From the NCBI GenBank assembly GCA_023091665.1, contig JALJCQ010000026.1:1674001-1738000 (forward strand): a DNA stretch of 64,000 nucleotides. Direction: 5' to 3'. The notes below the pieces were generated by a model, which saw nothing but the letters and a program-made list of their open reading frames with translations, was not told where the DNA came from and ran no database searches. Origin of the DNA: Pythium myriotylum (Eukaryota > Oomycota > Peronosporomycetes > Pythiales > Pythiaceae). Made by a program: the position numbers and the translations under genes. Numbering within the stretch: the first letter of the stretch is position 1; each line of letters begins with the position of its first letter. This document shows, one piece after another, positions 1 to 64,000 of this stretch.

Positions 1-1027
1 TCGCTGGTACGTTACACGAATTTCCTCCAGAATGCGCGATGATACAGCTTGGCCAAACGTCGGGAGCTTGCTTACGTCCGGCCGCCTCTCGAACAACTGC
101 TTGTGTGGAGGGAAGGACTCCCCGTGCTTGGGAATTCTGTTCCGCAGGAACACAGCGTGCAGAAGCGCGCCCGCCCACATAGAGTGGTGAAGGCCTGAAT
201 CAATCAGGATGGCCGCATCTCCGTGAGCGTTCGCACGGCTCGCTCGGCGACGCCATTCTCGAAGGAACTCTATCTTGTGCTATGCTCCTGCACGGTGCCT
301 TCTTGCTGGACGAGCCACCAAAAGTCCATGTTGAGAAATTCTGATCCTCCGTCGGTGCGGCCGATCTTTACCACGGATGCTTGGACAGCGGCCTGCCACT
401 CGATGAGCTTGAGGAACTCTTGAGCTTGCTTGTTGCCTCAGATCTCTTCTTCATTGGGTGCGCCTGGAGGAAGCCGCGCCATGCCACAACCATGAAGAAC
501 CGGTGTCCTTCCCGAGACTTGACCACCGTGCTGCTAAGATCGGCGTGAACCACACCGTCTGCCACCTCATCCGAACTCGATCGGTTCTTGCGCGGCGACT
601 TACCGATGGCCTTCGTGAGCGCGCAAACGACGCACAAGTGGGGTTTTGCTCCTTTTGCGATCTTGCGTCCTCTGACTATCTAGTTTCTCACCATCACCTT
701 TAGTGTCTTGTCGTTCAGGTGACCTAGTCGTCGGTGCCAGGATTCAAGGTCCGTGCCGAGCGCTGATAGCGCCTTGGCGCACGTCACATCTTTGTTCGTG
801 TGGGCCTGCTCTAGCGTGATGAGCGGGTAGAACCCGTTGACGTATCGCGCTATGCACGCCACTTGCCTGTGTTGGCCGCGAAATACCGTGTCGCCGACCG
901 CGTTGAACATGACCTGGCGACCGTCGTGGACGAGTATGGACACTTTGATGGTTTTATCCGCCAATTGCTGCTGCAATGGCCACGAGCGCTGGACCGACCG
1001 CGGCCAGCTGCGCAGCAATGTTGACAT
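1..1027 (-). mobile_element. Copia-type (Ty1) retrotransposon relic, gag-pre-integrase plus integrase, runs off the left edge
   Basis: The minus strand at 680-1027 encodes a GAG-pre-integrase domain, seen as LESWHRRLGHLNDKTL with the histidine pair typical of the Copia zinc-binding region. In other frames 368-637 encodes the start of the integrase core (CVVCALTKAIGKSP, then VVHADLSS with the first catalytic Asp). Positions 1-360 contain TDGGSEF, the second catalytic Asp block. The three pieces lie in the right order but in different frames, so at least two indels have broken the gene. Reverse transcriptase and RNase H would lie to the left, outside the window. No LTR was identified. The family call is firm; the element is dead. 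Confidence 0.85.
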
Positions 1028-1119
1028 CGATTCTCGCTACGGGCGGTAGAATTGGCGCGCCACCAAGGGCTGCTGGAGGTACGGAACTGAAGCGGCAAGC
1101 GCGTTTGCTCCCGCAGCGT

Positions 1120-1120
<1 letters not shown>

Positions 1121-1150
<30 letters not shown>
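1121..1150. repeat. G30 homopolymer
   Basis: Thirty consecutive G residues are flanked by two similar phrases (GCAGCGTC on the left and CCGCAGCGACG about 40 bases to the right). A run this long is either a real poly-G tract able to form a quadruplex or an assembly artefact. Confidence 0.9.
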
Positions 1151-1152
<2 letters not shown>

Positions 1153-1210
1153 GAGACAAAGCCGACCCGGTCATTGAAGCGGCTTGCCCCCGCAGCGACG
1201 TATTTGGACT

Positions 1211-1278
1211 TCTAGTGTTCGTTCGTGTTGAGCGAATGCGGGTGTTAGCCTGTCGAAACGTTAGCCGTGAACACTAGA
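1211..1278. repeat. Inverted repeat, 10-bp arms
   Basis: TCTAGTGTTC at 1211-1220 is answered by its exact reverse complement at 1269-1278, enclosing 48 bases. It may be a remnant of LTR or terminal sequence. Confidence 0.6.
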
Positions 1279-2481
1279 GAACGATAGTGATGGTGATTAT
1301 CCGGACTTGGTGGTTCGCTGGCGGATTCGAGAGTGAGCTCCCTGGACCGCCATTCATTTTGGTTTTTGGTAATCTTGTTGCGCTATAAAAATATCAATAT
1401 AAACGAGCTTGTCCCTCTGAACATGGTAAGCTTCTCCGCTGGGTCCAGAGAGTGAGTCTAGCGGCTTCCCCTTCGTGGCGTGGGCACTCGGGATGACCGT
1501 CCTCTGTGGGACTAAGGTCATCCAGGGCGTGCTGGTGTGCCGCATCTCCCGCCGTCTGCGGACTGCGAAGAATAGCTTCGAGCTTCAGCACTCGTAGAAG
1601 ATGGTGGAGATCAGTCTGTCCACCATGTATGTGTGCTGCAGTCAATAGATGGAGGCTGGGACGGGATCTCTCTATCGTTCGTAAGAAATGGCTGGAAAAA
1701 TCGTTCCTGTCAGCCAGCGCATGTGGACAGCCTCCTTGTATCATACCGCGAAATCAGTAACGTAAATGGCCAGTTTAAGAAAGGATTTTGGACGCCCTAA
1801 CAAACCCCTTGACTTCTCATGCTCCAAATATCCATTTTCACATTTTTGAACACGATTGAGATCCTTGCACGTCTGTTAATCGAGTCGCACAGGTGCGAGC
1901 GCTTACATACAAGCAACTATCAGAGAGTGCGGCTTAAAAATGGTAAGTGCAAAAATCACAGGATCAGTTTAAGAAAATTCAAACGTCTATTTTTTGGGGG
2001 GATCAGAATCGTTTGTCCAATGTTACAGCAGGAGGAAGTATTCTATCTCATAAAGCCTATCCGTTGTAACCAAATGTCTGTGATTAGAGTTTATGACCCG
2101 TCCACACACACACTACCTATATTAGCCCTTCCACCGAATCCAAGTATAACGGAGGGGGTTACATCTGGATTTCTGGCATTTTTGATAGGATTCCTATGAA
2201 GTTTGGGCTCCAAAGCCCCTTGCTCTGTCAAGGTTGGTACAGTACAGATGCATCGATTTTTTCTTGTTCTTTTGTACTCGCGTGTGGCACTACGTTAAGG
2301 TCAGAGTCCGCGGAGGAAGGGTTGTCGCGGTAAACCTCCCTCCGGATTTCGTTGCGCTGGTTCATTTTGAGCAGATCCTTACGTATTGAACTTGAGAAGG
2401 CGTCTGGTTCCTTGCGTCTTTGATAGTGCAGCTATCTCAGCTGCCTCGCTACTGTTCATTGGCATTCCGCAGCAATCAATC

Positions 2482-4415
2482 ATGACGCGAGGTCAAAAGC
2501 GCAAGGCGGAGACAGATCTTGGCGCGGATGGAGGCACAGCAATCGCGGAGCTCCTCAAAGCAAAACGCACGAACGCGAGTACAAAGCGTACGTGTTCGTC
2601 AAAAACTGGCATCATGCGGGACTGGCTGCTGGTCAAATTTCCTGGTGTGGTCTGCGACGACGGATCTTTGGTGCTTCCTCTCCCCAAGGATGCTGTGATC
2701 GGATTCTTTGGGCATCTAAGCGAGCCAGCTCACTACCGTATTACCCGCGACGTGCATGCGGATGAAGCGCCTAAACACCCACTCTCTGTGTCGACGGTGA
2801 CGGGTTACAAGAGCGCGATCGTGGATCTCTATCGGGGTCAATATCTGCAGTTTGATTCGGCCTTAGATGGCGAGCTGAAGACCACGCTCGAAGGGTATGA
2901 AAAGACTATCAACGACCTGAAGAAACGCGGGCTTGTGGGGATCAATAAAGGCAAAATGCATTTGAAAGCGAGTGGTTATGATTTGTTGGCAATGAGGTTG
3001 ATGCTCCAGAGGCCGTCGAAGAAAAGCGAGTCGTGGTCGGCAACGGTGTTTGCATGGAGCTTTTTTGTGTTGATGTCGAGTTTGATGAGCCGATCTGACT
3101 CGGTGGACAAGATCATGCTGGAGCACATGGACTGGGCTGATGACTCGCTCATCGTCGAAGAGTAAGGACACAAAGGGATCAGACTGAAGCCTATAAATAT
3201 GGAAAGCATGTGTACGCCAATCCGTATAAGCAATCAAAGTGTCCAGTTCTCGTGCTTTATTCACGTGTCCGGAGCGGTTTAATGGTCGGCATCAAATCGT
3301 TGTCGGAAAGGACAACAAAGGCCTCTTTGGACGGGCCATGAGAAAGGTTTTGGCAAGTCTCAGCGAAGATGAGCTCCTCTCTCTCCGTTGGGACGCTAAA
3401 GAAATAGGCACTCACAGCATACAAAAAGGAAGCAGCACGTTTGCACTCGGTCTACCCCTGTGCCTGTGTACTTGAGAATGGGGCAAAGTCTCGGCAGGCT
3501 CAAAGACCGATATGTTCATTTCGCTGAAGGCGCAAATCAGCTGTGCGGCCGTATGGTCGTCGGGCTCCCATTTGACTCTGAAAAATTTGGTGTGCTACCT
3601 CCGCATTTCGATTCTGTTACACGCATCAATCTCACCGAATCGTACTGGCGAGAAATCATTTCTGGTTTTGACGAATTCCCGCGCAGTGCAAAAACCATGC
3701 TCCTAATTCTGTTGGCTTCGCTTATTGACCACGAGCAGTATCTCCGAGAGCATCTCGGCTCCGACCATAGACTTTTCATGGCGCGCGTCTTTGCAAACAA
3801 CCATCTACTAACTCAACTGCATGGAAAGACAACAATTGCCATCGGATTGTCACCCGTGTGTGCTATGAAGGCAACCGGAATACCGCCGCACTTAGCGATT
3901 GCTGCCAGGGGAAAAAGAGATCGGCGGCGAGCACGACAAACTGCAGTCCACGCTCGAGGAGCTGCCCTCGCGGATCTCGGAGGTGGTCGTTGAGAAATTA
4001 CGTCAAAGTTTTGCTATCCAAGGACTTTTGCCGCTGACTATAAGAGACGTTGATGAACGGCTCCAACAATTCTCTCCGTGATAGCTTTCGAGAGATGATG
4101 GCTCAGAACCAGCCACAAGAGCACAGGGACACGGATGTGCAACGTGAAAGATGGGAGTCATGGCTTTGGAATGATGGCACTCTGTGGCACGCAGTGCCGA
4201 AGGGCTGGAGATTCCCGGTACGGGTCCACGTGAAGCCAATGTGGGATTTATGGCATTTTGGTGACTCAAGCAGTGGAATCCGCCCGTACTATTTGATTGT
4301 TCGTCCACGGGATATCGAGTCCAAAGATTACATGAATCATTGCCGCGCCATCGTTGGGTTGTCCTCATGGTGGATCGAGTGCACGGAGCCAGCCAAGTCA
4401 ACGAACGCTTTCTGA
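2482..4415 (+). pseudogene. Crypton-type tyrosine recombinase with GCR1_C-like DNA-binding domain, decayed
   Basis: The product would be a Crypton transposase, a tyrosine recombinase that moves circular DNA intermediates. The ATG at 2482 opens a frame to 3165 (MTRGQKRKAETDLG onward) holding the SAM-like core-binding region. The next piece sits in another frame at about 3166-3250 (KHVYANPYKQSKCPVLVL), then 3239-3475 (GTHSIQKGSSTFALG, the conserved Arg/His box region). The segment 3460-3993 contains LRMGQSLGRLKDRYVHFAEG, the expected region of the catalytic Tyr. A coiled segment follows at 3899-4081. The C-terminal part at 4050-4415 (WNDGTLWHAVPKGWRFPVRV, then WDLWHFG) resembles the GCR1_C domain found in some Crypton lineages. 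At least four frame changes make it a pseudogene. Element ends were not found; Cryptons lack obvious terminal repeats. Confidence 0.75.
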
Positions 4416-5280
4416 ATCTGTTTCTGGGGGGATCGTGTCACACAGTGAATCTGTGGCGGGATTTCAGCCAATCATTTTTGCCCCTAATTTGATGTGGCAT
4501 TCTCAAAAACTGGTCAGGTCTCTTTTAACAAGCGATCCACGAGTCAAGTCGCCCTGGTTTGGGAGTTAGAGGTTTTTTTCACGAAATCCGGACCAAACTT
4601 TTGTACCATAAAAAATGGATACGTGTGTAGTGCGTTTTACTGGCGTTCTGAACTCGCCTTTTGTCGACCGTAATTCGACTCTGGAGAGGAGCAATGGCCT
4701 AATAGGCTCTAATCAGCCTGTAAAAGAGTTCTAACAAGTACTGAAGCACACCTTGTTCGAATCGGTTGTCTTCATTGGCATTTTTTTTAATTAGCCATTT
4801 ACGTTAAACCATACTTCTACGGAACTCGCAGGAACAGGATAGGGATTTTAGAGTCAGTTGCAGGAACGGGGATCCAGCAAATTCGCAAATGCAGGAATAA
4901 AGCTCAACCCATCGGTGAGAATTTTCCTGAGTCCTGAACATTGGTGCGAATTTGCAGGACAAATCACCCTGTGATAATAGAAACAAGTGTTGTACTGCGA
5001 TTCCCATCAAACCTGATGATGGCGCAAGTGAAATCTATTGAGTTGATTTTAGTGGACCCCTGTAGCCCTGGAATGTCTTGGTTGCTGAAACTTGTTTGGG
5101 GCTCAACGCAGTTGGACTGGAGGGACCACTGCGGATACAGGTCATTTGCAAGCGACTCGTTTCGCTGAGAATGACCGACTTTTGCTGATTCGTGGTGGTT
5201 CAGAAACGGAATGATGGCTAACCGTACAACAAGTCATCTTGCCGGCGTGCACCACTGTCAACGAAAGTCATGCACCCCAT
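4416..5280. other. No gene recognised; probably degraded 5' part of the dehydrogenase pseudogene at its right end
   Basis: Only short shadow frames are present, and no motif was recognised. The last 150 bases could contain unreadable upstream exon sequence of the short-chain dehydrogenase pseudogene that follows. Confidence 0.4.
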
Positions 5281-5773
5281 CTGATGAACGAATGTAATCG
5301 GGTTCCCCACGTCAACGCTGTCGGCACGTTCCAAGACTCGCAGCAGCCCGGTGAGTAGGTGATGATCGCAGTCTCGAATGCGACTTCACTAACTCATTGT
5401 CTTCGCAGAATGTAGAAGCAACTGCAGAAGGCTGATGGCGACAGGGGCGTCGCCATCAACGCAGCAAATACTACGGCTTTTGAAGGCACCATTCGTCATA
5501 TTGGGTACTCTACAAGCAAGGTTGCCATGGCCGGGATGATACTGTCCATGACCCAAATCCTGAATCGGTTTGGCATCCGCGTCGTCACTATCGCATAAAG
5601 TCAGTTATTTTTGCCTGATGATCGCACTGTAGAATGCCGAAGAAGCTCCAGGAGAGACTGTTCAGCGATTTTCCTTTTCAAAAACGCTCCGGTCAGCCAG
5701 AAGACGTCGCGCACTCATCGTTGAGACCCTTACCATCAATGGTGAGACCATTCGGATCAAACCCGCCGCGTGA
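5281..5773 (+). pseudogene. Short-chain dehydrogenase pseudogene, HSD17B10 (3-hydroxyacyl-CoA dehydrogenase type 2)-like
   Basis: Three readable blocks follow the order of the SDR family member HSD17B10. The first (RVPHVNAVGTF, from about 5299) is the N-x-GTF region. The second (GVAINAANTTAFEG, then YSTSK, then RFGIRVVTIA, 5448-5595) contains the catalytic YxxxK. The third (PKKLQERLFSDFPFQKRSGQ, 5637-5696, then LTINGETIRI in another frame, ending at 5773) is the C-terminal substrate loop and tail. A well-formed intron separates the first two blocks. A second intron-like remnant sits near 5598-5632 with a stop codon in front of it. The upstream NAD-binding Rossmann half is missing. It was therefore a real intron-bearing gene that decayed in place, not a retrocopy. 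Confidence 0.7.
5351..5408 (+). other. Intron in the dehydrogenase pseudogene (58 nt)
   Basis: It starts GTGAGT, contains CTAAC as branch site and ends TCTTCGCAG. It lies exactly where the SDR coding blocks are interrupted. Confidence 0.65.
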
Positions 5774-6135
5774 TCGCCCGCCATGGTGTCATGAAACTTT
5801 GCTTAACTGCGCCGCGCCCTCGCGTTGCCGTTTCCGCCTCTGGAATCATATTCTATAATTATATGCCTGCACAAGTGGATGGAAACCATCGCTATGCTAC
5901 TCCGATAACTTCACCCGTAATTTTTTTTTGATAGAGTGAACAAGGCTTGCAAAGCCCTAGAAACTCTGGATATTCAGAGAACAACGGGCTGGACAATCTT
6001 CTCTTTGCCTTCTCTGATCGGCCTGAAAGCAAACCTCAATCAATTTGAATATATCCTCCGATTTCACCGCAAAGGAATGTAGTATTTACTCATTCTACTT
6101 GAAAGGAACGCAAAGAAGCAGATGCGACAGCAACA
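5774..6135. other. Gap without recognised gene
   Basis: The region is AT-rich, with a T run near 5922-5930, and forms the 3' flank of the first flavocytochrome gene. Nothing else was recognised. Confidence 0.4.
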
Positions 6136-8448
6136 CTAGAGCTCGAACTCTTCCTCGTGGATGTCAAAGTGACTCGCGCCGATCTCGTGGGCCGCATATT
6201 CCACCGCGCGTTTCATGGCCTCGGGTCCAGACACAAACACACCGATCACGGGCTTACCCGTCGTCTCGACCGATGTGTCTTGATGGAATGCGAAGGTCTT
6301 GACAAGCAAGGCCTTGGTATCCGGACGTTCGCCCGTGACGACGTCATAGTGGCTGAGCAGATCACGGTAGGTGTGAACGTCGGTGACTGTGAAAGCCGGC
6401 GTGCCGATCGACTGGAAGACGTTCATCTCGATCTCCTTAGACCCGGCGATGGAGTTCGCACGGCGCTTGAAGAGGCGTTCAGCGAAGACAAATGCGAAGA
6501 CGAGACAACCGGCGACGATGGCCATGCTGGGTTCGACGAACTGTTGCAGTGGCCAGCGATCCGGGTGGTTGCGTTCAAGCTTGTCGTCGCCGTAGTGAAG
6601 GTAGACGACGAGCAGCACTCCAACGAGCACGACCGTGGTCATGGCGAGTGCACGGTACGTGCGCGACCGCAGCGGTTCGGTGAACGCGACAGGCTTGGCC
6701 TTCGTCTCATAAGCAGTCGGCTGGATGTGCTTGCCCTGGAGACGATCTGTGTCAACACGCGTGTCAAGGACGTCGTCGGTGGGCACACGCGTGAGGTAGA
6801 AGTGGAGTTTGAAGTGCTTCTCTTGTGGGTCGAGCTCCTTGAGACGAAGCAGTACCGGGTGCACTTCTTCCAACAGTGCAAGCTCACGGAACGAGAAGAT
6901 AAATACCACCTTCTGCGTCAATGGCTCGTTGCTCGAGAGCTTGGCGACAAGGTCTTCGAGGATAGCGAACATGGGGGTCGCTCCAATGCCACCGCCCACC
7001 AGACACACCGTCGAGTACTCATCGTACGACTCCAGCGACGCGCCGTAGAAGCCGTCCACGTAGATCGTCGGCAGAATGTTCTTCTGCTTGCACTCGTTTG
7101 CATGCTTGACGAGCTGCTGCGTCCAGTCTCCGAGCGACTTGAGCAACACAGTCACGGTGGACGGACTCGTGCGAGGCGACGATGAGATCGTGAAGGCGTG
7201 CCACTGCAGCTTGGAGATCGCAGGCACGTTCAGGTACAGAAACTGACCGACACGGTAGTGGCCGTCGCGGCCTGGCGAGCGCTTGATCACTACCTTGACG
7301 AGGTCGTCCGAGATGGCCGTGAGCTCCGTGACCTGGACAGGAGCGAAGTTACTGGACGCCGACATGGCTCGGTGGAAGCAGTAGATGATGAAGGTGGGGA
7401 AGATCCACCAGACGATGCTGGCCCAGTGCATGACGGAGAAGATGACAGCAAGGAACAAGAGCTGGTGCGAGTAGTAGAAGACGTTGTAGAACTTGCGGCG
7501 AATAAATGGGATCGATGTGAGTCCGATGACCAGGAAGATAATCAGTGCAATTTCACCGAAGACATTGAACCAGACTTTGTAACCTTTGCGCTCGCCGAGG
7601 TTACAATCGAAGCATGGGAGCGACTGAGCCTTCCATGTTCCTTGGCGGATCCACGACCAGTAGTAGCCGATACAGTGTAGCAGTCCCGTGAGCACGGTCA
7701 CGACTCCCAACCAGCGGTGGTACTTGATACCGTTGGCGTAGGATATGTTGAAGAACTCCATCCACGCGCAGTTACGAGTAGCCGGCAAGAAGAGGAACGC
7801 GAGGTTGAAGATGCACGAGTAGCCAAACGTCAGTCCGATGGACTCAAGGTAGGTGTTGAACTTGATGCCTCCTTTCACACGCGCCTTCATGTTCTTCATT
7901 CGAGTCGTGTAGTAGCGGTAGAAGACAAACACATTGCCGCCAACGACGGCGAGGAAGAAGATCCACTCGCCGTAAGACCAGTATGAGACCTTGCCAAAGA
8001 GCGCAGGCTTGCGACGTAGCACGAGCGCGAGCTTCAGCATGTAATGCGACGAGATACGACGCAAATTGAAGTGACGCAAGAACTCGATGAGCAGCGCACT
8101 CATGAAGAGTGGGAGCATGGCGAAGAGGAAGAAGAATGTCGGCATGACCATTTCGCTGTGGCCCGTGGCAGGTTGGCCCTTGGCCTGCGTTGCCGACACG
8201 CCCCACCACCTCTTCATCTTGGTTGTCATCTTGGTATACGTCGGCGTGAAGTAGACGAGTTGGCCGAAGACGAAAACCCCCATAGCGACGAAGATGAGCA
8301 GCTGAGCGAGATTCCCGACCCATTGGTAGCGCGAGCTCCATGGAGACACGCCTCTCTTGGCCTCGTAGCTCGAAGGGTGCCCTTCAGGAGTTTTCGCCGA
8401 GATGTATCCGTCTTGGTTGGGCGTGAGCGGGACGTGATTCGGTGGCAT
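6136..8448 (-). CDS. Ferric reductase / NADPH oxidase-like transmembrane flavocytochrome, paralogue 1
   Basis: This 770-residue membrane protein should pass electrons from NAD(P)H via FAD and two haems across a membrane to Fe3+ or O2. About eight N-terminal membrane segments lie between residues 46 and 357. The haem ligands are His244/His258 and His328/His341, in two helices. The FAD block HAFTISSSP is at about 417-425, DGFYG is at 465-469, and the nucleotide site GGGIGATP is at 485-492. The terminal SGPEAM (740-745) replaces the usual CGP with SGP. Two further membrane helices (about 601-618 and 640-656) interrupt the nucleotide-binding domain, a layout I associate with plant FRO-type reductases more than with animal NOX. 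No EF-hand is present. The ATG at 8448 is the only good start. The frame is uninterrupted and needs no intron. Whether the acceptor is iron or oxygen cannot be read from sequence. Confidence 0.9.
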   Translation of the reverse strand: MPPNHVPLTPNQDGYISAKTPEGHPSSYEAKRGVSPWSSRYQWVGNLAQLLIFVAMGVFVFGQLVYFTPTYTKMTTKMKRWWGVSATQAKGQPATGHSEMVMPTFFFLFAMLPLFMSALLIEFLRHFNLRRISSHYMLKLALVLRRKPALFGKVSYWSYGEWIFFLAVVGGNVFVFYRYYTTRMKNMKARVKGGIKFNTYLESIGLTFGYSCIFNLAFLFLPATRNCAWMEFFNISYANGIKYHRWLGVVTVLTGLLHCIGYYWSWIRQGTWKAQSLPCFDCNLGERKGYKVWFNVFGEIALIIFLVIGLTSIPFIRRKFYNVFYYSHQLLFLAVIFSVMHWASIVWWIFPTFIIYCFHRAMSASSNFAPVQVTELTAISDDLVKVVIKRSPGRDGHYRVGQFLYLNVPAISKLQWHAFTISSSPRTSPSTVTVLLKSLGDWTQQLVKHANECKQKNILPTIYVDGFYGASLESYDEYSTVCLVGGGIGATPMFAILEDLVAKLSSNEPLTQKVVFIFSFRELALLEEVHPVLLRLKELDPQEKHFKLHFYLTRVPTDDVLDTRVDTDRLQGKHIQPTAYETKAKPVAFTEPLRSRTYRALAMTTVVLVGVLLVVYLHYGDDKLERNHPDRWPLQQFVEPSMAIVAGCLVFAFVFAERLFKRRANSIAGSKEIEMNVFQSIGTPAFTVTDVHTYRDLLSHYDVVTGERPDTKALLVKTFAFHQDTSVETTGKPVIGVFVSGPEAMKRAVEYAAHEIGASHFDIHEEEFEL

Positions 8449-10337
8449 CGTTGATCGTCGAAGTGCTTGGGACGCGGCAGATTCGCGAATGAGACCATCG
8501 GATTCGGTGGATGCTGGTAAAGCGACTGGCCCAGTGGAAGCACTCGGTCTGAGAACGAAGGTAAGGCGACGGTGCCTGCCTCAGTTCTCTTCGTGGAGGG
8601 CAGCCGTTTGGAGCAGGGATGGGAAACGACGTTGCAGCCGGCCCGTCACGTCAGCTGATCAGCCACGGGAGAAGGTTTGATACACAGCTCAGCGAGAGGC
8701 ACGCGCCCTCTCCGGCATCAAGCGTGGGATTCGCTGGCACGCGACTGGTGGCGCGGCGTCGAGAGGCACGTGGCCGACCGATTGGTGAGTCGACGGACCC
8801 AGATCCACGGGCAGCAGGTCCATCTGTCTGTCGGCTTCGCTCTTCCATGGACCAAGAGACGGCAGCGGGAGACGGTGTAATCGGCGGATCGCCGGGACGA
8901 GATGGGCGCGCCTCGCGCCGTGATAAGGGCGCGTGCCCTGCCACAGCTTAATCGCAACTGGCTCTGTAGCCATTTCAATCCTGTCGATCAGACACAGTCG
9001 GGGTATTTATTGATATAGTTTGTAGTACAGCGGAACATGCCAGAATAAGATCTGCGCACGGAGGGAGAATACATTTATAGAGGTTCTGTGGTGCATCGAG
9101 GCACGGGGATGGCACGCGTCCTGCACGTTGATTGGCTGGCTCGGTATCTTGCGGGTTAGTTGATTGGAGGCCAACGGCGTGCCTCGACTCCAATCGCCAC
9201 GCGAGAAGTGTCCGTTTGGCGACGGCTGAATAAGTGAGACCGTCCAACTGCGCCTGTCGGAAGTGCCAAGGCGGTGTCCGAATCGTGTCCAAATCAACAC
9301 TTTCGAGAGCCCGTGAGCATGGCCGAGATCGGTTCATCTCACAAGACCAATCGCTCAAGTTGAGACCACCGGGTTTTCGGCCATGTTGTTACCGCCAAGA
9401 CCTTGGCCCATTAGGTTTGAAACACACAGGCACGGATGATGGCACATCGGATGGCCGCGCGGCTTTGCGGCGAACCATCTCCTGCGCAGGTGCACGACGG
9501 CTCGTGATTGCAGAACAGGCTGGGAAGGCCGACGCTCTCCCCACGGAAGAAAGGGACCGAGAGTTCAGAAGATGAGTACAGTATAACGTACGGTACTGGA
9601 CTCCCAAGGCTGCTGCGCCACGATCGAACGCCGTTGGGAGATGCCGATCTGTGTCCGAACTGACGACGGACTGTTCCGAGAATCCTATTGCAGATCAAAA
9701 CGCAGCTGAGCGATGGCCAAGTCGCCAGTATGCTACCAACAATGAAAGAAAAAGCGGCCTGAAGTGCAGGTGTCATTGCGGTGGTGCAGGCTGCCGCGAG
9801 TCCAGACCGGCCTCAAGCCGTTGTGTGTGCTGCCGGGGACGAAGAAAGACTCGGACTTATCCCCACAAGACTGAGGAAGAGTGTGACGAAGGATTCAGCC
9901 AGCTTCGATTTTCTCACTTCTTCCACATTCTGCCCAAAACTGTGGGATGAAGCGCTCGAACTACCCATGGGCCGACTTCACAAGGACTGTATTCATCCAT
10001 TTCCCATATCTCTTGGCAAGCTGTGGATAGTCGACTTTTAGTCGAGATCCCGAGTCTTGGACCGACTTGAGTAGGTTGTGGAAATGACTGCTTATTAGAC
10101 TTGACTAACAGACGTCATTATGCTTGAATAGGGGACTGCTTCGGTTCCATCCATGCGATCGATTTCCCTGAATCCCCCGTCTCGAACATGTGGTGTCGCA
10201 GTCAAGGCGATGCGCTTCTTGCCCTCCCACTTGCCTCTCTGTTCGGTACATGTGTATAGGAATCTCTATTACGATCCAATAGACCTCAACTTTATGTCAA
10301 CCCATCCGATGCAGCATTCCGCAGCTGCCTATGAAGA
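8449..10337. other. 1.9-kb intergenic region, no gene recognised
   Basis: Only short overlapping frames on both strands are present, without family motifs. On the minus strand CTCATTCGCGAA at about 8493-8504, some 50 bases before the flavocytochrome start codon, weakly resembles an oomycete initiator. Confidence 0.45.
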
Positions 10338-10383
10338 AACTTATGGAGGCAGTGGGATTTTAATCCCACTGCCTCCATAAGTT
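10338..10383. repeat. Perfect palindrome, 22-bp arms with 2-nt loop
   Basis: The left arm ends GGCAGTGGGATT, the loop is TT, and the right arm starts AATCCCACTGCC. Arms are 10338-10359 and 10362-10383 with no mismatch. It abuts a second perfect palindrome on its right. Confidence 0.9.
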
Positions 10384-10449
10384 GCATCAACACAATTTTG
10401 CAAACGAGCATTTTTAAATGCTCGTTTGCAAAATTGTGTTGATGCAACT
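10380..10449. repeat. Perfect palindrome, 34-bp arms with 2-nt loop
   Basis: Arms are 10380-10413 and 10416-10449, centred on TT, with no mismatch by eye. The left arm contains CAACACAATTTTGCAAACG and the right arm its reverse complement. Confidence 0.9.
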
Positions 10450-11105
10450 CGATTCTACCACCTGCCAGACCCCAGCAAGTTGAACTGGGAAGCCGAGATG
10501 CTGGCAGCTTTCGTCTTTACAATTGTTACTCCGCCTGGTGGCGATGGCTTTGGAGAGATGAGTTAGGGCGTTTACGGCGTGGGTACGGTCAGGACGGGGT
10601 TGCAGCCGACGGGATCTGAAATACGGCCATTGCAAGTGAGGACTCGCGCTCAATACGGAGCATCTGACCACGCAGCGCTTAGGCAGTCAAATGTGATCGA
10701 TGATTATTATTTACAGAGTACGAAACTTCAGGTTGCTGACTTTGAAGAAAACGCGACTGTCTGGGTGTCAAACTCTTGTGGTAATACCACCAATCAGTAC
10801 GTCTAAAGAGAACTAGAGCTCATCGTATGTTGACAATTTCTTCCACCATCGGCTAGACCGTACGATGTAAATCGTTTTAGTTTGGTCACATCAGAAAGCT
10901 CTCGACAGACCTGAAGTCAAACGAAAACACAGGAAAATCTAAGAGCGATGCACTGGTTTCTTCAAGAGAAATGCTGTAGATTCGTCCGCAAAAGCTATCT
11001 ACCAGTTAGTTCTCCCGTCCTCACTGTAATTGATGAAGCGATGTTCTCGAGAACCGTACTGAACTGCCGGGGCGATAAGTGCGATATTCCTGGCGAGCAG
11101 TTGGC
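10450..11105. other. Intergenic, no gene recognised
   Basis: This is the 3' flank of the small secreted protein gene. No convincing frame or motif was seen. Confidence 0.4.
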
Positions 11106-11327
11106 TTACTTGGAGCACCGGCACATGGTCATGCAGTACTCTGCAGTGGAATCGCAGGTTGCCCACGCGAATCCAGGATCGCAACGGCAGTGGTCGCCGC
11201 AGTATTTTTCGTCGTAGGTAGGGTTACAGTCGATTTTGCCGCCATAGACGATGGCGGTGGCGTCAGTGCCCACCACAGCGAGAGCGACGGCTGAGGCCAC
11301 GACGAGAATCTTGTAGGCGCCCCACAT
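11106..11327 (-). CDS. Small secreted cysteine-rich protein (73 residues)
   Basis: A signal peptide of about 24 residues (hydrophobic core ILVVASAVALAVVG) is followed by a short mature part with eight cysteines, including CRC and a second CRC just before the end. The count suggests four disulphides. I do not recognise the family, and its function is unknown. Oomycetes secrete many such peptides, some acting on hosts, but nothing here proves that role. I chose the Met at 11327 and not the in-frame Met at 11468 because it places the signal peptide at the N-terminus and because an initiator-like element lies between the two. It is a single exon, divergent in character from its neighbours. Confidence 0.65.
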   Translation of the reverse strand: MWGAYKILVVASAVALAVVGTDATAIVYGGKIDCNPTYDEKYCGDHCRCDPGFAWATCDSTAEYCMTMCRCSK

Positions 11328-11761
11328 TTGTTTGGTTCGGATGGCTTGAGTGAAAGGCTGGAGGAGAATCGTAGAATGAGGCCCTCCAAACGACGCATCT
11401 ACGCAGTCGCAGAATCCCCGTTGTCGATGCGATGATAGCTGAGCCGAGCTGGTGTTAGAAAGCGCCACACCGCCCGTGTATACGCCACGGCCACTGTCTC
11501 CCAGCGGTGTAGTTGAGAACTAATCATACCAGCCGTATCCCCTTGACAATGGCAAGGAGAAGTGTGGTTGTTGCTCACAATCTGACTGTTGCGAACTGGA
11601 TGATGGATGCCACCCAAACCCAGCCTTGTCTCTGAAACTGCAACATAGACTACTTGTCTGCTGTCTGCCGCTTGTCTTATCTGCACCCGCACCTCATGAT
11701 GCAATTAACCTTAAGGCGTACCTGATGATCTTGGAGATGCGCGCACCAAGACCCGTGTGAG
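11328..11761. other. Upstream region of the secreted protein gene; otherwise nothing seen
   Basis: Apart from the promoter-like element, no feature was recognised. Confidence 0.4.
11363..11382 (-). promoter_or_regulatory. Oomycete Inr+FPR-like core promoter of the small secreted protein gene
   Basis: The minus strand reads CCTCATTCTACGATTCTCC, close to the oomycete initiator TCAYTYY followed by the flanking promoter region CAWTTTNYY. It sits about 36-55 bases upstream of the chosen ATG. Confidence 0.5.
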
Positions 11762-11791
11762 GATCTTGAGGATTAATGCATCCTCAAGATC
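11762..11791. repeat. Perfect hairpin, 12-bp arms
   Basis: GATCTTGAGGAT, loop TAATGC, then ATCCTCAAGATC. Related phrases (GATGATCTTGGAGATG, CTCTTGAAGATG) flank it. Confidence 0.8.
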
Positions 11792-11816
11792 TTAAAACAG
11801 GTCTCTTGAAGATGCG

Positions 11817-12068
11817 TTGATCACGACAAACGTCATCGGCGTCAGCATGCTCATCATCCAACAAATGGAGCAGTACAAACCCTCGCTCAACCCCACGTTG
11901 AAAGGCAAATATGCTCGAGCGCGACGCCTAGCCGATACCCTAGGTGTTCGCAGCTGGCGTCACCAACCTCGAGCAGCAAACAAAATGGCGGACGCAGCGG
12001 CCAACCTCGCTATGGACTCCCACGACAGCAGCCACACGCATCACCCCACCAACGACGTGCGGCATTAG
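11817..12068 (+). pseudogene. RNase H C-terminal fragment of a retrotransposon
   Basis: The frame ends with RHQPRAANKMADAAANLAMD, which matches the R-x-x-N-x-x-A-D-x-x-A-N-x-A-M-D tail of RNase H domains in oomycete retroelements. Nothing else of the enzyme is present. The piece sits between two hairpins, and the phrase GATCACGACAAACG occurs on both sides (about 11819 and 12163), so it may be the core of a small degraded insertion. Confidence 0.5.
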
Positions 12069-12190
12069 CGCATAGCGGCCCTCCTTCACGGGGACCTCGC
12101 GCACTGGAGAGAAGGCTATAGGTTTCTAGATAAGCAAACCAATAGACCTCAATTGAATCGATCACGACAAACGCGAGGATCTTGGCGATA

Positions 12191-12246
12191 AGCTCGTCTT
12201 CAAGATCATTAGGTATGCCTTGAGGGTAATCGCTTGAAGACGAGCT
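12191..12246. repeat. Inverted repeat, 14-bp arms
   Basis: AGCTCGTCTTCAAG at 12191-12204 is exactly complemented at 12233-12246. Confidence 0.8.
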
Positions 12247-12478
12247 CATCGTGTGCGCAAGGGACTGTCGCCCATGGTTGTGGGTTGTCACACTTCAGAC
12301 CCGACAGGGACCTTCGTCCAAAGCGGGCAAATCGATATGAATGCGCAGCTCCGTCACGTTCTTTCCCATTGCAAACAAGGGCAAGTGTTTTAAGCATCTG
12401 ACGTGTTTGGCTTGCCGGTATGGTTTCTCCAGGCACATATGTTGGCGTTTGTTCTTCCAAATCAAACTCTTTCTTGTG

Positions 12479-14629
12479 TCACGTTGGTTTGCCGCCGTCT
12501 TCCTCGCCGACGAACTCGCTCGCCTTGCTGTTGTCAGCGTCCTCCTCAAGCAAGCGAAGTTCTTCTTCGCGCACCCACCGCTTCCACGTGAACGGATCTA
12601 ACACCCACTTTCCACGATCAACAGAACAGTAGTGTTGCCTGTGGTCGTCGAGGTCTCGTCGCAGACCAAAGCGCCTTCCGCACTGTAAACATCTCTCGGT
12701 GTCGCCCTTCACCGCCAAAGCTTCCTCGACCACCCAAGAGGTAATGAGAGCTCGCTTGGCACTCTCTTGGGCTTTTTTGATCAGCAACTTCTTGACGAAC
12801 TTTCGTTCCAGCTGTTGTTTCTTGCCCAGCAGCCAAAATATTAGGCCATGACCAGTGAGGACGAGTCGGTCAATACCGGTCGATAGCAAAGACATGGATG
12901 CTGAGCCTGAGGCAACATCTTCACTCCTATCTTGCTTGTTTATCCACCAGTGTTCAAACTCATCGCGAGTTACCTTGCCGTTGCCATCTACGTCGAGCGA
13001 TTCGAAGAGGTCCCGGACCTGAGCAGTGGTCAACTTGGTACGTTTTGCACTGACCACAGTGCTTGCTGAGCTATTTGAAAGCGACGCCCTGAGGTACGAG
13101 AGCATGAGCTCGAATTCATCCAGATCTAAAGTACCGGAGCCGTCCATATCGAAGATGTGGAAGCATTTGCGTAGTCGAATGACTGAGGGATCGACTCCTT
13201 CTTCGTCTTGGATGGAGCTGGATTCGACCTCTCTTGGTCGCTTTATGCTCTGACGCCAGGAGGACAATTCTGTCTTCAGTAGCTTTCGACCGAATGCAGT
13301 TGTGAAGATTGCAGAGTATTCCCTTCGAACAGCCTCGTCACTATCAATCAGTAGATCGACTTCGAATTGAAGAGCCTTCAGATTTGTTTCCCTCTTGCTC
13401 TGAAACCAGCCCAATATCCATTTTTGGTGAACAAACAGCGCAACACGGGTCTTGGCGACCCAGCGGAAGATCACGCGTCGACGTTGGCGCTCGTGAATCT
13501 CTCGCGCCTGTCGCTCGCGCACTAGCTGGCGCAGTTTCGTGATCACGACAACTCGAGCTCTGACCCGAATAAACGCGCAGCGGGTCAACGCCACCATGTA
13601 GCTATGAACGAACGGTCGCAGCACATAACGTTTCCAGTGGAGATATCGACTCAAGCTCCGTTGAATTCTCACGGCTGCACGACGCCGACGGCGATACGCA
13701 CGAAGCAGTCTTGGCATGAGAACGTGACGAAAATGCCGAATTGCAATAGCGAGACGGCGCACACGTATGAGCACATCTCGGCGATAGCAGTGTTTTCGGT
13801 ACACTCGACCGATCCGTCGAGTGAAGTCGTGGGCTTCAAAAGAGTACGGGTACAAATCACCTGTCTCGGAATGCGTCTCAGACGAGTATCTTTTAGCAAC
13901 AAGGGGATGTTGAAGCTGCTCCTCGCGGTTGGCGAACACACTCGCGCTAAGTGGACGTGCGAGTCGGGAGCGGACTTCGTTCTGCCAGTGGTTGCCCTTT
14001 ATCTTGCACTCGAGGTGTGCCTGCAGCTTGGCTCGCATCTACGCACCATCGCTGTTACACGCGAAAATTGACCGACGCTGAATGTGACCCACCTCCTGAG
14101 ATATAAGGCAGCTGACTCTCAGCTCCTGGTAACTCGGCGAAATGGATGGCAGTAGCTGTCGTGGCGGTTTAACTGGTGAACGATTCTCGCTCTTACGAGC
14201 GTAGAGAGGCACCGACGCGCCGGCGGGAAAGCATGTCGGGGCAGGATTCAACGATAGATTAGAGCTGACATCGGTGACGATCACGTCTGTGAGCTTCCCA
14301 AGAACGATTGTCTGTCGTGTTCCAAGACTGGGGGAATCGATCATGGATATGTCCATGGCTCGTTCATAGTGGATCGTATCGCGTACGGCCGTCTGTAAGT
14401 TCTGAGAGAGTTGGGTCAATTCAGAGGACTCGATGGCTTCCAGAAGCCATCGTTGTCGCTCCTCTCTCGAAAGCTGGAATACGCGAGTCGAAACCCGCGA
14501 TTTTGTACGAGGCGGTTGCTTCCGTGCGGACGCGATCGGCTGGAGAAGTGGCGAGTCGCGGGGGCGTAATCTTTTTTTCGTAGGACTTCGCTTCGGATTC
14601 GGGGACAGCATTCCCTCTGCATGGGGCAT
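12479..14629 (-). CDS. EF-hand / IQ-motif / C2HC finger protein, two exons
   Basis: This is a predicted calcium-responsive cytoplasmic protein of about 697 residues. Exon 1 (14093-14629) is Ser/Pro/Arg-rich and starts at the ATG at 14629. Exon 2 (12479-14038) holds an IQ motif (AAVRIQRSLSRYLHWKRY, a calmodulin or EF-protein binding helix) and two canonical EF loops (DMDGSGTLDLDE and DVDGNGKVTRDE). Basic helices follow, then a C-terminal zinc-finger-like CLQCGRRFGLRRDLDDH...C. The two halves lie in one frame separated by a TAG, and a 54-nt GT-AG intron removes it. I do not know an orthologue with a named function. It lies between flavocytochrome paralogues 1 and 2. Oxidases of this superfamily are often calcium-regulated, but a functional link is only a guess. 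Confidence 0.75.
14039..14092 (-). other. Predicted 54-nt intron in the EF-hand gene
   Basis: On the minus strand it begins GTGGGT (matching GTRNGT), has TGTAAC near the 3' end as a possible branch site and ends GCGTAG. Its length is a multiple of three and it contains one in-frame TAG, so retention would truncate the protein after exon 1. Confidence 0.6.
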
Positions 14630-14799
14630 TGAGGGTGTCAGGCGAGTACAGCTCTATTCTTGGGAAAGTGTACTGTCAGACCTCCAGATGGAAGGAAATA
14701 CGGGATCTCGGATCCCACGTGAGACGAAGCATTTACGTGCACAAGAATACTTCGATCGTATTCACATGTCTACACAAATACTACGCATCCCAAACTAAA

Positions 14800-17424
14800 T
14801 TACAACTCGAACTGCTCCTCGAAGAAATCGAAGGCGCTGCTGTCAATCTGAGCGATCGCCATTTCAGCAGTTTGCTTCATGGCTTCGGGTCCAGACGAGA
14901 ACACACCAATCGGCTTCTTATCGCCTTCATTCTTGCGCTGCTCGAAGAGGTCGTGGAGGATCGAGCCAATTGCCGGTCGCTGGCCAGTTGGAACGTTCCA
15001 TTCGTTCAGCAGATCACGGTAGGTCTGAACCTGCATCATTTGAAGCGACGCGCGATGGAAAGAGGCGATCTGCATCGATGACATGCGGTGCATCGACGCA
15101 GCGTGGGTAGCCGCCTCAAGTCGGCTCTTTGCGCTCTCGAGAATAGGTGCGTCTTTCACTTCGGTGGTCACAAAGCTGCGTCGGGACAGCAAAATGCGCT
15201 CGATCAGCACCGCCGCTATCACCACCAGAGCAGAAACCAGCAGAACTGCGGCTTCAGTGAACTGCTGCAGTGACCACAACTTGGCGTTGTGGCGCGTGAT
15301 CTTGTTTCCGGCCTTACCAAACTCGAGGTAGACGACCCAAATAAAGGCAAACAGGAAAAACCCCACAAACGCAAATCCCCTGATATCACGCGCCGACGCG
15401 AGCGGACGGCCGAATGGGCGGTGAGGCACCGAGTTATCAGCGTACTGAGTCGGTTCGAGGACCGAGAGCATACGGACCTTCGTGTTGAGCTCTTCTTCCG
15501 TCGGCGTCGATGTCATGGTCATGTGGAAGGAAATGCAATGCTGCAGTGGGTCCAATTCACGAAGACGAGCAAACGTCGGCGCCATCTCTTCGAACAGCGC
15601 GAGCTCCCGGAAAGAGAAGACAAATACAATCTTTTGCGTTGGCGGCTCGTGGTTGGCGAGCTTCGCTGTGAGGTCGTCCAAGATCGCCAGCAAAGGAGTG
15701 ACTCCAATACCGCCACCGATGAGACACACGGTCGGGTACTCTTCGTACAGCTCGAGCGAGTTGCCGTAGAAGCCGTCCACATACACAGTCGGAAGGATGT
15801 TCTTCTCCTTGCATTCCTTAGCGTGCGCAGCCAGTTGCTTTGTCCAGTCACCGACTGCCTTGATCAAGACGGTGACAGTAGTTGGGCTTGCACTAGGCGA
15901 CGAGGCGACGGTGAAGGCATGCCACTGGAGCTTTGAAATGGCTGGCACGTTGAGATACAGGAACTGACCGACTTTGAACTGGCCCTCGATGTGGTTCGAT
16001 CGCTGGAAGACCACCTTGACGAGACTTGGCGAGAGCGCTGTGACCTCTTTGATCGCCACAGGAGTGAAGCCGTTGCTGAATGAGATGGCACGGCCGAACA
16101 AGTACATTCCGAACGCCGGCAGGATCCACCAAATGTTAGGGCCGAAATGCATCACAGACAAGATGACGGCAGGGAAGAGTAGGTGGTGTGAGTAGTAGAA
16201 GACGTTGTAGAAGCGACGACGGATGAACGGCATGGAAGTGAACGCGATCACAAGGAAGCACAGACCCGCAAGCTCACCGAACACGTTGAACCACACAGTT
16301 TTGCCCTTCTCAGAGTCCATTGGACAGTCAAAGCACGGAAGGGATTCTTCTTTCCACGTTCCTTCACGAACCCACTTCGCGTAAAAGACCGCGCAGTGGA
16401 CGACAGCAGTCACCACAGTCGCGATGCCCAGCCACCGGTGGTATTTGATGGCGTTGGCGTACGAGATGTTGAGAAATTCGAGCCAAGCACTATTCCGCGT
16501 GGCCGGCAGGAAGAGGAAGGCAACATTGAAGATCGTGTTGAAGCCGAGCGTGATGCCAGCAATCTCGAGGTAGTCGTCCGTCTGGAGGGTTCGTTTTTCC
16601 TTAGCCGCGGTAAGCTTGAATTTGTCGACACGACGATTGTAGCCGAACGAGAACGCGAGGACATTGCCGAGAATCAGAAAGCCCACGAGGAAGATCCACT
16701 CGCCGTAGCTCCAGTACGAGACCTTGCCAGCGACAGCCGGTTTCCGTCGGAGCACTTGGGCGACGCGAAGAAAGAGTGTGGAGCTGAGGCGTCGAACTGG
16801 GCGAGTGCGAAGCCAATCGACGATGAGCGCAGAGACAACGATCGGGATAATGTAGAAGAGGAACGAGTAGGTTGGGCGAACCATCTCTGCGTGGCCGATA
16901 ACCACCTTCGGAGGAGGGGCACCGCCGCCGTTGACCAATGCCGTTGCGTGCGGAACTCCCCACCACTCGTTGATGGAGACTCGTAGACCGTCGTTGTAGT
17001 GATTGGAGAACGCGTAGATTTGGGCGAAAATGAAGACGCCCATACAGCCGAGGACGATAATCTGAGCAAGACTGACAAGTGCTCGCTGTCGAGGAGATTG
17101 CTCGGTGATCTTTTCATGTGCTGGAGACTGGACACCGAGGAAAGCCACGCCGGGCGTGGAGAGAACTGACTGCCTGTGCATCGTGGACCTTGGTTCTGGG
17201 CCTCGCACTTGCGGGCTCCGAGGTAAATTGTGGAATGGGGAACTTGGGAGACGCGAACGTCCCGCGGCTCTTTTTGCTGAGGCACTGCTCCCACTACTGA
17301 AGTCGTCGTCAATCGCTTTGATGGGTAAGAGGAATCCGTTGGAACGCGTGGTCCGTGTGGGAGACTCAGTGTCAAACCGGTGCGTCTCACAATCGTGATC
17401 ACCATGCGCAGGCGGTGGCGTCAA
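14800..17424 (-). CDS. Ferric reductase / NADPH oxidase-like transmembrane flavocytochrome, paralogue 2
   Basis: This frame of about 874 codons has the same architecture as its two neighbours. Haem ligands are His329/His343 and His413/His426. The FAD block HAFTVASSP starts at about 502, the nucleotide site GGGIGVTP is at about 570-577, two extra membrane helices lie inside the nucleotide-binding domain, and the terminal motif is SGPEAM at about 844. It has a roughly 100-residue basic/Ser-rich cytoplasmic N-terminus shared with paralogue 3. The 5' end is a problem: the open frame begins with TTG directly after a TAG, and no ATG is in frame before codon 82, yet homology to paralogue 3 extends upstream of codon 82. 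An ATG at 17405 lies in another frame, so a one-base indel or a missed 5' exon is likely. C-terminus EEQFEL is conserved in all three. Confidence 0.85.
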   Translation of the reverse strand: MTPPPAHGDHDCETHRFDTESPTRTTRSNGFLLPIKAIDDDFSSGSSASAKRAAGRSRLPSSPFHNLPRSPQVRGPEPRSTMHRQSVLSTPGVAFLGVQSPAHEKITEQSPRQRALVSLAQIIVLGCMGVFIFAQIYAFSNHYNDGLRVSINEWWGVPHATALVNGGGAPPPKVVIGHAEMVRPTYSFLFYIIPIVVSALIVDWLRTRPVRRLSSTLFLRVAQVLRRKPAVAGKVSYWSYGEWIFLVGFLILGNVLAFSFGYNRRVDKFKLTAAKEKRTLQTDDYLEIAGITLGFNTIFNVAFLFLPATRNSAWLEFLNISYANAIKYHRWLGIATVVTAVVHCAVFYAKWVREGTWKEESLPCFDCPMDSEKGKTVWFNVFGELAGLCFLVIAFTSMPFIRRRFYNVFYYSHHLLFPAVILSVMHFGPNIWWILPAFGMYLFGRAISFSNGFTPVAIKEVTALSPSLVKVVFQRSNHIEGQFKVGQFLYLNVPAISKLQWHAFTVASSPSASPTTVTVLIKAVGDWTKQLAAHAKECKEKNILPTVYVDGFYGNSLELYEEYPTVCLIGGGIGVTPLLAILDDLTAKLANHEPPTQKIVFVFSFRELALFEEMAPTFARLRELDPLQHCISFHMTMTSTPTEEELNTKVRMLSVLEPTQYADNSVPHRPFGRPLASARDIRGFAFVGFFLFAFIWVVYLEFGKAGNKITRHNAKLWSLQQFTEAAVLLVSALVVIAAVLIERILLSRRSFVTTEVKDAPILESAKSRLEAATHAASMHRMSSMQIASFHRASLQMMQVQTYRDLLNEWNVPTGQRPAIGSILHDLFEQRKNEGDKKPIGVFSSGPEAMKQTAEMAIAQIDSSAFDFFEEQFEL

Positions 17425-18225
17425 CTAGTCCGAAGCAGAAATCTGAGCCATTTTCTATTGTGTGTAGAGGACGCACGGCTCAATTCTCTTCAGCGCCCAC
17501 GAGCCGGGAGTCAGATGTCCAGTGGCCCTCTGCACCATCCACGCACTGGACGTGCTGACTTAGGCCGACGCTGCTCACTTATTGGGTCCAACACCGAGAG
17601 GAGATGTTGACGGAGAAGACGGGCAACGACCAAGCGTGACATGCGTCTCGCGATGGACAGGACCATTGTCGAATGGCCACTGAACAGTGCAATAGCCGTT
17701 ACTGCCAAGACAAATCTAGAATACTCAGACTTCCCGAGGACGTATCTGTGGCCCGGCTATGCAGCCTTATCCAGTACGCACAACCAAAACCTGGTGCAGT
17801 TTGTATACCATTTTGAGTAGTATACCACCGTGTTTTGGTGCGCATACGCCATATGGTCCTCAGGGCATAGAACCCATCAAAGTATTGTTGAGTTCGTGCA
17901 GTCATCCAAACGAGGGCTCTCCACACGTGGTGACGAAACTGTGGACCAGCGCTACGAATCCGGAGCGGCATAGCGTGTCCGATCATTGGGACGTCTTAAC
18001 AGCGCTCGAATTAGATGGTGCGATAGCCGGAGACCCGCGTTGCCTTTACTTGAGCTCTATTACGATGAGTCGCCGCTTTGAACTGCGACGAATCATCTCG
18101 CTGATGGTGGCAACCTCAGCGAGAAAAGACATCGCGGTGTCTATTGTTGCAGCAGATGGAAATGAAGCATACAGATATTATGGATTATATGTTCACAGTA
18201 CTCATCGTGGAGATAGGTAGATCGA
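17425..18225. other. Intergenic between paralogues 2 and 3
   Basis: No gene motif was found. The plus-strand frame at 17759-18220 has no recognisable domain. Confidence 0.4.
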
Positions 18226-20871
18226 CTACAACTCGAATTGTTCCTCGTGGAGATCGAACGCGCTGCTTCCGATGCGCGCGACGGCGAGCTCGGCCGCTCG
18301 CTTCAGCGGCTCGGGACCGGAAGTGAAGACGCCGATGGGTCTGGCATCGCCGAGACTCGCGTGCTGCTCGTAGAGTTGCTGGAGAAGCTTGTCGATCGCC
18401 GAACGCTCGCCGATACGCACGCTCCACTCGTTGATCAGGTCGCGGTAAGTTTGCACCTGGAGAGCCCGAAGCGAGGTGCGATGCTGCGAGGCCGACTCGA
18501 GTCGACCAACACCGGCGTGGCTTGCCAGGCTCTCGCGAACCTTGGTTTCCACATCCGAGAGGCTTTTGTTTTTCAGCAAGACGCGCTCCACCAGAACCGC
18601 GACGATGACCACAAGCGACGACAATAGTACGGCCGCGATCTCGGTGAACTGCTGCAGAGGCCAGAGCTTGGCGTTGTGGCGCTTGATTTTGTTGCCAGTT
18701 TTGCCGAATTCGAGGTAAACGACCCATACAACGGCAAAGAAGAAGAGCCCAACAAAAGCAAACGCTTTGACGTCGCGAGATGAGCCGAGCGGGCGAGCGA
18801 ATGGGCGCGGCGATTGGTTTGTGTCGGCGTATTGAGTTGGGACAACGGTCTCCACGGCTTTGGAAAGCTTCGCGTCCAACTCATCGTCGGTCGGCAAGGC
18901 TGTCATTGTGATGTGGAACGTAGCCCACTGCTGTAGCGGGTCCAGTTCTCGCAGTCGCGCAAGAGTCGGCGCGACTTCCTCTAGTACTGGCAGTTCACGG
19001 AACGAGAAGATGAAGACTAAGTGTTGCTTTGGCGTCTCGTGGTGGGTGAGCTTTGCCACGAGATCATCGAGGACGGCCAACAAGGGCGTCACGCCAATAC
19101 CTCCCGCAATAAGACACACCGTCGGGTACTCCTCATAGATCTCGAGCGAGTTACCGTAGAAACCGTCGACGTATATGGTGGGGAGAATATTCTTGTCCTT
19201 GCATTCAACCGCGTGCTGTACAAGCTGCTGCGTCCAGTCTCCGAGGCCCTTGATGAGAACAGTTACTGTGGTCGGGCTTGAACGAGGGGAACTCGCGACC
19301 GTGAAAGCATGCCATTGGAGCTTGGAAATTGCTGGTACGTTCAAGTACAGGAACTGCCCCACTTTGAACTGACCCTCGACACCCGCGGAGCGATGCAACA
19401 CGACTCGTACAAGCTTCGGTGACAGCGCTGTGAGCTCCTTAACAGCAACAGGTGAGAATCCATTGCTGAATGAGATGGCACGGCCGAACAAGTACATTCC
19501 GAACGCCGGCAGGATCCACCAGACATTTGGAGCGAAGTGCATGACGGCGAAGACCATAGCGAGGAAGAGCAGCTGGTGCGTGTAGTAGAAGACGTTGTAG
19601 AAGCGACGACGGATGAACGGCATGGAGGTGAAGGCGATCGCGAGGAAGCATAGCAGAGCAAGCTCGCCGAACACATTGAACCACACGTGCTGGCCTTTCT
19701 TATCCATCGGACAGTCAAAGCAAGGTAGGGCTTCATCGCGCCAAGTTCCCTCACGAACCCAGAGCCAATAGAAAGTTGCACAGTGGACGACGGCAGTTGT
19801 CACGGTCACGACGCCGAGCCATCGGTGGTACTTGATGGCGTTCGCGTAGGAGATGTTGAGGAACTCGAGCCAGGCGCTGTTCCGTGTGGCCGGCAGGAAG
19901 AGGAAGGCGACATTGTAGATGGTGTTGAAACCGAGTGTGACCCCGACCATTTCCAAGTAGTCATCCAGATGGAGGCCCTTGTGTAGTTTCGTAGCGTTCG
20001 CCTGCGCACGGACGAGCCGGCGTCGGTAGCCGAAGGCGAACGCGAGGATGTTGCCGAGGATTAGAAACCCCACAACGAAGATCCACTCGCCAAAGGTCCA
20101 GTACGAGACCTGGTCACCGACGGCCGGCTTTCGTCGAAGAAGCTGTGCAACACTGAAGAGGAACTTGGAGCCGAGTCGACGAACAGAACGAGTGCGAAGC
20201 CAATCGACGATGAGCGCAGAGACAACGATCGGGAAAATGTAGAAGAGGAACGTGAAGGTCGGGCGAACCATCTCTGCGTGGCCGATGACCACCTTCGGAG
20301 GAGGGGCACCGCCGCCATTGACCAATGCCGTTGCGTGCGGAACTCCCCACCACTCGTTAATGGAGACTCGGAGTCCGTCGTTGTAAAGGTTCGAGAACGC
20401 GTAGATCTGGCCGAAGATGAACGTGGCCATCGCACCAAGTACGAGGATCTGAGCGACATGAACCACCACACGACTGGCGGTAGTTGGTGGTGCAGGCGCC
20501 GGCTCCCGTGCAGGCGACTGAACCCCACGGTAAGCCGCTTCCGGGGTCGAGACAACCGAGAGTCGGGGCATTGCTGGAGAAGCAAAAATTGGTGACTGGC
20601 GTGTGGAGGTTTGTGTCGGCTGTGCGTTGCGGGGAAAGTTGAGAAGTGACCTGCGAAAGGAACTGGCGGCGCGTTGTGCTATACCGATTGGGACATCCGG
20701 CACGCAAGGCGACTTTCTCTTCGAGAGGAGGCTCCCGTCGCGAGAGGAGGCCGATCTTGTGGGTGAGGAGGAGGGAGGGAGGGAGAGCCGTTCATGCTCT
20801 GTTTCCCACTCAACAACACGCACGGGCAGATCGGTCAAACTTGATAGCATTGAGGACCTCAATACTCTCAT
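18226..20871 (-). CDS. Ferric reductase / NADPH oxidase-like transmembrane flavocytochrome, paralogue 3
   Basis: This 881-residue protein is closest to paralogue 2. An N-terminal Ser/Arg-rich tail of about 135 residues is followed by about eight membrane helices. Haem histidines are near 349/363 and 432/445, and HAFTVASSP is near 521. The nucleotide site reads AGGIGVTP (first Gly of the usual GGGIG replaced by Ala). Two membrane helices interrupt the nucleotide-binding domain, and the end is SGPEPL...EEQFEL. The ATG at 20871 is the first in the frame and lies within a long inverted repeat; a second Met follows at residue 8. The frame is complete with no intron needed. Reaction and location are as for paralogue 1; oxidase versus metalloreductase activity is undecided. 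Confidence 0.88.
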   Translation of the reverse strand: MRVLRSSMLSSLTDLPVRVVEWETEHERLSLPPSSSPTRSASSRDGSLLSKRKSPCVPDVPIGIAQRAASSFRRSLLNFPRNAQPTQTSTRQSPIFASPAMPRLSVVSTPEAAYRGVQSPAREPAPAPPTTASRVVVHVAQILVLGAMATFIFGQIYAFSNLYNDGLRVSINEWWGVPHATALVNGGGAPPPKVVIGHAEMVRPTFTFLFYIFPIVVSALIVDWLRTRSVRRLGSKFLFSVAQLLRRKPAVGDQVSYWTFGEWIFVVGFLILGNILAFAFGYRRRLVRAQANATKLHKGLHLDDYLEMVGVTLGFNTIYNVAFLFLPATRNSAWLEFLNISYANAIKYHRWLGVVTVTTAVVHCATFYWLWVREGTWRDEALPCFDCPMDKKGQHVWFNVFGELALLCFLAIAFTSMPFIRRRFYNVFYYTHQLLFLAMVFAVMHFAPNVWWILPAFGMYLFGRAISFSNGFSPVAVKELTALSPKLVRVVLHRSAGVEGQFKVGQFLYLNVPAISKLQWHAFTVASSPRSSPTTVTVLIKGLGDWTQQLVQHAVECKDKNILPTIYVDGFYGNSLEIYEEYPTVCLIAGGIGVTPLLAVLDDLVAKLTHHETPKQHLVFIFSFRELPVLEEVAPTLARLRELDPLQQWATFHITMTALPTDDELDAKLSKAVETVVPTQYADTNQSPRPFARPLGSSRDVKAFAFVGLFFFAVVWVVYLEFGKTGNKIKRHNAKLWPLQQFTEIAAVLLSSLVVIVAVLVERVLLKNKSLSDVETKVRESLASHAGVGRLESASQHRTSLRALQVQTYRDLINEWSVRIGERSAIDKLLQQLYEQHASLGDARPIGVFTSGPEPLKRAAELAVARIGSSAFDLHEEQFEL

Positions 20872-20893
20872 GTTTGACCAATCTGCCCTGTGT
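20821..20893. repeat. Near-perfect inverted repeat, about 35-bp arms, spanning the start codon of paralogue 3
   Basis: Arms 20821-20855 and 20857-20893 pair around A20856 with a few mismatches and one bulge; GGTCAAAC and GTTTGACC, and ATTGAGG and CCTCAAT are exact. On the minus strand the ATG (20869-20871) and the next 16 codons lie in the fold. Confidence 0.8.
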
Positions 20894-20973
20894 AGGACAA
20901 CCTTTCACTCTGACTTGGCTTTATTTCACGAGAAAGGACGAATTTTCGCTCCAACGGATTGAGTGCTGACCAT

Positions 20974-21005
20974 CCCAGACACCTCGATTTGAGGGGGTGT
21001 CTGGG
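20974..21005. repeat. Hairpin, 10-bp arms
   Basis: CCCAGACACC at 20974-20983 and GGTGTCTGGG at 20996-21005. Confidence 0.75.
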
Positions 21006-21280
21006 TGGCCGGCACTCCATCCATTTGAGCGAAGCGTTGTCCTTTCTCGGGAAACACAGCGCTCGCTCGTCTGAGAACAACGATTCGCGAATCAGTTGCG
21101 GTGATGTCAAGTCGATCGCTTCGGCCACGCACGCGAGTCGCAGGGATATCATTCGCCATTTCGGGCAGTCGTGCGTGTTGACGAAGGGGATGGGTTGACG
21201 AGATGGCCAATCAACGTTCGATGTGGCACCGTGACGCATGAGTGGACATGCAAACCGAGCTGTCGACGACGAGAAAGCGT

Positions 21281-21314
21281 TCTGAAGAAATGACCGGTCT
21301 GAAGAAATGACCGG
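21281..21314. repeat. Tandem duplication of a 17-bp unit
   Basis: TCTGAAGAAATGACCGG occurs twice head to tail with no difference. Confidence 0.85.
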
Positions 21315-22193
21315 TCCAATTGCGAAGGGATTGTTGAAGGGATCTGAGAACATTCCAAACGGAAGATCGGTCTCAGAACAAGGAGAGACTTCGTCTACCT
21401 CGAAATTGAGGTGGAAGAATATTTACTGTATCGTGTTTTGTAATCCCAGCTGTGGAAAGTCGGTTGGGTGGGTTGCGGCGCTCGTGTCGTCAAAGGTGAC
21501 CGAGTCAGTTGACTTCCAGGAAGAACTGACGCTGCACAGTTCTGCTTCACAACATGCAGGCCGAACCTTTCCCTCTGGAAGATATTTGTGCGTCTTTGGG
21601 GTGAATGATGCATCCAGACCTCAGTCATTTCGTTGTGGACGTGTGAGCCTTTCTGTGAGAGAAGCTGCCTTCGCTGAGAACGTGCATAGATGTGGATGTT
21701 CCACTCGAACTGTACAGCCTCAAAGACGTTGCTCCAGTCAGGGATTGAGCAGGGTTCGATTGTAGCTATGAAGCCGTGGTGGTCATAACGTGGAGCTTTG
21801 GACTCTCTTGACAAACTCACGGCTACGTATATTGTACTAACGACATGAAGCGTCATTTGTCAATTTGCCTCATCAAAGGATTGGTTCGCAGTTTGGTTCG
21901 TGCGTGATCCTGTGCACAATTTCTACGAGTTTTTGTGATCGATGGATATTGATTGAGACGGAACAAATCCTGCGTCAAACAGGCGAATATGACAGGTATT
22001 TAAACAAGATCTTTCGTCGTTGTCATCTGATTTTGTGGAACACGGAAGAAAATCGGTTTTACAGTTAGATCAACTCTACACTACTGTATCCTTGTTGATC
22101 AGATGGCCTGGCCGTAATCGTCAGGATTCTGAGTGTGAAGCGAAGCTGCAACTGATTTGGAATGTACAAGTTGATTTACGAATTCAGACCTAC

Positions 22194-22226
22194 TTTTTTT
22201 TTTTTTTTTTGGGGGGGGGAGGGGGG
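22194..22226. repeat. T17 then G9-A-G6 run
   Basis: Adjacent homopolymers of T and G lie here; length accuracy is doubtful in any assembly. Confidence 0.85.
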
Positions 22227-22481
22227 TACCTTTACTTATCCGAAGTTAAGACCTTCCTTTGAGCACCTAACACTCTTACCACTATTGTGGCTTGCAGCCC
22301 TTTTGTCGTTTTCGATCTACTTTGGACCGATCTGACGACCTACCCCTTCAAAATCGATCAGATCTGGACTCAGTTTTGCGTGCCTCACCTCGGATCTGCT
22401 CAGATGTACTCCTATCTGGACCCTGAAACCTCATTACAGTGGCTGCAGCAGCACAGATCATCTCCTATCTATCAGAGACAT

Positions 22482-22514
22482 CTCCGATTGTCGTTTTAAC
22501 GGCGACAATCGGAG
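22482..22514. repeat. Perfect hairpin, 12-bp arms
   Basis: CTCCGATTGTCG and CGACAATCGGAG are separated by 9 bases (22494-22502). Confidence 0.8.
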
Positions 22515-22904
22515 CACCATTCAACAACTACCAGCACAGCGTTGTGTAGTCATGTTCTCAGATTCAGATGGTGGGCGATCGCGCTGCTCCACGTCTACTG
22601 CATCCACGTGACCTATGTGAGTGACGTCCTCGGCCCCAGAGTGCGTACGTTACAGCAGTGGTATTCGCGCTTCAAGCGGGCACCAGGGTACAGAATCAAC
22701 AAATCAAACTGGGTCAAGTATTGACTCCGAATCGGTTAGATAAATCTAGTGACATAGTTGCCTGACAGATCCGATCTGGCCTCCGATTTAGATTGGTGCT
22801 CAGATCTACTGCTCCGATATATATTCACATCTTCGATCTGCAAGCCCGAAGTAAGGCTTAGATCGGAGCGACAGAAAGTCTGCAAAGCACAATAATTGTT
22901 GTTT

Positions 22905-23174
22905 TTATATCGTCGAGAGGTGTATAGATAGTATCCCGTGGGCATAGTTGGGGCTTTGGAGTTGCGCGATATTTTCGTGTATACACGCGAGGATTCCTTT
23001 ATCCCTTCGAGGCCGAGCACATTGGTTCAAAAATGCACCAGATTTGATTGCAAAGACGGGCCAATCACCATACAATCCCATCTTGCCGAACCAGCGCGGA
23101 TCGCGATCGGCAATTGGAGAGATGTCGAGATAACGTCGGAGTTCTTTGAAGCGGTCTCGGGTCATGAAAAGCAT
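22905..23174 (-). pseudogene. PiggyBac-like (DDE_Tnp_1_7) transposase fragment
   Basis: The 89-codon frame opens with MTRDRFKELRRYLDIS, matching the conserved M-[ST]-R-[DN]-R-F-x-x-I/L-x-R-x-L block of PiggyBac-type transposases, followed by an Asp-rich turn. Further catalytic blocks could not be found on either side. It is a short relic. Confidence 0.5.
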
Positions 23175-23788
23175 AGCCGCCGTGAAGGGGAAAGTGCGAG
23201 AGGAGAGGAAAGTAGGTGCTGGACGGCGCTGGTGCTGGACGGCGCTGGCGCTGCCGTAGGGCGCTGGTCACCAGTATCGTCGTTGTCACCGTATTCGGAC
23301 ACTCGAAGCTTGTAAAGTATTTTCGTCAAACGAAGGATTTCCATATCGATCTCTAATTCTTCCTCGGGTTCCCGTGGATGTGTCACCATGCTCTATCCAT
23401 TTTGGGGTTCTCTCATCTTCGTCTGATTCATCAGGCAACTACGAGCGCAACTTCTCAAGGACTGCGAGTTTCTGGAAGGTTCTTTGACGATGTACAGACC
23501 TTAGTCGTTGGAGGTAAGCGCACGTGCGCCCAGCTCGACCCACCGTAGGTTATCTTCGAGGCGGACACCAGCGCAGACGCATGCCGAGAGCCAGTCACCA
23601 GGCAGTCACGCAGCTCCGCGACGCACACGGCGATCGAGAAGAAACATCCCGATGCACCTCGGACGCGCATTCAATGGAAGCCACTTGGCGGCGAGCTGCC
23701 ACCAGTCTCTAAGCCAAGGTTCGGTCTACTGACGATGACCCCTTAAGAGACCCACTTCCGGAGAACACCCGCACTGACCCTCCAGCCA
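23175..23788. other. No gene recognised
   Basis: A GGCGCTGGTGCTGGAC-like short tandem sits at about 23215-23260. It may include upstream PiggyBac or LINE remnants. Confidence 0.35.
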
Positions 23789-24456
23789 ATGCGGACGATG
23801 AACCTGTTTCAGGACCCGTCACTTCGAGTGAACTGGCGGAGGTCGGTGTTAGACCAGGGACGCCTTTTATTACTCGGCTACCGCAGATACTCGATACCAT
23901 ACCGGCTCGCCACCCAAACATGTGTGGACGGACGCTGTCTCTATCACGCCCTCGTGGCGGCACTCAGTCGAACCTGCGGCGACGCGGTGAATGTAACGGC
24001 TCGGTTGAAATCAAGCGCGCGACTGAGCTTATGCGAGACCGCAACAACCTCCTTGCAGACGACATGGTTGCGAGGTTGGTTAACGGCTCTCTGCAAATGG
24101 TAGAACTATGCTCGCGATACCTGGACGTAGCTGTTCAGCACGACTCAATTCAACGGCTCACGGCGCACTTCAAAACGGCCGCTGTGCAAACCAGCCCGTC
24201 GGTCGCACGCGAGTTTTGGGGAGGGGAAGCAGAGATCATCGCCTTTGTCGCGTGGAAGCTCGAAGCAGCCTGCTCGCTGGGCAACACTTTTGTACCAATA
24301 TACGCCCCAGTCGACTATCAACTAGCGGACAAGTCCATTCCCTCGCGAGTGGTACGACAGGCCATCTCGACAGAACGGTTCTATGCCCACACCACGGTAT
24401 CGCAGGCACAAAGTAGTGCCGCTTATGCTCGCCCTGCATCAGTCCTTCGAACATGA
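23789..24456 (+). pseudogene. OTU-like cysteine protease segment of the LINE
   Basis: VDGRCLYHALVAAL (about 23920-23965) is the OTU D-G-x-C-x-[FY] active-site block. In another frame, REFWGGEAEIIAFVAW (about 24210-24255) matches the downstream W-G-G-x-x-E block. A frame change lies between them near 23990-24030. The terminal catalytic His region was not clearly seen. Some LINE clades carry such cysteine protease domains. Confidence 0.5.
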
Positions 24457-24793
24457 GGAGCACACGGCAGTGCGAATCTCAGACGTCGAATATCGCCTGC
24501 AGTGTACGCAAGCAAGACGTCATGAAGGCACGACTGGCACGAGTTCAATTGGAACTCAAGTCAATGGAAGTGGAGCCGACACCGACTCCGCCCGATTCGG
24601 AACCAACGCAATTTTCCTCCGGAGGCTGTTCGGAGTACCTGCCGTCTGCCGCAGGCAGCGACGAGAGCAGTGTCGGGCCTCCTGTCCTCCACGTTGGAAC
24701 AGAGAGGGTTGTGGAGTCTGCGGCTTCCAACCCCGCGCATCCCGAACACGACATGTGACGAGCCCAAGTCATCGACTTCATCACCGACGGAGA

Positions 24794-24813
24794 CCCCCCC
24801 CCCCCCCCCCCCC
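24794..24813. repeat. C20 homopolymer inside the LINE
   Basis: Twenty consecutive C residues. Confidence 0.9.
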
Positions 24814-25957
24814 TCCGAGCCGAGCGCTGCGGAAGCAGCCGCCACTGCGGCCGTCGGACAACTGATGCGACGACACTCCTTCGGCCTATCGAGCATTTGT
24901 TCAACGCCGGTCGATCCCAGTTTGAGTTACAATAACTACGAACCACGCGCCAGCACGACCGCCGGAGCCCCCTCACACAGAGCGAAGAGACCACACTACA
25001 ACAACTCTGCCAGAGATCGCACAAATCCCCAGACGCCACACGGCTGGTGCGCATAGCTCAAACTGCCAACAGCAGAGCCTACAAAACCTGGAAGAAGCGC
25101 AAAGCCAAGAAAAATCCAGCCACGCATCGACTGCTTGCACAGGCTGAGAACCCGATAGACGCCACCAAAGCGCTCCGAGATTATCCGGGCGCCCTCAATT
25201 GGCTTCTGAACGCCATGCCGTTCCCAGAAGTTACTCTCTTGACGACGGAGGGCGCTGTGCTGATCCACACGGGCAAAACCGCGATTTTCACAGCGCGACT
25301 CCAAATTCTTCACCGGGTGAGCACCATAGTCGCCGGAGACAAAGCGACCTTCTGAAAAGATTGGGCGACGGCAATCCATGCTGCCTCGAGCCTCAAAGCC
25401 AAATAGACTTTAGTCAACGAGACCGCGCGCTGGAAAAAAACTACCGACGATCGCGAATCAACTGGTTCTGCGACTACCTCATCGGTCAAAACCAGGACTC
25501 GTCGAGACCGAGTGGTGTCGGCTCATCGCGTACGTTCTCCTCCTACCGGAATGCTTGCCTCATGAGTTCGGCTCGCGAGATATTCCTCAGCAGTGTGACA
25601 CACTCATGGTTTCGATGGCGGACAGTTCAAAATACCCTCTCGATAGTTGCCGCAGGGCAAGCGGTCGCGAGGCGCGAATGGGAAGCTGTTTCACGGTGTT
25701 TAGTGACTAAGCCGGCCGGCGCACGGGACCCTCGCTGTTCCAATTCGGTGTCAAACCGACTGGAACAGCGCCACGCCGCTGCTAAGGGCACCCACCAGGC
25801 GCCCGGCTCTGCCGCCTTACCAGTAGGAGAGTCACCCGCCACCGCGCTGCGCCCCGGTCCAGCGAACGGGAAGGACGCGAAGCGCCGATCATGGCACGGC
25901 GAGACAACCAGGAGAGGACAGCGCGGACTAACACGCTCCCAATGGCTGTCCGCGCCA

Positions 25958-26740
25958 ATTACTTGTGTAACGCAGAACGTTCGTGGCCTCACTCAAGCCG
26001 ACTACTGGTTCGGCGAACTAGGCGCCAAGGTCGAAGGCAGACAACCAGATCTCGTACTTCTGCAAGAATTACCCACAGGGAAAGACGTAGTCGACCGGTT
26101 GAAAGCGGACTATGCGAGGGGCTGGGGGCGAACGGATCTCGACTGGTCAATATGGGCGGAAACGGACACGCACGAACGAGGAGTCGCTATATTGTGCAGG
26201 TCAGACGGCTCCATCACCAACATGAAGCCTATTTGGCGGGACGCCTGGTCAGCACGCTTCATGGCAGTCACAGCGGACATTGACGGCCGCGAGCACCACA
26301 TCGTCAACATCTACGCGCCAAGTGGCAGAAAGAAAACAAGAGAGTGCTTCTATAGGGAGCTGCTCGCCTGTCCCAAGCCCGAGAGGCCCGTCTTGCTCGG
26401 AGGAGACTTCAACTGCACCCTCAACGCGGAGTTCGACCGGAGCAGCATGTGCACGACTCGTCAGTACTCCAAGAATTGATCGCGCTATGGGGCCTCCAGG
26501 GCGCTTTGCAGTACGACATCGACCACTCGCAGACAGAAGCCGACAAGCCTGAGTTCCATGTCCAGAATCATACCTTCAGCTTCAAACAGAGGTCGGGCGG
26601 CCTCGCCTTGAGTAGATTAGACCGCTGTTATGTCAGTCGGAGATATATCTCCCACGTTCTCAAGGTGCGCACACGGGTGCCCGTAGCCGATAGCGATCAC
26701 AATGCTGTGATACTCGATTACATGAGCACGTATGAGAAAC
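25958..26740 (+). pseudogene. AP-type endonuclease domain of the LINE
   Basis: Signature blocks appear in order: VTQNVRGL, LVLLQELP (catalytic Glu), VNIYAPSG, LLGGDFNCTL, then in another frame SRLDRCYVS and DSDHNAVIL (catalytic His). This endonuclease nicks the target to prime reverse transcription. A one-base shift near 26450-26470 separates the two halves. Downstream to 26995 the frame continues into the endonuclease/RT linker. Confidence 0.8.
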
Positions 26741-27150
26741 CCAGACGACATGGCAAGAGGCTTACGGTACCCACTACCCTTCGGCCGTCAAGACGAAGTC
26801 ACAGAGGTATGTTTTGCGCTCCTGCAGCGTTTCACGGAAGCCAGTTGTGGCGCCAGCGCCGTTGAAGCTGCGCTGTTATGGGACGAGTGCAAGCTGAAAA
26901 CCCGACGTGCGGCGCTCGCGAATGTAGATCCCAGCAAAGACGCGCGTACCGACAACGATGAAAGCGGCTCCACCGTGCCCTCCGAAGGGCGTTGAAGCGC
27001 ACATGAGATTAAGGAGACTCCGCCAGCGACGAGGCACGCCACATCCGCACTGAAATCACCCGGCTTCATCGGCGGCGCACTAGTCGTCGGCGGCGAAGGC
27101 GATGGCGCTTAGCTGCTTCGGAGACCCCAGAGGCGGAACGGGCTTTTTTC

Positions 27151-27154
27151 AACA
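27151..27154. other. Target site duplication of element A, left copy (AACA)
   Basis: AACA precedes the 5' LTR and is repeated at 57336-57339 directly after the 3' LTR. Confidence 0.8.
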
Positions 27155-28109
27155 TGACGTGTAGTGGCTGGCGATTTCCCGGGCACGAGTGGTAGCAAGA
27201 CTCACCACGATTTCGGCGAAGGCTCCAGCCGCCGAGCCCGGAAGTACCAAGTACATCGTCGGTGAAGATCCAGCCTTGACAGTGGTTACGATCACTGTCA
27301 TCGGAAGTTGTTCAAGAATCGGGTCTTTGGCAGTGGTTATGATCGCTGTCATTTCAAGTAGCGCTTCGGCGATCGGCCCAAGAATTAGCCAAGTTCTTTT
27401 TATTCTAGTGCAGTCTACTGCAGTACATATTTTAGGACAGAAACCACTAGGATAGGGACCTCCTTTGAATAGTGACATTATCATCGGTAATGACCAGTCG
27501 GTCACTACCGGAAGGGTCGATAGTGACATCGCGACCCTTCACCAAAAGATCTCAAGGAAGGGCTCCCTAGGCGACTTTTCAGGAAAACACAGAGTAGGAA
27601 AAACGATAAGTAAAAAACTCCCCAATTTGCCAAGTCAAGCTCAAGTGAATCGATAGCAATCTTCCTCTTCACCTCAGGGAAGTCGGCCGGCGTCAACAAG
27701 TCCGGTCTGAGGTGAAGGGACATCCAAGTGTGGGAAGGGCGCTTCGTTCAGCCCAACTCCGCTGGTTGTGATCACTGTCAACCAATCAAGACCCCGTTTG
27801 TATCGAAAGGCCCCCGTTTGCGATCACTGTCAACCACCCAGAGTACACGGGTGTTGCAGTGTTGAGTGGACGTGGAGAGGACTCGGTGCTGAAGATCGTT
27901 GCTGCTGCGATTGCTTGCCCGTGGACTGTGTGAGGCAGTCATACGTGGTGGGTTCCAAGCTCTAACTCTTGCTTCAAAGAGTTCTGAGAGTCACAAGTCC
28001 GGTTTGGAACAAGTCCAAGCAAGTTCCCTAAAGTCTGCGAAGGCGGTGGGAAGTGTCAAGTCCAGCACATACGCCAGTAAGCTGCGAATGTTGACCCTAC
28101 TACACGTCA
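27155..28109 (+). repeat. 5' LTR of element A (955 bp)
   Basis: It begins TGACGTGTAGTGG and ends CTACTACACGTCA, an 11-bp terminal inverted repeat. It holds three exact copies of GATCACTGTCA (about 27290, 27770, 27822) and one variant (about 27342). The first sits in a small palindrome TGACAGTG...CACTGTCA at 27278-27300. It should provide promoter and polyadenylation signals; I could not place them. Confidence 0.95.
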
Positions 28110-28111
28110 TC

Positions 28112-28124
28112 TGGTGCGTATGCC
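28112..28124 (+). promoter_or_regulatory. Primer binding site of element A
   Basis: TGGTGCGTATGCC begins two bases after the LTR, as expected for pairing with a tRNA 3' end (GGCATACGCACCA). The first in-frame gag ATG (28120) lies inside it. The tRNA species is not identified. Confidence 0.6.
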
Positions 28125-30339
28125 AGGAGCAGAGTTAGAAGCCGAACCCAAGACAAGCACGATGGCATCAACACAACAAGAGACCAAGTCGGAAGCGCCG
28201 GTGTTCAACCTTCCGTTCCAACCCGTGGGAGGACGGTTGGACACCAACAAGATCTACAAGTTCTCGGAAGCTGTGTCGATCCGAGAAACATTCATCCGGA
28301 TGATCACGACTCATTCAGCAGATCCGACCAGCTGGTTCTCCGCCTATCGGATCCAGAAAAAATCATGGGCCAATGCAAACATCTCAGTGCTTGACCGTGA
28401 GAAGTTGCTCTCCATGCACTTCGAGACCTATGATCAGGTCATCGAGTTTATGGAACGAGTATTCAAGGCGATGGGATACGAGATAATTCGCCGAGATACC
28501 TTTGGGTTGATTAAGACAGTACCTCCGGAAGCCCTGCTAGCAGATGCCGACTATATGACGTCATTGCTCGTTTCGGAGTATGAATGGGAGTGTTCGCTCA
28601 AGTATTATCAGACTAAGGGCGCAGAGTTCGGTCCAGCGGTATACAAGATCATGGAGGATGCTATGTTTACCCCGCGACCGCACGCCAAACAAATGCAGAA
28701 GGTCACCCAAGAGACGGTAGATGCGGCTCAAGGAGACTCGATTATGAACACCGTCGAGGCCAGCCTCAAGAAGACCAAAGAACGCGCCCAAGCTCTGCCC
28801 GTACAGAAGACCCTCGACTTCGACGGACTCTCCAGTCAGGACTCGACCCCCAACACCAAGAAGAAAACGAAACCAGAAGGTGATCCATGGGCCATATTAG
28901 ACGAGGAGGATGCTGAAGTCGGTGCGACTGCGGTGCTCCGATTGGCTGAAGAAGGGCAGCTAAGCTTGAAAGACGCAGTTCGGGCGCTGAGGGCGCTGAG
29001 CTATGACAATCCTGCGGCGCGCGCTCTTCTCAAGCTCGCGCTCAACAGTGACATTGGCCCCGAGTTTGCCATGGAAGCGTTAGACGCACTGAAGACCATG
29101 GATATGTCTGAAGTAGAAGCCGCGGTGGGTGAAGTCAAGTCGACGGTCCATAAGAGAGCCAAAGGAAAAGCTAAGAATTCGACAGTCGTGGCGAAAGGAT
29201 CTAAGGTTGTGGACAAACCCAGCCAGAAAATCTCGAAGAAGGAAGGTCGAGGCAGGAATACCGACACCGACGGTTCGGCGGCCGAAGAGAGCCGCTCGGA
29301 GAAGCAAAAGCGCGTCAGAAACAAGAAGTCGGTGCGCTTGGTCCAAGACATCCTCTCTTCCGACTCTTCAGATAGTGAAGGTGACGAGGACGAGTGGGAT
29401 GATATGGGATTGCTTGCTCAAGACATCCCGTTTGCGACGAAGTCGACAGAAAGATCTACAATTGCCGTCATCCAGAATGTACAACTCCGCATGTTCGACG
29501 GTCGCAATAGAAGTGTGGAGGAAGCCGTTCGCTGGCTCGCTAACTTCACCTACGCGGCCAATCTGTACAACTGGACAAAAGAACAGCGGCTTGAGGCGTT
29601 TGTCAATAATCTAGGCGGGGCCGTTCGGTTTTGGTGGAAACAATTGCCAAAGGAAGTGAGGAAGAGCTGGACCAAGACACTCAAGCATTTCCACAAGCGC
29701 TACTGTCGTGATGCTCTTTCAGTTCAACGCTCTTATTTCAAAACGTTCCAGCGACAAGATGAAAAGCCAGTTGATTATCTATACCGTCTCAATGCAGCAG
29801 CGCTGAAGGCCGGCATTGACTATGAAGAAGATCCCAAAGAATTCAGTGAGCACCTCGAGTTGTTTTTCGACTCGGCTATCGAAAAGACTCTGCCAACTCA
29901 ACTTCGCTATAGTCCTTTCAAGAGTATGCAGGAACTCGAGCGAGTCCTCATACAGCATGAGACTACGATAGCCAGGAACGCGAAGAAGAATAACCCACAG
30001 CAACCGTCCCCAGCGCCGAAGTCCGAGAAGCCAAGGGTGAACGCCGTCGACATACCATCGCAGGCTGCTCCCGCCCCAGCCTCTCGGGTTCAGTTCGAAG
30101 AACGACAGCCACGACCCCCAACTCCGCCGTCTAGATCCAATCCCTCCGGAAACGACAAACATCAGACTCTCATTTGCGGGGAATGTGGTCGCCGGGGCCA
30201 CAGTGTGGAGAAGTGTTGGAAAAATGAGGTATGCAATCACTGTCATCGGACCGGCCACCCCACGCGAGTGTGTCGGACGTTGCTCGATAGTTTGTTCAAG
30301 CTCCGAGAACAAGTTAGAGGTGGTGAGGTGACAGCCTAG
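28120..30339 (+). CDS. Gag of element A
   Basis: Structural protein of about 739 residues that would coat element RNA. The N-terminal half is helical, with a KAKR-rich and acidic middle (about residues 230-440). A retrotransposon gag core follows (FDGRNRSVEEAVRWLANFTY, then VRFWWKQLP and DYLYRLNAAALKAG). The C-terminal CCHC/CCHH zinc knuckles are CGECGRRGHSVEKC and CNHCHRTGHPTRVC. The start is the ATG at 28120 within the primer binding site, or possibly Met at 28162. The terminating TAG (30337-30339) lies 24 bases, in frame, before a second stop that follows TTAAAC. The element's normal gag end is probably that second stop, and 30337 looks like a CAG-to-TAG change. Confidence 0.9.
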   Translation: MPGAELEAEPKTSTMASTQQETKSEAPVFNLPFQPVGGRLDTNKIYKFSEAVSIRETFIRMITTHSADPTSWFSAYRIQKKSWANANISVLDREKLLSMHFETYDQVIEFMERVFKAMGYEIIRRDTFGLIKTVPPEALLADADYMTSLLVSEYEWECSLKYYQTKGAEFGPAVYKIMEDAMFTPRPHAKQMQKVTQETVDAAQGDSIMNTVEASLKKTKERAQALPVQKTLDFDGLSSQDSTPNTKKKTKPEGDPWAILDEEDAEVGATAVLRLAEEGQLSLKDAVRALRALSYDNPAARALLKLALNSDIGPEFAMEALDALKTMDMSEVEAAVGEVKSTVHKRAKGKAKNSTVVAKGSKVVDKPSQKISKKEGRGRNTDTDGSAAEESRSEKQKRVRNKKSVRLVQDILSSDSSDSEGDEDEWDDMGLLAQDIPFATKSTERSTIAVIQNVQLRMFDGRNRSVEEAVRWLANFTYAANLYNWTKEQRLEAFVNNLGGAVRFWWKQLPKEVRKSWTKTLKHFHKRYCRDALSVQRSYFKTFQRQDEKPVDYLYRLNAAALKAGIDYEEDPKEFSEHLELFFDSAIEKTLPTQLRYSPFKSMQELERVLIQHETTIARNAKKNNPQQPSPAPKSEKPRVNAVDIPSQAAPAPASRVQFEERQPRPPTPPSRSNPSGNDKHQTLICGECGRRGHSVEKCWKNEVCNHCHRTGHPTRVCRTLLDSLFKLREQVRGGEVTA

Positions 30340-30353
30340 CAGTTGTTTGAGCA

Positions 30354-30412
30354 GTTAAACTAGCTCGCCCTCAGTTGCCCAGCGAATCTGACGTGATAAG
30401 GGCGGACGCTGG
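30354..30412 (+). promoter_or_regulatory. Probable -1 ribosomal frameshift site of element A
   Basis: In the gag frame the sequence reads CAG TTA AAC TAG, so the heptamer G_TTA_AAC (30354-30360) lies directly before a stop. The -1 frame continues as V-K-L-A-R-P into the protease-side frame 30375-30719. Downstream, CGCCCT (30366-30371) pairs with AGGGCG (30399-30404) and CCAGCG (30379-30384) with CGCTGG (30407-30412), two crossing stems. Confidence 0.5.
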
Positions 30413-32358
30413 AAGTGATCTATGTGTGCATGCGAAAACTCGAAATGAAGCAATTCAGATATCGGGTATACATGAAGGATCAAGACGGGAGGAAGAAGAT
30501 CAAGAGATACTAGAAGAAAAAGCAAATGTTGCGCTCGACGAAATCATGAATGCAGAAAAAGAAGGGTTACGAGCGACTGTATATGCATACGTGGGACAAG
30601 AAATGAGTGGGCGAGGGACCTACATGATACGGTGGAGCTATCCCTTCAGGAAGGTGAGAGAAGAGGTTGGTGGAGTGATCATCAGCTGGAGCAGGAAGAC
30701 CCCATACAAGTGTTCGTGAGAGGCGCAGTGAATGACGAGGAGACTCCCCTCTTGCTTGATACGGGGGCTAACATCAGCCTCGTGCATAGCGATTTAGTGA
30801 AGACTCTGAAGCTGAAAGTCCGGAGGTTTGACAGTGATCGCAACTTCTATGGGGTAGGGGATTCACCATTAGCGGCTCAAGGGAAGACCGTGGTAAAGAT
30901 TCGGCTGGGACCCAACTTAGTATATGCGGTGGAGATGTGGGTCGGCGAGTTCGAAGCACGTTCCTTAATCATCCTCGGCACTGACTTTATGGTTCGGGCC
31001 GGGATCCGGATTGATCTCATGGCGCAGGAATGCGCCTGTCCGTATGAAGAGCCAGTACCCATGCTGACCATCCAAGAATTGGGTGACCCTCAGTATGCGG
31101 ATCTATATCAAAGAGCCAGAGAAGCTCAACGGCAGCCTCTAATTCAAGACTTCAGCAATGTCCCTGCAGTTTGCCATGTCGGAGATGTGATTCCCGGCGT
31201 CTTTACTATTGAGGGACTGGACCAGTCAACTATTAACCAAGATGCGCTAGGTGAAGAAGTGTTCTTACATGAAGGTGTGGAGATGTCGGTGGAGGATATG
31301 CAAGGACAGCTGGCGTTAATACCAGAATTCAGTGACGAAGCCCCAGCTCCAGTGGACCTAGATACAGCGGATGTGGGGGAAGAGGAAAACACTCCAGAAG
31401 AATTGGCTCAGCTGCGAGAGGTGCTTAAAGAAGGACAGTTTTGCAGCTCGGGTAATGCCCTTCCCCCCCCCCACCCCCCCCCGGCAAAAGGTGTGGTGTG
31501 TGATATTGAGGTGACGGGGAACGACATAGTGAACGAGAAAGCGCGAAGACTACCTCCGCACCTACTAGGGAAATTGTATGAACTTCTACGTGGGTTGTTG
31601 CGTACAGGGTTAGCGGGACACTCGAATTCAAGCTGTGCATCACCTATTGTCGTGGTCCTCAAAAAGAATGGTATTGATATTCGATTGTGCGTAGACTATC
31701 GTCGAGTCAATCGATTGACTGTGCTGATGGTTTACTCCATGCCCCACATCGAGGGTTTGTTAGACAACTTCGAATCCGTCATGTGGATGTGTTCCTTAGA
31801 CAACGCGAGCGGGTTTTGGGCAGTGCCGTTGACCAAGCGAGCACGACTCATCACGGCTTTCATTTGTCCACTTGGACATTTTGAATGGTTAAGAATGCCT
31901 CAAGGATTCAAGAACTCCCCGCAAATCTATCAACGAATAATTGACAATTGTTTGTGGGCCACAGTCAGATGTCTTAGAAGCCAGGGCCAGGATGTCAAGT
32001 TCGTTGGCTATCTTCCGGATGAAGTACGGGAGTTGGCCGGTAATATGCAAGGGGAAGATCAAGCTACGGATGTGCCCCTGTCTCAGGATGCTTTTCACGT
32101 AGCCGAGGCAGCACCGGCGGATGCTAGACCCGTGCTGTATCGCCGCTCGTATATCGACGACATCAATTTCGGTGCTAGAACTTGGGATGAAATGTGCCAG
32201 ATGCTGAGAGCCTTGTTTGCCTCTTTTAGAGAATGGGGGATTTCCATCAGCTTGCCCAAGAGTGCTTTCGGTAAGAAGTCAGTGGAATTCCTCTCCCACA
32301 TTGTGTCAAGGGAATGTATCTGTAGTGCTCCGAGAAATCTCAAAACAGTGATGGATAT
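30375..32358 (+). CDS. Protease and reverse transcriptase (5' part of pol) of element A
   Basis: The first 85 or so codons lie in the -1 frame relative to gag. Near 30632 the coding moves to a third frame, an indel by comparison with elements B and C (conserved ...GERRGWW). The protease active site is LLDTGANIS. The reverse transcriptase shows DIRLCVDYRRVN, CSLDNASGFWAV (first catalytic Asp) and RMPQGFKNSPQIYQ. An insertion of about 60 residues follows, then YRRSYIDDINF with the catalytic YIDD. The frame is cut after NLKTVMD by element B and resumes in the same frame at 46877. A C9-A-C9 run at about 31465-31483 encodes part of the PR-RT linker. Confidence 0.88.
32355..32358. other. Target site duplication of element B (ATAT), left copy
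   Basis: ATAT is repeated at 46875-46878. Deleting 32359-46878 rejoins element A pol in frame. Confidence 0.85.
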
Positions 32359-33346
32359 TGTGATGATGTGCGATGCCTTTTCGCCAGTTATGGAGAAAAG
32401 GGGTATAGACCCAGCCAAATATATATGTGCAAAAACAGATATACACAGGCCGAGCGAGCTGCGATCCGTTGTGATAATCGCAGCTCTGGCTTCGTACCTC
32501 ACGTTGTGTGTCCCTCTCCTTCGGTGCGGTCCTTTTGAGCTTAAGTAAAGGGGAAATACGTCCACGAGGCGCCTCCCACACGAACTCTGGCGGGGCTGCC
32601 GCATGACCAGACCAAATCGATATACAGATAATACAACAATACAGGCGAGGGCTAGGACGGAAGTTCCCTTCGATCCGCTAGCTCTCTGACCTGGGACGGA
32701 GACTCGCTCGATCCCAAGCAACACTCTTTATAAACTCCACACCAATATGAAATGCGCCAGGTGACTGGCGCAGGATATGAAATGCCTTGGACTCTGGGGG
32801 ACCCAGAATCCTTAGCAGGGGCTTTGATAAGGGTTCGACTCCCCTCTCCACACGCACACCGCAAGAGTCCACCAGCCAACCAGCCAGACTCACGTGCAAT
32901 ATCCACTGGGGCACACTGACGCTAGCGCAGGCTTACCTGGTGTCGTTGCCACGCGTCCTTCCTGGAGCTCGAGTCGACGACTTGGGGGGTTGACGGTGAA
33001 AAGCGAAGTCTCTTAGAAGGGGACCAGCCCCTTAGAGAGCCAGCTTCGCTGGCTCTCAACGGTCACACCTACTTTTGTGACTAGACCTGAGAACTACCTA
33101 CTTTTGGGAATCTGGCGCTGGATAGCCGTTGTCGAGGTCGGTGCTGGGTATGGTACCCAGTACCAGGTGGGTGGCACACTGTGCCGTGGCTACTGCCACC
33201 TCCTCAACCACCGATTATACTCAAACGGCTGGATCTACTCCTATCAGTCCCGGCCAGGTCCAGCCCGTGGGCCGGGTCCCCCTAGGGGGCTGGTCTTCAA
33301 CGGCCGGATGGGAGGTGACCTCGTGAGCACTGGGCACTTCTTCACA
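32359..33346 (-). repeat. 3' LTR of element B (988 bp, complete)
   Basis: On the minus strand it runs from TGTGAAGAAG (33346) to CATCATCACA (32359). Positions 33028-33346 recur at 46556-46874. A hairpin GAGAGCCAG...CTGGCTCTC at 33035-33057 sits at the edge of the shared part. Confidence 0.8.
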
Positions 33347-33357
33347 TCCGCCCTTCA
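33347..33357 (-). promoter_or_regulatory. Polypurine tract of element B
   Basis: The minus strand reads TGAAGGGCGGA directly before the 3' LTR. The core AAGGGCGG is shared with the tract of element A. Confidence 0.6.
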
Positions 33358-33399
33358 CTCATTTCGAGATCGCGGTCGCGCAGCGAAGACGAGCGAGAG

Positions 33400-36228
33400 A
33401 TGAGTGCTCCGGCAAGCAGTGGCATAGTCGCGAACGAGGGCGCGGGTTCCGTTCCTCCGGCTGGGCCTTCTGGTCCGCAGCCAGTGCCCGGGGTGGCGGG
33501 GAGCACGTCGAAGGTTGAACGGCCACCTCTCTGCTCGAACTCGGACGCTAAGACTGACTCTGCTGCTGCCGACGACGACGAACAGATCGGCGAGCTGACG
33601 ATTGAAGAGCTCCGGCCAGATCCTAACCGCGCGCATCCTGACGACCTCGCTCGATTCTTGGCGGACCTGACGGCCAAGCTCCAGGAGGTGGTGAAACACA
33701 CGACAGCACTGATGCCTCGATGCGACGAGGACTCCGAAGATGCCAGCGCCGGGGGGACTGGGGAGCATCCAGGCGAGAAGTCGATTGCGGGCGCCATAGC
33801 CTGGCGGCGAAGTCTGCGGGATCTCCGTTCTCGCCTCATAGTCTTGATGCGCGGCTGGAGTTGGGACCAGCCGCTAGTTGGAGACGCCGCGGCCTTTCTT
33901 CGAGCATGCGTCTGCCCCGAAGTGGACCTGGCGGACGCCGTCGGGCCTAGTGATCTCGATCAGGTGCTCTTGCGTGAGCCTCACGGCGATGGACCATCTC
34001 CACTCGGGCGCGCACTCAGTGAACTTGACTCGCAGCTGCGTCAGCTAGGCGATCCCGGTGACAAATTACTTCGCGCGCAGCTGGTCGGCCGCCGCATTGA
34101 CGAACTCTTCGGCCTTGATGGTTTCATTCGGCGTCTCCTATACACGCTTCAAGTTAATCGCCGGCTTCTCAACCTCCTCCCTGCGCTGATGACTATGGGC
34201 GTGCTTCGGAGTACGAGAACCACGTCGTTGGCGGAGCACAACCAATTCAGCCTGCTATGTCTTGCTCACGTCCAACTCGCCACTGACCATGCCGAGAAAC
34301 TCGAAGAGCTTTTCTTCAGCACGAAGGATAAGCTAGTGGAAGAGCAAGCCTTGGTGAACCGCACGACTGCCGAACTCCTCCGAGCCCCGGAGGAGAAACA
34401 GGCTGCTGCCACTCTGGCGACGACGCTGGACACTGAAGTTGACCGCCTCCGGGCTGGCGTGGGTGAACTCGAAAGTGAGCGCGACCAGCTCCGGGCCGAT
34501 CTCCACCGAACTCAAGACCGAATTCGGCGTCTCCATCGCAAGGTAGAGGAGCTGGAGAATGCGCAGGTGTCGGCCCCTCACTGGACCGACAGCGCCTTGG
34601 AGGACTTGTTCCGATTCACTTGGGTTCACGGACGTGCGGCGGGACGAGCTGACCAGTGGTATTCATTCCTTCGCGCTGCGGTCACGGGCTCGCCAGCCGA
34701 TGTACCCAAGGGCATGGCTCTCATGTGCACGGCTAGTGGCCTGGATACGCCACCTGGACCTCCGCCGCCGGCGATGTCGACGTTGGCTTCTTATCGCCCT
34801 CTCTTCTCCGCAGATGTTTCGGCGATGGCAGGTTTGGACGCGGAGGCCAAGTCTCAGCACCGGTCTGCCAGCAAGCGGCCCGTCAAGCGGACTCTTCCCG
34901 CTTCCAGCGACGATGACAGTGACCGGGAGTCGAAAGGCCAGACGACGTCAGCCCAACCCTCGCCCTCGACGCTTAGCCGTAGGTCGAAGAGCTTGGTCAA
35001 CGACTTGGTGTTGGCGCAACAGTGCCAAGGCGAAGAGACTTCCAGCTCAGAAGGGAGCGAAGACTATCCTAACGCTTCTCGCGACGCCTCGACGGGGACG
35101 CCGGAACGAGGTGGCAAGGCACGTCCTTCCCAAGGTAGCGCGAGTCGGCCGGTCGAGCTCGACGAGACTGAGGACAGCGGCGCGGAGGAGGCGCCTCCAG
35201 CAAGCAAAGAGGACGATGAGTGGGTGGTCGCTGTCGACCTACCGGTGAAGCTGTATGCTGACTGTATCAAACCGATTCGACGCCCTTCGTCCGCTCGCCA
35301 GACTCGACGCTCGTTCATCAAGATCATCTTCCAGGCTCTTGGCCAGGTCCGCGGTCGCAGCTCCACGGTGCTTTATCGGTCGATGACTGAACGCCAGCGT
35401 AAGAAGGTCTATGGCATTGCCACACAGAAGATGCTGGAAGCCACGTCGTTCTACCCCAACTATACACCGGCCAAGTCTGAGATGCCGACTCTGCGCGACC
35501 GTTTGCTCAAGATCACCGTTGAGGAGTACCAAGCTATTCGCGGGAAGAAGCCTTGGAACAAGATGTTCGCGAATCGAGTGAAAGCTTTCTTCCTGTCGAC
35601 ACCTGGCGAATGGTCTGAAGATCAAGCTCGCTGGATAGTCGACGTTTTGCTTTTTATGTACTCGTACCGCGAGGCTTACTGGACCATCGGCCACTGGTTG
35701 ATTATCCCAAAACCACCCAAGAGGCATGCAGTCGGCGCCGAGGGGATGGAGCCTTGGTACGAGCTATTCACATTGCGCGATCAGTACATCGCCAGCTTTC
35801 AAGCCGAGGCGACGAAGTTGAATAACCAGCGGCCTGGAGGTATGAGTCAACTGATTTACTCCGAACCGGCAATCTGGCTCGCGTCGACGACTTGTGCCTG
35901 GATCCCGAGCAGCAAGATCCCTCTGGATGACCAAATTGATGAGTTAGATTCTCTCGAGCCTATCAGGGCCCGCTTGTCGACTGCTCCCGAACGTTTCGTG
36001 GAGGCTTTGCTGCCGGAACAGTTGCAACTCTTGGATGAGAATGTGGACGACGACGGTAACCTCGTCGGGTGGAGTTTCCCACACCCATACAACTCGTCGG
36101 ACCTGTCTGACTGGGAGGCGCTGGCGCCTACTGTCTCGCTCGAAACTTACACTCGCGCTCGTGATGCCAAGGCCAAGAAGAAAGCGGCGCTGGAAGGCTC
36201 GGCCCGTAAACGAGCCAAGTACGACTAA
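33400..36228 (+). CDS. Antisense accessory ORF of element B, unknown function (942 residues)
   Basis: An intact ATG-started frame runs opposite to gag-pol between the integrase/chromodomain and the 3' LTR, starting 54 bases inside that LTR. The N-terminal third is acidic. A coiled coil follows at about residues 285-390 (heptad-like EELENAQ, TLDTEVDRLRAG). A Ser/Asp-rich linker spans about 490-610. A C-terminal globular part (about 615-900) is rich in Trp and aromatic residues (WNKMFANRVKAFFLS, PGEWSEDQARWIVDVL), and the tail is basic (KAKKKAALEGSARKRAKYD), resembling a nuclear localisation signal. I recognise no enzyme domain. Antisense ORFs are known in some large plant Gypsy lineages. It must be transcribed from an antisense promoter in or near the 3' LTR. 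It is unbroken while gag-pol of the same copy is broken. Confidence 0.8.
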   Translation: MSAPASSGIVANEGAGSVPPAGPSGPQPVPGVAGSTSKVERPPLCSNSDAKTDSAAADDDEQIGELTIEELRPDPNRAHPDDLARFLADLTAKLQEVVKHTTALMPRCDEDSEDASAGGTGEHPGEKSIAGAIAWRRSLRDLRSRLIVLMRGWSWDQPLVGDAAAFLRACVCPEVDLADAVGPSDLDQVLLREPHGDGPSPLGRALSELDSQLRQLGDPGDKLLRAQLVGRRIDELFGLDGFIRRLLYTLQVNRRLLNLLPALMTMGVLRSTRTTSLAEHNQFSLLCLAHVQLATDHAEKLEELFFSTKDKLVEEQALVNRTTAELLRAPEEKQAAATLATTLDTEVDRLRAGVGELESERDQLRADLHRTQDRIRRLHRKVEELENAQVSAPHWTDSALEDLFRFTWVHGRAAGRADQWYSFLRAAVTGSPADVPKGMALMCTASGLDTPPGPPPPAMSTLASYRPLFSADVSAMAGLDAEAKSQHRSASKRPVKRTLPASSDDDSDRESKGQTTSAQPSPSTLSRRSKSLVNDLVLAQQCQGEETSSSEGSEDYPNASRDASTGTPERGGKARPSQGSASRPVELDETEDSGAEEAPPASKEDDEWVVAVDLPVKLYADCIKPIRRPSSARQTRRSFIKIIFQALGQVRGRSSTVLYRSMTERQRKKVYGIATQKMLEATSFYPNYTPAKSEMPTLRDRLLKITVEEYQAIRGKKPWNKMFANRVKAFFLSTPGEWSEDQARWIVDVLLFMYSYREAYWTIGHWLIIPKPPKRHAVGAEGMEPWYELFTLRDQYIASFQAEATKLNNQRPGGMSQLIYSEPAIWLASTTCAWIPSSKIPLDDQIDELDSLEPIRARLSTAPERFVEALLPEQLQLLDENVDDDGNLVGWSFPHPYNSSDLSDWEALAPTVSLETYTRARDAKAKKKAALEGSARKRAKYD

Positions 36229-36652
36229 CTCACACCGCGACATAAGGTCCGACTCGTCGATCTTACTTCGTTCTTCTTTCTTCTCCTGCACAGCTCTTGA
36301 TTCCTGCGTGTAGTCCCTAGTCAAGTCGTTCATGCATTTCAATACAACCTTTTTTTTTCTTTTGCCGAGTCCCCTCCTCAGACGCTCCTATCCATTTCGG
36401 ACCTGTATGAACCGACGCAACCAGTCTATAGACCAATGTCGCGCCGGACACGTCAGCAGAAACGCAAGTCGGGGCTCGGCGAGCTAGTGTCTAGCACTGG
36501 GCTAACCTCATGACACATACTCGATGCAAACACAATAGACGCACAGGCGGCGCCTTTTCACGAGTTTCATGTTGCGACTGGGCAACATGGGGACTCGCAC
36601 CCCGTAATCGCTAGCACTTGGCAGCGGAGGCTAGCATCTCCGCTCGGCGCTG
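36229..36652. other. Untranslated spacer between the antisense ORF and the chromodomain of element B
   Basis: The 3' ends of two convergent coding units meet here. No further frame was recognised, and it presumably holds their terminators. Confidence 0.5.
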
Positions 36653-37111
36653 CTAGTCGCGCAGCGCCTCCCCGTCACCAGATTGCATGGCTGCAAACCT
36701 GGTCTCCGCGCGTCTACTGTTGTCGAACTCATACAGCAGGCGGCCGGCCTTGATTATGGCGACTGGTATCCATTCAGGTTCATCGTAACCGACAAACTTC
36801 ACGAGATAATCGCGCGTCTTCTTGTTCCCGGACCTGGTGCGCTGCGAGTTCCACCGGACGTCGAGTATCTTCTCCATTTCATACTCACCCGCCTCTTCGT
36901 CGGGGGCCCAACTATCCTCAGGCAGAAGGGCAGCGTCCCAATCTAGGTCCTCTGGTACTGGCTCCAAGTCGCCCTTTGGTCTGTCTTCGAAGAACAGACG
37001 AGGCTTCAGGCGGCTGATATGAACCCACGGGTTGACCTTATACATCGTTCCTTCGGTCTTGAGCCGTACACGGTGGTCATTCGCCTTCTCTACGATCCGG
37101 AAAGGGCCATG
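36653..37111 (-). CDS. Integrase C-terminus and chromodomain of element B (after an in-frame TGA)
   Basis: The frame is the same as the main pol frame. It is cut off by a TGA at 37112-37114, where element A has Trp in KLAHLWHGP. The readable part contains HISRLKPR, then a chromodomain (YEMEKILDVRW, DYLVKFVGYDEPEWIPVAI). It would direct integration by binding chromatin marks. Confidence 0.85.
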   Translation of the reverse strand, partial: HGPFRIVEKANDHRVRLKTEGTMYKVNPWVHISRLKPRLFFEDRPKGDLEPVPEDLDWDAALLPEDSWAPDEEAGEYEMEKILDVRWNSQRTRSGNKKTRDYLVKFVGYDEPEWIPVAIIKAGRLLYEFDNSRRAETRFAAMQSGDGEALRD

Positions 37112-40100
37112 TCAATGATGCGCGAGTTTCTTCGCCAGTCCTGGCTTGACACGAGCGAGATACAACCAGACGGCGTCGCCTACTTCGAAACCGGTCTTTA
37201 CGCTATCTGGTAGCTGCTCCCACTCAGCTGTTTGACGCTCGGCTCGGCCGCGCTTTGCCTTCGCTTGGAGATCACGTGCCCAGGCTAGCGCGTACTGATA
37301 TTCCCGCTGAATCTTGATCCGCCAGACGTAGGCACGCATTCGGTCGGCTGTGCGCTTCCGCGGAGCTTGCGCAATCATCGCGGCGACTGTCGACTTGGCG
37401 TCCCAACCGTGGGCGAGGAAGAATGGCGTGTCTCTGCGTGTCGCGTCCACTGACGTGTTAATCGCAAACATTAATCGATATACCACGTCCTCCCAGTCGT
37501 CTTGACCTGGTCGCATGACGTAGGACTTGATGCTGCGCGCCACAGTCTGGACTGAGCGTTCCTGTTGGCCGTTGGCTTGAGGCCGGTAGGCCAACGTGGC
37601 GCGCTGCTGGCTCCCCAGCATGGACCGGAATTGGGCGAACACTTCACTCATGAAGACCGGGTCTTGGTCGTGTCTAATAATAGAACTGGCGCCGAATCGC
37701 TGGAAGACTACCTCATCGTACGCCCTGGCGACGGCTGGCGCGCTGGTGTCCGACATCGCTTTACACATCACGAAGCCAGTGAACATGCACTGGAAGAGTA
37801 GCAACGCCGTGCTCCCTTGTTCAGACGGCGGCAATGGGAGTACAAAATCCATAGAGACGACGTGAAACGGATACTCCGGCTGGATGTTGCCGGGAGACGG
37901 GCCGGGATTCGCTGGGAGACCTTTTCCGGTGCTGCAATCCACACAGCTCGAGCAAAAACGGACGACGTCCTGGTACATCCCGGTCCAATAATACTCAGAC
38001 CGGACTCTTTCGTAGGTACGCGTGATCCCCTGATGGCCACCTTGAAATTCGATGTGGCAATGATGCAACACGTCTTTCCGCAGCGTGGTTGGGACCACGA
38101 GTCGAGCTGGCTTCTCACGAGCACCGGGACGGAGGCTAACATATCGTAGCACTCCGTGCTCGTCCAGAACAAACTGGTCAGCAACTTTCGCCGCCTGGGC
38201 AACTTCATCGCGGGAGAGTGCACGCGTGTCGCCGGCGAGAAAAGCTCTCAGCTTCCGTGTGGGCGGATCTGCATCTTGATGTGCGCGGACGCGCTCAAGC
38301 CTCGCCACGTTAGCACCTTCAAACGCATCTTGAGATCCTTCGCCGGGTACAGGATTGATTGTAACGGCGGCGCTCGTCTGGCCAACGGGCTCGTGCGCCC
38401 TTAGGCTTGGCGCGTCGCGCTGGCTGCCAACGGGTGCGGTTGGAGGCGCCTGTTCTGAGGCGCTGCAGTCATTGGAACCGGTGGCGGGTAGCCGAGAGCG
38501 GGCGCGTCCTGCGTTGCGAGAGCCGAGCGGGGCTTCAGCATCTACTGACGGCAACGGGATGGGCGGGCGAGTTGGCGCGCGGTCTTCGATGACGCGCGCC
38601 ACGGCAACACCGTCTTGTTGACTTCGCCGCTGGTTGATCAGCGACGAGGCTAATGCTGCCCGGTCGCTCGCTGACGGAATCGAGCGCGTTCCACTGACAA
38701 TGGGTGAATGTGTTCTCATGTCGCGGGAACCTTGAACAGAAACGTTGCGCCCACCGGATCCTTGTGCAGAGAGCGGGCGGTTATCAGCTTTCCTCTGATT
38801 CGCACCATCGCTTTCCAAGGGGGAAGGCAATGTGGCAACGAGGCTCGGCGCCTGTCGCCCAGAGGTTGGAAAGGCGGAGGCGGTCGGTCGTGCTGTGGCC
38901 GGCTTCGGGGTTGGGTTCACGCCGGGGGATATCACACCTTCGCGGTTGGACGGTCGGTGATACTCTGGGTCCTGGCGACTGCCAGCGGGATTCGCGGGTA
39001 TGGCGCTCTGGCTCGGCATCGAATCTTCGTAGCTTCGCGACACGGCGCCCGGACTTGAACTTGAACTTGGGAGGTTGGTCGGTCGACTTGGGGCCCCGTC
39101 GAGGAGCGCGGATGACGTCGGCGGGAGGGGCCCTTCGAAGTCGGGCGGTCGGGCTGCTGGCCATGCCGATGGTGATGCGGGAACGCCCTCATGCGCCAGG
39201 GCCTGACGCGGAGCCGAGCTCTCAGGCACGATCGGTTGTTCAGGCGAGCCCCGCTTTCCTGCAGCTCTAAGGATGGACGGGGAATCGTCCTCGGGTTGTG
39301 GCGTGGCTCTAGCGACGCTCGTCAACGTCGTGTCTCGAGGCTCCTCGCGGTCTTCATGCATGCTTTGCTGGCTCGGCGGAGGTACATAGCCCGGCCCTTC
39401 TTCGACGTCGATAGCCCTGTGGACTGTCTTTGCAGCGGTGTCATTGTTCGTCGAGCTTCGCGGACTCGGCGCCTCGGGAAAGGAAGGGGCTAGAAGGTGC
39501 TCACTCCCCCTTTCTCGCAGACCGACAGCGGCGTAGTCACTTGGGTTCCGCTGCGACGCGGGGCCATCGGGCGCTCGGGCTTGCGCAGCGAGGCGCTGGC
39601 TTCGACGCGTCGCAGGCAACACCCTCACTTCCACAGTGGCGTTCGAGTCATTGCGTCGTCGTTGCGAGCGTGTTTCTGCGAGTAGAACTGTCGCGCTTCC
39701 GGACGCCGGGAGGTCTGAGGATGTGCCGCTCGTAGTCGCCGTCGCTCCACCGCGTTCCCTAGTTGTGCCGTCTTGTTCTTGAGTCGTCTCACCGCGACCT
39801 TGAGCCGTCTCACCGCGACCTTGAGCCGTCTCACCGCGACCTTCGACACCTTCAGTACAGCGGCCGCGCATGAGTCGTTCGGGCAGCCTGCTGAACTGAC
39901 GGAGCTGGTTAAACGTATCCTCATCAGTGACCACGCGGGTCTCTTCCGAACGTAGTGCCAGGCCAGCCAGGTAGTCTGCTGCGCCGTTGTACTCACGTAC
40001 CACGTGAATGAGTTCCACTGATTCGAATTGTGTTCGAAGTTCATGAAAACGGGCGGGCAGCAGGGTCAAGTGCGGTTGATTGCAGCCGATCACGCCTTGG

Positions 40101-42964
40101 CACTGCTGGACTGCGATCCGCGAGTCGCCGACTACCACGATACGTTTGACTGGATCACCTAATTTCCCCGACCTCACGAACTCGAGTCCCTGCAACAAGC
40201 CTGTGTACTCGGCCACGTTGACAGTGACGTCGACGCCAGCCAGGTAAATGGACTTCGCGAACAGTGGCTGCCAGCCCGGCAACCTCCAGATCACAAACCT
40301 CGCACTTCCTGCATTCGACTTGCGCTTGGCGGCACCGTCGAAGCTCAAAACCAGACCTTCATATTCGGCATCCAACATCTCCATGCTTACCAAAGCTGGC
40401 TTCACGCGCATGGCCTTTGACGGCACTAGTTCGGCTGCGACCTGGTCGAGCACTTCTCGAGGTGTGATACTGGCTGCCACAATTGCTGCCAGACCATCCT
40501 GGTCCCGATCGACGCGCCGCACGTCCATCGTCCACGGAGAGAGTAGCGCTGCCCACTGGAGTGTCCGTCCTTGGATCGATTTTGACGTGAGTATCGAATA
40601 ACGCGTGTAGACGATCAACTCTTGGCCAGCAACTAATGTGTAATACACGTTGAGAACTCTGAGCAGGGCTAGAATTTCTTTTTCTGCCAGGTGATAGTTC
40701 AACTCAGCGTCATGCAGGGTGCGTCCAGTTAAACGAACTGGAGCGATGATGCCGTCATGCTCTTGGCCGAGCACCGCGCCGATTGCCCACTCATTCGCAT
40801 GGGGAATAATCACAAAAGGTTTCGTGCGATCTGGATGCTTGAGCAGCGGCGCGTTCAGGAGTTTCGACTTCAGCAGTTCGAACGCGCGGCGAGCCGGGTC
40901 TAGCGAATCGTTCAGGCGGATCCGTTCGTCGGACAGCTCGTATAAGACGCTGGCGATCACTGCGTAGTCTTCAATGAACTTGTTGTAATAGTTCAAGCTC
41001 CCCAAGAACGATTGCACCGCCTTGAGGCTGGTCGGGAACGGTAGATCAAGTAATCCTTTCGCGATCTTTGGCGCGGCGACGATGCCAGCCTGGTTGACTT
41101 CGTGAGAGAGGTACTGTATCGAATGCTTGCCGAATGAACTCTTGGGCAGGCTGACAGATATTTGCCAGTATCGCAGCCGATACAGGAGCTGGTCCAAGAC
41201 CTGGAGCAGCTCGCCTAGCGTCGGAGCACCGTAGGCGATGTCATCGATATACGAACTTCGTCCTAGCACCGGGCCGAGACACTCTGGGGCGGCAATATTC
41301 AAATCGAACACCGTCTTCCCGGCATTCTCGGCGGCTGACTTCGCTGCTTGGACTTCGTTGACTGGCTCTAGGCCGAGCGCGCGTATGACTTCTGGTTCGA
41401 CTTCTGCTTCGAGGTGCGGGGGAAGACGAACGTATCCCCAGAGGGCGTTGTCAATGACTTTCTGGTAGATCAACGGGGCGTTTTTCAGGCCGAAAGGCAT
41501 CCGAATCCACTGGAAGTGGCCGAGTGGACATACGAAAGCGCTGGTGTGCTTGGCCCGCTGGGTCATAAGCACGGCCCAGAAACCGCTGGCCATGTCTAAA
41601 CTCAGGAACCACATGGCCTTCTCAAAATTGTCGAGGAGGTCATCGATGAGCGGCAGCGGGTAATTCATCAGCTGAATGAGCTGGTTCACACGCCGGTAGT
41701 CAATGCAGAGTCTAATGTCGACGCCATTCTTCTTCATGACGATGACGATTGGGCTAGCCCACTCCGAGTCGGAGTACTCGATGATTCCGGCATCGAGGAG
41801 TTTCTTGAGAAGCTCATAGACTTGGGGAAGCAGGTGTGACTTAATTCGCCTGGGTTTCTCGGCAACTGGCCTGGTTCCTGGTTCGACTTCGATGTCGCAG
41901 ACGACGCCCCTAGCCGGAGGGGGCAGCGCGTTCCCCGAGCCGAGGAAGGCTGAGCGATGTTTTTCGATACACCGGCGGATCGCGTCGTCTTCTTCCTGGG
42001 TAGTTGAGCCTGGCTCGCCGACGTCAGCCGTCGCTATGTCTACAAGAGGGTCGACTTCGATGTGATCCGGCAGTACTGCCAACTGGTCCCGAAGCTTGTC
42101 GAGCATGACGGAGTCGATCCCTTCTTGGTAGAACGTCGTTGCCTCGGCCTCAGAGTCGAGTTCCTGGGTCACGAGCAGCTTGAACGTGCGTGCCAAGTGC
42201 TCGGTTGGCTTATCGGTCCGGGTTTCACGCCCTTGGACCAGCTTCATGCCCATTTTAAGTTTTCGACCAGTGTCACTTGGGTCTTTTGGTAACACTGGGC
42301 TTGCCACTTGAGATGACACGGCGTTCGCTGGCGTCACTGGCGCAGCTGCCGTTAGTCGATCTTGTGGCAAGTTGGGGTCGCCCACTTCTGGCGCTTCCAG
42401 AGCTAGCATGGCGACTCCTTCCCCTGCTGATCCCGCCTTAGCGGTAAGCTCGGCCGGCAATGACGGCTTTGCCGAAGCAGTAGGAGAAACTGGAGCCTCC
42501 AATTTAGGTACGAAGACACTCTGCGGTGGCGGTGATGCGACTTCGAAAGTCGGCATCGAGGGTGGCGCAACTAGTGCAGCCGACGTTGTGGGTGGCGCGT
42601 TAATATCCGACGCACCACCACATGAGCCTGGCACCAACTCTACCTCGCCCCTTGACAGGATCTTTGTTGGTGCGTCGTAGGTTGGTTTGACCACAGCGGG
42701 TGGAAGGCTGGCGTTGTAGGCGTCGATGTATTCGTCTTGAGCCCGAATATATCGGCTAGAGTGAGAGCCTTCATAGACCAGCACCTGCCACTCGAGATAC
42801 CTTGTCGAGCTGAGCCTGGCGCATCGCTGACCCAACGGCAGGTGACCTTCCTCAACCAGGTGAGCAACTGGCGTCCGCGCCAGGATCATGATCGGCTGGG
42901 ATGACACATTCGTCACTCGGACGGCCTGTAACTGCCCACCAGATCCAGTGACAACGGTTGTCAA
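37112..42964 (-). CDS. Pol of element B: reverse transcriptase, two RNase H domains, integrase
   Basis: About 1950 codons in one frame. The RT blocks are DIRLCIDYRRVNQLIQLM, LSLDMASGFWAV, RMPFGLKNAPLIYQ and SSYIDDIAYG. An insertion of about 50 residues lies before YIDD. RNase H 1 contains LNYHLAEKEILALLRVLN. RNase H 2 contains LSFDGAAKRK, NVAEYTGLLQGLEF and VVGDSRIAVQQ. A Pro/Ser/Arg-rich linker of about 450 residues with GRGETAQ repeats follows. The integrase has HHCC zinc residues (HCHIEFQGGHQG...CSSCVDC) and the D-D-E core (VSMDFVLPLP, IRHDQDPVF, QANGQQERSVQTV). Protease lies upstream in the same frame, separated by a local frame excursion. Confidence 0.9.
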   Translation of the reverse strand: MTTVVTGSGGQLQAVRVTNVSSQPIMILARTPVAHLVEEGHLPLGQRCARLSSTRYLEWQVLVYEGSHSSRYIRAQDEYIDAYNASLPPAVVKPTYDAPTKILSRGEVELVPGSCGGASDINAPPTTSAALVAPPSMPTFEVASPPPQSVFVPKLEAPVSPTASAKPSLPAELTAKAGSAGEGVAMLALEAPEVGDPNLPQDRLTAAAPVTPANAVSSQVASPVLPKDPSDTGRKLKMGMKLVQGRETRTDKPTEHLARTFKLLVTQELDSEAEATTFYQEGIDSVMLDKLRDQLAVLPDHIEVDPLVDIATADVGEPGSTTQEEDDAIRRCIEKHRSAFLGSGNALPPPARGVVCDIEVEPGTRPVAEKPRRIKSHLLPQVYELLKKLLDAGIIEYSDSEWASPIVIVMKKNGVDIRLCIDYRRVNQLIQLMNYPLPLIDDLLDNFEKAMWFLSLDMASGFWAVLMTQRAKHTSAFVCPLGHFQWIRMPFGLKNAPLIYQKVIDNALWGYVRLPPHLEAEVEPEVIRALGLEPVNEVQAAKSAAENAGKTVFDLNIAAPECLGPVLGRSSYIDDIAYGAPTLGELLQVLDQLLYRLRYWQISVSLPKSSFGKHSIQYLSHEVNQAGIVAAPKIAKGLLDLPFPTSLKAVQSFLGSLNYYNKFIEDYAVIASVLYELSDERIRLNDSLDPARRAFELLKSKLLNAPLLKHPDRTKPFVIIPHANEWAIGAVLGQEHDGIIAPVRLTGRTLHDAELNYHLAEKEILALLRVLNVYYTLVAGQELIVYTRYSILTSKSIQGRTLQWAALLSPWTMDVRRVDRDQDGLAAIVAASITPREVLDQVAAELVPSKAMRVKPALVSMEMLDAEYEGLVLSFDGAAKRKSNAGSARFVIWRLPGWQPLFAKSIYLAGVDVTVNVAEYTGLLQGLEFVRSGKLGDPVKRIVVVGDSRIAVQQCQGVIGCNQPHLTLLPARFHELRTQFESVELIHVVREYNGAADYLAGLALRSEETRVVTDEDTFNQLRQFSRLPERLMRGRCTEGVEGRGETAQGRGETAQGRGETTQEQDGTTRERGGATATTSGTSSDLPASGSATVLLAETRSQRRRNDSNATVEVRVLPATRRSQRLAAQARAPDGPASQRNPSDYAAVGLRERGSEHLLAPSFPEAPSPRSSTNNDTAAKTVHRAIDVEEGPGYVPPPSQQSMHEDREEPRDTTLTSVARATPQPEDDSPSILRAAGKRGSPEQPIVPESSAPRQALAHEGVPASPSAWPAARPPDFEGPLPPTSSALLDGAPSRPTNLPSSSSSPGAVSRSYEDSMPSQSAIPANPAGSRQDPEYHRPSNREGVISPGVNPTPKPATARPTASAFPTSGRQAPSLVATLPSPLESDGANQRKADNRPLSAQGSGGRNVSVQGSRDMRTHSPIVSGTRSIPSASDRAALASSLINQRRSQQDGVAVARVIEDRAPTRPPIPLPSVDAEAPLGSRNAGRARSRLPATGSNDCSASEQAPPTAPVGSQRDAPSLRAHEPVGQTSAAVTINPVPGEGSQDAFEGANVARLERVRAHQDADPPTRKLRAFLAGDTRALSRDEVAQAAKVADQFVLDEHGVLRYVSLRPGAREKPARLVVPTTLRKDVLHHCHIEFQGGHQGITRTYERVRSEYYWTGMYQDVVRFCSSCVDCSTGKGLPANPGPSPGNIQPEYPFHVVSMDFVLPLPPSEQGSTALLLFQCMFTGFVMCKAMSDTSAPAVARAYDEVVFQRFGASSIIRHDQDPVFMSEVFAQFRSMLGSQQRATLAYRPQANGQQERSVQTVARSIKSYVMRPGQDDWEDVVYRLMFAINTSVDATRRDTPFFLAHGWDAKSTVAAMIAQAPRKRTADRMRAYVWRIKIQREYQYALAWARDLQAKAKRGRAERQTAEWEQLPDSVKTGFEVGDAVWLYLARVKPGLAKKLAHH
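39781..39843. repeat. 21-bp tandem repeat, three copies
   Basis: The unit GAGCCGTCTCACCGCGACC plus TT is repeated three times with one difference. On the minus strand it encodes GRGETAQ repeats in the linker between the second RNase H and integrase. Confidence 0.85.
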
Positions 42965-43740
42965 CCAATTATCGTGGCGGCATGCCCAGACCTGGAGTTT
43001 CCTTCATGGGGACGAGCTGGTACCAGCGCACTGCGACCTGGTGGCAGGTAAATGTCTTCCCGGGTGTTGACTGACGCTCGCTCTGGTAACTTCGGCCGTT
43101 GACCAGGTGCGGCCAGCGGGATACACTCTTCGTCCGGCAGTCGGACTGAACCTTCGTAAGCACAGAGGCGGACCCCTGCTCGAACCATGAAATCGAGGCC
43201 CAGGAGGCAATCGATTCCTTCGCCAATGTTCCCAGCCCAGAGATCCAAAAAATAGGCGACGCTCATGCCGAGCGTCACTTTAACTCTGGTTCTGGCTGTG
43301 GCGTAAGTCACGACGCCGCCAATGCCGTTGACTTTGAGTCGGTCGCCAAACTTGAGCTGAAGTCCCAGCTAAGTCGAGGCTGACCATGCTAGTAGATGAA
43401 CCGGAATCCAGTAAGATGCGGACCCTACGGTCGCACACGGCACCATTTACGATGGCGATTCCAGCCTGGCCCACTGGCTCAGGGTGCATAGACCACCATC
43501 CACGACGCTCACCAGGCTGGAGCTGAAAGCTTCTCTCCAGATCAGGAGCGGGGTCACCAGCGGAGACAAGGAACGAACGCGCTTCGTTTTGACCTTGACA
43601 GGCTGGCAACTTGTTGTTGGCATTAGCATTCTCACTACCAACGTACGCAAACACATGCATGACTTGGGCTTCTTGTGTCGCGGGAGGGACTTGAAGCTCG
43701 ACGCGTACCGGATTCCCTCGGACCCCCGGCGAGCTGCCTA
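42961..43740 (-). pseudogene. Protease region of element B, with two compensating indels
   Basis: From the slippery site the -1 frame runs F-K-L-G-S-S into the segment ending at 43280, which contains QLQPGERRGWW and the protease site LLDSGSSTSM. Near 43330 coding switches frame (43311-42961, IDCLLGLDFMVRAG, the protease flap/end). Near 42965 it returns to the original frame for RT. Two nearby indels thus cancel each other. The aspartic protease would process the polyprotein. Confidence 0.8.
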
Positions 43741-43747
43741 GTTTAAA
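43741..43747 (-). promoter_or_regulatory. Slippery heptamer TTTAAAC at the gag-pol junction of element B
   Basis: The minus strand reads CCT TTA AAC TAG in the expected zero frame, and pol follows in the -1 frame. In this copy the gag frame arriving at the site is off by one, so an indel in the last gag codons is inferred. Confidence 0.55.
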
Positions 43748-46502
43748 GGCTGGACTTGGCCTGCTGAAGCGGCATTTGTCGTCGTTTCGCTCCTAAGCAA
43801 AGACTTGAGAGCCTTCTCTTGAGTTCACACTCGCCTGGCGCGTGGACTTCGTCGCAGAACGAGCACCTTTTCGGACATGACTCAGAGCTGTGACCTGGAG
43901 CTTCGCACAGGGAGCAGAAACCTTTCTGCGGACAATCATTTGCCCAATGACCTGGCTCATCGCAATTGAAGCAATTCGGCCCACGAGGACTCTGAACACT
44001 TAGACCGGGTCGAGGGCGACCGTTTGAGCCAGGGGCACCCGCGTGGCGACCCGGGCTTTGACTCCCAGGCCTCCACCGCCCCTGTTGTTGGCTCTGGACC
44101 CGTCCAGACGCTTGGTAGATAGACTCCGTGTGGCAGTCGCCAGGTTCGTCGCCGTCAAAACGGACGCGGCGGTCGTCCGCCAGCCCCCAGTCCGCATCCT
44201 CGTCGTTGTCATCACCTTCGTAGGCGTAATAGACGGAGGCGGATCTTGCGATCGAGCGTTCACGCTCACGGTCACGATCCTGGTACCGGCTAGATCGACG
44301 ATAATCGTCTCGGTCCACATCGCGGTCTAGATCCCTCGCTGCATCTTCGATCTGGGCCAAGGAGTCGTACGAGCGTCCTCTGAACGCGTTCCTGGCGCTC
44401 TCGCTCGACAGGCTCTTGATAAAACGATCCAGGTGGTTCTTGAGATCGATTGAGCTCGCCAGAGGGATACGAGCCTTGACGGCTGCCGCATTTAGTCGCC
44501 ATAAATGCTGGAGCGGGGTCTCGTCCTTTCGCTGGGTCAGCCCAAAGTATTTCTCGAACGGAGATCCTCGGGAGACACAGAACTCATTCTGGAATGCTGC
44601 ACTCAACGAAGTCCAAACTCGGCGGGCAGCGCCTAGCTGCTGGAGCCAGGCCTCGGCTGGGCCGCGAAGGTATAGCTCGATGTTCCGACACCTCTCAGCG
44701 TCAGTCCAGTAGCCGCTCTCTGCCAAATAGACATACTCCTTGTACCAGAGCTTGCGGTCGGCCAGTGACTCCAAGCCGGTGAACTTATCCAGATAGCGGT
44801 TGGGAACGAAAGGCCGGGGCACCGACTGGCTCGGCTGACTGGGTGGCGCAACAACGCTTGCTGGGGCGGATCCTCGCTCGATGGCGCTACGTTCAGATGT
44901 CGCATGGACCGCACCACGCCCACCTGCGTCGTTCGCACGACGTCCGGCTGACCACACCTCCGCATGAGCCGAGGACGGGACTGAAATCGGCGCGGATGCT
45001 GCCTGGGTATCCGCTCGACGTGGTGTCGGCCTACCCGAGGCGAGCTCCCCGGCACGATCGCCAGCTCCAGATCCTAGGTAAACAGAAGCGTCGGCATGAA
45101 AAGCCGGGGCGGGGTTGACCTGAAAAGAGACGCCGGGAGCCTGATGCGACGAGTCCATGAAAGCCGGTACCGGCTGCACCTGCACGGGCTGTTGTCTATG
45201 TGCCCTAAAAGCGAGCGGGGCTGAAACCGCTGGCACGACCGAAGGTTGCTGGAAACGGTAATGACTCGGATCAACGAGCCGTTGCGGCTGAGCTTCGGGA
45301 CGAGCTGTGCCAAACGCGAGGCTCTGACTCATAGACGGGTCTGACGGGTGTTGGCCTGGTTCCGTCGTTGCACGCGAACGCGCCTGCGGCGCCAAGAACG
45401 AGAACTGACTAGTTCTGAGGCTTGACTGTTGGCCTGGGATACCGTCACTCGAGCTTAGTATGGACTCGGGCTTACGCATGGCGTACACATCAACTGGAGA
45501 CCTAGACGAGACTGTCGGTGAGCGTTGTTCCGGCCGGATGCTTCGGAACCTGATCCACTCTCTTACTTCCATGGATATCAGATACCGTGCCGACCGGACC
45601 TTGCTCATGACTTCAAGAAGATCCAATCCGGCCAGCTCGGGGGCTTGGCGCAGTGCAGCAGGGACTAGATTCATAAACGAGTAACCAGCTTCTAACAGGG
45701 CTGACTGGAGCAGCGATAGCATCTCGATACCGGACATGTCCTCCAGGGCGATGACATACAGCACCATCTGTGGCGACAACGGGTTCGTCGTGCTGATGAG
45801 GTCGAACAACTTTAGCCAGGAACCAGGCTCGTGGAACTTGTCCAGGACGTCAGAACTTCGCTCGATGACTTGCCTAGGCCCGAGGTTGGGGGACCCAGCC
45901 TCTCGGGGTAAGATGCGATCTTCCGATGCGTGAGTCCAGATGTCGACGCACTCTTGAATCACGAAAGAGTCGTGGATCTTGGATCGACCGCTCCTGACGG
46001 CTGAAGTTTCTTTCAGCTCGTCGTCGGGGGAGGGTAAGGCTCGGCCACCGGTGTCTGGAGCCGTCGTCCCCGCTCTTGCTCGCGACTTGGCTCCTTCTTC
46101 AGTCGAGCTGGTGCTCGATGACTTCCCAGCTGCGGCCTTGCTTCCGCGGCCTCGTGCTTGTCCTCCAGACTTCTTCTTAGCTTTCGACCGGCTCGTGGGC
46201 GCTTCGTCTTGCTCCTGGAGGCCGGGCTTGGTTTTCCGGCTCCTCGAGGTCGTGCCTCCCAGGTCGAGACTGCTGATGCAAGCTCGGGGAGAACCATACT
46301 CGGTACTTCCTTTTCGCGGGCTGGTCCGCCGCGCGGTTGACGGGTCGGAAGGATCTTTCTCCTCATCATCGTCCAGCATGAGCGTACGACGGGGAACAGT
46401 GGATGTATGTCCCATTTTTCCGGCGACTTGCTGGCGCCGGCTAGCTCCTCGAACCCTAGGGCGGGTCGTAGGCTGGTCGGCGGCTTCCGGATACTGAGAC
46501 AC
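43743..46502 (-). CDS. Gag of element B, 5'-truncated
   Basis: An open frame of about 919 codons without an ATG near its beginning; it is open back to a TAA at 46560-46562. It contains a Ser/Arg/Lys-rich N-terminal part, a Pro/Gln/Ala-rich middle, the gag core (RKLWYKEYVYLAESGYWTD, then PLQHLWRLNAAAVKARI) and an Arg/Asp-rich stretch (about 44270-44330). Zinc knuckles follow (CFNCDEPGHWANDC, CSLCEAPGHSSESC, CSFCDEVHAPGEC). The missing start agrees with the deletion that removed the inner 5' LTR and leader. The last codons appear frameshifted before the slippery site. Confidence 0.85.
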   Translation of the reverse strand: MSQYPEAADQPTTRPRVRGASRRQQVAGKMGHTSTVPRRTLMLDDDEEKDPSDPSTARRTSPRKGSTEYGSPRACISSLDLGGTTSRSRKTKPGLQEQDEAPTSRSKAKKKSGGQARGRGSKAAAGKSSSTSSTEEGAKSRARAGTTAPDTGGRALPSPDDELKETSAVRSGRSKIHDSFVIQECVDIWTHASEDRILPREAGSPNLGPRQVIERSSDVLDKFHEPGSWLKLFDLISTTNPLSPQMVLYVIALEDMSGIEMLSLLQSALLEAGYSFMNLVPAALRQAPELAGLDLLEVMSKVRSARYLISMEVREWIRFRSIRPEQRSPTVSSRSPVDVYAMRKPESILSSSDGIPGQQSSLRTSQFSFLAPQARSRATTEPGQHPSDPSMSQSLAFGTARPEAQPQRLVDPSHYRFQQPSVVPAVSAPLAFRAHRQQPVQVQPVPAFMDSSHQAPGVSFQVNPAPAFHADASVYLGSGAGDRAGELASGRPTPRRADTQAASAPISVPSSAHAEVWSAGRRANDAGGRGAVHATSERSAIERGSAPASVVAPPSQPSQSVPRPFVPNRYLDKFTGLESLADRKLWYKEYVYLAESGYWTDAERCRNIELYLRGPAEAWLQQLGAARRVWTSLSAAFQNEFCVSRGSPFEKYFGLTQRKDETPLQHLWRLNAAAVKARIPLASSIDLKNHLDRFIKSLSSESARNAFRGRSYDSLAQIEDAARDLDRDVDRDDYRRSSRYQDRDRERERSIARSASVYYAYEGDDNDEDADWGLADDRRVRFDGDEPGDCHTESIYQASGRVQSQQQGRWRPGSQSPGRHAGAPGSNGRPRPGLSVQSPRGPNCFNCDEPGHWANDCPQKGFCSLCEAPGHSSESCPKRCSFCDEVHAPGECELKRRLSSLCLGAKRRQMPLQQAKSSL

Positions 46503-46555
46503 TTCTCCGACGCAGGTCGACTGGCCTTCATCTGACAGGAGCGAGAACGGCTTGA

Positions 46556-46874
46556 CCCCTTAGAGAGCCAGCTTCGCTGGCTCTCAACGGTCACACCTAC
46601 TTTTGTGACTAGACCTGAGAACTACCTACTTTTGGGAATCTGGCGCTGGATAGCCGTTGTCGAGGTCGGTGCTGGGTATGGTACCCAGTACCAGGTGGGT
46701 GGCACACTGTGCCGTGGCTACTGCCACCTCCTCAACCACCGATTATACTCAAACGGCTGGATCTACTCCTATCAGTCCCGGCCAGGTCCAGCCCGTGGGC
46801 CGGGTCCCCCTAGGGGGCTGGTCTTCAACGGCCGGATGGGAGGTGACCTCGTGAGCACTGGGCACTTCTTCACA
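46556..46874 (-). repeat. 5' LTR of element B, truncated to 319 bp
   Basis: It matches 33028-33346 of the left LTR without visible difference. The inner 669 bp present in the other LTR are absent; gag sequence starts about 50 bases inside. Confidence 0.85.
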
Positions 46875-49354
46875 ATATGCCATTCCCGACAACTATGAAA
46901 GGTGTGCAGAAGTTCTTGGGAAGTCTCAATTATTATCATCGCTTCATCAACAATTTCGCCACATATGCTGGAGCTCTTTACGAGTTGACAGATGCTAGGT
47001 TGCAGGATGGGACCCAACTTGAGCATGCCCGGACGGCATTTGAACATTTGAAGAAGATGTTGTGCTCCGCGCCTTTATTGCGGCATTTAGACCAGAAACG
47101 ATCACTGTCATTAATACTATATGTCAACACTTGGGCGTATGGATCCGCAGTATGTCAAGAACATGACGGGGTGTTACATCCAGTACGATTCTATAGCAAA
47201 GTATTCCAAGATAATGAACGAGGGTATACGTTGGCCGAGAAAGAAGTGCTGGCGCTTCTCAAGACCTTGGATGCTGCAGTGGATATATTCGCCGGACAAG
47301 AAATTGTTGTGTACGCACGATACAGCACCATGAAGTGGGTATTCACGTCCAAAAGCCTCACTGGACGAGTCGTTCAATGGGGAGCCCTGCTATCGCCCTG
47401 GACATTGAAGATCGTACGTAATGACAAGACTCCAAGCGCCTTGGTGGGTATGCTGGCTGCATCCATTGTACCACCAGAGGCCCTCGATGAAGTGCTAGAT
47501 GACATATCACCCATGAAGATTGCTAGGCCAATGACAGTGATCGCACCCATGCCCAATCTGACCAGAACCACGGTCGGCTATGTAGTGACTTTCGATGGAG
47601 CGGTGAGATCAAAGGGACCGAAGCTCGGATCATTTGGAGCAGTTTTGTGGAGCATACCCACTTGGGACGTTGTAGCAGCGGAATACGGAGCCACCCCAGA
47701 CTCGACGGTGAATGACAGTGAATATCAAGGGTTGATTTGCGGACTGGAACTGGCTCTAAAGCACAAGGTCGTGGATCTGATTGTATGTGGAGACTCGCGG
47801 ATTGTGGTAGGACAAGTGAATGGAGATCTGCGCTGCCACCAACCCAATTTGGTGATCTGGCTAGAACGCTGCCGGGATCTGGTCAAACAATTCAGCAAGG
47901 TTCACCTGCTACACATTGCGCGAAAGTTTAATCAAGCAGCTGACTTGCCGACGCGGCGAGCCCTGAAGGAGGCAAAGGGCGGAGAAATCAGGGATGACAG
48001 TGATCGCGAATCACTGAAATTACTTAATACTCTCCCGGAGTTGCTCTATAGTACAGCGGATGAGATCGTTGATCCAAAAGGAACCAGGGAACAGAACACC
48101 AGTGTGCAAGCAGAGGAATCTGGTGCGATAGTCAACGTGGTCGAGATCCACAGGCCGGAGGTGTTCGTTGCTACTCGTAGTCAGTGGAAACGAACAATTC
48201 CGACGCCAGCAGGTTTTGATTTCGGTGCACAGAGCTTAAGAGAAGAACCTGTGGTTGATATCTCCCGAGACGACGAATGGACACCCTTACATGTCGCGGT
48301 GGAGGAGCTAGAAGCAGCTCAAAAAGAACGCTTCCGACGCATAGCACGGGCCCAAGAGGAGGATAGGTGGTGTAAACCTCTCATTCAGTTTCTGAAGGGT
48401 GAGACATTAACCACTGCCTATGACCAAGTTGACTTAGAACGGTCTCATGACAGTGATCGCATACATCGAAAGAGGCTCCTGCAGCTGGCAAGGGAAGCAG
48501 AATTGTATGTTTTGGATCACCGCGGTGTGTTGTATTATCACCCTACACGAGGACGTCGAGGGCGGAGCAAAGATCCAAGACTCGTGGTTCCAGCCATCAT
48601 GCAAGAAGACATCCTACATGCTTATCATGTTAGTCTGTCGGCTGGAGCTCACCAAGGGGTGGGCAGAACATTTGAAAAGTTGAGAAGCAACTTTCATTGG
48701 CAAGGCATGTATGCAGCAACCGAGAATTATGTAGCAACGTGTGTTGATTGTGCTACGGGAAAAGGGAAACCAAGATATGAAGGAACGTCACCAGGAAACC
48801 TCATTGCTCAGAGACTGTTCCAGATGGTGGCTATGGATTTTGCCACACCTCTGCCACTGACGCCAAGAGGAAACACGGCATTATTGCTTTTCACCTGTTT
48901 ATTTTCCGGGTTCATCATACTAGCACCAGTAACAGGAACGACGACGGACGCCACGGCGGACGCTTACCTGGAATACGTCTTCAAAAGGTTTAGAGCACAA
49001 GAGGTTTTGAGACACGACCGAGACCCTGCTTTCATGAGTTCAGTATTCAGGAGGTTTAGCCGGATGATGAAACACAAACAGAGACCCACTATGGCTTATC
49101 GACCTCAAGCCAATGGTAAACAAGAGAGAAATGTGCAAACTGTTATTCGAGCTATCAAGTTGTATATCGAGGACCCAGAGCAGCGGGATTGGGATCTCTA
49201 CGTCCCGAGACTAGAACTGGCTCTTAACACCAGTGTGACTCTCCACCTCAAACAATCCAGTTTCTACTTGGTACATGGGTGGCATCCTCGCACCATGCTT
49301 GATGCGACGATCCCGCCGAAAGATGGTTCAAAGAGAGAACAAGACACGTTCTGA
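46875..49354 (+). CDS. RNase H domains and integrase (3' part of pol) of element A
   Basis: It resumes in frame after element B with PFPTTMKGVQKFLGSLNYYH, the RT/RNase H connection. The first RNase H includes YTLAEKEVLALLKTLDAAVD. The second, an additional RNase H, includes VTFDGAVRSKG, DSEYQGLICGLEL and VCGDSRIVVGQV. The integrase has HHCC (HVSLSAGAHQGVGRT...CVDC) and D-D-E (VAMDFATPLP, LRHDRDPAF, QANGKQERNVQTV). It ends at a TGA (49352-49354) that lies in frame with the chromodomain segment, so it is a single nonsense codon, not a gene end. Confidence 0.9.
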
Positions 49355-50038
49355 TGGAGAAAAGAGGTGTGCAAGTCACATGAATACGCTATACAGCACG
49401 CCGCAGAAATCCAGCGCAGGGTAATGGAAGAAAGGGCGCGATTACATAACCAAGAGGTCGCAGACGTGAACACTGTCACGGCGAAGACGCAGTATGAGAG
49501 TGGGGAATGGGTTTGGCTGTATCACAGTCTGATGAAAAAAGGATTGACGCGGAAATTGGCTCACCTTTGGCATGGGCCATATGAGGTGGAAGAACGAGTG
49601 TCTGAGGTCGCATATAAACTCAAGATGCTGGATAGTAATTCGCGAGCGTTCCCGATCGTGCATATTTCGCGTCTCAAGCCGTTTGTATTACGAGCAGCAC
49701 GACCTGTTGAAGAAATGGATGAGAGCTTGATTGTCGATGTGTTAGACGAGAGTCTGCTCCCGGAAGATTCGTGGGTTCCAAATGAAGAAGAGGGGGAGTA
49801 CGAGGTGGAAGCCATCTTGAATGACAGGGTGACTCAGACCACAAGGAACGGTCGACAGCTTAAGGAATATTTGGTGAAATGGCTTGGGTATGACGACCCC
49901 ACGTGGGAACCGGAAGACAATTTATCCTGTACCGCGCTGATGTACGACTACGACCTTGCTAGAGCTCGAGAACGACGGGCACTCGCCGCCCAAACGACAG
50001 AAGGAGACGAGAGCCAAAGTGAGGAGGAAGATGAATAA
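49355..50038 (+). CDS. Integrase C-terminus and chromodomain of element A
   Basis: It has the same frame as the preceding integrase, after one TGA. KLAHLWHGPYEV is the GPY/F module. It is followed by HISRLKPF and a chromodomain (YEVEAILNDRV, EYLVKWLGYDDPTWEPEDN) whose aromatic positions Y...W...W look complete. The C-terminus is acidic (SQSEEEDE). The chromodomain identifies the element as a chromovirus. Confidence 0.9.
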   Translation, partial: WRKEVCKSHEYAIQHAAEIQRRVMEERARLHNQEVADVNTVTAKTQYESGEWVWLYHSLMKKGLTRKLAHLWHGPYEVEERVSEVAYKLKMLDSNSRAFPIVHISRLKPFVLRAARPVEEMDESLIVDVLDESLLPEDSWVPNEEEGEYEVEAILNDRVTQTTRNGRQLKEYLVKWLGYDDPTWEPEDNLSCTALMYDYDLARARERRALAAQTTEGDESQSEEEDE

Positions 50039-51339
50039 GCTCCAGGGACAACCAGAACAGAAGAAGGACCAACTGACGATGACAGCACATCTACGATCAC
50101 TGTCACCCCAAGTATGAGTTAATATACTAGGGAATACACGGGTACGATCACTGTCATCGCGGCATAGAATGATGGAATTGCCAGGCAACGGGGTCTGAGA
50201 AATTCAGGCCGACATACCTGTATCCGATCACGGTCACGAGAATACGAAGACGGGACAGGAGTCGAGATCAGTGACTTAGACAAAAACGAAACGAAGAAGA
50301 AAAGAGTTGGGAAAGAGTCAAAGAGCGCGGCGCACGCGCTCGGAGTGAGCTGTGCTGCACGGGAGGTAGTGGGATGAAGACCTTGCAGCACACTTCGCGT
50401 GTCGAAGCGCCGCCAAAGAACGACGAACTACAACTCGGAACAGGCGATTCGCAGATATAAGAAGAATAGCCCATTCAAACGAAACGAGTAAATTAGCCCC
50501 ATCACGCCACAACAAGAGGTTGGCGGATGTCGGTAACGTTCAAGATCCGCGAAGCGCGCCGTGTGATCACAGCTAGTTCAGCGAAGAACGCCCCATAGAA
50601 GGGCGAGAAGCTACCAGACTTACCAGCGAAGAATGTCCCCACAGAAGGGCATGAAGCTGCAGATGTACCCGCGAAGAACGATCACGAGAAGCGGAAGAGA
50701 GAACCGAATGATAACAAGAAGATCAAGAGCCGAGGGGAGGGGTGTGCTGCAGAATACGCCTCCCTATCATCGTTTGGAGTCGACGGTGAGAGCGTGAACA
50801 CCCAGGTTTCAGTGTCTAGTGAAAGAAGAGGACGCTCTTTGTAAACGTAAGATGCGACGCTCAAGGGATCACTAGGAGACTCACCAAGCAATACGAGGTA
50901 ATCGGCGACAATGTCGATATAGTCAGCAAGAGGAAGGACTGGAAGGTCTAAGGAAGGAAATGAGGAATGCCCACGGCGTGTCAGTCAAGAAAGCGGCGTC
51001 TTTCACAAGGCGGCGTGGGAAAAGGCGGTGATGATTGAAAGAAGTCTCTCGGAAACGCTCAAGTAGGGGTAACCCTCAGTGACAGAGGTTGAAGTGGCAG
51101 AGGAGTGTTGAGGAGTATCTGCGATCACTGTCATCAACAGTGTACGAATGATAGGTGAGAATCAATCGGTGAGGTTCAGTTGCAATCACTGTCATCCCCG
51201 CTAAAAGGACGAAGCTTTTGTGGGAGTGTGTGATCACTGTCACTCAGTCAACATTGGAACAACCTACCAATACCCCTCACCCTACGAGCCAGAACCACGA
51301 TACGGAACGCTGTCATTGGTGGATGGACGCGGAAGGAAC
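50039..51339 (+). other. Spacer between pol and the accessory gene of element A, rich in the 11-mer motif
   Basis: Exact GATCACTGTCA copies occur at about 50095, 50146, 51123 and 51231, with near copies at about 50225 and 51183. A frame at about 50603-50842 (AKNVPTEGHEAADVPAKN onward) is open but starts inside a degenerate 45-bp repeat and may be a gene remnant. A promoter for the accessory gene could lie here; none was identified. Confidence 0.55.
50580..50690 (+). repeat. Degenerate 45-bp tandem repeat, about 2.5 copies
   Basis: Units start AGCGAAGAACG (50580), AGCGAAGAATG (50625) and CGCGAAGAACG (50670). Confidence 0.65.
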
Positions 51340-51585
51340 ATGCCCAAGAACGGGAAAGGGAGACTAACGGCCGGGAAGAAAGCCGCCAGCGCGCTGAAGC
51401 CGATAGCAAGCAAAAGAAGACCGGCGCCCAGCACAAGAAGCATGAGCAGGCGAGGAAAGAGGAAGACTCGGGTGGTCTCACCGCGTGAGGCCGCAGAGGA
51501 AGGGAGCAGCGATTCGAACGATGCAGACGAAGAAGTGAAACGGCCTCCGTCGAAAGTCAAGAGGCTCGAGCCTATCGGCCAGTAG
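51340..51585 (+). CDS. N-terminal piece of the accessory (helicase) gene of element A
   Basis: The ATG at 51340 begins a Lys/Arg-rich frame (MPKNGKGRLTAGKKAA, then RRGKRKTRVVSP) that turns acidic. It runs into a TAG at 51583-51585. The overlapping next frame continues with a similar acidic and basic composition, so a one-base indel near 51560-51585 is inferred. The basic N-terminus resembles a nuclear localisation signal. Confidence 0.55.
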   Translation: MPKNGKGRLTAGKKAASALKPIASKRRPAPSTRSMSRRGKRKTRVVSPREAAEEGSSDSNDADEEVKRPPSKVKRLEPIGQ

Positions 51586-54500
51586 ACGAGGAAGAGGAGA
51601 AAGAAGGATCCACGAGATCACCGCCTAAGAAACGACAAGCCGTCCAACGATTGGGGACGGCGGACACTGAAGACCAAGAAGAGGAGGAAAAGGAGGAAGA
51701 ATCTAAGGGCGACACACGAAGCACGAGCGAAAAAGCTGCGGCGTACAATCAAAGGAGGACGGTGCGAGTGAAGGACACTCAAGATCGTCGGTCCTCGTGG
51801 GCCAATGGACAGTATGAGAAATGGAAAGATATGGAAGCGGAGAATAATTTGCGGCCCAAGATCAAGCGGCTGATGATGAAGGATTTGGTGGCCAAGTTCA
51901 ACGACTATTCACAGAAACAAGGGTGGCAACCGCATTCCACTCATGCAATTCGCGCACGGCGTAACAGGGAAGGAGATTCGGCAGCCCGCACGGTTCGGCT
52001 GGACAATTTAGATCGCAAGAGGCTGAACATCCTGTTCCACGAGACGAAGAGCTGGCCCACTGCGACCCGTAAATTCAATGAAGAGCGCGGCACTAATCTA
52101 ACTCGAGATGCAGCGATTCAAGACGCAAGGAGAGTGGAGCTGGATGACAGTGATCGCGAACGTCTTCACGAACTGTACGAAGAATTTGAAGACTGGACTT
52201 CAGCGCTGGAAGTATTTGTAGCCGAAACAGGGCATACATTGACGAAAGAAATTGCTCAGTCGCTTTTAGAGCAACAAGCACCTCCTACGCCCGCGCAAGG
52301 ATTGAAACGACAGCGGTGGACGAACCGGGAGGTAGAACTTCTCAAGGACTATACAAATGTATCACACCTCCGGATTCCAGTCGCTTATCGTGACTTTTGT
52401 CAGCGGATGGTCGAAGAAGAGCCACGATACCAGGTTCGGCCGTATCAATCCTTCTTATACCACCTCCATGAGGTGAGGAGAGCTACGATCGAAGAAGGGG
52501 CCGACCTCCGCCCGTGCCGAGTGTGGACTGAAGATGATTTGAAAGAATTTGAAGCCTTGGCTCGCAACGCGACGTCGAAGTTCAAGTTGGTGCGGGATGC
52601 AGCGAAACAATTCAACTGCACCCGACAATTTTTGAACCAAGTGTACGAACAACAGGTACGGCCAAGGTTGTTCGTAAATTCAACCAGACATCAAGCACCG
52701 ATGGGGGTTAGAGAAGATGACGAAGACCGACTGAGACGACCCGAGCCAGTTGCAGACGATGACTCTGGGCCGGGCGCTATACTCGTTGAGGCAGCGCAAT
52801 CTGAGGAGGTTGCGGGGACTTCTGTCGCGCTGCCGGACCTGGAGGCATTAATCCCGCCTGGGAGCCCCACGGTACGGGGCACAGGGGTTCCAGACGAGAG
52901 CGCCACAGTTGACAGTGATCAAAATCAAGGAACAAGTGATCCGGTTGGTGTTTCCAGGAATGACAGTGATCACAAACAAGATTCAGGAGCCATCAATTTT
53001 GCCCCAGACAATGACGAAGGTCGAGAACCCGGAGAAACCATTTCCGAAGTAACTAGGGGAGATGACAGTGATCGTCTTCGAGTTCCTAGCGCATCCGCCA
53101 TTGTATTAGCAGGTGACAGTGATCGGAGTCTGACTTCTGTGGGCGCAGTCGACGGCGAAGGCCAAGACGTGGTTATCACCCAAGGTGTCGGCGCCGACAT
53201 ACTTGACGCTACTTCCGGGACGTCGGCGGTGGGCGATCCCAATACTGGCAGTGAAGTAGCAGAAGAACGAGTCGTACCACCCTCGCCCGAAGCTGGCGCC
53301 ACGGAAGACAGCGGTGATACAGAGGCGGTTATCAACACTAGGAGGGATCACATTGACCAAAGTCGAACCAATGAAGAAAGGAAGACTGACGATATCAGCT
53401 CTCCTGCGGCAGTCGCGACGCCTCTAGAAGGTTCGTTGAGTGGAGGGGCTTCTGTGAGCGGGGAAGAGGAGAGTACCTCAGATACCGGCACTTTGCGGGT
53501 GGATTTGGATGCAATCCGAGGCGATTATGTGGTTCATAAAGACCCGTGGGTGGCAGAATACCGCACTCCATGTCCATCACCAAGTCAGGATGACAGTGAT
53601 CGCACCTATAGCTATGACCCTTCGGTGTCAGCTTATGAACACACGGAAGTTGGGGAACCAGCAGCAACGCTACCCAGAGAAGACGAAGGTACAGAACCAC
53701 CTGAAGATGCAGTCACGACGGAGAATGATAACACCACCGCGGCTATTACGGAGCAGTCGGCTCTGGTATCGTCGGATGCTCCCCGACCGCATTCATTATC
53801 ATATTCTAGCCCAGTAGAAGATCTCCTCGAATACAACCGTTCAATGGGTGCAGAAGTGAAGCTGCTAAGATGGGACGACCACTATCAAGTACAAGACAAG
53901 GAGGCGATGGCCTGGACGAGTGATGAACTAATTGATTGGGCCTGGAAGAGAGCGGACGCCGACTTGGGCCAAGGTACGAGGTATGAGAAAATTCTGAAGG
54001 AGTGGGCGTACAGTATCCACGAGTCCATGGAAACCCATCACTATCCTCAAGAGTTCCTCGATGAACCAAGGCCCGCGATCAGCTTTAGAAGGTTGACTGA
54101 AATGTGTGTGATGATTTATGCGGCTATCGATCCGGCAAGATTCGAACCCCTACTATTGCGCCACTTCGGAGTTCGCAAATGGGGAAGGCAACCCGAGGCC
54201 TCGAGCTATTGCTGCGCCGGGGAGAAGTGCTGCCTCATGGTAGACTTCACGAGCCCCGGCGTACATTGGGTCAGTATCTGTCGGCATTGGGCTTTTTACG
54301 CCAAACAGCGAGTTTATATGGACGAGTTTCGACCAGTGGACGACTACAGGCTCGCTATGGTGCTGTCCTGCGTACTGCAAGCAAGGCATCAGGTACATGA
54401 TCGACGTCGTGAGTTGCGCGAAATGAAAGCTCGAGGTGAGATGCTGTCAGACAGGTTCTGGGTTGATATCCTTGGTGCGTGCCCAGCCTCGACTTACTTT

Positions 54501-55898
54501 GAGAGATACCATCGTGCGAGCATGAGACCTTGTGCAAAAGCCATGCTGGACTGCATGACAGTGATCGTACCTGGGCGAGCCAACATACAATCTTCGGTGC
54601 ATCGCGATTTCGTGCAGTCGACCAAAGCCACCACGTTCGGGACTTTGGACACGGTAGGCCAAGATGCGACTCGTTACTTTGCCGTGCTCTGTCGCTACGA
54701 CGGGCAGGCTTTCTGGCTGGCCGACATCCGTTGGAAGGTGGCACGGAAACAGAAAGGGTTCTATTGGCGAGGGGAAGAAAGACTCCTTCCTCTCGCAAGG
54801 CGAGCGGCGGTGATAGACGCCTGTACGGAGGTGCCTCTGTTGCCCAAGTTAATGCGCCGAGACACCAAGCTCATTATTCGTGATGACAAGGAGCTTCGAT
54901 TGATCATGAATGGGAAGAATTTCCAGCGACTGTGTGGAGAAGAAAATGATGGACAAGGAGAGCTTACACTCGATCAAGCTTACGCTTTGAACCAGGTGGT
55001 GCTATATCGTGGCATCATTCCCATTCGGGGACCGTTCGGATGTGGGAAGACCAGATTGATCGCGGGAATTATCGCTGTGTACACTGAGGCGTTCCCGCGT
55101 GCAAGAATTTTTGTGACCTCTAAGACCAACACTGCTATTGACGAAGACCTACGGCGGGTAGTAGATGAAGGGCACGTACCGACCTCACGAATTCTGCGGA
55201 TTGGCGAGATGCCCAAGGACGTGGGGGTCAAGTATCAACAATACTATCTGCAATATCTGCTGGATCAATGTCAACAGCCCGGGAGTGCGATGAGAACCTA
55301 TGAGAATCGGCTGTTGGATCAAGCTACGGTCGTGTTCGGCACAACATCAACATTTGGGCGTGAAGATTTATCCAGCTATCCTTGTGTGTTGTTGATCAAC
55401 GATGAAGCGGCCCAGACTGTCGAATGCTCGGTGATACAAGCCATGCGCCCGGCGACCAGGGTTTTCGTCCCCATCGGGGACCCAAACCAACTACCAGGAA
55501 GAGTCGAGTTCCGGGAAGAGCTGGCGGAGTGGTATGAGGAAGGAGACAAGCGGCACAAGTTGAGCTGGAGTTTCCTGCACGGCTGCAGTTACCTCTATGA
55601 GAAGTTCCCGGGAGTGACGCTTACCGCTCAACATCGGTGTCATCGGCAGATCGGCGCATGGGTTGCGGGTTTTTACGATTACGAGCTCAGCCATAAAGGG
55701 CCGCGCTCTGAGCCGCACTTGCAATCTGTCCAAGTGGGTTTCGAGATGACAGTGATCGGAGACAGGGAAGAGCGAAGTAATCAAGCTCGAATGATGGGAA
55801 GGGCTCGAGTAGCTATGATTTCTTGTGAAAATGAAGATCAGAATCGAAACAAGCGGGGTGGCAAGTATGTGAATCAAGTGGAGTTGTGGAAGACGTAG
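51586..55898 (+). CDS. Accessory protein of element A: SANT/Myb-like repeats fused to UPF1-like superfamily 1 helicase
   Basis: A very long frame downstream of pol but inside the LTRs. Residue numbers run from 51651. After an acidic start, about residues 45-365 contain four or five short helix-turn-helix units with repeated Trp and RxxL spacing (SWPTATRKFNEERG, DWTSALEVFVAETG, RWTNREVELLKDYT, WTEDDLKEFEALARNATS), resembling SANT/Myb repeats. A low-complexity acidic linker with five exact copies of the 11-mer spans about 366-720. A domain of unknown type with Cys/His residues follows (about 720-1070). The helicase core has a Q-like motif (LTLDQAYALNQ), Walker A GPFGCGKT (about 1127), Walker B INDEAAQ (about 1251) and motif III GDPNQLPG (about 1276). 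It ends at an in-frame TAG (55896-55898), with motifs IV-VI beyond it. I know of no LTR retrotransposon described with such a gene. Confidence 0.85.
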
Positions 55899-56390
55899 GA
55901 ACTAGTGCTCCAGATAATGCGCGAATGCAAGCGAGCGAAGAAAAGTCAAACGACGTTGTTGATTATCACGCCATACACGGAACAGCGTGTCCGACTCCAG
56001 GAAGTTTTAGACGACGCTCGCCGACGATGGAGCCCCACTCTCGAGATTGATGTGGTTACAATTGACTCTTGTCAAGGCCGGGAAGCCGACATAGCCATCG
56101 TATCGATGACGCGAGTTGGCGGACTGGGTTTCCTCGCAGAGAAGAAGGCAAAAACTCTAGTGGCCTTGACTAGAGCCAAGGATTATCTGTTTGTGTTGGC
56201 TCACCGAGCGACGTTCAAGGCTGACACTTACTGGGATTGCCTCTACATGAGTGCACTCGAGTTGGAGATACCCCAGATTGACGACACGACTACTACAGAC
56301 GACGCCAAGAGGAAGATGAGGGATCGCCGCCTCCACACGCGTTTGTGCTCACCGTCGTCTGCGGGTTCGCAAAGGGCGGGTGACGTGTAG
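55899..56390 (+). CDS. C-terminal helicase domain of the accessory gene of element A, after one in-frame stop
   Basis: It is in the same frame as the preceding segment. It holds motif IV (LLIITPYTEQ), motif V (VVTIDSCQGREADIAIVS) and motif VI (TLVALTRAKDYLFVLAHR), in the order and spacing of AAA_12 in UPF1/SEN1-type helicases. The frame passes through the polypurine tract and uses a TAG ten bases inside the 3' LTR as its stop. It therefore belongs to the element and is not a neighbour gene. Confidence 0.85.
   Translation, partial: ELVLQIMRECKRAKKSQTTLLIITPYTEQRVRLQEVLDDARRRWSPTLEIDVVTIDSCQGREADIAIVSMTRVGGLGFLAEKKAKTLVALTRAKDYLFVLAHRATFKADTYWDCLYMSALELEIPQIDDTTTTDDAKRKMRDRRLHTRLCSPSSAGSQRAGDV
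56371..56380 (+). promoter_or_regulatory. Polypurine tract of element A
   Basis: AAAGGGCGGG directly precedes the 3' LTR and would prime plus-strand DNA synthesis. It is also coding for the accessory protein. Confidence 0.7.
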
Positions 56391-57335
56391 TGGCTGGCGA
56401 TTTCCCGGGCACGAGTGGTAGCAAGACTCACCACGATTTCGGCGAAGGCTCCAGCCGCCGAGCCCGGAAGTACCAAGTACATCGTCGGTGAAGATCCAGC
56501 CTTGACAGTGGTTACGATCACTGTCATCGGAAGTTGTTCAAGAATCGGGTCTTTGGCAGTGGTTATGATCGCTGTCATTTCAAGTAGCGCTTCGGCGATC
56601 GGCCCAAGAATTAGCCAAGTTCTTTTTATTCTAGTGCAGTCTACTGCAGTACATATTTTAGGACAGAAACCACTAGGATAGGGACCTCCTTTGAATAGTG
56701 ACATTATCATCGGTAATGACCAGTCGGTCACTACCGGAAGGGTCGATAGTGACATCGCGACCCTTCACCAAAAGATCTCAAGGAAGGGCTCCCTAGGCGA
56801 CTTTTCAGGAAAACACAGAGTAGGAAAAACGATAAGTAAAAAACTCCCCAATTTGCCAAGTCAAGCTCAAGTGAATCGATAGCAATCTTCCTCTTCACCT
56901 CAGGGAAGTCGGCCGGCGTCAACAAGTCCGGTCTGAGGTGAAGGGACATCCAAGTGTGGGAAGGGCGCTTCGTTCAGCCCAACTCCGCTGGTTGTGATCA
57001 CTGTCAACCAATCAAGACCCCGTTTGTATCGAAAGGCTCCCGTTTGCGATCACTGTCAACCACCCAGAGTACACGGGTGTTGCAGTGTTGAGTGGACGTG
57101 GAGAGGACTCGGTGCTGAAGATCGTTGCTGCTGCGATTGCTTGCCCGTGGACTGTGTGAGGCAGTCATACGTGGTGGGTTCCAAGCTCTAACTCTTGCTT
57201 CAAAGAGTTCTGAGAGTCACAAGTCCGGTTTGGAACAAGTCCAAGCAAGTTCCCTAAAGTCTGCGAAGGCGGTGGGAAGTGTCAAGTCCAGCACATACGC
57301 CTGTAAGCTGCGAATGTTGACCCTACTACACGTCA
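56381..57335 (+). repeat. 3' LTR of element A (955 bp)
   Basis: It is the same length as the 5' LTR. I noticed two differences (C/T near 27812/57038 and A/T near 28076/57302). Confidence 0.95.
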
Positions 57336-57339
57336 AACA

Positions 57340-57472
57340 GATACAAGCCGACCAAAGAACAGTCCATAGTCACTTTGCCAGACGAACCAGGAACAACCAA
57401 CTTACCGATGGCTGACGGCTCAGCGTGCGCGTAGGACCCGATCACACAGCGAAGTCAGCTCCCGGTCGAAGA
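57340..57472 (+). mobile_element. Continuation of the interrupted LINE between elements A and C
   Basis: The frame resumes as RYKPTKEQSIVTLPDE and is broken by a TAG about 85 bases in. It ends at the inferred 5' LTR of element C. Confidence 0.6.
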
Positions 57473-58330
57473 TGTGGTGATGTGGATTGAAGGAGAGAGG
57501 CCGCGGTCTCTCACCACCGTCTACCCCGTGGATCCGACGGTTAAACCGTCCCACACGATCTCCGGTTGGGGATCCAGAGGGCCCTAATGTCCCTCATTGT
57601 GGGTCCCGAGTCTCAGAAGGAAAGGCGAAGTTTAAGCTAGACTACGCTAATTAGGCTAATATGTAGGGTACAGGTAGTAGGCGTAGGGTAGGTGCTGGAT
57701 CTCGTGTCTCATGGGTTGATTTTGTGTGGAACACCCGGATCCGGGGTTGAAACCGGATTTATGTGGACCACATAAGTTGGGTCCGGACACGTGTCTGGCC
57801 GATAACAAACAAGTTGCGATTTCCCCCCCCCCCCCTCAAGCTCAAGTCCCCGGGCCAAGCGGCGAACAAGAGGGGAGGTCAGAGGCACGCGTCAGCTGCG
57901 GTCAAGGTCAGGAGAACCCAGCGCGCCCCCCGCCTCGTGCAGCTTCAACCCTCAAGTCCCGTGGGTGGCAAGCAGCCCACGTTAAAGTTCCAGTGTCCCG
58001 AGACACTGTGGGAAGGTCAAGGTCGTTTTCAAGGTCGGATCCAAGCCTCGCGGCGCGGATCCCGTGTCAAGTCCTGCCGGTCGCGCTACGCACCGGATCC
58101 AGGCCACGCCGCGCGTGTAACTGCTGCGGCGCGTCTCTTCCGCTCAAGGCTCAACGGATCTTGTCTTCTCCGCGCTTGCAACGCGGGATCTCGAGTCCAC
58201 GGTCCCAGAACGGGTACAAGACCAAAGAACTGGGGCGTTTGTGTCCAGGGTGCGGTTGTTACCGAATCCTGCACAGACGCTGACGTGGGAAGCGCTCAGC
58301 AAGAGTAATTTTGCTGCCCGCTAGACCACA
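57473..58330 (+). repeat. Inferred 5' LTR of element C (858 bp)
   Basis: It starts TGTGGTGATG and ends CTAGACCACA (6-bp terminal inversion TGTGGT/ACCACA), followed after two bases by a PBS-like sequence. The partner LTR is outside the window, so the ends rest on this logic. It contains a C run at about 57823 and six GGATCC. Confidence 0.55.
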
Positions 58331-58332
58331 AC

Positions 58333-58350
58333 TGGAGCGCGAGACCGGGT
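58333..58350 (+). promoter_or_regulatory. Primer binding site of element C
   Basis: TGGAGCGCGAGACCGGGT begins two bases after the inferred LTR end, the same spacing as in element A. The tRNA is not identified. Confidence 0.5.
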
Positions 58351-58392
58351 CTTGCGTTTTGGACCGTGTTCGTTCCGGATCCCTCAGTTACG

Positions 58393-60659
58393 ATGTCGTC
58401 TGAGGTGAAGATCAAGGTTGAGCCCGGAACTCTTCCACCCGACGTGGCTGGATCCGTCGGTGTCGGAACTATTGCTAGATCCGCCAGTGGGGAGCGTCGG
58501 GGGGTGCTCGAAGCTGAACAAGAACCAAAGGTCAAGGTGGAGCATGACGCTGGCGAGCGCGCCGTTGAGCGCACTCTCAGCTTCAGTAGTGAGGAAACCA
58601 AGGCCGAAGATGTAATTCCCCCCAAGTCCAAGCAGATCTCCAAGCGGATCGAAGCCAAGAACGCTCAGGCAGCCAAGCGTGCCGCGGATCGCCGGTCCAG
58701 TGCTCGCCAAGGTGCCTCAGGGGGCTAGATCTGGCGATGGATCTGCTCAAGAGGTCGTAGACAATGTGGACCCAGGGCCTGAAGGTCCCTACGTCCCGGA
58801 TCTGGTGTCTCCGTACAAGGCCACGCACTCATCGGTCATCGTCTGGAACGCTGGTCAGCTTGCAAACCTCACGAAGTCGCACAAGATCTTGAAGCCGCTC
58901 AGGATTCGGCTTCCTCCAAGGATCTGGGGCCCTGTGCCGAAGCCAGAGTTCGAGAACATCGTCGGAGAAGACCGTGATCTGGCCATGAGCTTCATCGTGG
59001 ACACGCTTCTGTGTGGTGGATTTGGTGTCAAGCAGTCGGATCTGCCGCTGACCGCCGATGGGGCGCCGTACTACCACGCTTTCACGTTTGCCGAGCTTCG
59101 TGGCGTCGGTATGGCGGTGTTCAACGCGCTAGCCAACTTGGTTGGGTCGATTCTGTCGAACTTTACCCCTCGTGTGGCCGCCAGCCACGCTGGATCCGAC
59201 CTGGGGTCGCTCACGGACCGTCTCGCTGAGGTTGCAGTGCAGGATCCGTACTCTACACCCGTCAAGATCGAGAATTCGCATGATCTCGATGTTGTCATGG
59301 AGTCTGTGCAGCGGATTCCCGCTCCAGAAGGCCGTCCGAAGGCTATTCGCGTGTCTACGGTCGAGGATCCGCGTGCTGCACGCCCGATGTTGCCAGGTCA
59401 TACTCTGATCTCGGTCAAGTCAAAGGATCAAGTCGATCATGAGAAGGAAGAGAAGCGGAAGTCGAAGCCCAAGAAGTCCAAGGCGAAGCCCAAGTACGAA
59501 TCCGGATCGGGGTCCAACGACGACGGCGAAGACCCATACGACGAGATCTACCTCGGTCAAGACTCGGATGATGAACGTTATCAAGCTCCCGTCATCCGTG
59601 CCGCGTCCACGATGGAGATCAAGAACTTCTCAGGACGTGACATGGATGCCGAGCGAGCCAAGGCTTGGATCCATCGTCTGTGCCGTAAGGGTCGTATGGA
59701 CCGCCTCTCACCACGAGAGATGAGGGATCTCTTCTCGGATCGACTCACTGGAGGTGCTAAGAGCTGGTACCAACAGCTTCCACAGAAGATCACTCGCGAC
59801 TGGTCTTCTACGGTCGACGAGTTCATGTATCAGTACTGTGAGATCGGCGTCAAGCCGAGTTGCCCATTGAGTATCTCTACCGCCTCAATGTCGCTGCCAA
59901 GAAGGCCAAGGTTCAGATTCGAGGCCGGATTGTGACGGAGAAGGCTCATGTGGATCGCTTCGATCGCTCGGTTGATGACGAAGATCTGGTGCGAAGCCTC
60001 TCTCTCTGCAGCGGATCCGCTCGGTCGATGAGCTTGAAGACGCGTTGAAGGAGCTAGCACGACATACTCGGCGTCCACAGGGGCGTGAGCGTGATTCCGA
60101 CGCGCGGATCCCGGCTCAGAAGAACTTCGCATCGTCCAAGACGTCATATCCTGGTAAGAAGCCTGCCTCGGAGCCTGGATCCAAGGCTAGACCGATCCCT
60201 GTGAAGAGTGTACGATGGCCGCCAAAGGGGGCGACTGTTCGTCGCTCGGATCCTCGGAGCAGCGATAGTGAAGGCGAAGATCAAGGCGATTATGGGTCTG
60301 GTGACAGCGATGATGCTGGATCCAGCGACGAGGATTGTTATGAGGCTCGTCAGGTTGCTGTGGTCCAAGAATCTACCGATCCGAGCTCTCGCGGTCACGG
60401 GAGACCAAGATCCCCGTGCACGATTTGCGGATCCGAGCGCCACAGTGATGCCAACGGCTGGAAGAATCTCCGTTGTGATCGCTGTGATCGCATGGGCCAT
60501 CCTTCAGATCGGTGCCGAGAAGTGTGCAAGGCTTGTGATCAAGTCCATGCGAAGGGAGAGTGCGCCCTCGAGTCCCTCTACAACAAGCTCGCCGCTTGGT
60601 ACAACCCATCACGCCATGCCGGACTTCTCCCACCTGAAGTCGAGAAGGCTTTAAACTAG
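58393..60659 (+). pseudogene. Gag of element C, with three frame changes
   Basis: The ATG at 58393 (MSSEVKIKVEPG) starts an acidic/basic N-terminus. Coding moves frame near 58700, again near 59860 and near 60020. The gag core lies at about 59600-59960 (KIKNFSGRDMDAERA-type region, MPIEYLYRLNVAAKKAK). The C-terminal part 60045-60659 carries an Asp/Ser-rich stretch and zinc knuckles (CTICGSERHSD, then CDRCDRMGHPSDRC, CKACDQVHAKGEC). It ends ALN-stop at the slippery heptamer. The frame changes may be real or sequencing indels. Confidence 0.8.
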
Positions 60660-60699
60660 AACGCTCGCTAGCTCGGGGGCTAGTGTGCGCCGAGCGTTC
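60650..60699 (+). promoter_or_regulatory. -1 ribosomal frameshift signal: slippery TTTAAAC plus stem-loop, element C
   Basis: In the gag frame GCT TTA AAC TAG contains the canonical heptamer T_TTA_AAC (60650-60656) followed at once by the stop. Pol is open in the -1 frame. Two bases past the heptamer a stem GAACGCTCG (60659-60667) pairs with CGAGCGTTC (60691-60699) and encloses a second stem CTAGC/GCTAG (60668-60672 and 60679-60683). Confidence 0.75.
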
Positions 60700-63600
60700 A
60701 CCCGTCGCTTACAGTGATGTAGGCAAGAAGGGAACAGTTAAAGCTAATACATTTGTTGACGCTGAGACTGGTGTGGTGGAAGTCAAGTCGGATCCAAGTC
60801 CAGTGGCGGACGAGTTCGATCGATCGTCTGTGAAGAAGGTCATGAAGATCCAACTTCGTCCTCACGAGAGGAAAGGATGGTGGAAGTCGGTGAAACCGGA
60901 GCAATGGACCTATCGGGCTAAAGCTCTGGCCAAGATCAACGATACAGGGGCGAAGGTGCTGTTCAATACAGGGGCGGAAGTCTCTCTCATCAGTTCTAGC
61001 TTTGCGCACAAGCTAGGAGTGAAGATCGACAGTTCTCAAGCCGAGGTATGTGAAGGATTCGGTGGATCCCAGTACCAGACCGACGGATCCTGTGTGGTGA
61101 AGCTGACTCTGGCCAATGAGCTCGTCTACGAACTCACGCTCTTGGCTGGTCCGATGGAAGGACAGGATCTGATCCTGGGTCTAGACTTCATGACAAGGGC
61201 AGCCGTTCGTGTTGATGCCGCAGACGGATCCGTTTGTCTGCCTGGTGATGTCTATGTGCGGTTCGAGGGGCGCCGACAGCTCTTCAGTTCGCATGCGAGG
61301 CCGATCTATCCGGATTCAGTTCGGATCTTGGATGTTGGGGCGTCAGTCGACGTCAAAGCAGGTCGTCACAACGATCAGGTTCTCTGGATTCGGCGAGATC
61401 CAACATGGGTTACGTCTATTGTGCATTCACAGGCTGGAATTCCCGTTATCGTTCGTGTAACGAACGTTTCTGACAAAAGGATTCGACTCAGTACGCTCGA
61501 TTTGGGCGGAGTGTGGATGTCGAGGGGTTCTGTGCCGAGGAAGCCGGGTTTCGTCATGGATGGGTCGCGGAGAAGTGCTGAGTGGAAGAATCTTGCGTAT
61601 TCTGCTACGCAAGATCAGGACGAAGAGGATTTACCGATGGAATCGGTGGATACTACTCCCATGGTCGAAAGACGCGAGTATACCGCTCCTAAGAGTATTC
61701 TACGACGTGATCCTAACCAGATCCGCGTTTTAGGTCGCCAAAAGAAGGTTCAAGACGAAGGAGAGGCCGGTTCTGGGCTTTCGACGCAGTCAATATTGTC
61801 GAAGCAGTCGAATCCAACGTCTGTCAACTCGGATCTCCAACGTGGTAACCAGGATCTTGGCATAGAAGCCGCAAAAGTCGCTTCAAGAATTGATTCTGCG
61901 GTCGACAGGGGCGGTGTATCTCGTAAGGACGTGGATCTCGAGGGTCGCAGCATGGATCCATCACTAGCGGGTGTTTCTTCCACTCCGGATGGTCGTTTGT
62001 GTGCTTCGGGCACTGATTCGGTGGTCAAAGGAGTGTATTCGGCTGGATCTGACGGTACGCGAAAGGAAAACCCCATAAATTCATCGCAGAGTATTTCTAG
62101 TGCAGCCACAGAGACTCGATTCCCACCTCATGTCGAAGATTCTGCGGCTGGTGTTGCTATTCTCACGGTTTCTGATCCTCGGAATGACTTAGCGTCGCAT
62201 TCAGGCTTGGATCCCCGCCCCAGAGCGATGAATCGGCCTTTTGGTGGAGTTAACGTGGCGAAAGATATTCAGATCCCTGTCAAGAAGGTCGATTTCGCCG
62301 TCAAGGATGCTCATCTAGCTGGATCCTGCGTGGATCTTGCATCTATTGTCTCTAAGACTTCGCACGAGTACGTTCCTGCTACCTCAGAAGGCCAAATCCA
62401 TGCTCAGGAGGAAGAACCATCACTCAAAGACGTTGATTTGGCTATTTCCGAGCTCCAAGGGGCTTCATCTGCAATTTTCGGTTCGGATCCTACTGTTCCA
62501 GCCGTAGTTCACCATCCTGCAGGTGTTGTTCGGTCTTCTAGTGCTCAGATCCATGATCCAGACGGTGATTTCATTGCTTGTGACGTTCGAGAGGGTGTAT
62601 CGGCTGTGAATCAGGTGTCCAGTGGTGTTAATTTGCTCGAAAGGTGCTTAAGATCGACTTTGGAGGTGGAATTCCCCGTTTCCGATGTGGATCCACACAT
62701 TCGAGAGACTCAGCAGTCGGATCCCGACGTTCAGAATAATATTTCGGTGCTTAATCGTGTGGATCTAGCGTTTTGCAACTCAGATCTGTCGTCTTATGAC
62801 TTAATCGAGGCTTCCGAGGTCCCACGTATCATGCTTGTGTCGAAAGTAACGGACCTCGACCTGGATCTGGCCGGCGCAGTCGATGAAGTAGTGATTATCG
62901 AAGGTTCTGACCCTCTGGTGGAGGATTTGGAAGCAGGGTTTGCAGTTTTACCGGATATCGGTCATGGATCCGATGGTGAGAGCCGAAATCCGCTCCGAAA
63001 GGAAGATCTCAACGTCGGAGACCCGTCTGTCAGCTCTAAGGAGGATCTGGATCGTCTCAGGGATATTATTTGGCGTAGATCCCAGGTTCTGATGGGCAAA
63101 GGCGATGCTATGCCGTCGGCAGCCAACGGCGTCATCTGTGACATTGATGTCGGCAATGCCAAGCCAGTGGCTCAGCCTGTACGCAAGGTCCGCCCAGAAT
63201 TTCTGGAAAAGCTGTTTAAGTTGCTCAAAGGTCTGCTTAAGAATGGTCTGATCCGTCCTTCGAAGTCTCCGTGGGTCTCGCCGATCGTAATCATCAGGAA
63301 GAAGAACGGGGAGATTCGACTCTGTATTGACTACCGGGTAGTCAACGCCCTGACGGTACTCATGGTGTATCCGATGCCTCTAGTCTCGGATCTGCTCGAA
63401 AACCTTGGAGGAATGCTGTGGTTTTGCTCTCTAGACATGGCTAGTGGTTTTTGGGTCGTCCGGATGACGCCACGGGCTCAGAAGATCTCAGCATTCATCA
63501 CTCCCTTCGGTTTGTATGAGTGGACCCGTATGCCCTTCGGTCTAAAGAATGCACCTCAGATCTACCAGCGGATTGTCGACAATGTGGTCTATAATACCTT

Positions 63601-64000
63601 CAGGATCTCTAATAATGGCGGGTCTGAGGTTTACCCAGCGGATCCTGTCGATAGAAGCCTGGATCCCATCGGATCCCACTCCACGGACGTGTTTGAGAAC
63701 GGAAAAGTCGCGGATCCAAGCGAAGGGTCGCTCATGCAGCGCCGATCCTACATTGATGACTTCTTGTTGCCGGCGAAGACCTGGATCCAGCTCTGTGACC
63801 TTGTTGAACGCTTTCTGGACGCGTGTGTCTATTGGAACCTGTCTATCAGTGTCGAGAAAAGTGTCTGGGGCGTTCCCGTGGTAGAATACCTCGGACACAA
63901 AGTGGATCCTCAAGGAATCCTTCCAAATCTCAAGCATCCCTTTGCGCTGAAAGATCTGGCGTTCCCGACAACTCTACGTGCTATGCAGTCCTTCCTGGGA
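60653..64000 (+). CDS. Protease and reverse transcriptase of element C, partial
   Basis: One uninterrupted frame in -1 relative to gag runs to the window edge. It contains IQLRPHERKGWW. The protease site appears as LFNTGAEVSL, with Asn in place of the catalytic Asp. LGLDFMTRAAVRVD and VRVTNVS follow. A Ser/Asp-rich linker of roughly 500 residues (about 61480-63030) carries many GGATCC words. The RT has EIRLCIDYRVVNAL, CSLDMASGFWVV, RMPFGLKNAPQIYQR, an insertion of about 55 residues, RRSYIDDFLLP and LAFPTTLRAMQSFLG at the edge. RT catalytic residues look intact. Confidence 0.85.

Follow-up and report, generated by a model that had tools for sequence, protein, structure and literature searches.

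A recurrent 11-bp word in a Gypsy retrotransposon as the candidate core of a protein-recognition site

Element A and its repeated word

Why does an LTR retrotransposon carry the same 11-bp word in its LTRs, its genes and the DNA between them? The window analysed here (a 64-kb stretch of DNA) contains such an element, A, which belongs to the Gypsy (Metaviridae) group according to its LTR pair and to the Pfam order of gag, protease, reverse transcriptase (RT), RNase H and an integrase located after the RT. The Pfam matches for gag and the integrase core lie slightly below the cut-offs; a chromodomain was found. The word, TGACAGTGATC, occurs in 23 exact copies in the window, 17 inside A and three in each LTR, as counted in the preliminary description.

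The LTRs, the ORFs and the stretch between them listed here for A lie on the forward strand. The 5' LTR (27155-28109) carries four reversed sites (27290, 27341, 27770 and 27822, the second with one mismatch), forming pairs 51 and 52 bp apart. The sites of the 3' LTR (56381-57335) are at 56516, 56567 (one mismatch), 56996 and 57048. In the gag ORF (28114-30339), the copy previously read as NHCH in a zinc knuckle is present in reverse at 30235-30245; it has one mismatch in A, whereas all three shortened relatives examined carry it without a mismatch. The protease and RT ORF (A part up to the insertion, 30632-32358) includes one word at 30829-30839, read DSD. It is interrupted by an insert carrying a nested Gypsy element, B (32359-46874), which is missing from a second A copy. 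The RNase H and integrase ORF (46877-49354) includes words at 47100 (reverse, read SLS), 47532 (MTVI), 47995 (DSD) and 48448 (DSD), the last in an A-specific stretch. The integrase C-terminus with the chromodomain (49367-50038) has a reversed one-mismatch site at 49468. It is followed by a stretch without a listed ORF of at least 150 aa, upstream of the accessory gene (50039-51650), where all sites are reversed: 50095, 50146, 50226 (one mismatch), 51123, 51184 (one mismatch) and 51232. The first two were found by the window scan as a non-coding pair on the reverse strand (50095-50156), 51 bp apart. The accessory ORF (51651-55898) carries forward words at 52145, 52910, 52961, 53063, 53114, 53591, 54556 and 55747 and a reversed one-mismatch site at 55263; a second helicase part (AAA_12, Pfam) follows at 55905-56390. 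Earlier coordinates were right or within 1-2 bases where compared: the copy placed at 55748 is at 55747 and the SLS copy occupies 47100-47110.

The word is far more frequent than expected. With up to one mismatch allowed, the window holds 32 matches, against a mean of 1.61 and a maximum of 6 in 100 dinucleotide shuffles. In A (14.7 kb, one LTR taken in), sites with 0/1/2/3 mismatches number 20/6/5/39, against 0.0/0.37/5.1/40.6 in 60 Markov shuffles. The corresponding numbers for B are 0/1/3/23. The reported absence from B therefore holds for the exact word in the window scan, but one one-mismatch match lies in B at 34914; the only other such match beyond A in the window is at 62272, in the neighbouring element C.

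An extended site with regular spacing

When the 26 A sites with no or one mismatch are compared (49468 and 55263, both reversed, coding and with one mismatch, included), the word proves to be the core of a longer site of 17-19 bp, which extends to about +16/+17 with a consensus of about rDTGACAGTGATCRyAnmYr. A purine is found at +11 in 25 of 26 sites, A at +13 in 20 and a pyrimidine at +16 in 25. Forward coding sites and non-coding sites have these preferences in common, with a pyrimidine at +16 in 12/12 and 10/10, respectively.

Spacing is also constrained. Five of the nine short gaps between sites measure 51-52 bp, or about five helical turns, and five were reached in none of 20000 random placements. 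Four words in a linker of the accessory ORF (52910-53124) are separated by 51, 102 and 51 bp, with unrelated flanks.

Selection on the DNA rather than on the protein

Synonymous permutation of A's genes yields a mean of 0.28 words and a maximum of 2 (1000 runs) while 13 are observed. Together with the similar flanks of coding and non-coding sites, this bears out the earlier statement that protein selection cannot account for the word. For three of the four words located in the RNase H-integrase ORF, the alignment with the homologous proteins of B, C, L075 and L076 is gap-free at the word and these proteins lack its residues, implying that these three words arose by substitution and not by insertion.

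Among diverged LTRs, word bases changed at 11 of 328 positions compared with 648 of 6478 elsewhere, and random 11-mer sets were as conserved in 55 of 5000 draws; this test covers the LTRs only, in copies related by descent, and its reference LTR was picked for four exact words, which favours the result. At a divergence below 5% the LTRs show no significant difference (8/598 vs 316/12536, p = 0.08), and in another test with 19 copies 286 of 5000 random sets were equally conserved. The second autonomous A copy is about 99% similar, too close for testing conservation of the coding sites. These sequence comparisons indicate that selection keeps the word at the DNA level, independently of protein sequence and of flanking ancestry. 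If so, a retroelement would provide a case of DNA-level selection overriding codon choice.

Distribution in the genome and in shortened relatives

In the 58.7-Mb genome, 104 copies of the 17-mer TGACAGTGATCRNANNY stand against a single one of a backwards control, and 98 of the 100 matches listed look like the A family. The other two are unassigned, which is the chance level (about 1.75 expected from base counts). The exact 11-bp word is found 148 times genome-wide against 23 for its backwards control. Counts in other copies thus do not fall to background, and the word is nearly private to the A family, as had been proposed.

Three shortened relatives have the LTR, gag and 3' end in common with A, but their middles are mostly unalignable to it. 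These middles contain five further independent word positions, all reversed. Two of the relatives, C30 and C39, match only the 3' part of A's accessory gene and yet carry the word, one copy of which is multiplied by a 112-bp tandem array. In the C19 relative, one base of the word differs at the position corresponding to 52145.

What might read the word?

The permutation null, the common flanks, the recurrence in unalignable sequence, the LTR conservation and the 51-bp spacing make a protein-recognition site, as suggested in the preliminary description, the best reading, with the binder itself as a prediction. The explanation we favour, with about as much confidence as doubt, is that one sequence-specific protein recognises a double-stranded site of 17-19 bp, built around the word and kept along the whole of A and its shortened relatives by DNA-level selection, and that this reader would be element-encoded and its action of benefit to the element. 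Units bound five helical turns apart might cooperate. The reader would be expected to act in trans, because shortened copies that lack A's pol have retained their sites and carry additional ones. The best candidate is the accessory ORF. Its C-terminal part is an SF1-type helicase (AAA_11, Pfam), and helicase domains are the only ones found by Pfam in the accessory ORFs. Its N-terminus matches no Pfam family above cut-off and includes no recognised DNA-binding domain, two AlphaFold2 predictions in single-sequence mode are of low quality (mean pLDDT 37.6 and 52.4) and a fold search gave a best match of only E = 4.6. The label 'SANT-like' given to it previously consequently rests on appearance. 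The element would gain if such a family-specific mark opened or protected its chromatin (anti-silencing, as for Arabidopsis VANC) or licensed its expression; a VANC-like mark for anti-silencing or licensing, with the accessory protein as its reader, is a plausible role for the word. The 17-bp word and this protein are a directly testable pair.

Alternatively, a host DNA-binding protein (an insulator, activator or architectural factor) might bind the word, the element having accumulated sites to exploit it, much as Drosophila gypsy makes use of Su(Hw). The presence of the word in C30 and C39, whose match to the accessory gene is confined to its 3' part, is in line with this, a specificity of 17 bases would suit a multi-finger protein and the 51-bp spacing cooperative factors. 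However, the 17-mer is at chance level outside the A family among the matches listed, so the host would be maintaining a protein for which its own DNA offers hardly any sites, and the sites are spread through coding sequence instead of forming a single regulatory block. We consider a host reader possible but rather unlikely.

The orientation of the sites suggests another alternative. All 10 non-coding sites are reversed while 12 of the 16 coding sites are forward and 4 reversed (Fisher p = 2e-4), confirming the opposition between non-coding and most coding words noted earlier. Three of these four are one-mismatch copies; for exact copies the numbers are 7/7 reversed and 12/13 forward (p = 1e-4), and adding the five non-coding positions of the shortened relatives gives p = 1.6e-5. 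A simple binding site would not need such a split. Along the sense transcript, the majority of coding words appear as UGACAGUGAUC and the non-coding ones as the complementary sequence; words might therefore pair within or between transcripts and serve packaging, dimerisation or co-packaging of shortened copies. This RNA-level signal seems unlikely: a spacing of 51-52 bp is better suited to DNA helical turns than to RNA, the R/A/Y flank preferences resemble protein contacts, and four coding sites, one of them exact, are reversed.

The word could also offer GATC to a host 6mA methyltransferase. In vitro assays described in PMC6211444 showed GATC methylation by recombinant Phytophthora DAMTs. GATC ends every exact word and is also the phased signal of element C. 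Outside the words, however, GATC is little enriched in A (78 vs 63, with the A boundary set at 33027) and weakly phased (2.2 sd), and the TGACAGTGATC core bases beside GATC are as invariant as GATC itself. A 6mA mark needs GATC alone and not 17 bases, making this quite improbable as the whole story. Finally, spreading by tandem duplication, gene conversion or small-unit insertion, for which the 112-bp array of C30 and C39 could be cited, is very improbable, as the window's 23 exact copies have no flanks in common beyond the site (LTR duplicates excepted), Tandem Repeats Finder detected no word-bearing array in A and homologous proteins are gap-free at three of the four pol words.

A second signal in the neighbouring element C

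The neighbouring Gypsy element C shows a DNA-level signal of another kind. Its GATCs are phased with a period of about 10.14 bp, a value near the twist commonly quoted for DNA on nucleosomes, in a GATC-centred WW/SS pattern that runs through coding sequence. It is tentatively suggested that two adjacent Gypsy families each write their own identity signal through coding sequence at the DNA level, A with a 17-19 bp word whose pairs lie five helical turns apart and C with its GATC pattern. On this view, the chromatin address carried by a retrotransposon would be specific to its family, would be read on the surface of the helix and would be maintained by selection inside genes. The position of C beside A offers a route to asking whether transposons write chromatin instructions into genes.

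Comparison with known systems

The periodic An/Tn clusters (PATCs) of C. elegans are non-coding A/T runs, unlike the signal of element C, which is GATC-centred and lies within coding sequence. As far as they are described in PMC7725773, PATCs have an A/T periodicity of about 10 bp, and the two resemble each other in showing such a periodicity over long stretches.

The gypsy insulator of Drosophila consists of Su(Hw) sites in one 5' untranslated block, read by a host zinc-finger protein. A likewise has repeated putative binding sites inside a Gypsy-type element, but they run from LTR to LTR across genes and intergenic DNA instead of forming a single 5' cluster.

VANDALs are Mutator-like DNA transposons whereas A is an LTR retrotransposon. 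The Arabidopsis VANDAL/VANC system, as presented by Hosaka et al. 2017 (PMC5735166), includes a family-enriched short motif, in one orientation in non-coding parts, that is read by an element-encoded trans-acting protein; VANC6 targets carry a different motif. A's motif is similarly enriched in, and nearly private to, one family, and its non-coding copies share one orientation (10/10, and five more positions in the shortened relatives). In the experiments described there, the 9-bp VANDAL motif is mainly non-coding, often tandem-repeated and absent from two coding probes tested. By comparison, A's site is longer (17-19 bp), sparse and mostly outside tandem repeats, 16 of 26 sites are coding and the one word-bearing array found is the 112-bp case in relatives. 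The Pfam search recognised no VANC homologue in A. If our interpretation is correct, an LTR retrotransposon whose genes contain a long and nearly invariant recognition word would extend the VANDAL-type principle to another element class and, it seems, to another lineage.

Element A and its shortened relatives

The LTR retrotransposon designated element A, at 27155-57335, is of the Gypsy type. Between LTRs of 955 bp each it encodes gag, protease, RT, RNase H, integrase and a chromodomain. An accessory gene, about 4.7 kb long (51651-56390), consists of two ORFs whose helicase domains are of SF1 type (Pfam AAA_11 and AAA_12); the N-terminus of its product shows no Pfam family above cut-off. A second copy on contig C30 of the same genome is 98.6-99.2% identical over the pieces fetched, the match ending at 53653. 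Because this copy continues directly from 32358 to 46875, the insert with the nested Gypsy element B can be delimited to 32359-46874.

Three shortened relatives lacking the pol of A are found at C30:151824-162009, C39:228128-238124 and from C19:731880 onward. They match A at about 91-97% in the LTR, in gag and over parts of the 3' end, but the sequence in between is for the most part not alignable to A. A separate minisatellite (45-49 bp; extracted locus L065:4059-4441 and window 50579-50680) is also common to A and the relatives. Eight matches to the RNase H region of A (about 65-66%, both orientations), spaced 19-27 kb and mostly about 21 kb apart at C22:667338-820670, look like a cluster of a cousin element. 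A transposase-like ORF adjoining an A LTR, a hAT by reading, includes three exact copies of ATCTCGATGCA (L072:548, 1042, 1073).

An 11-bp word nearly private to the A family

The word TGACAGTGATC is present in 23 exact copies in the window, 17 internal to A and three in each LTR, as counted in the preliminary description; all fall in A, in agreement with the claimed absence from B. Allowing one mismatch, 32 matches were obtained, whereas shuffled sequences averaged 1.61 and never exceeded 6. When B and one of the two LTRs are left out of A, sites with 0, 1, 2 and 3 mismatches number 20, 6, 5 and 39, versus 0.0, 0.37, 5.1 and 40.6 in shuffles. The excess is confined to exact or nearly exact sites, two-mismatch sites being at background level.

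Five additional, independent word positions occur in the non-aligning middles of the relatives; at every one, at least one relative has an exact copy, and one of the five is multiplied by a 112-bp tandem array. Every unit seen of this array (L064:512-799; L061 378-709, reverse complement) includes the word, once with a single mismatch, and the unit length is close to 11 turns of 10.14 bp.

Across the 58.7-Mb genome the 11-mer has 148 occurrences, versus 23 for the word read backwards, and the 17-mer TGACAGTGATCRNANNY has 104, versus 1 for its control. Among the first 100 of these 104 places, 93 lie, by reading, in the window or in located A LTRs or copies. Five others (C30:483072, C30:484255, C33:1000900, C33:1002073 and C39:227494) carry the 17-mers of sites like 55747 and 54556 of A and sit on contigs holding A LTRs; the remaining two (C18:814014, C24:501792) are unassigned, a number close to the 1.75 or so expected by chance from base counts. 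Of the first 30 extracted 11-mer loci, 17 resemble neither A nor B nor the neighbouring Gypsy element C and hold just one word. Overall, the word is nearly private to the A family.

Flanking preferences

Twenty-nine sites picked by core alone (24 of A and five of the shortened relatives) share preferences at -2, -1, +11, +12, +13, +15, +16 and +17 relative to the core. Across all 26 sites of A with at most one mismatch, +11 is G/A in 25, +13 is A in 20 and +16 is C/T in 25; not one of these three counts was attained in 400000 simulations. Only the one-mismatch site 55263 departs from the pattern at +11 and +16, possibly as a chance match. When taken as separate groups, forward coding sites (12) and reversed non-coding sites (10) both show the preferences. 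The site exceeds 11 bases, and such degenerate, position-specific flanks resemble the pattern expected of protein contacts.

Selection at the DNA level

Coding copies translate as DSD, MTVI, SLS or NHCH. When synonymous codons were swapped within five A ORFs, leaving protein and codon usage unchanged, a mean of 0.28 exact words was kept versus 13 observed (maximum 2 in 1000 permutations), which bears out the earlier proposal that protein selection cannot explain the word. Selection on it acts on DNA. In the RNase H-integrase ORF, words 47100, 47532 and 47995 arose by substitution, since in the homologous proteins from B, C, L076 and L075 these places align gap-free and lack the word's residues; the fourth, 48448, is in a stretch unique to A.

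In LTRs more than 5% diverged (13 loci), word bases changed in 11/328 cases versus 648/6478 for other bases (Fisher p = 1.3e-5), and random sets of four 11-mers were equally conserved in 55/5000 draws, these p-values being optimistic because the reference, the C39 LTR, was picked for its four exact words and because LTRs are related by descent. Word bases are covered by 10 of the 13 loci, L051, L055 and L058 adding to the outside count only; L060 was excluded as it overlaps L047. Less diverged LTRs go in the same direction without significance (8/598 versus 316/12536, p = 0.08; 286/5000 random sets as conserved).

Spacing and orientation

Nine adjacent gaps between sites measure 20-120 bp (51, 52, 51, 80, 61, 48, 51, 102 and 51). 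Five are of 51-52 bp, whereas 20000 random placements of 26 sites gave three at most; taking the nine short gaps as given, p = 2.6e-6, or 2.6e-4 allowing any three-base bin. These pairs are drawn from unrelated parts of the element: two are in the LTR, one is intergenic and two are in the accessory linker. At 51 bp, paired sites are separated by about five helical turns.

The opposite orientation reported for non-coding copies was recovered: 10/10 non-coding sites are reversed and 12/16 coding sites forward (7/7 and 12/13 for exact copies only). Amino-acid tolerance may explain part of the coding bias, DSD suiting disordered linkers. LTR words 1 and 2 lie within imperfect inverted repeats, TGACAGTGGTT and, two bases further, GATCACTGTCA (window 27277-27300; L065:194-217), the first found in A and relatives, the second observed in those on C30 and C19.

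Neighbouring elements

Element C extends from 57471 to 64000 in the window and on to about 70448 (L067, L068). Over 13 kb it has 69 copies of GGATCC and 217 of GATC with a phasing of 10.12-10.15 bp; WW follows the same phase and SS the opposite one. The whole of this retrotransposon has a sequence period of nucleosome type. After its 3' LTR there is a second LTR copy, which is partial (about 505 bp, 96.8%; L068:449-1813). Antisense ORFs of C (L067:4122-6422, minus strand, 766 aa) and B (window 33400-36228, plus strand, 942 aa) show coiled-coil-like stretches and no Pfam family above cut-off; they are possibly related accessory genes. Three similar-looking ferric-reductase/NADPH-oxidase-like ORFs lie on the minus strand at 6136-8448, 14800-17424 and 18226-20871, the Pfam run covering the middle one.

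Possible function and comparison with known systems

A protein probably reads 17-19 bp of duplex DNA in copies of A, and bound units could cooperate where paired sites share a helix face. With sites along the whole element, the protein could coat or mark the entire copy, shortened pol-less copies included. The simplest candidate for this reader is the accessory protein, as sites outside the family are almost absent from the host genome. The benefit would most simply be protection from silencing or licensing of expression.

In open-licence papers, covered mostly by title and abstract openings, no earlier description of a private word in the genes of LTR retrotransposons came up, which is weak evidence of absence. 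VANC21 motifs are reported as arrays in one orientation (PMC5735166), which the uniform orientation of the non-coding words of A resembles. Both systems have a family-specific motif with a single orientation in non-coding DNA. However, A is an LTR retrotransposon in which no VANC protein was recognised, and its motif occurs in coding DNA and mostly outside tandem repeats. By analogy, the word system of A appears to work like the VANC system without being a member of it.
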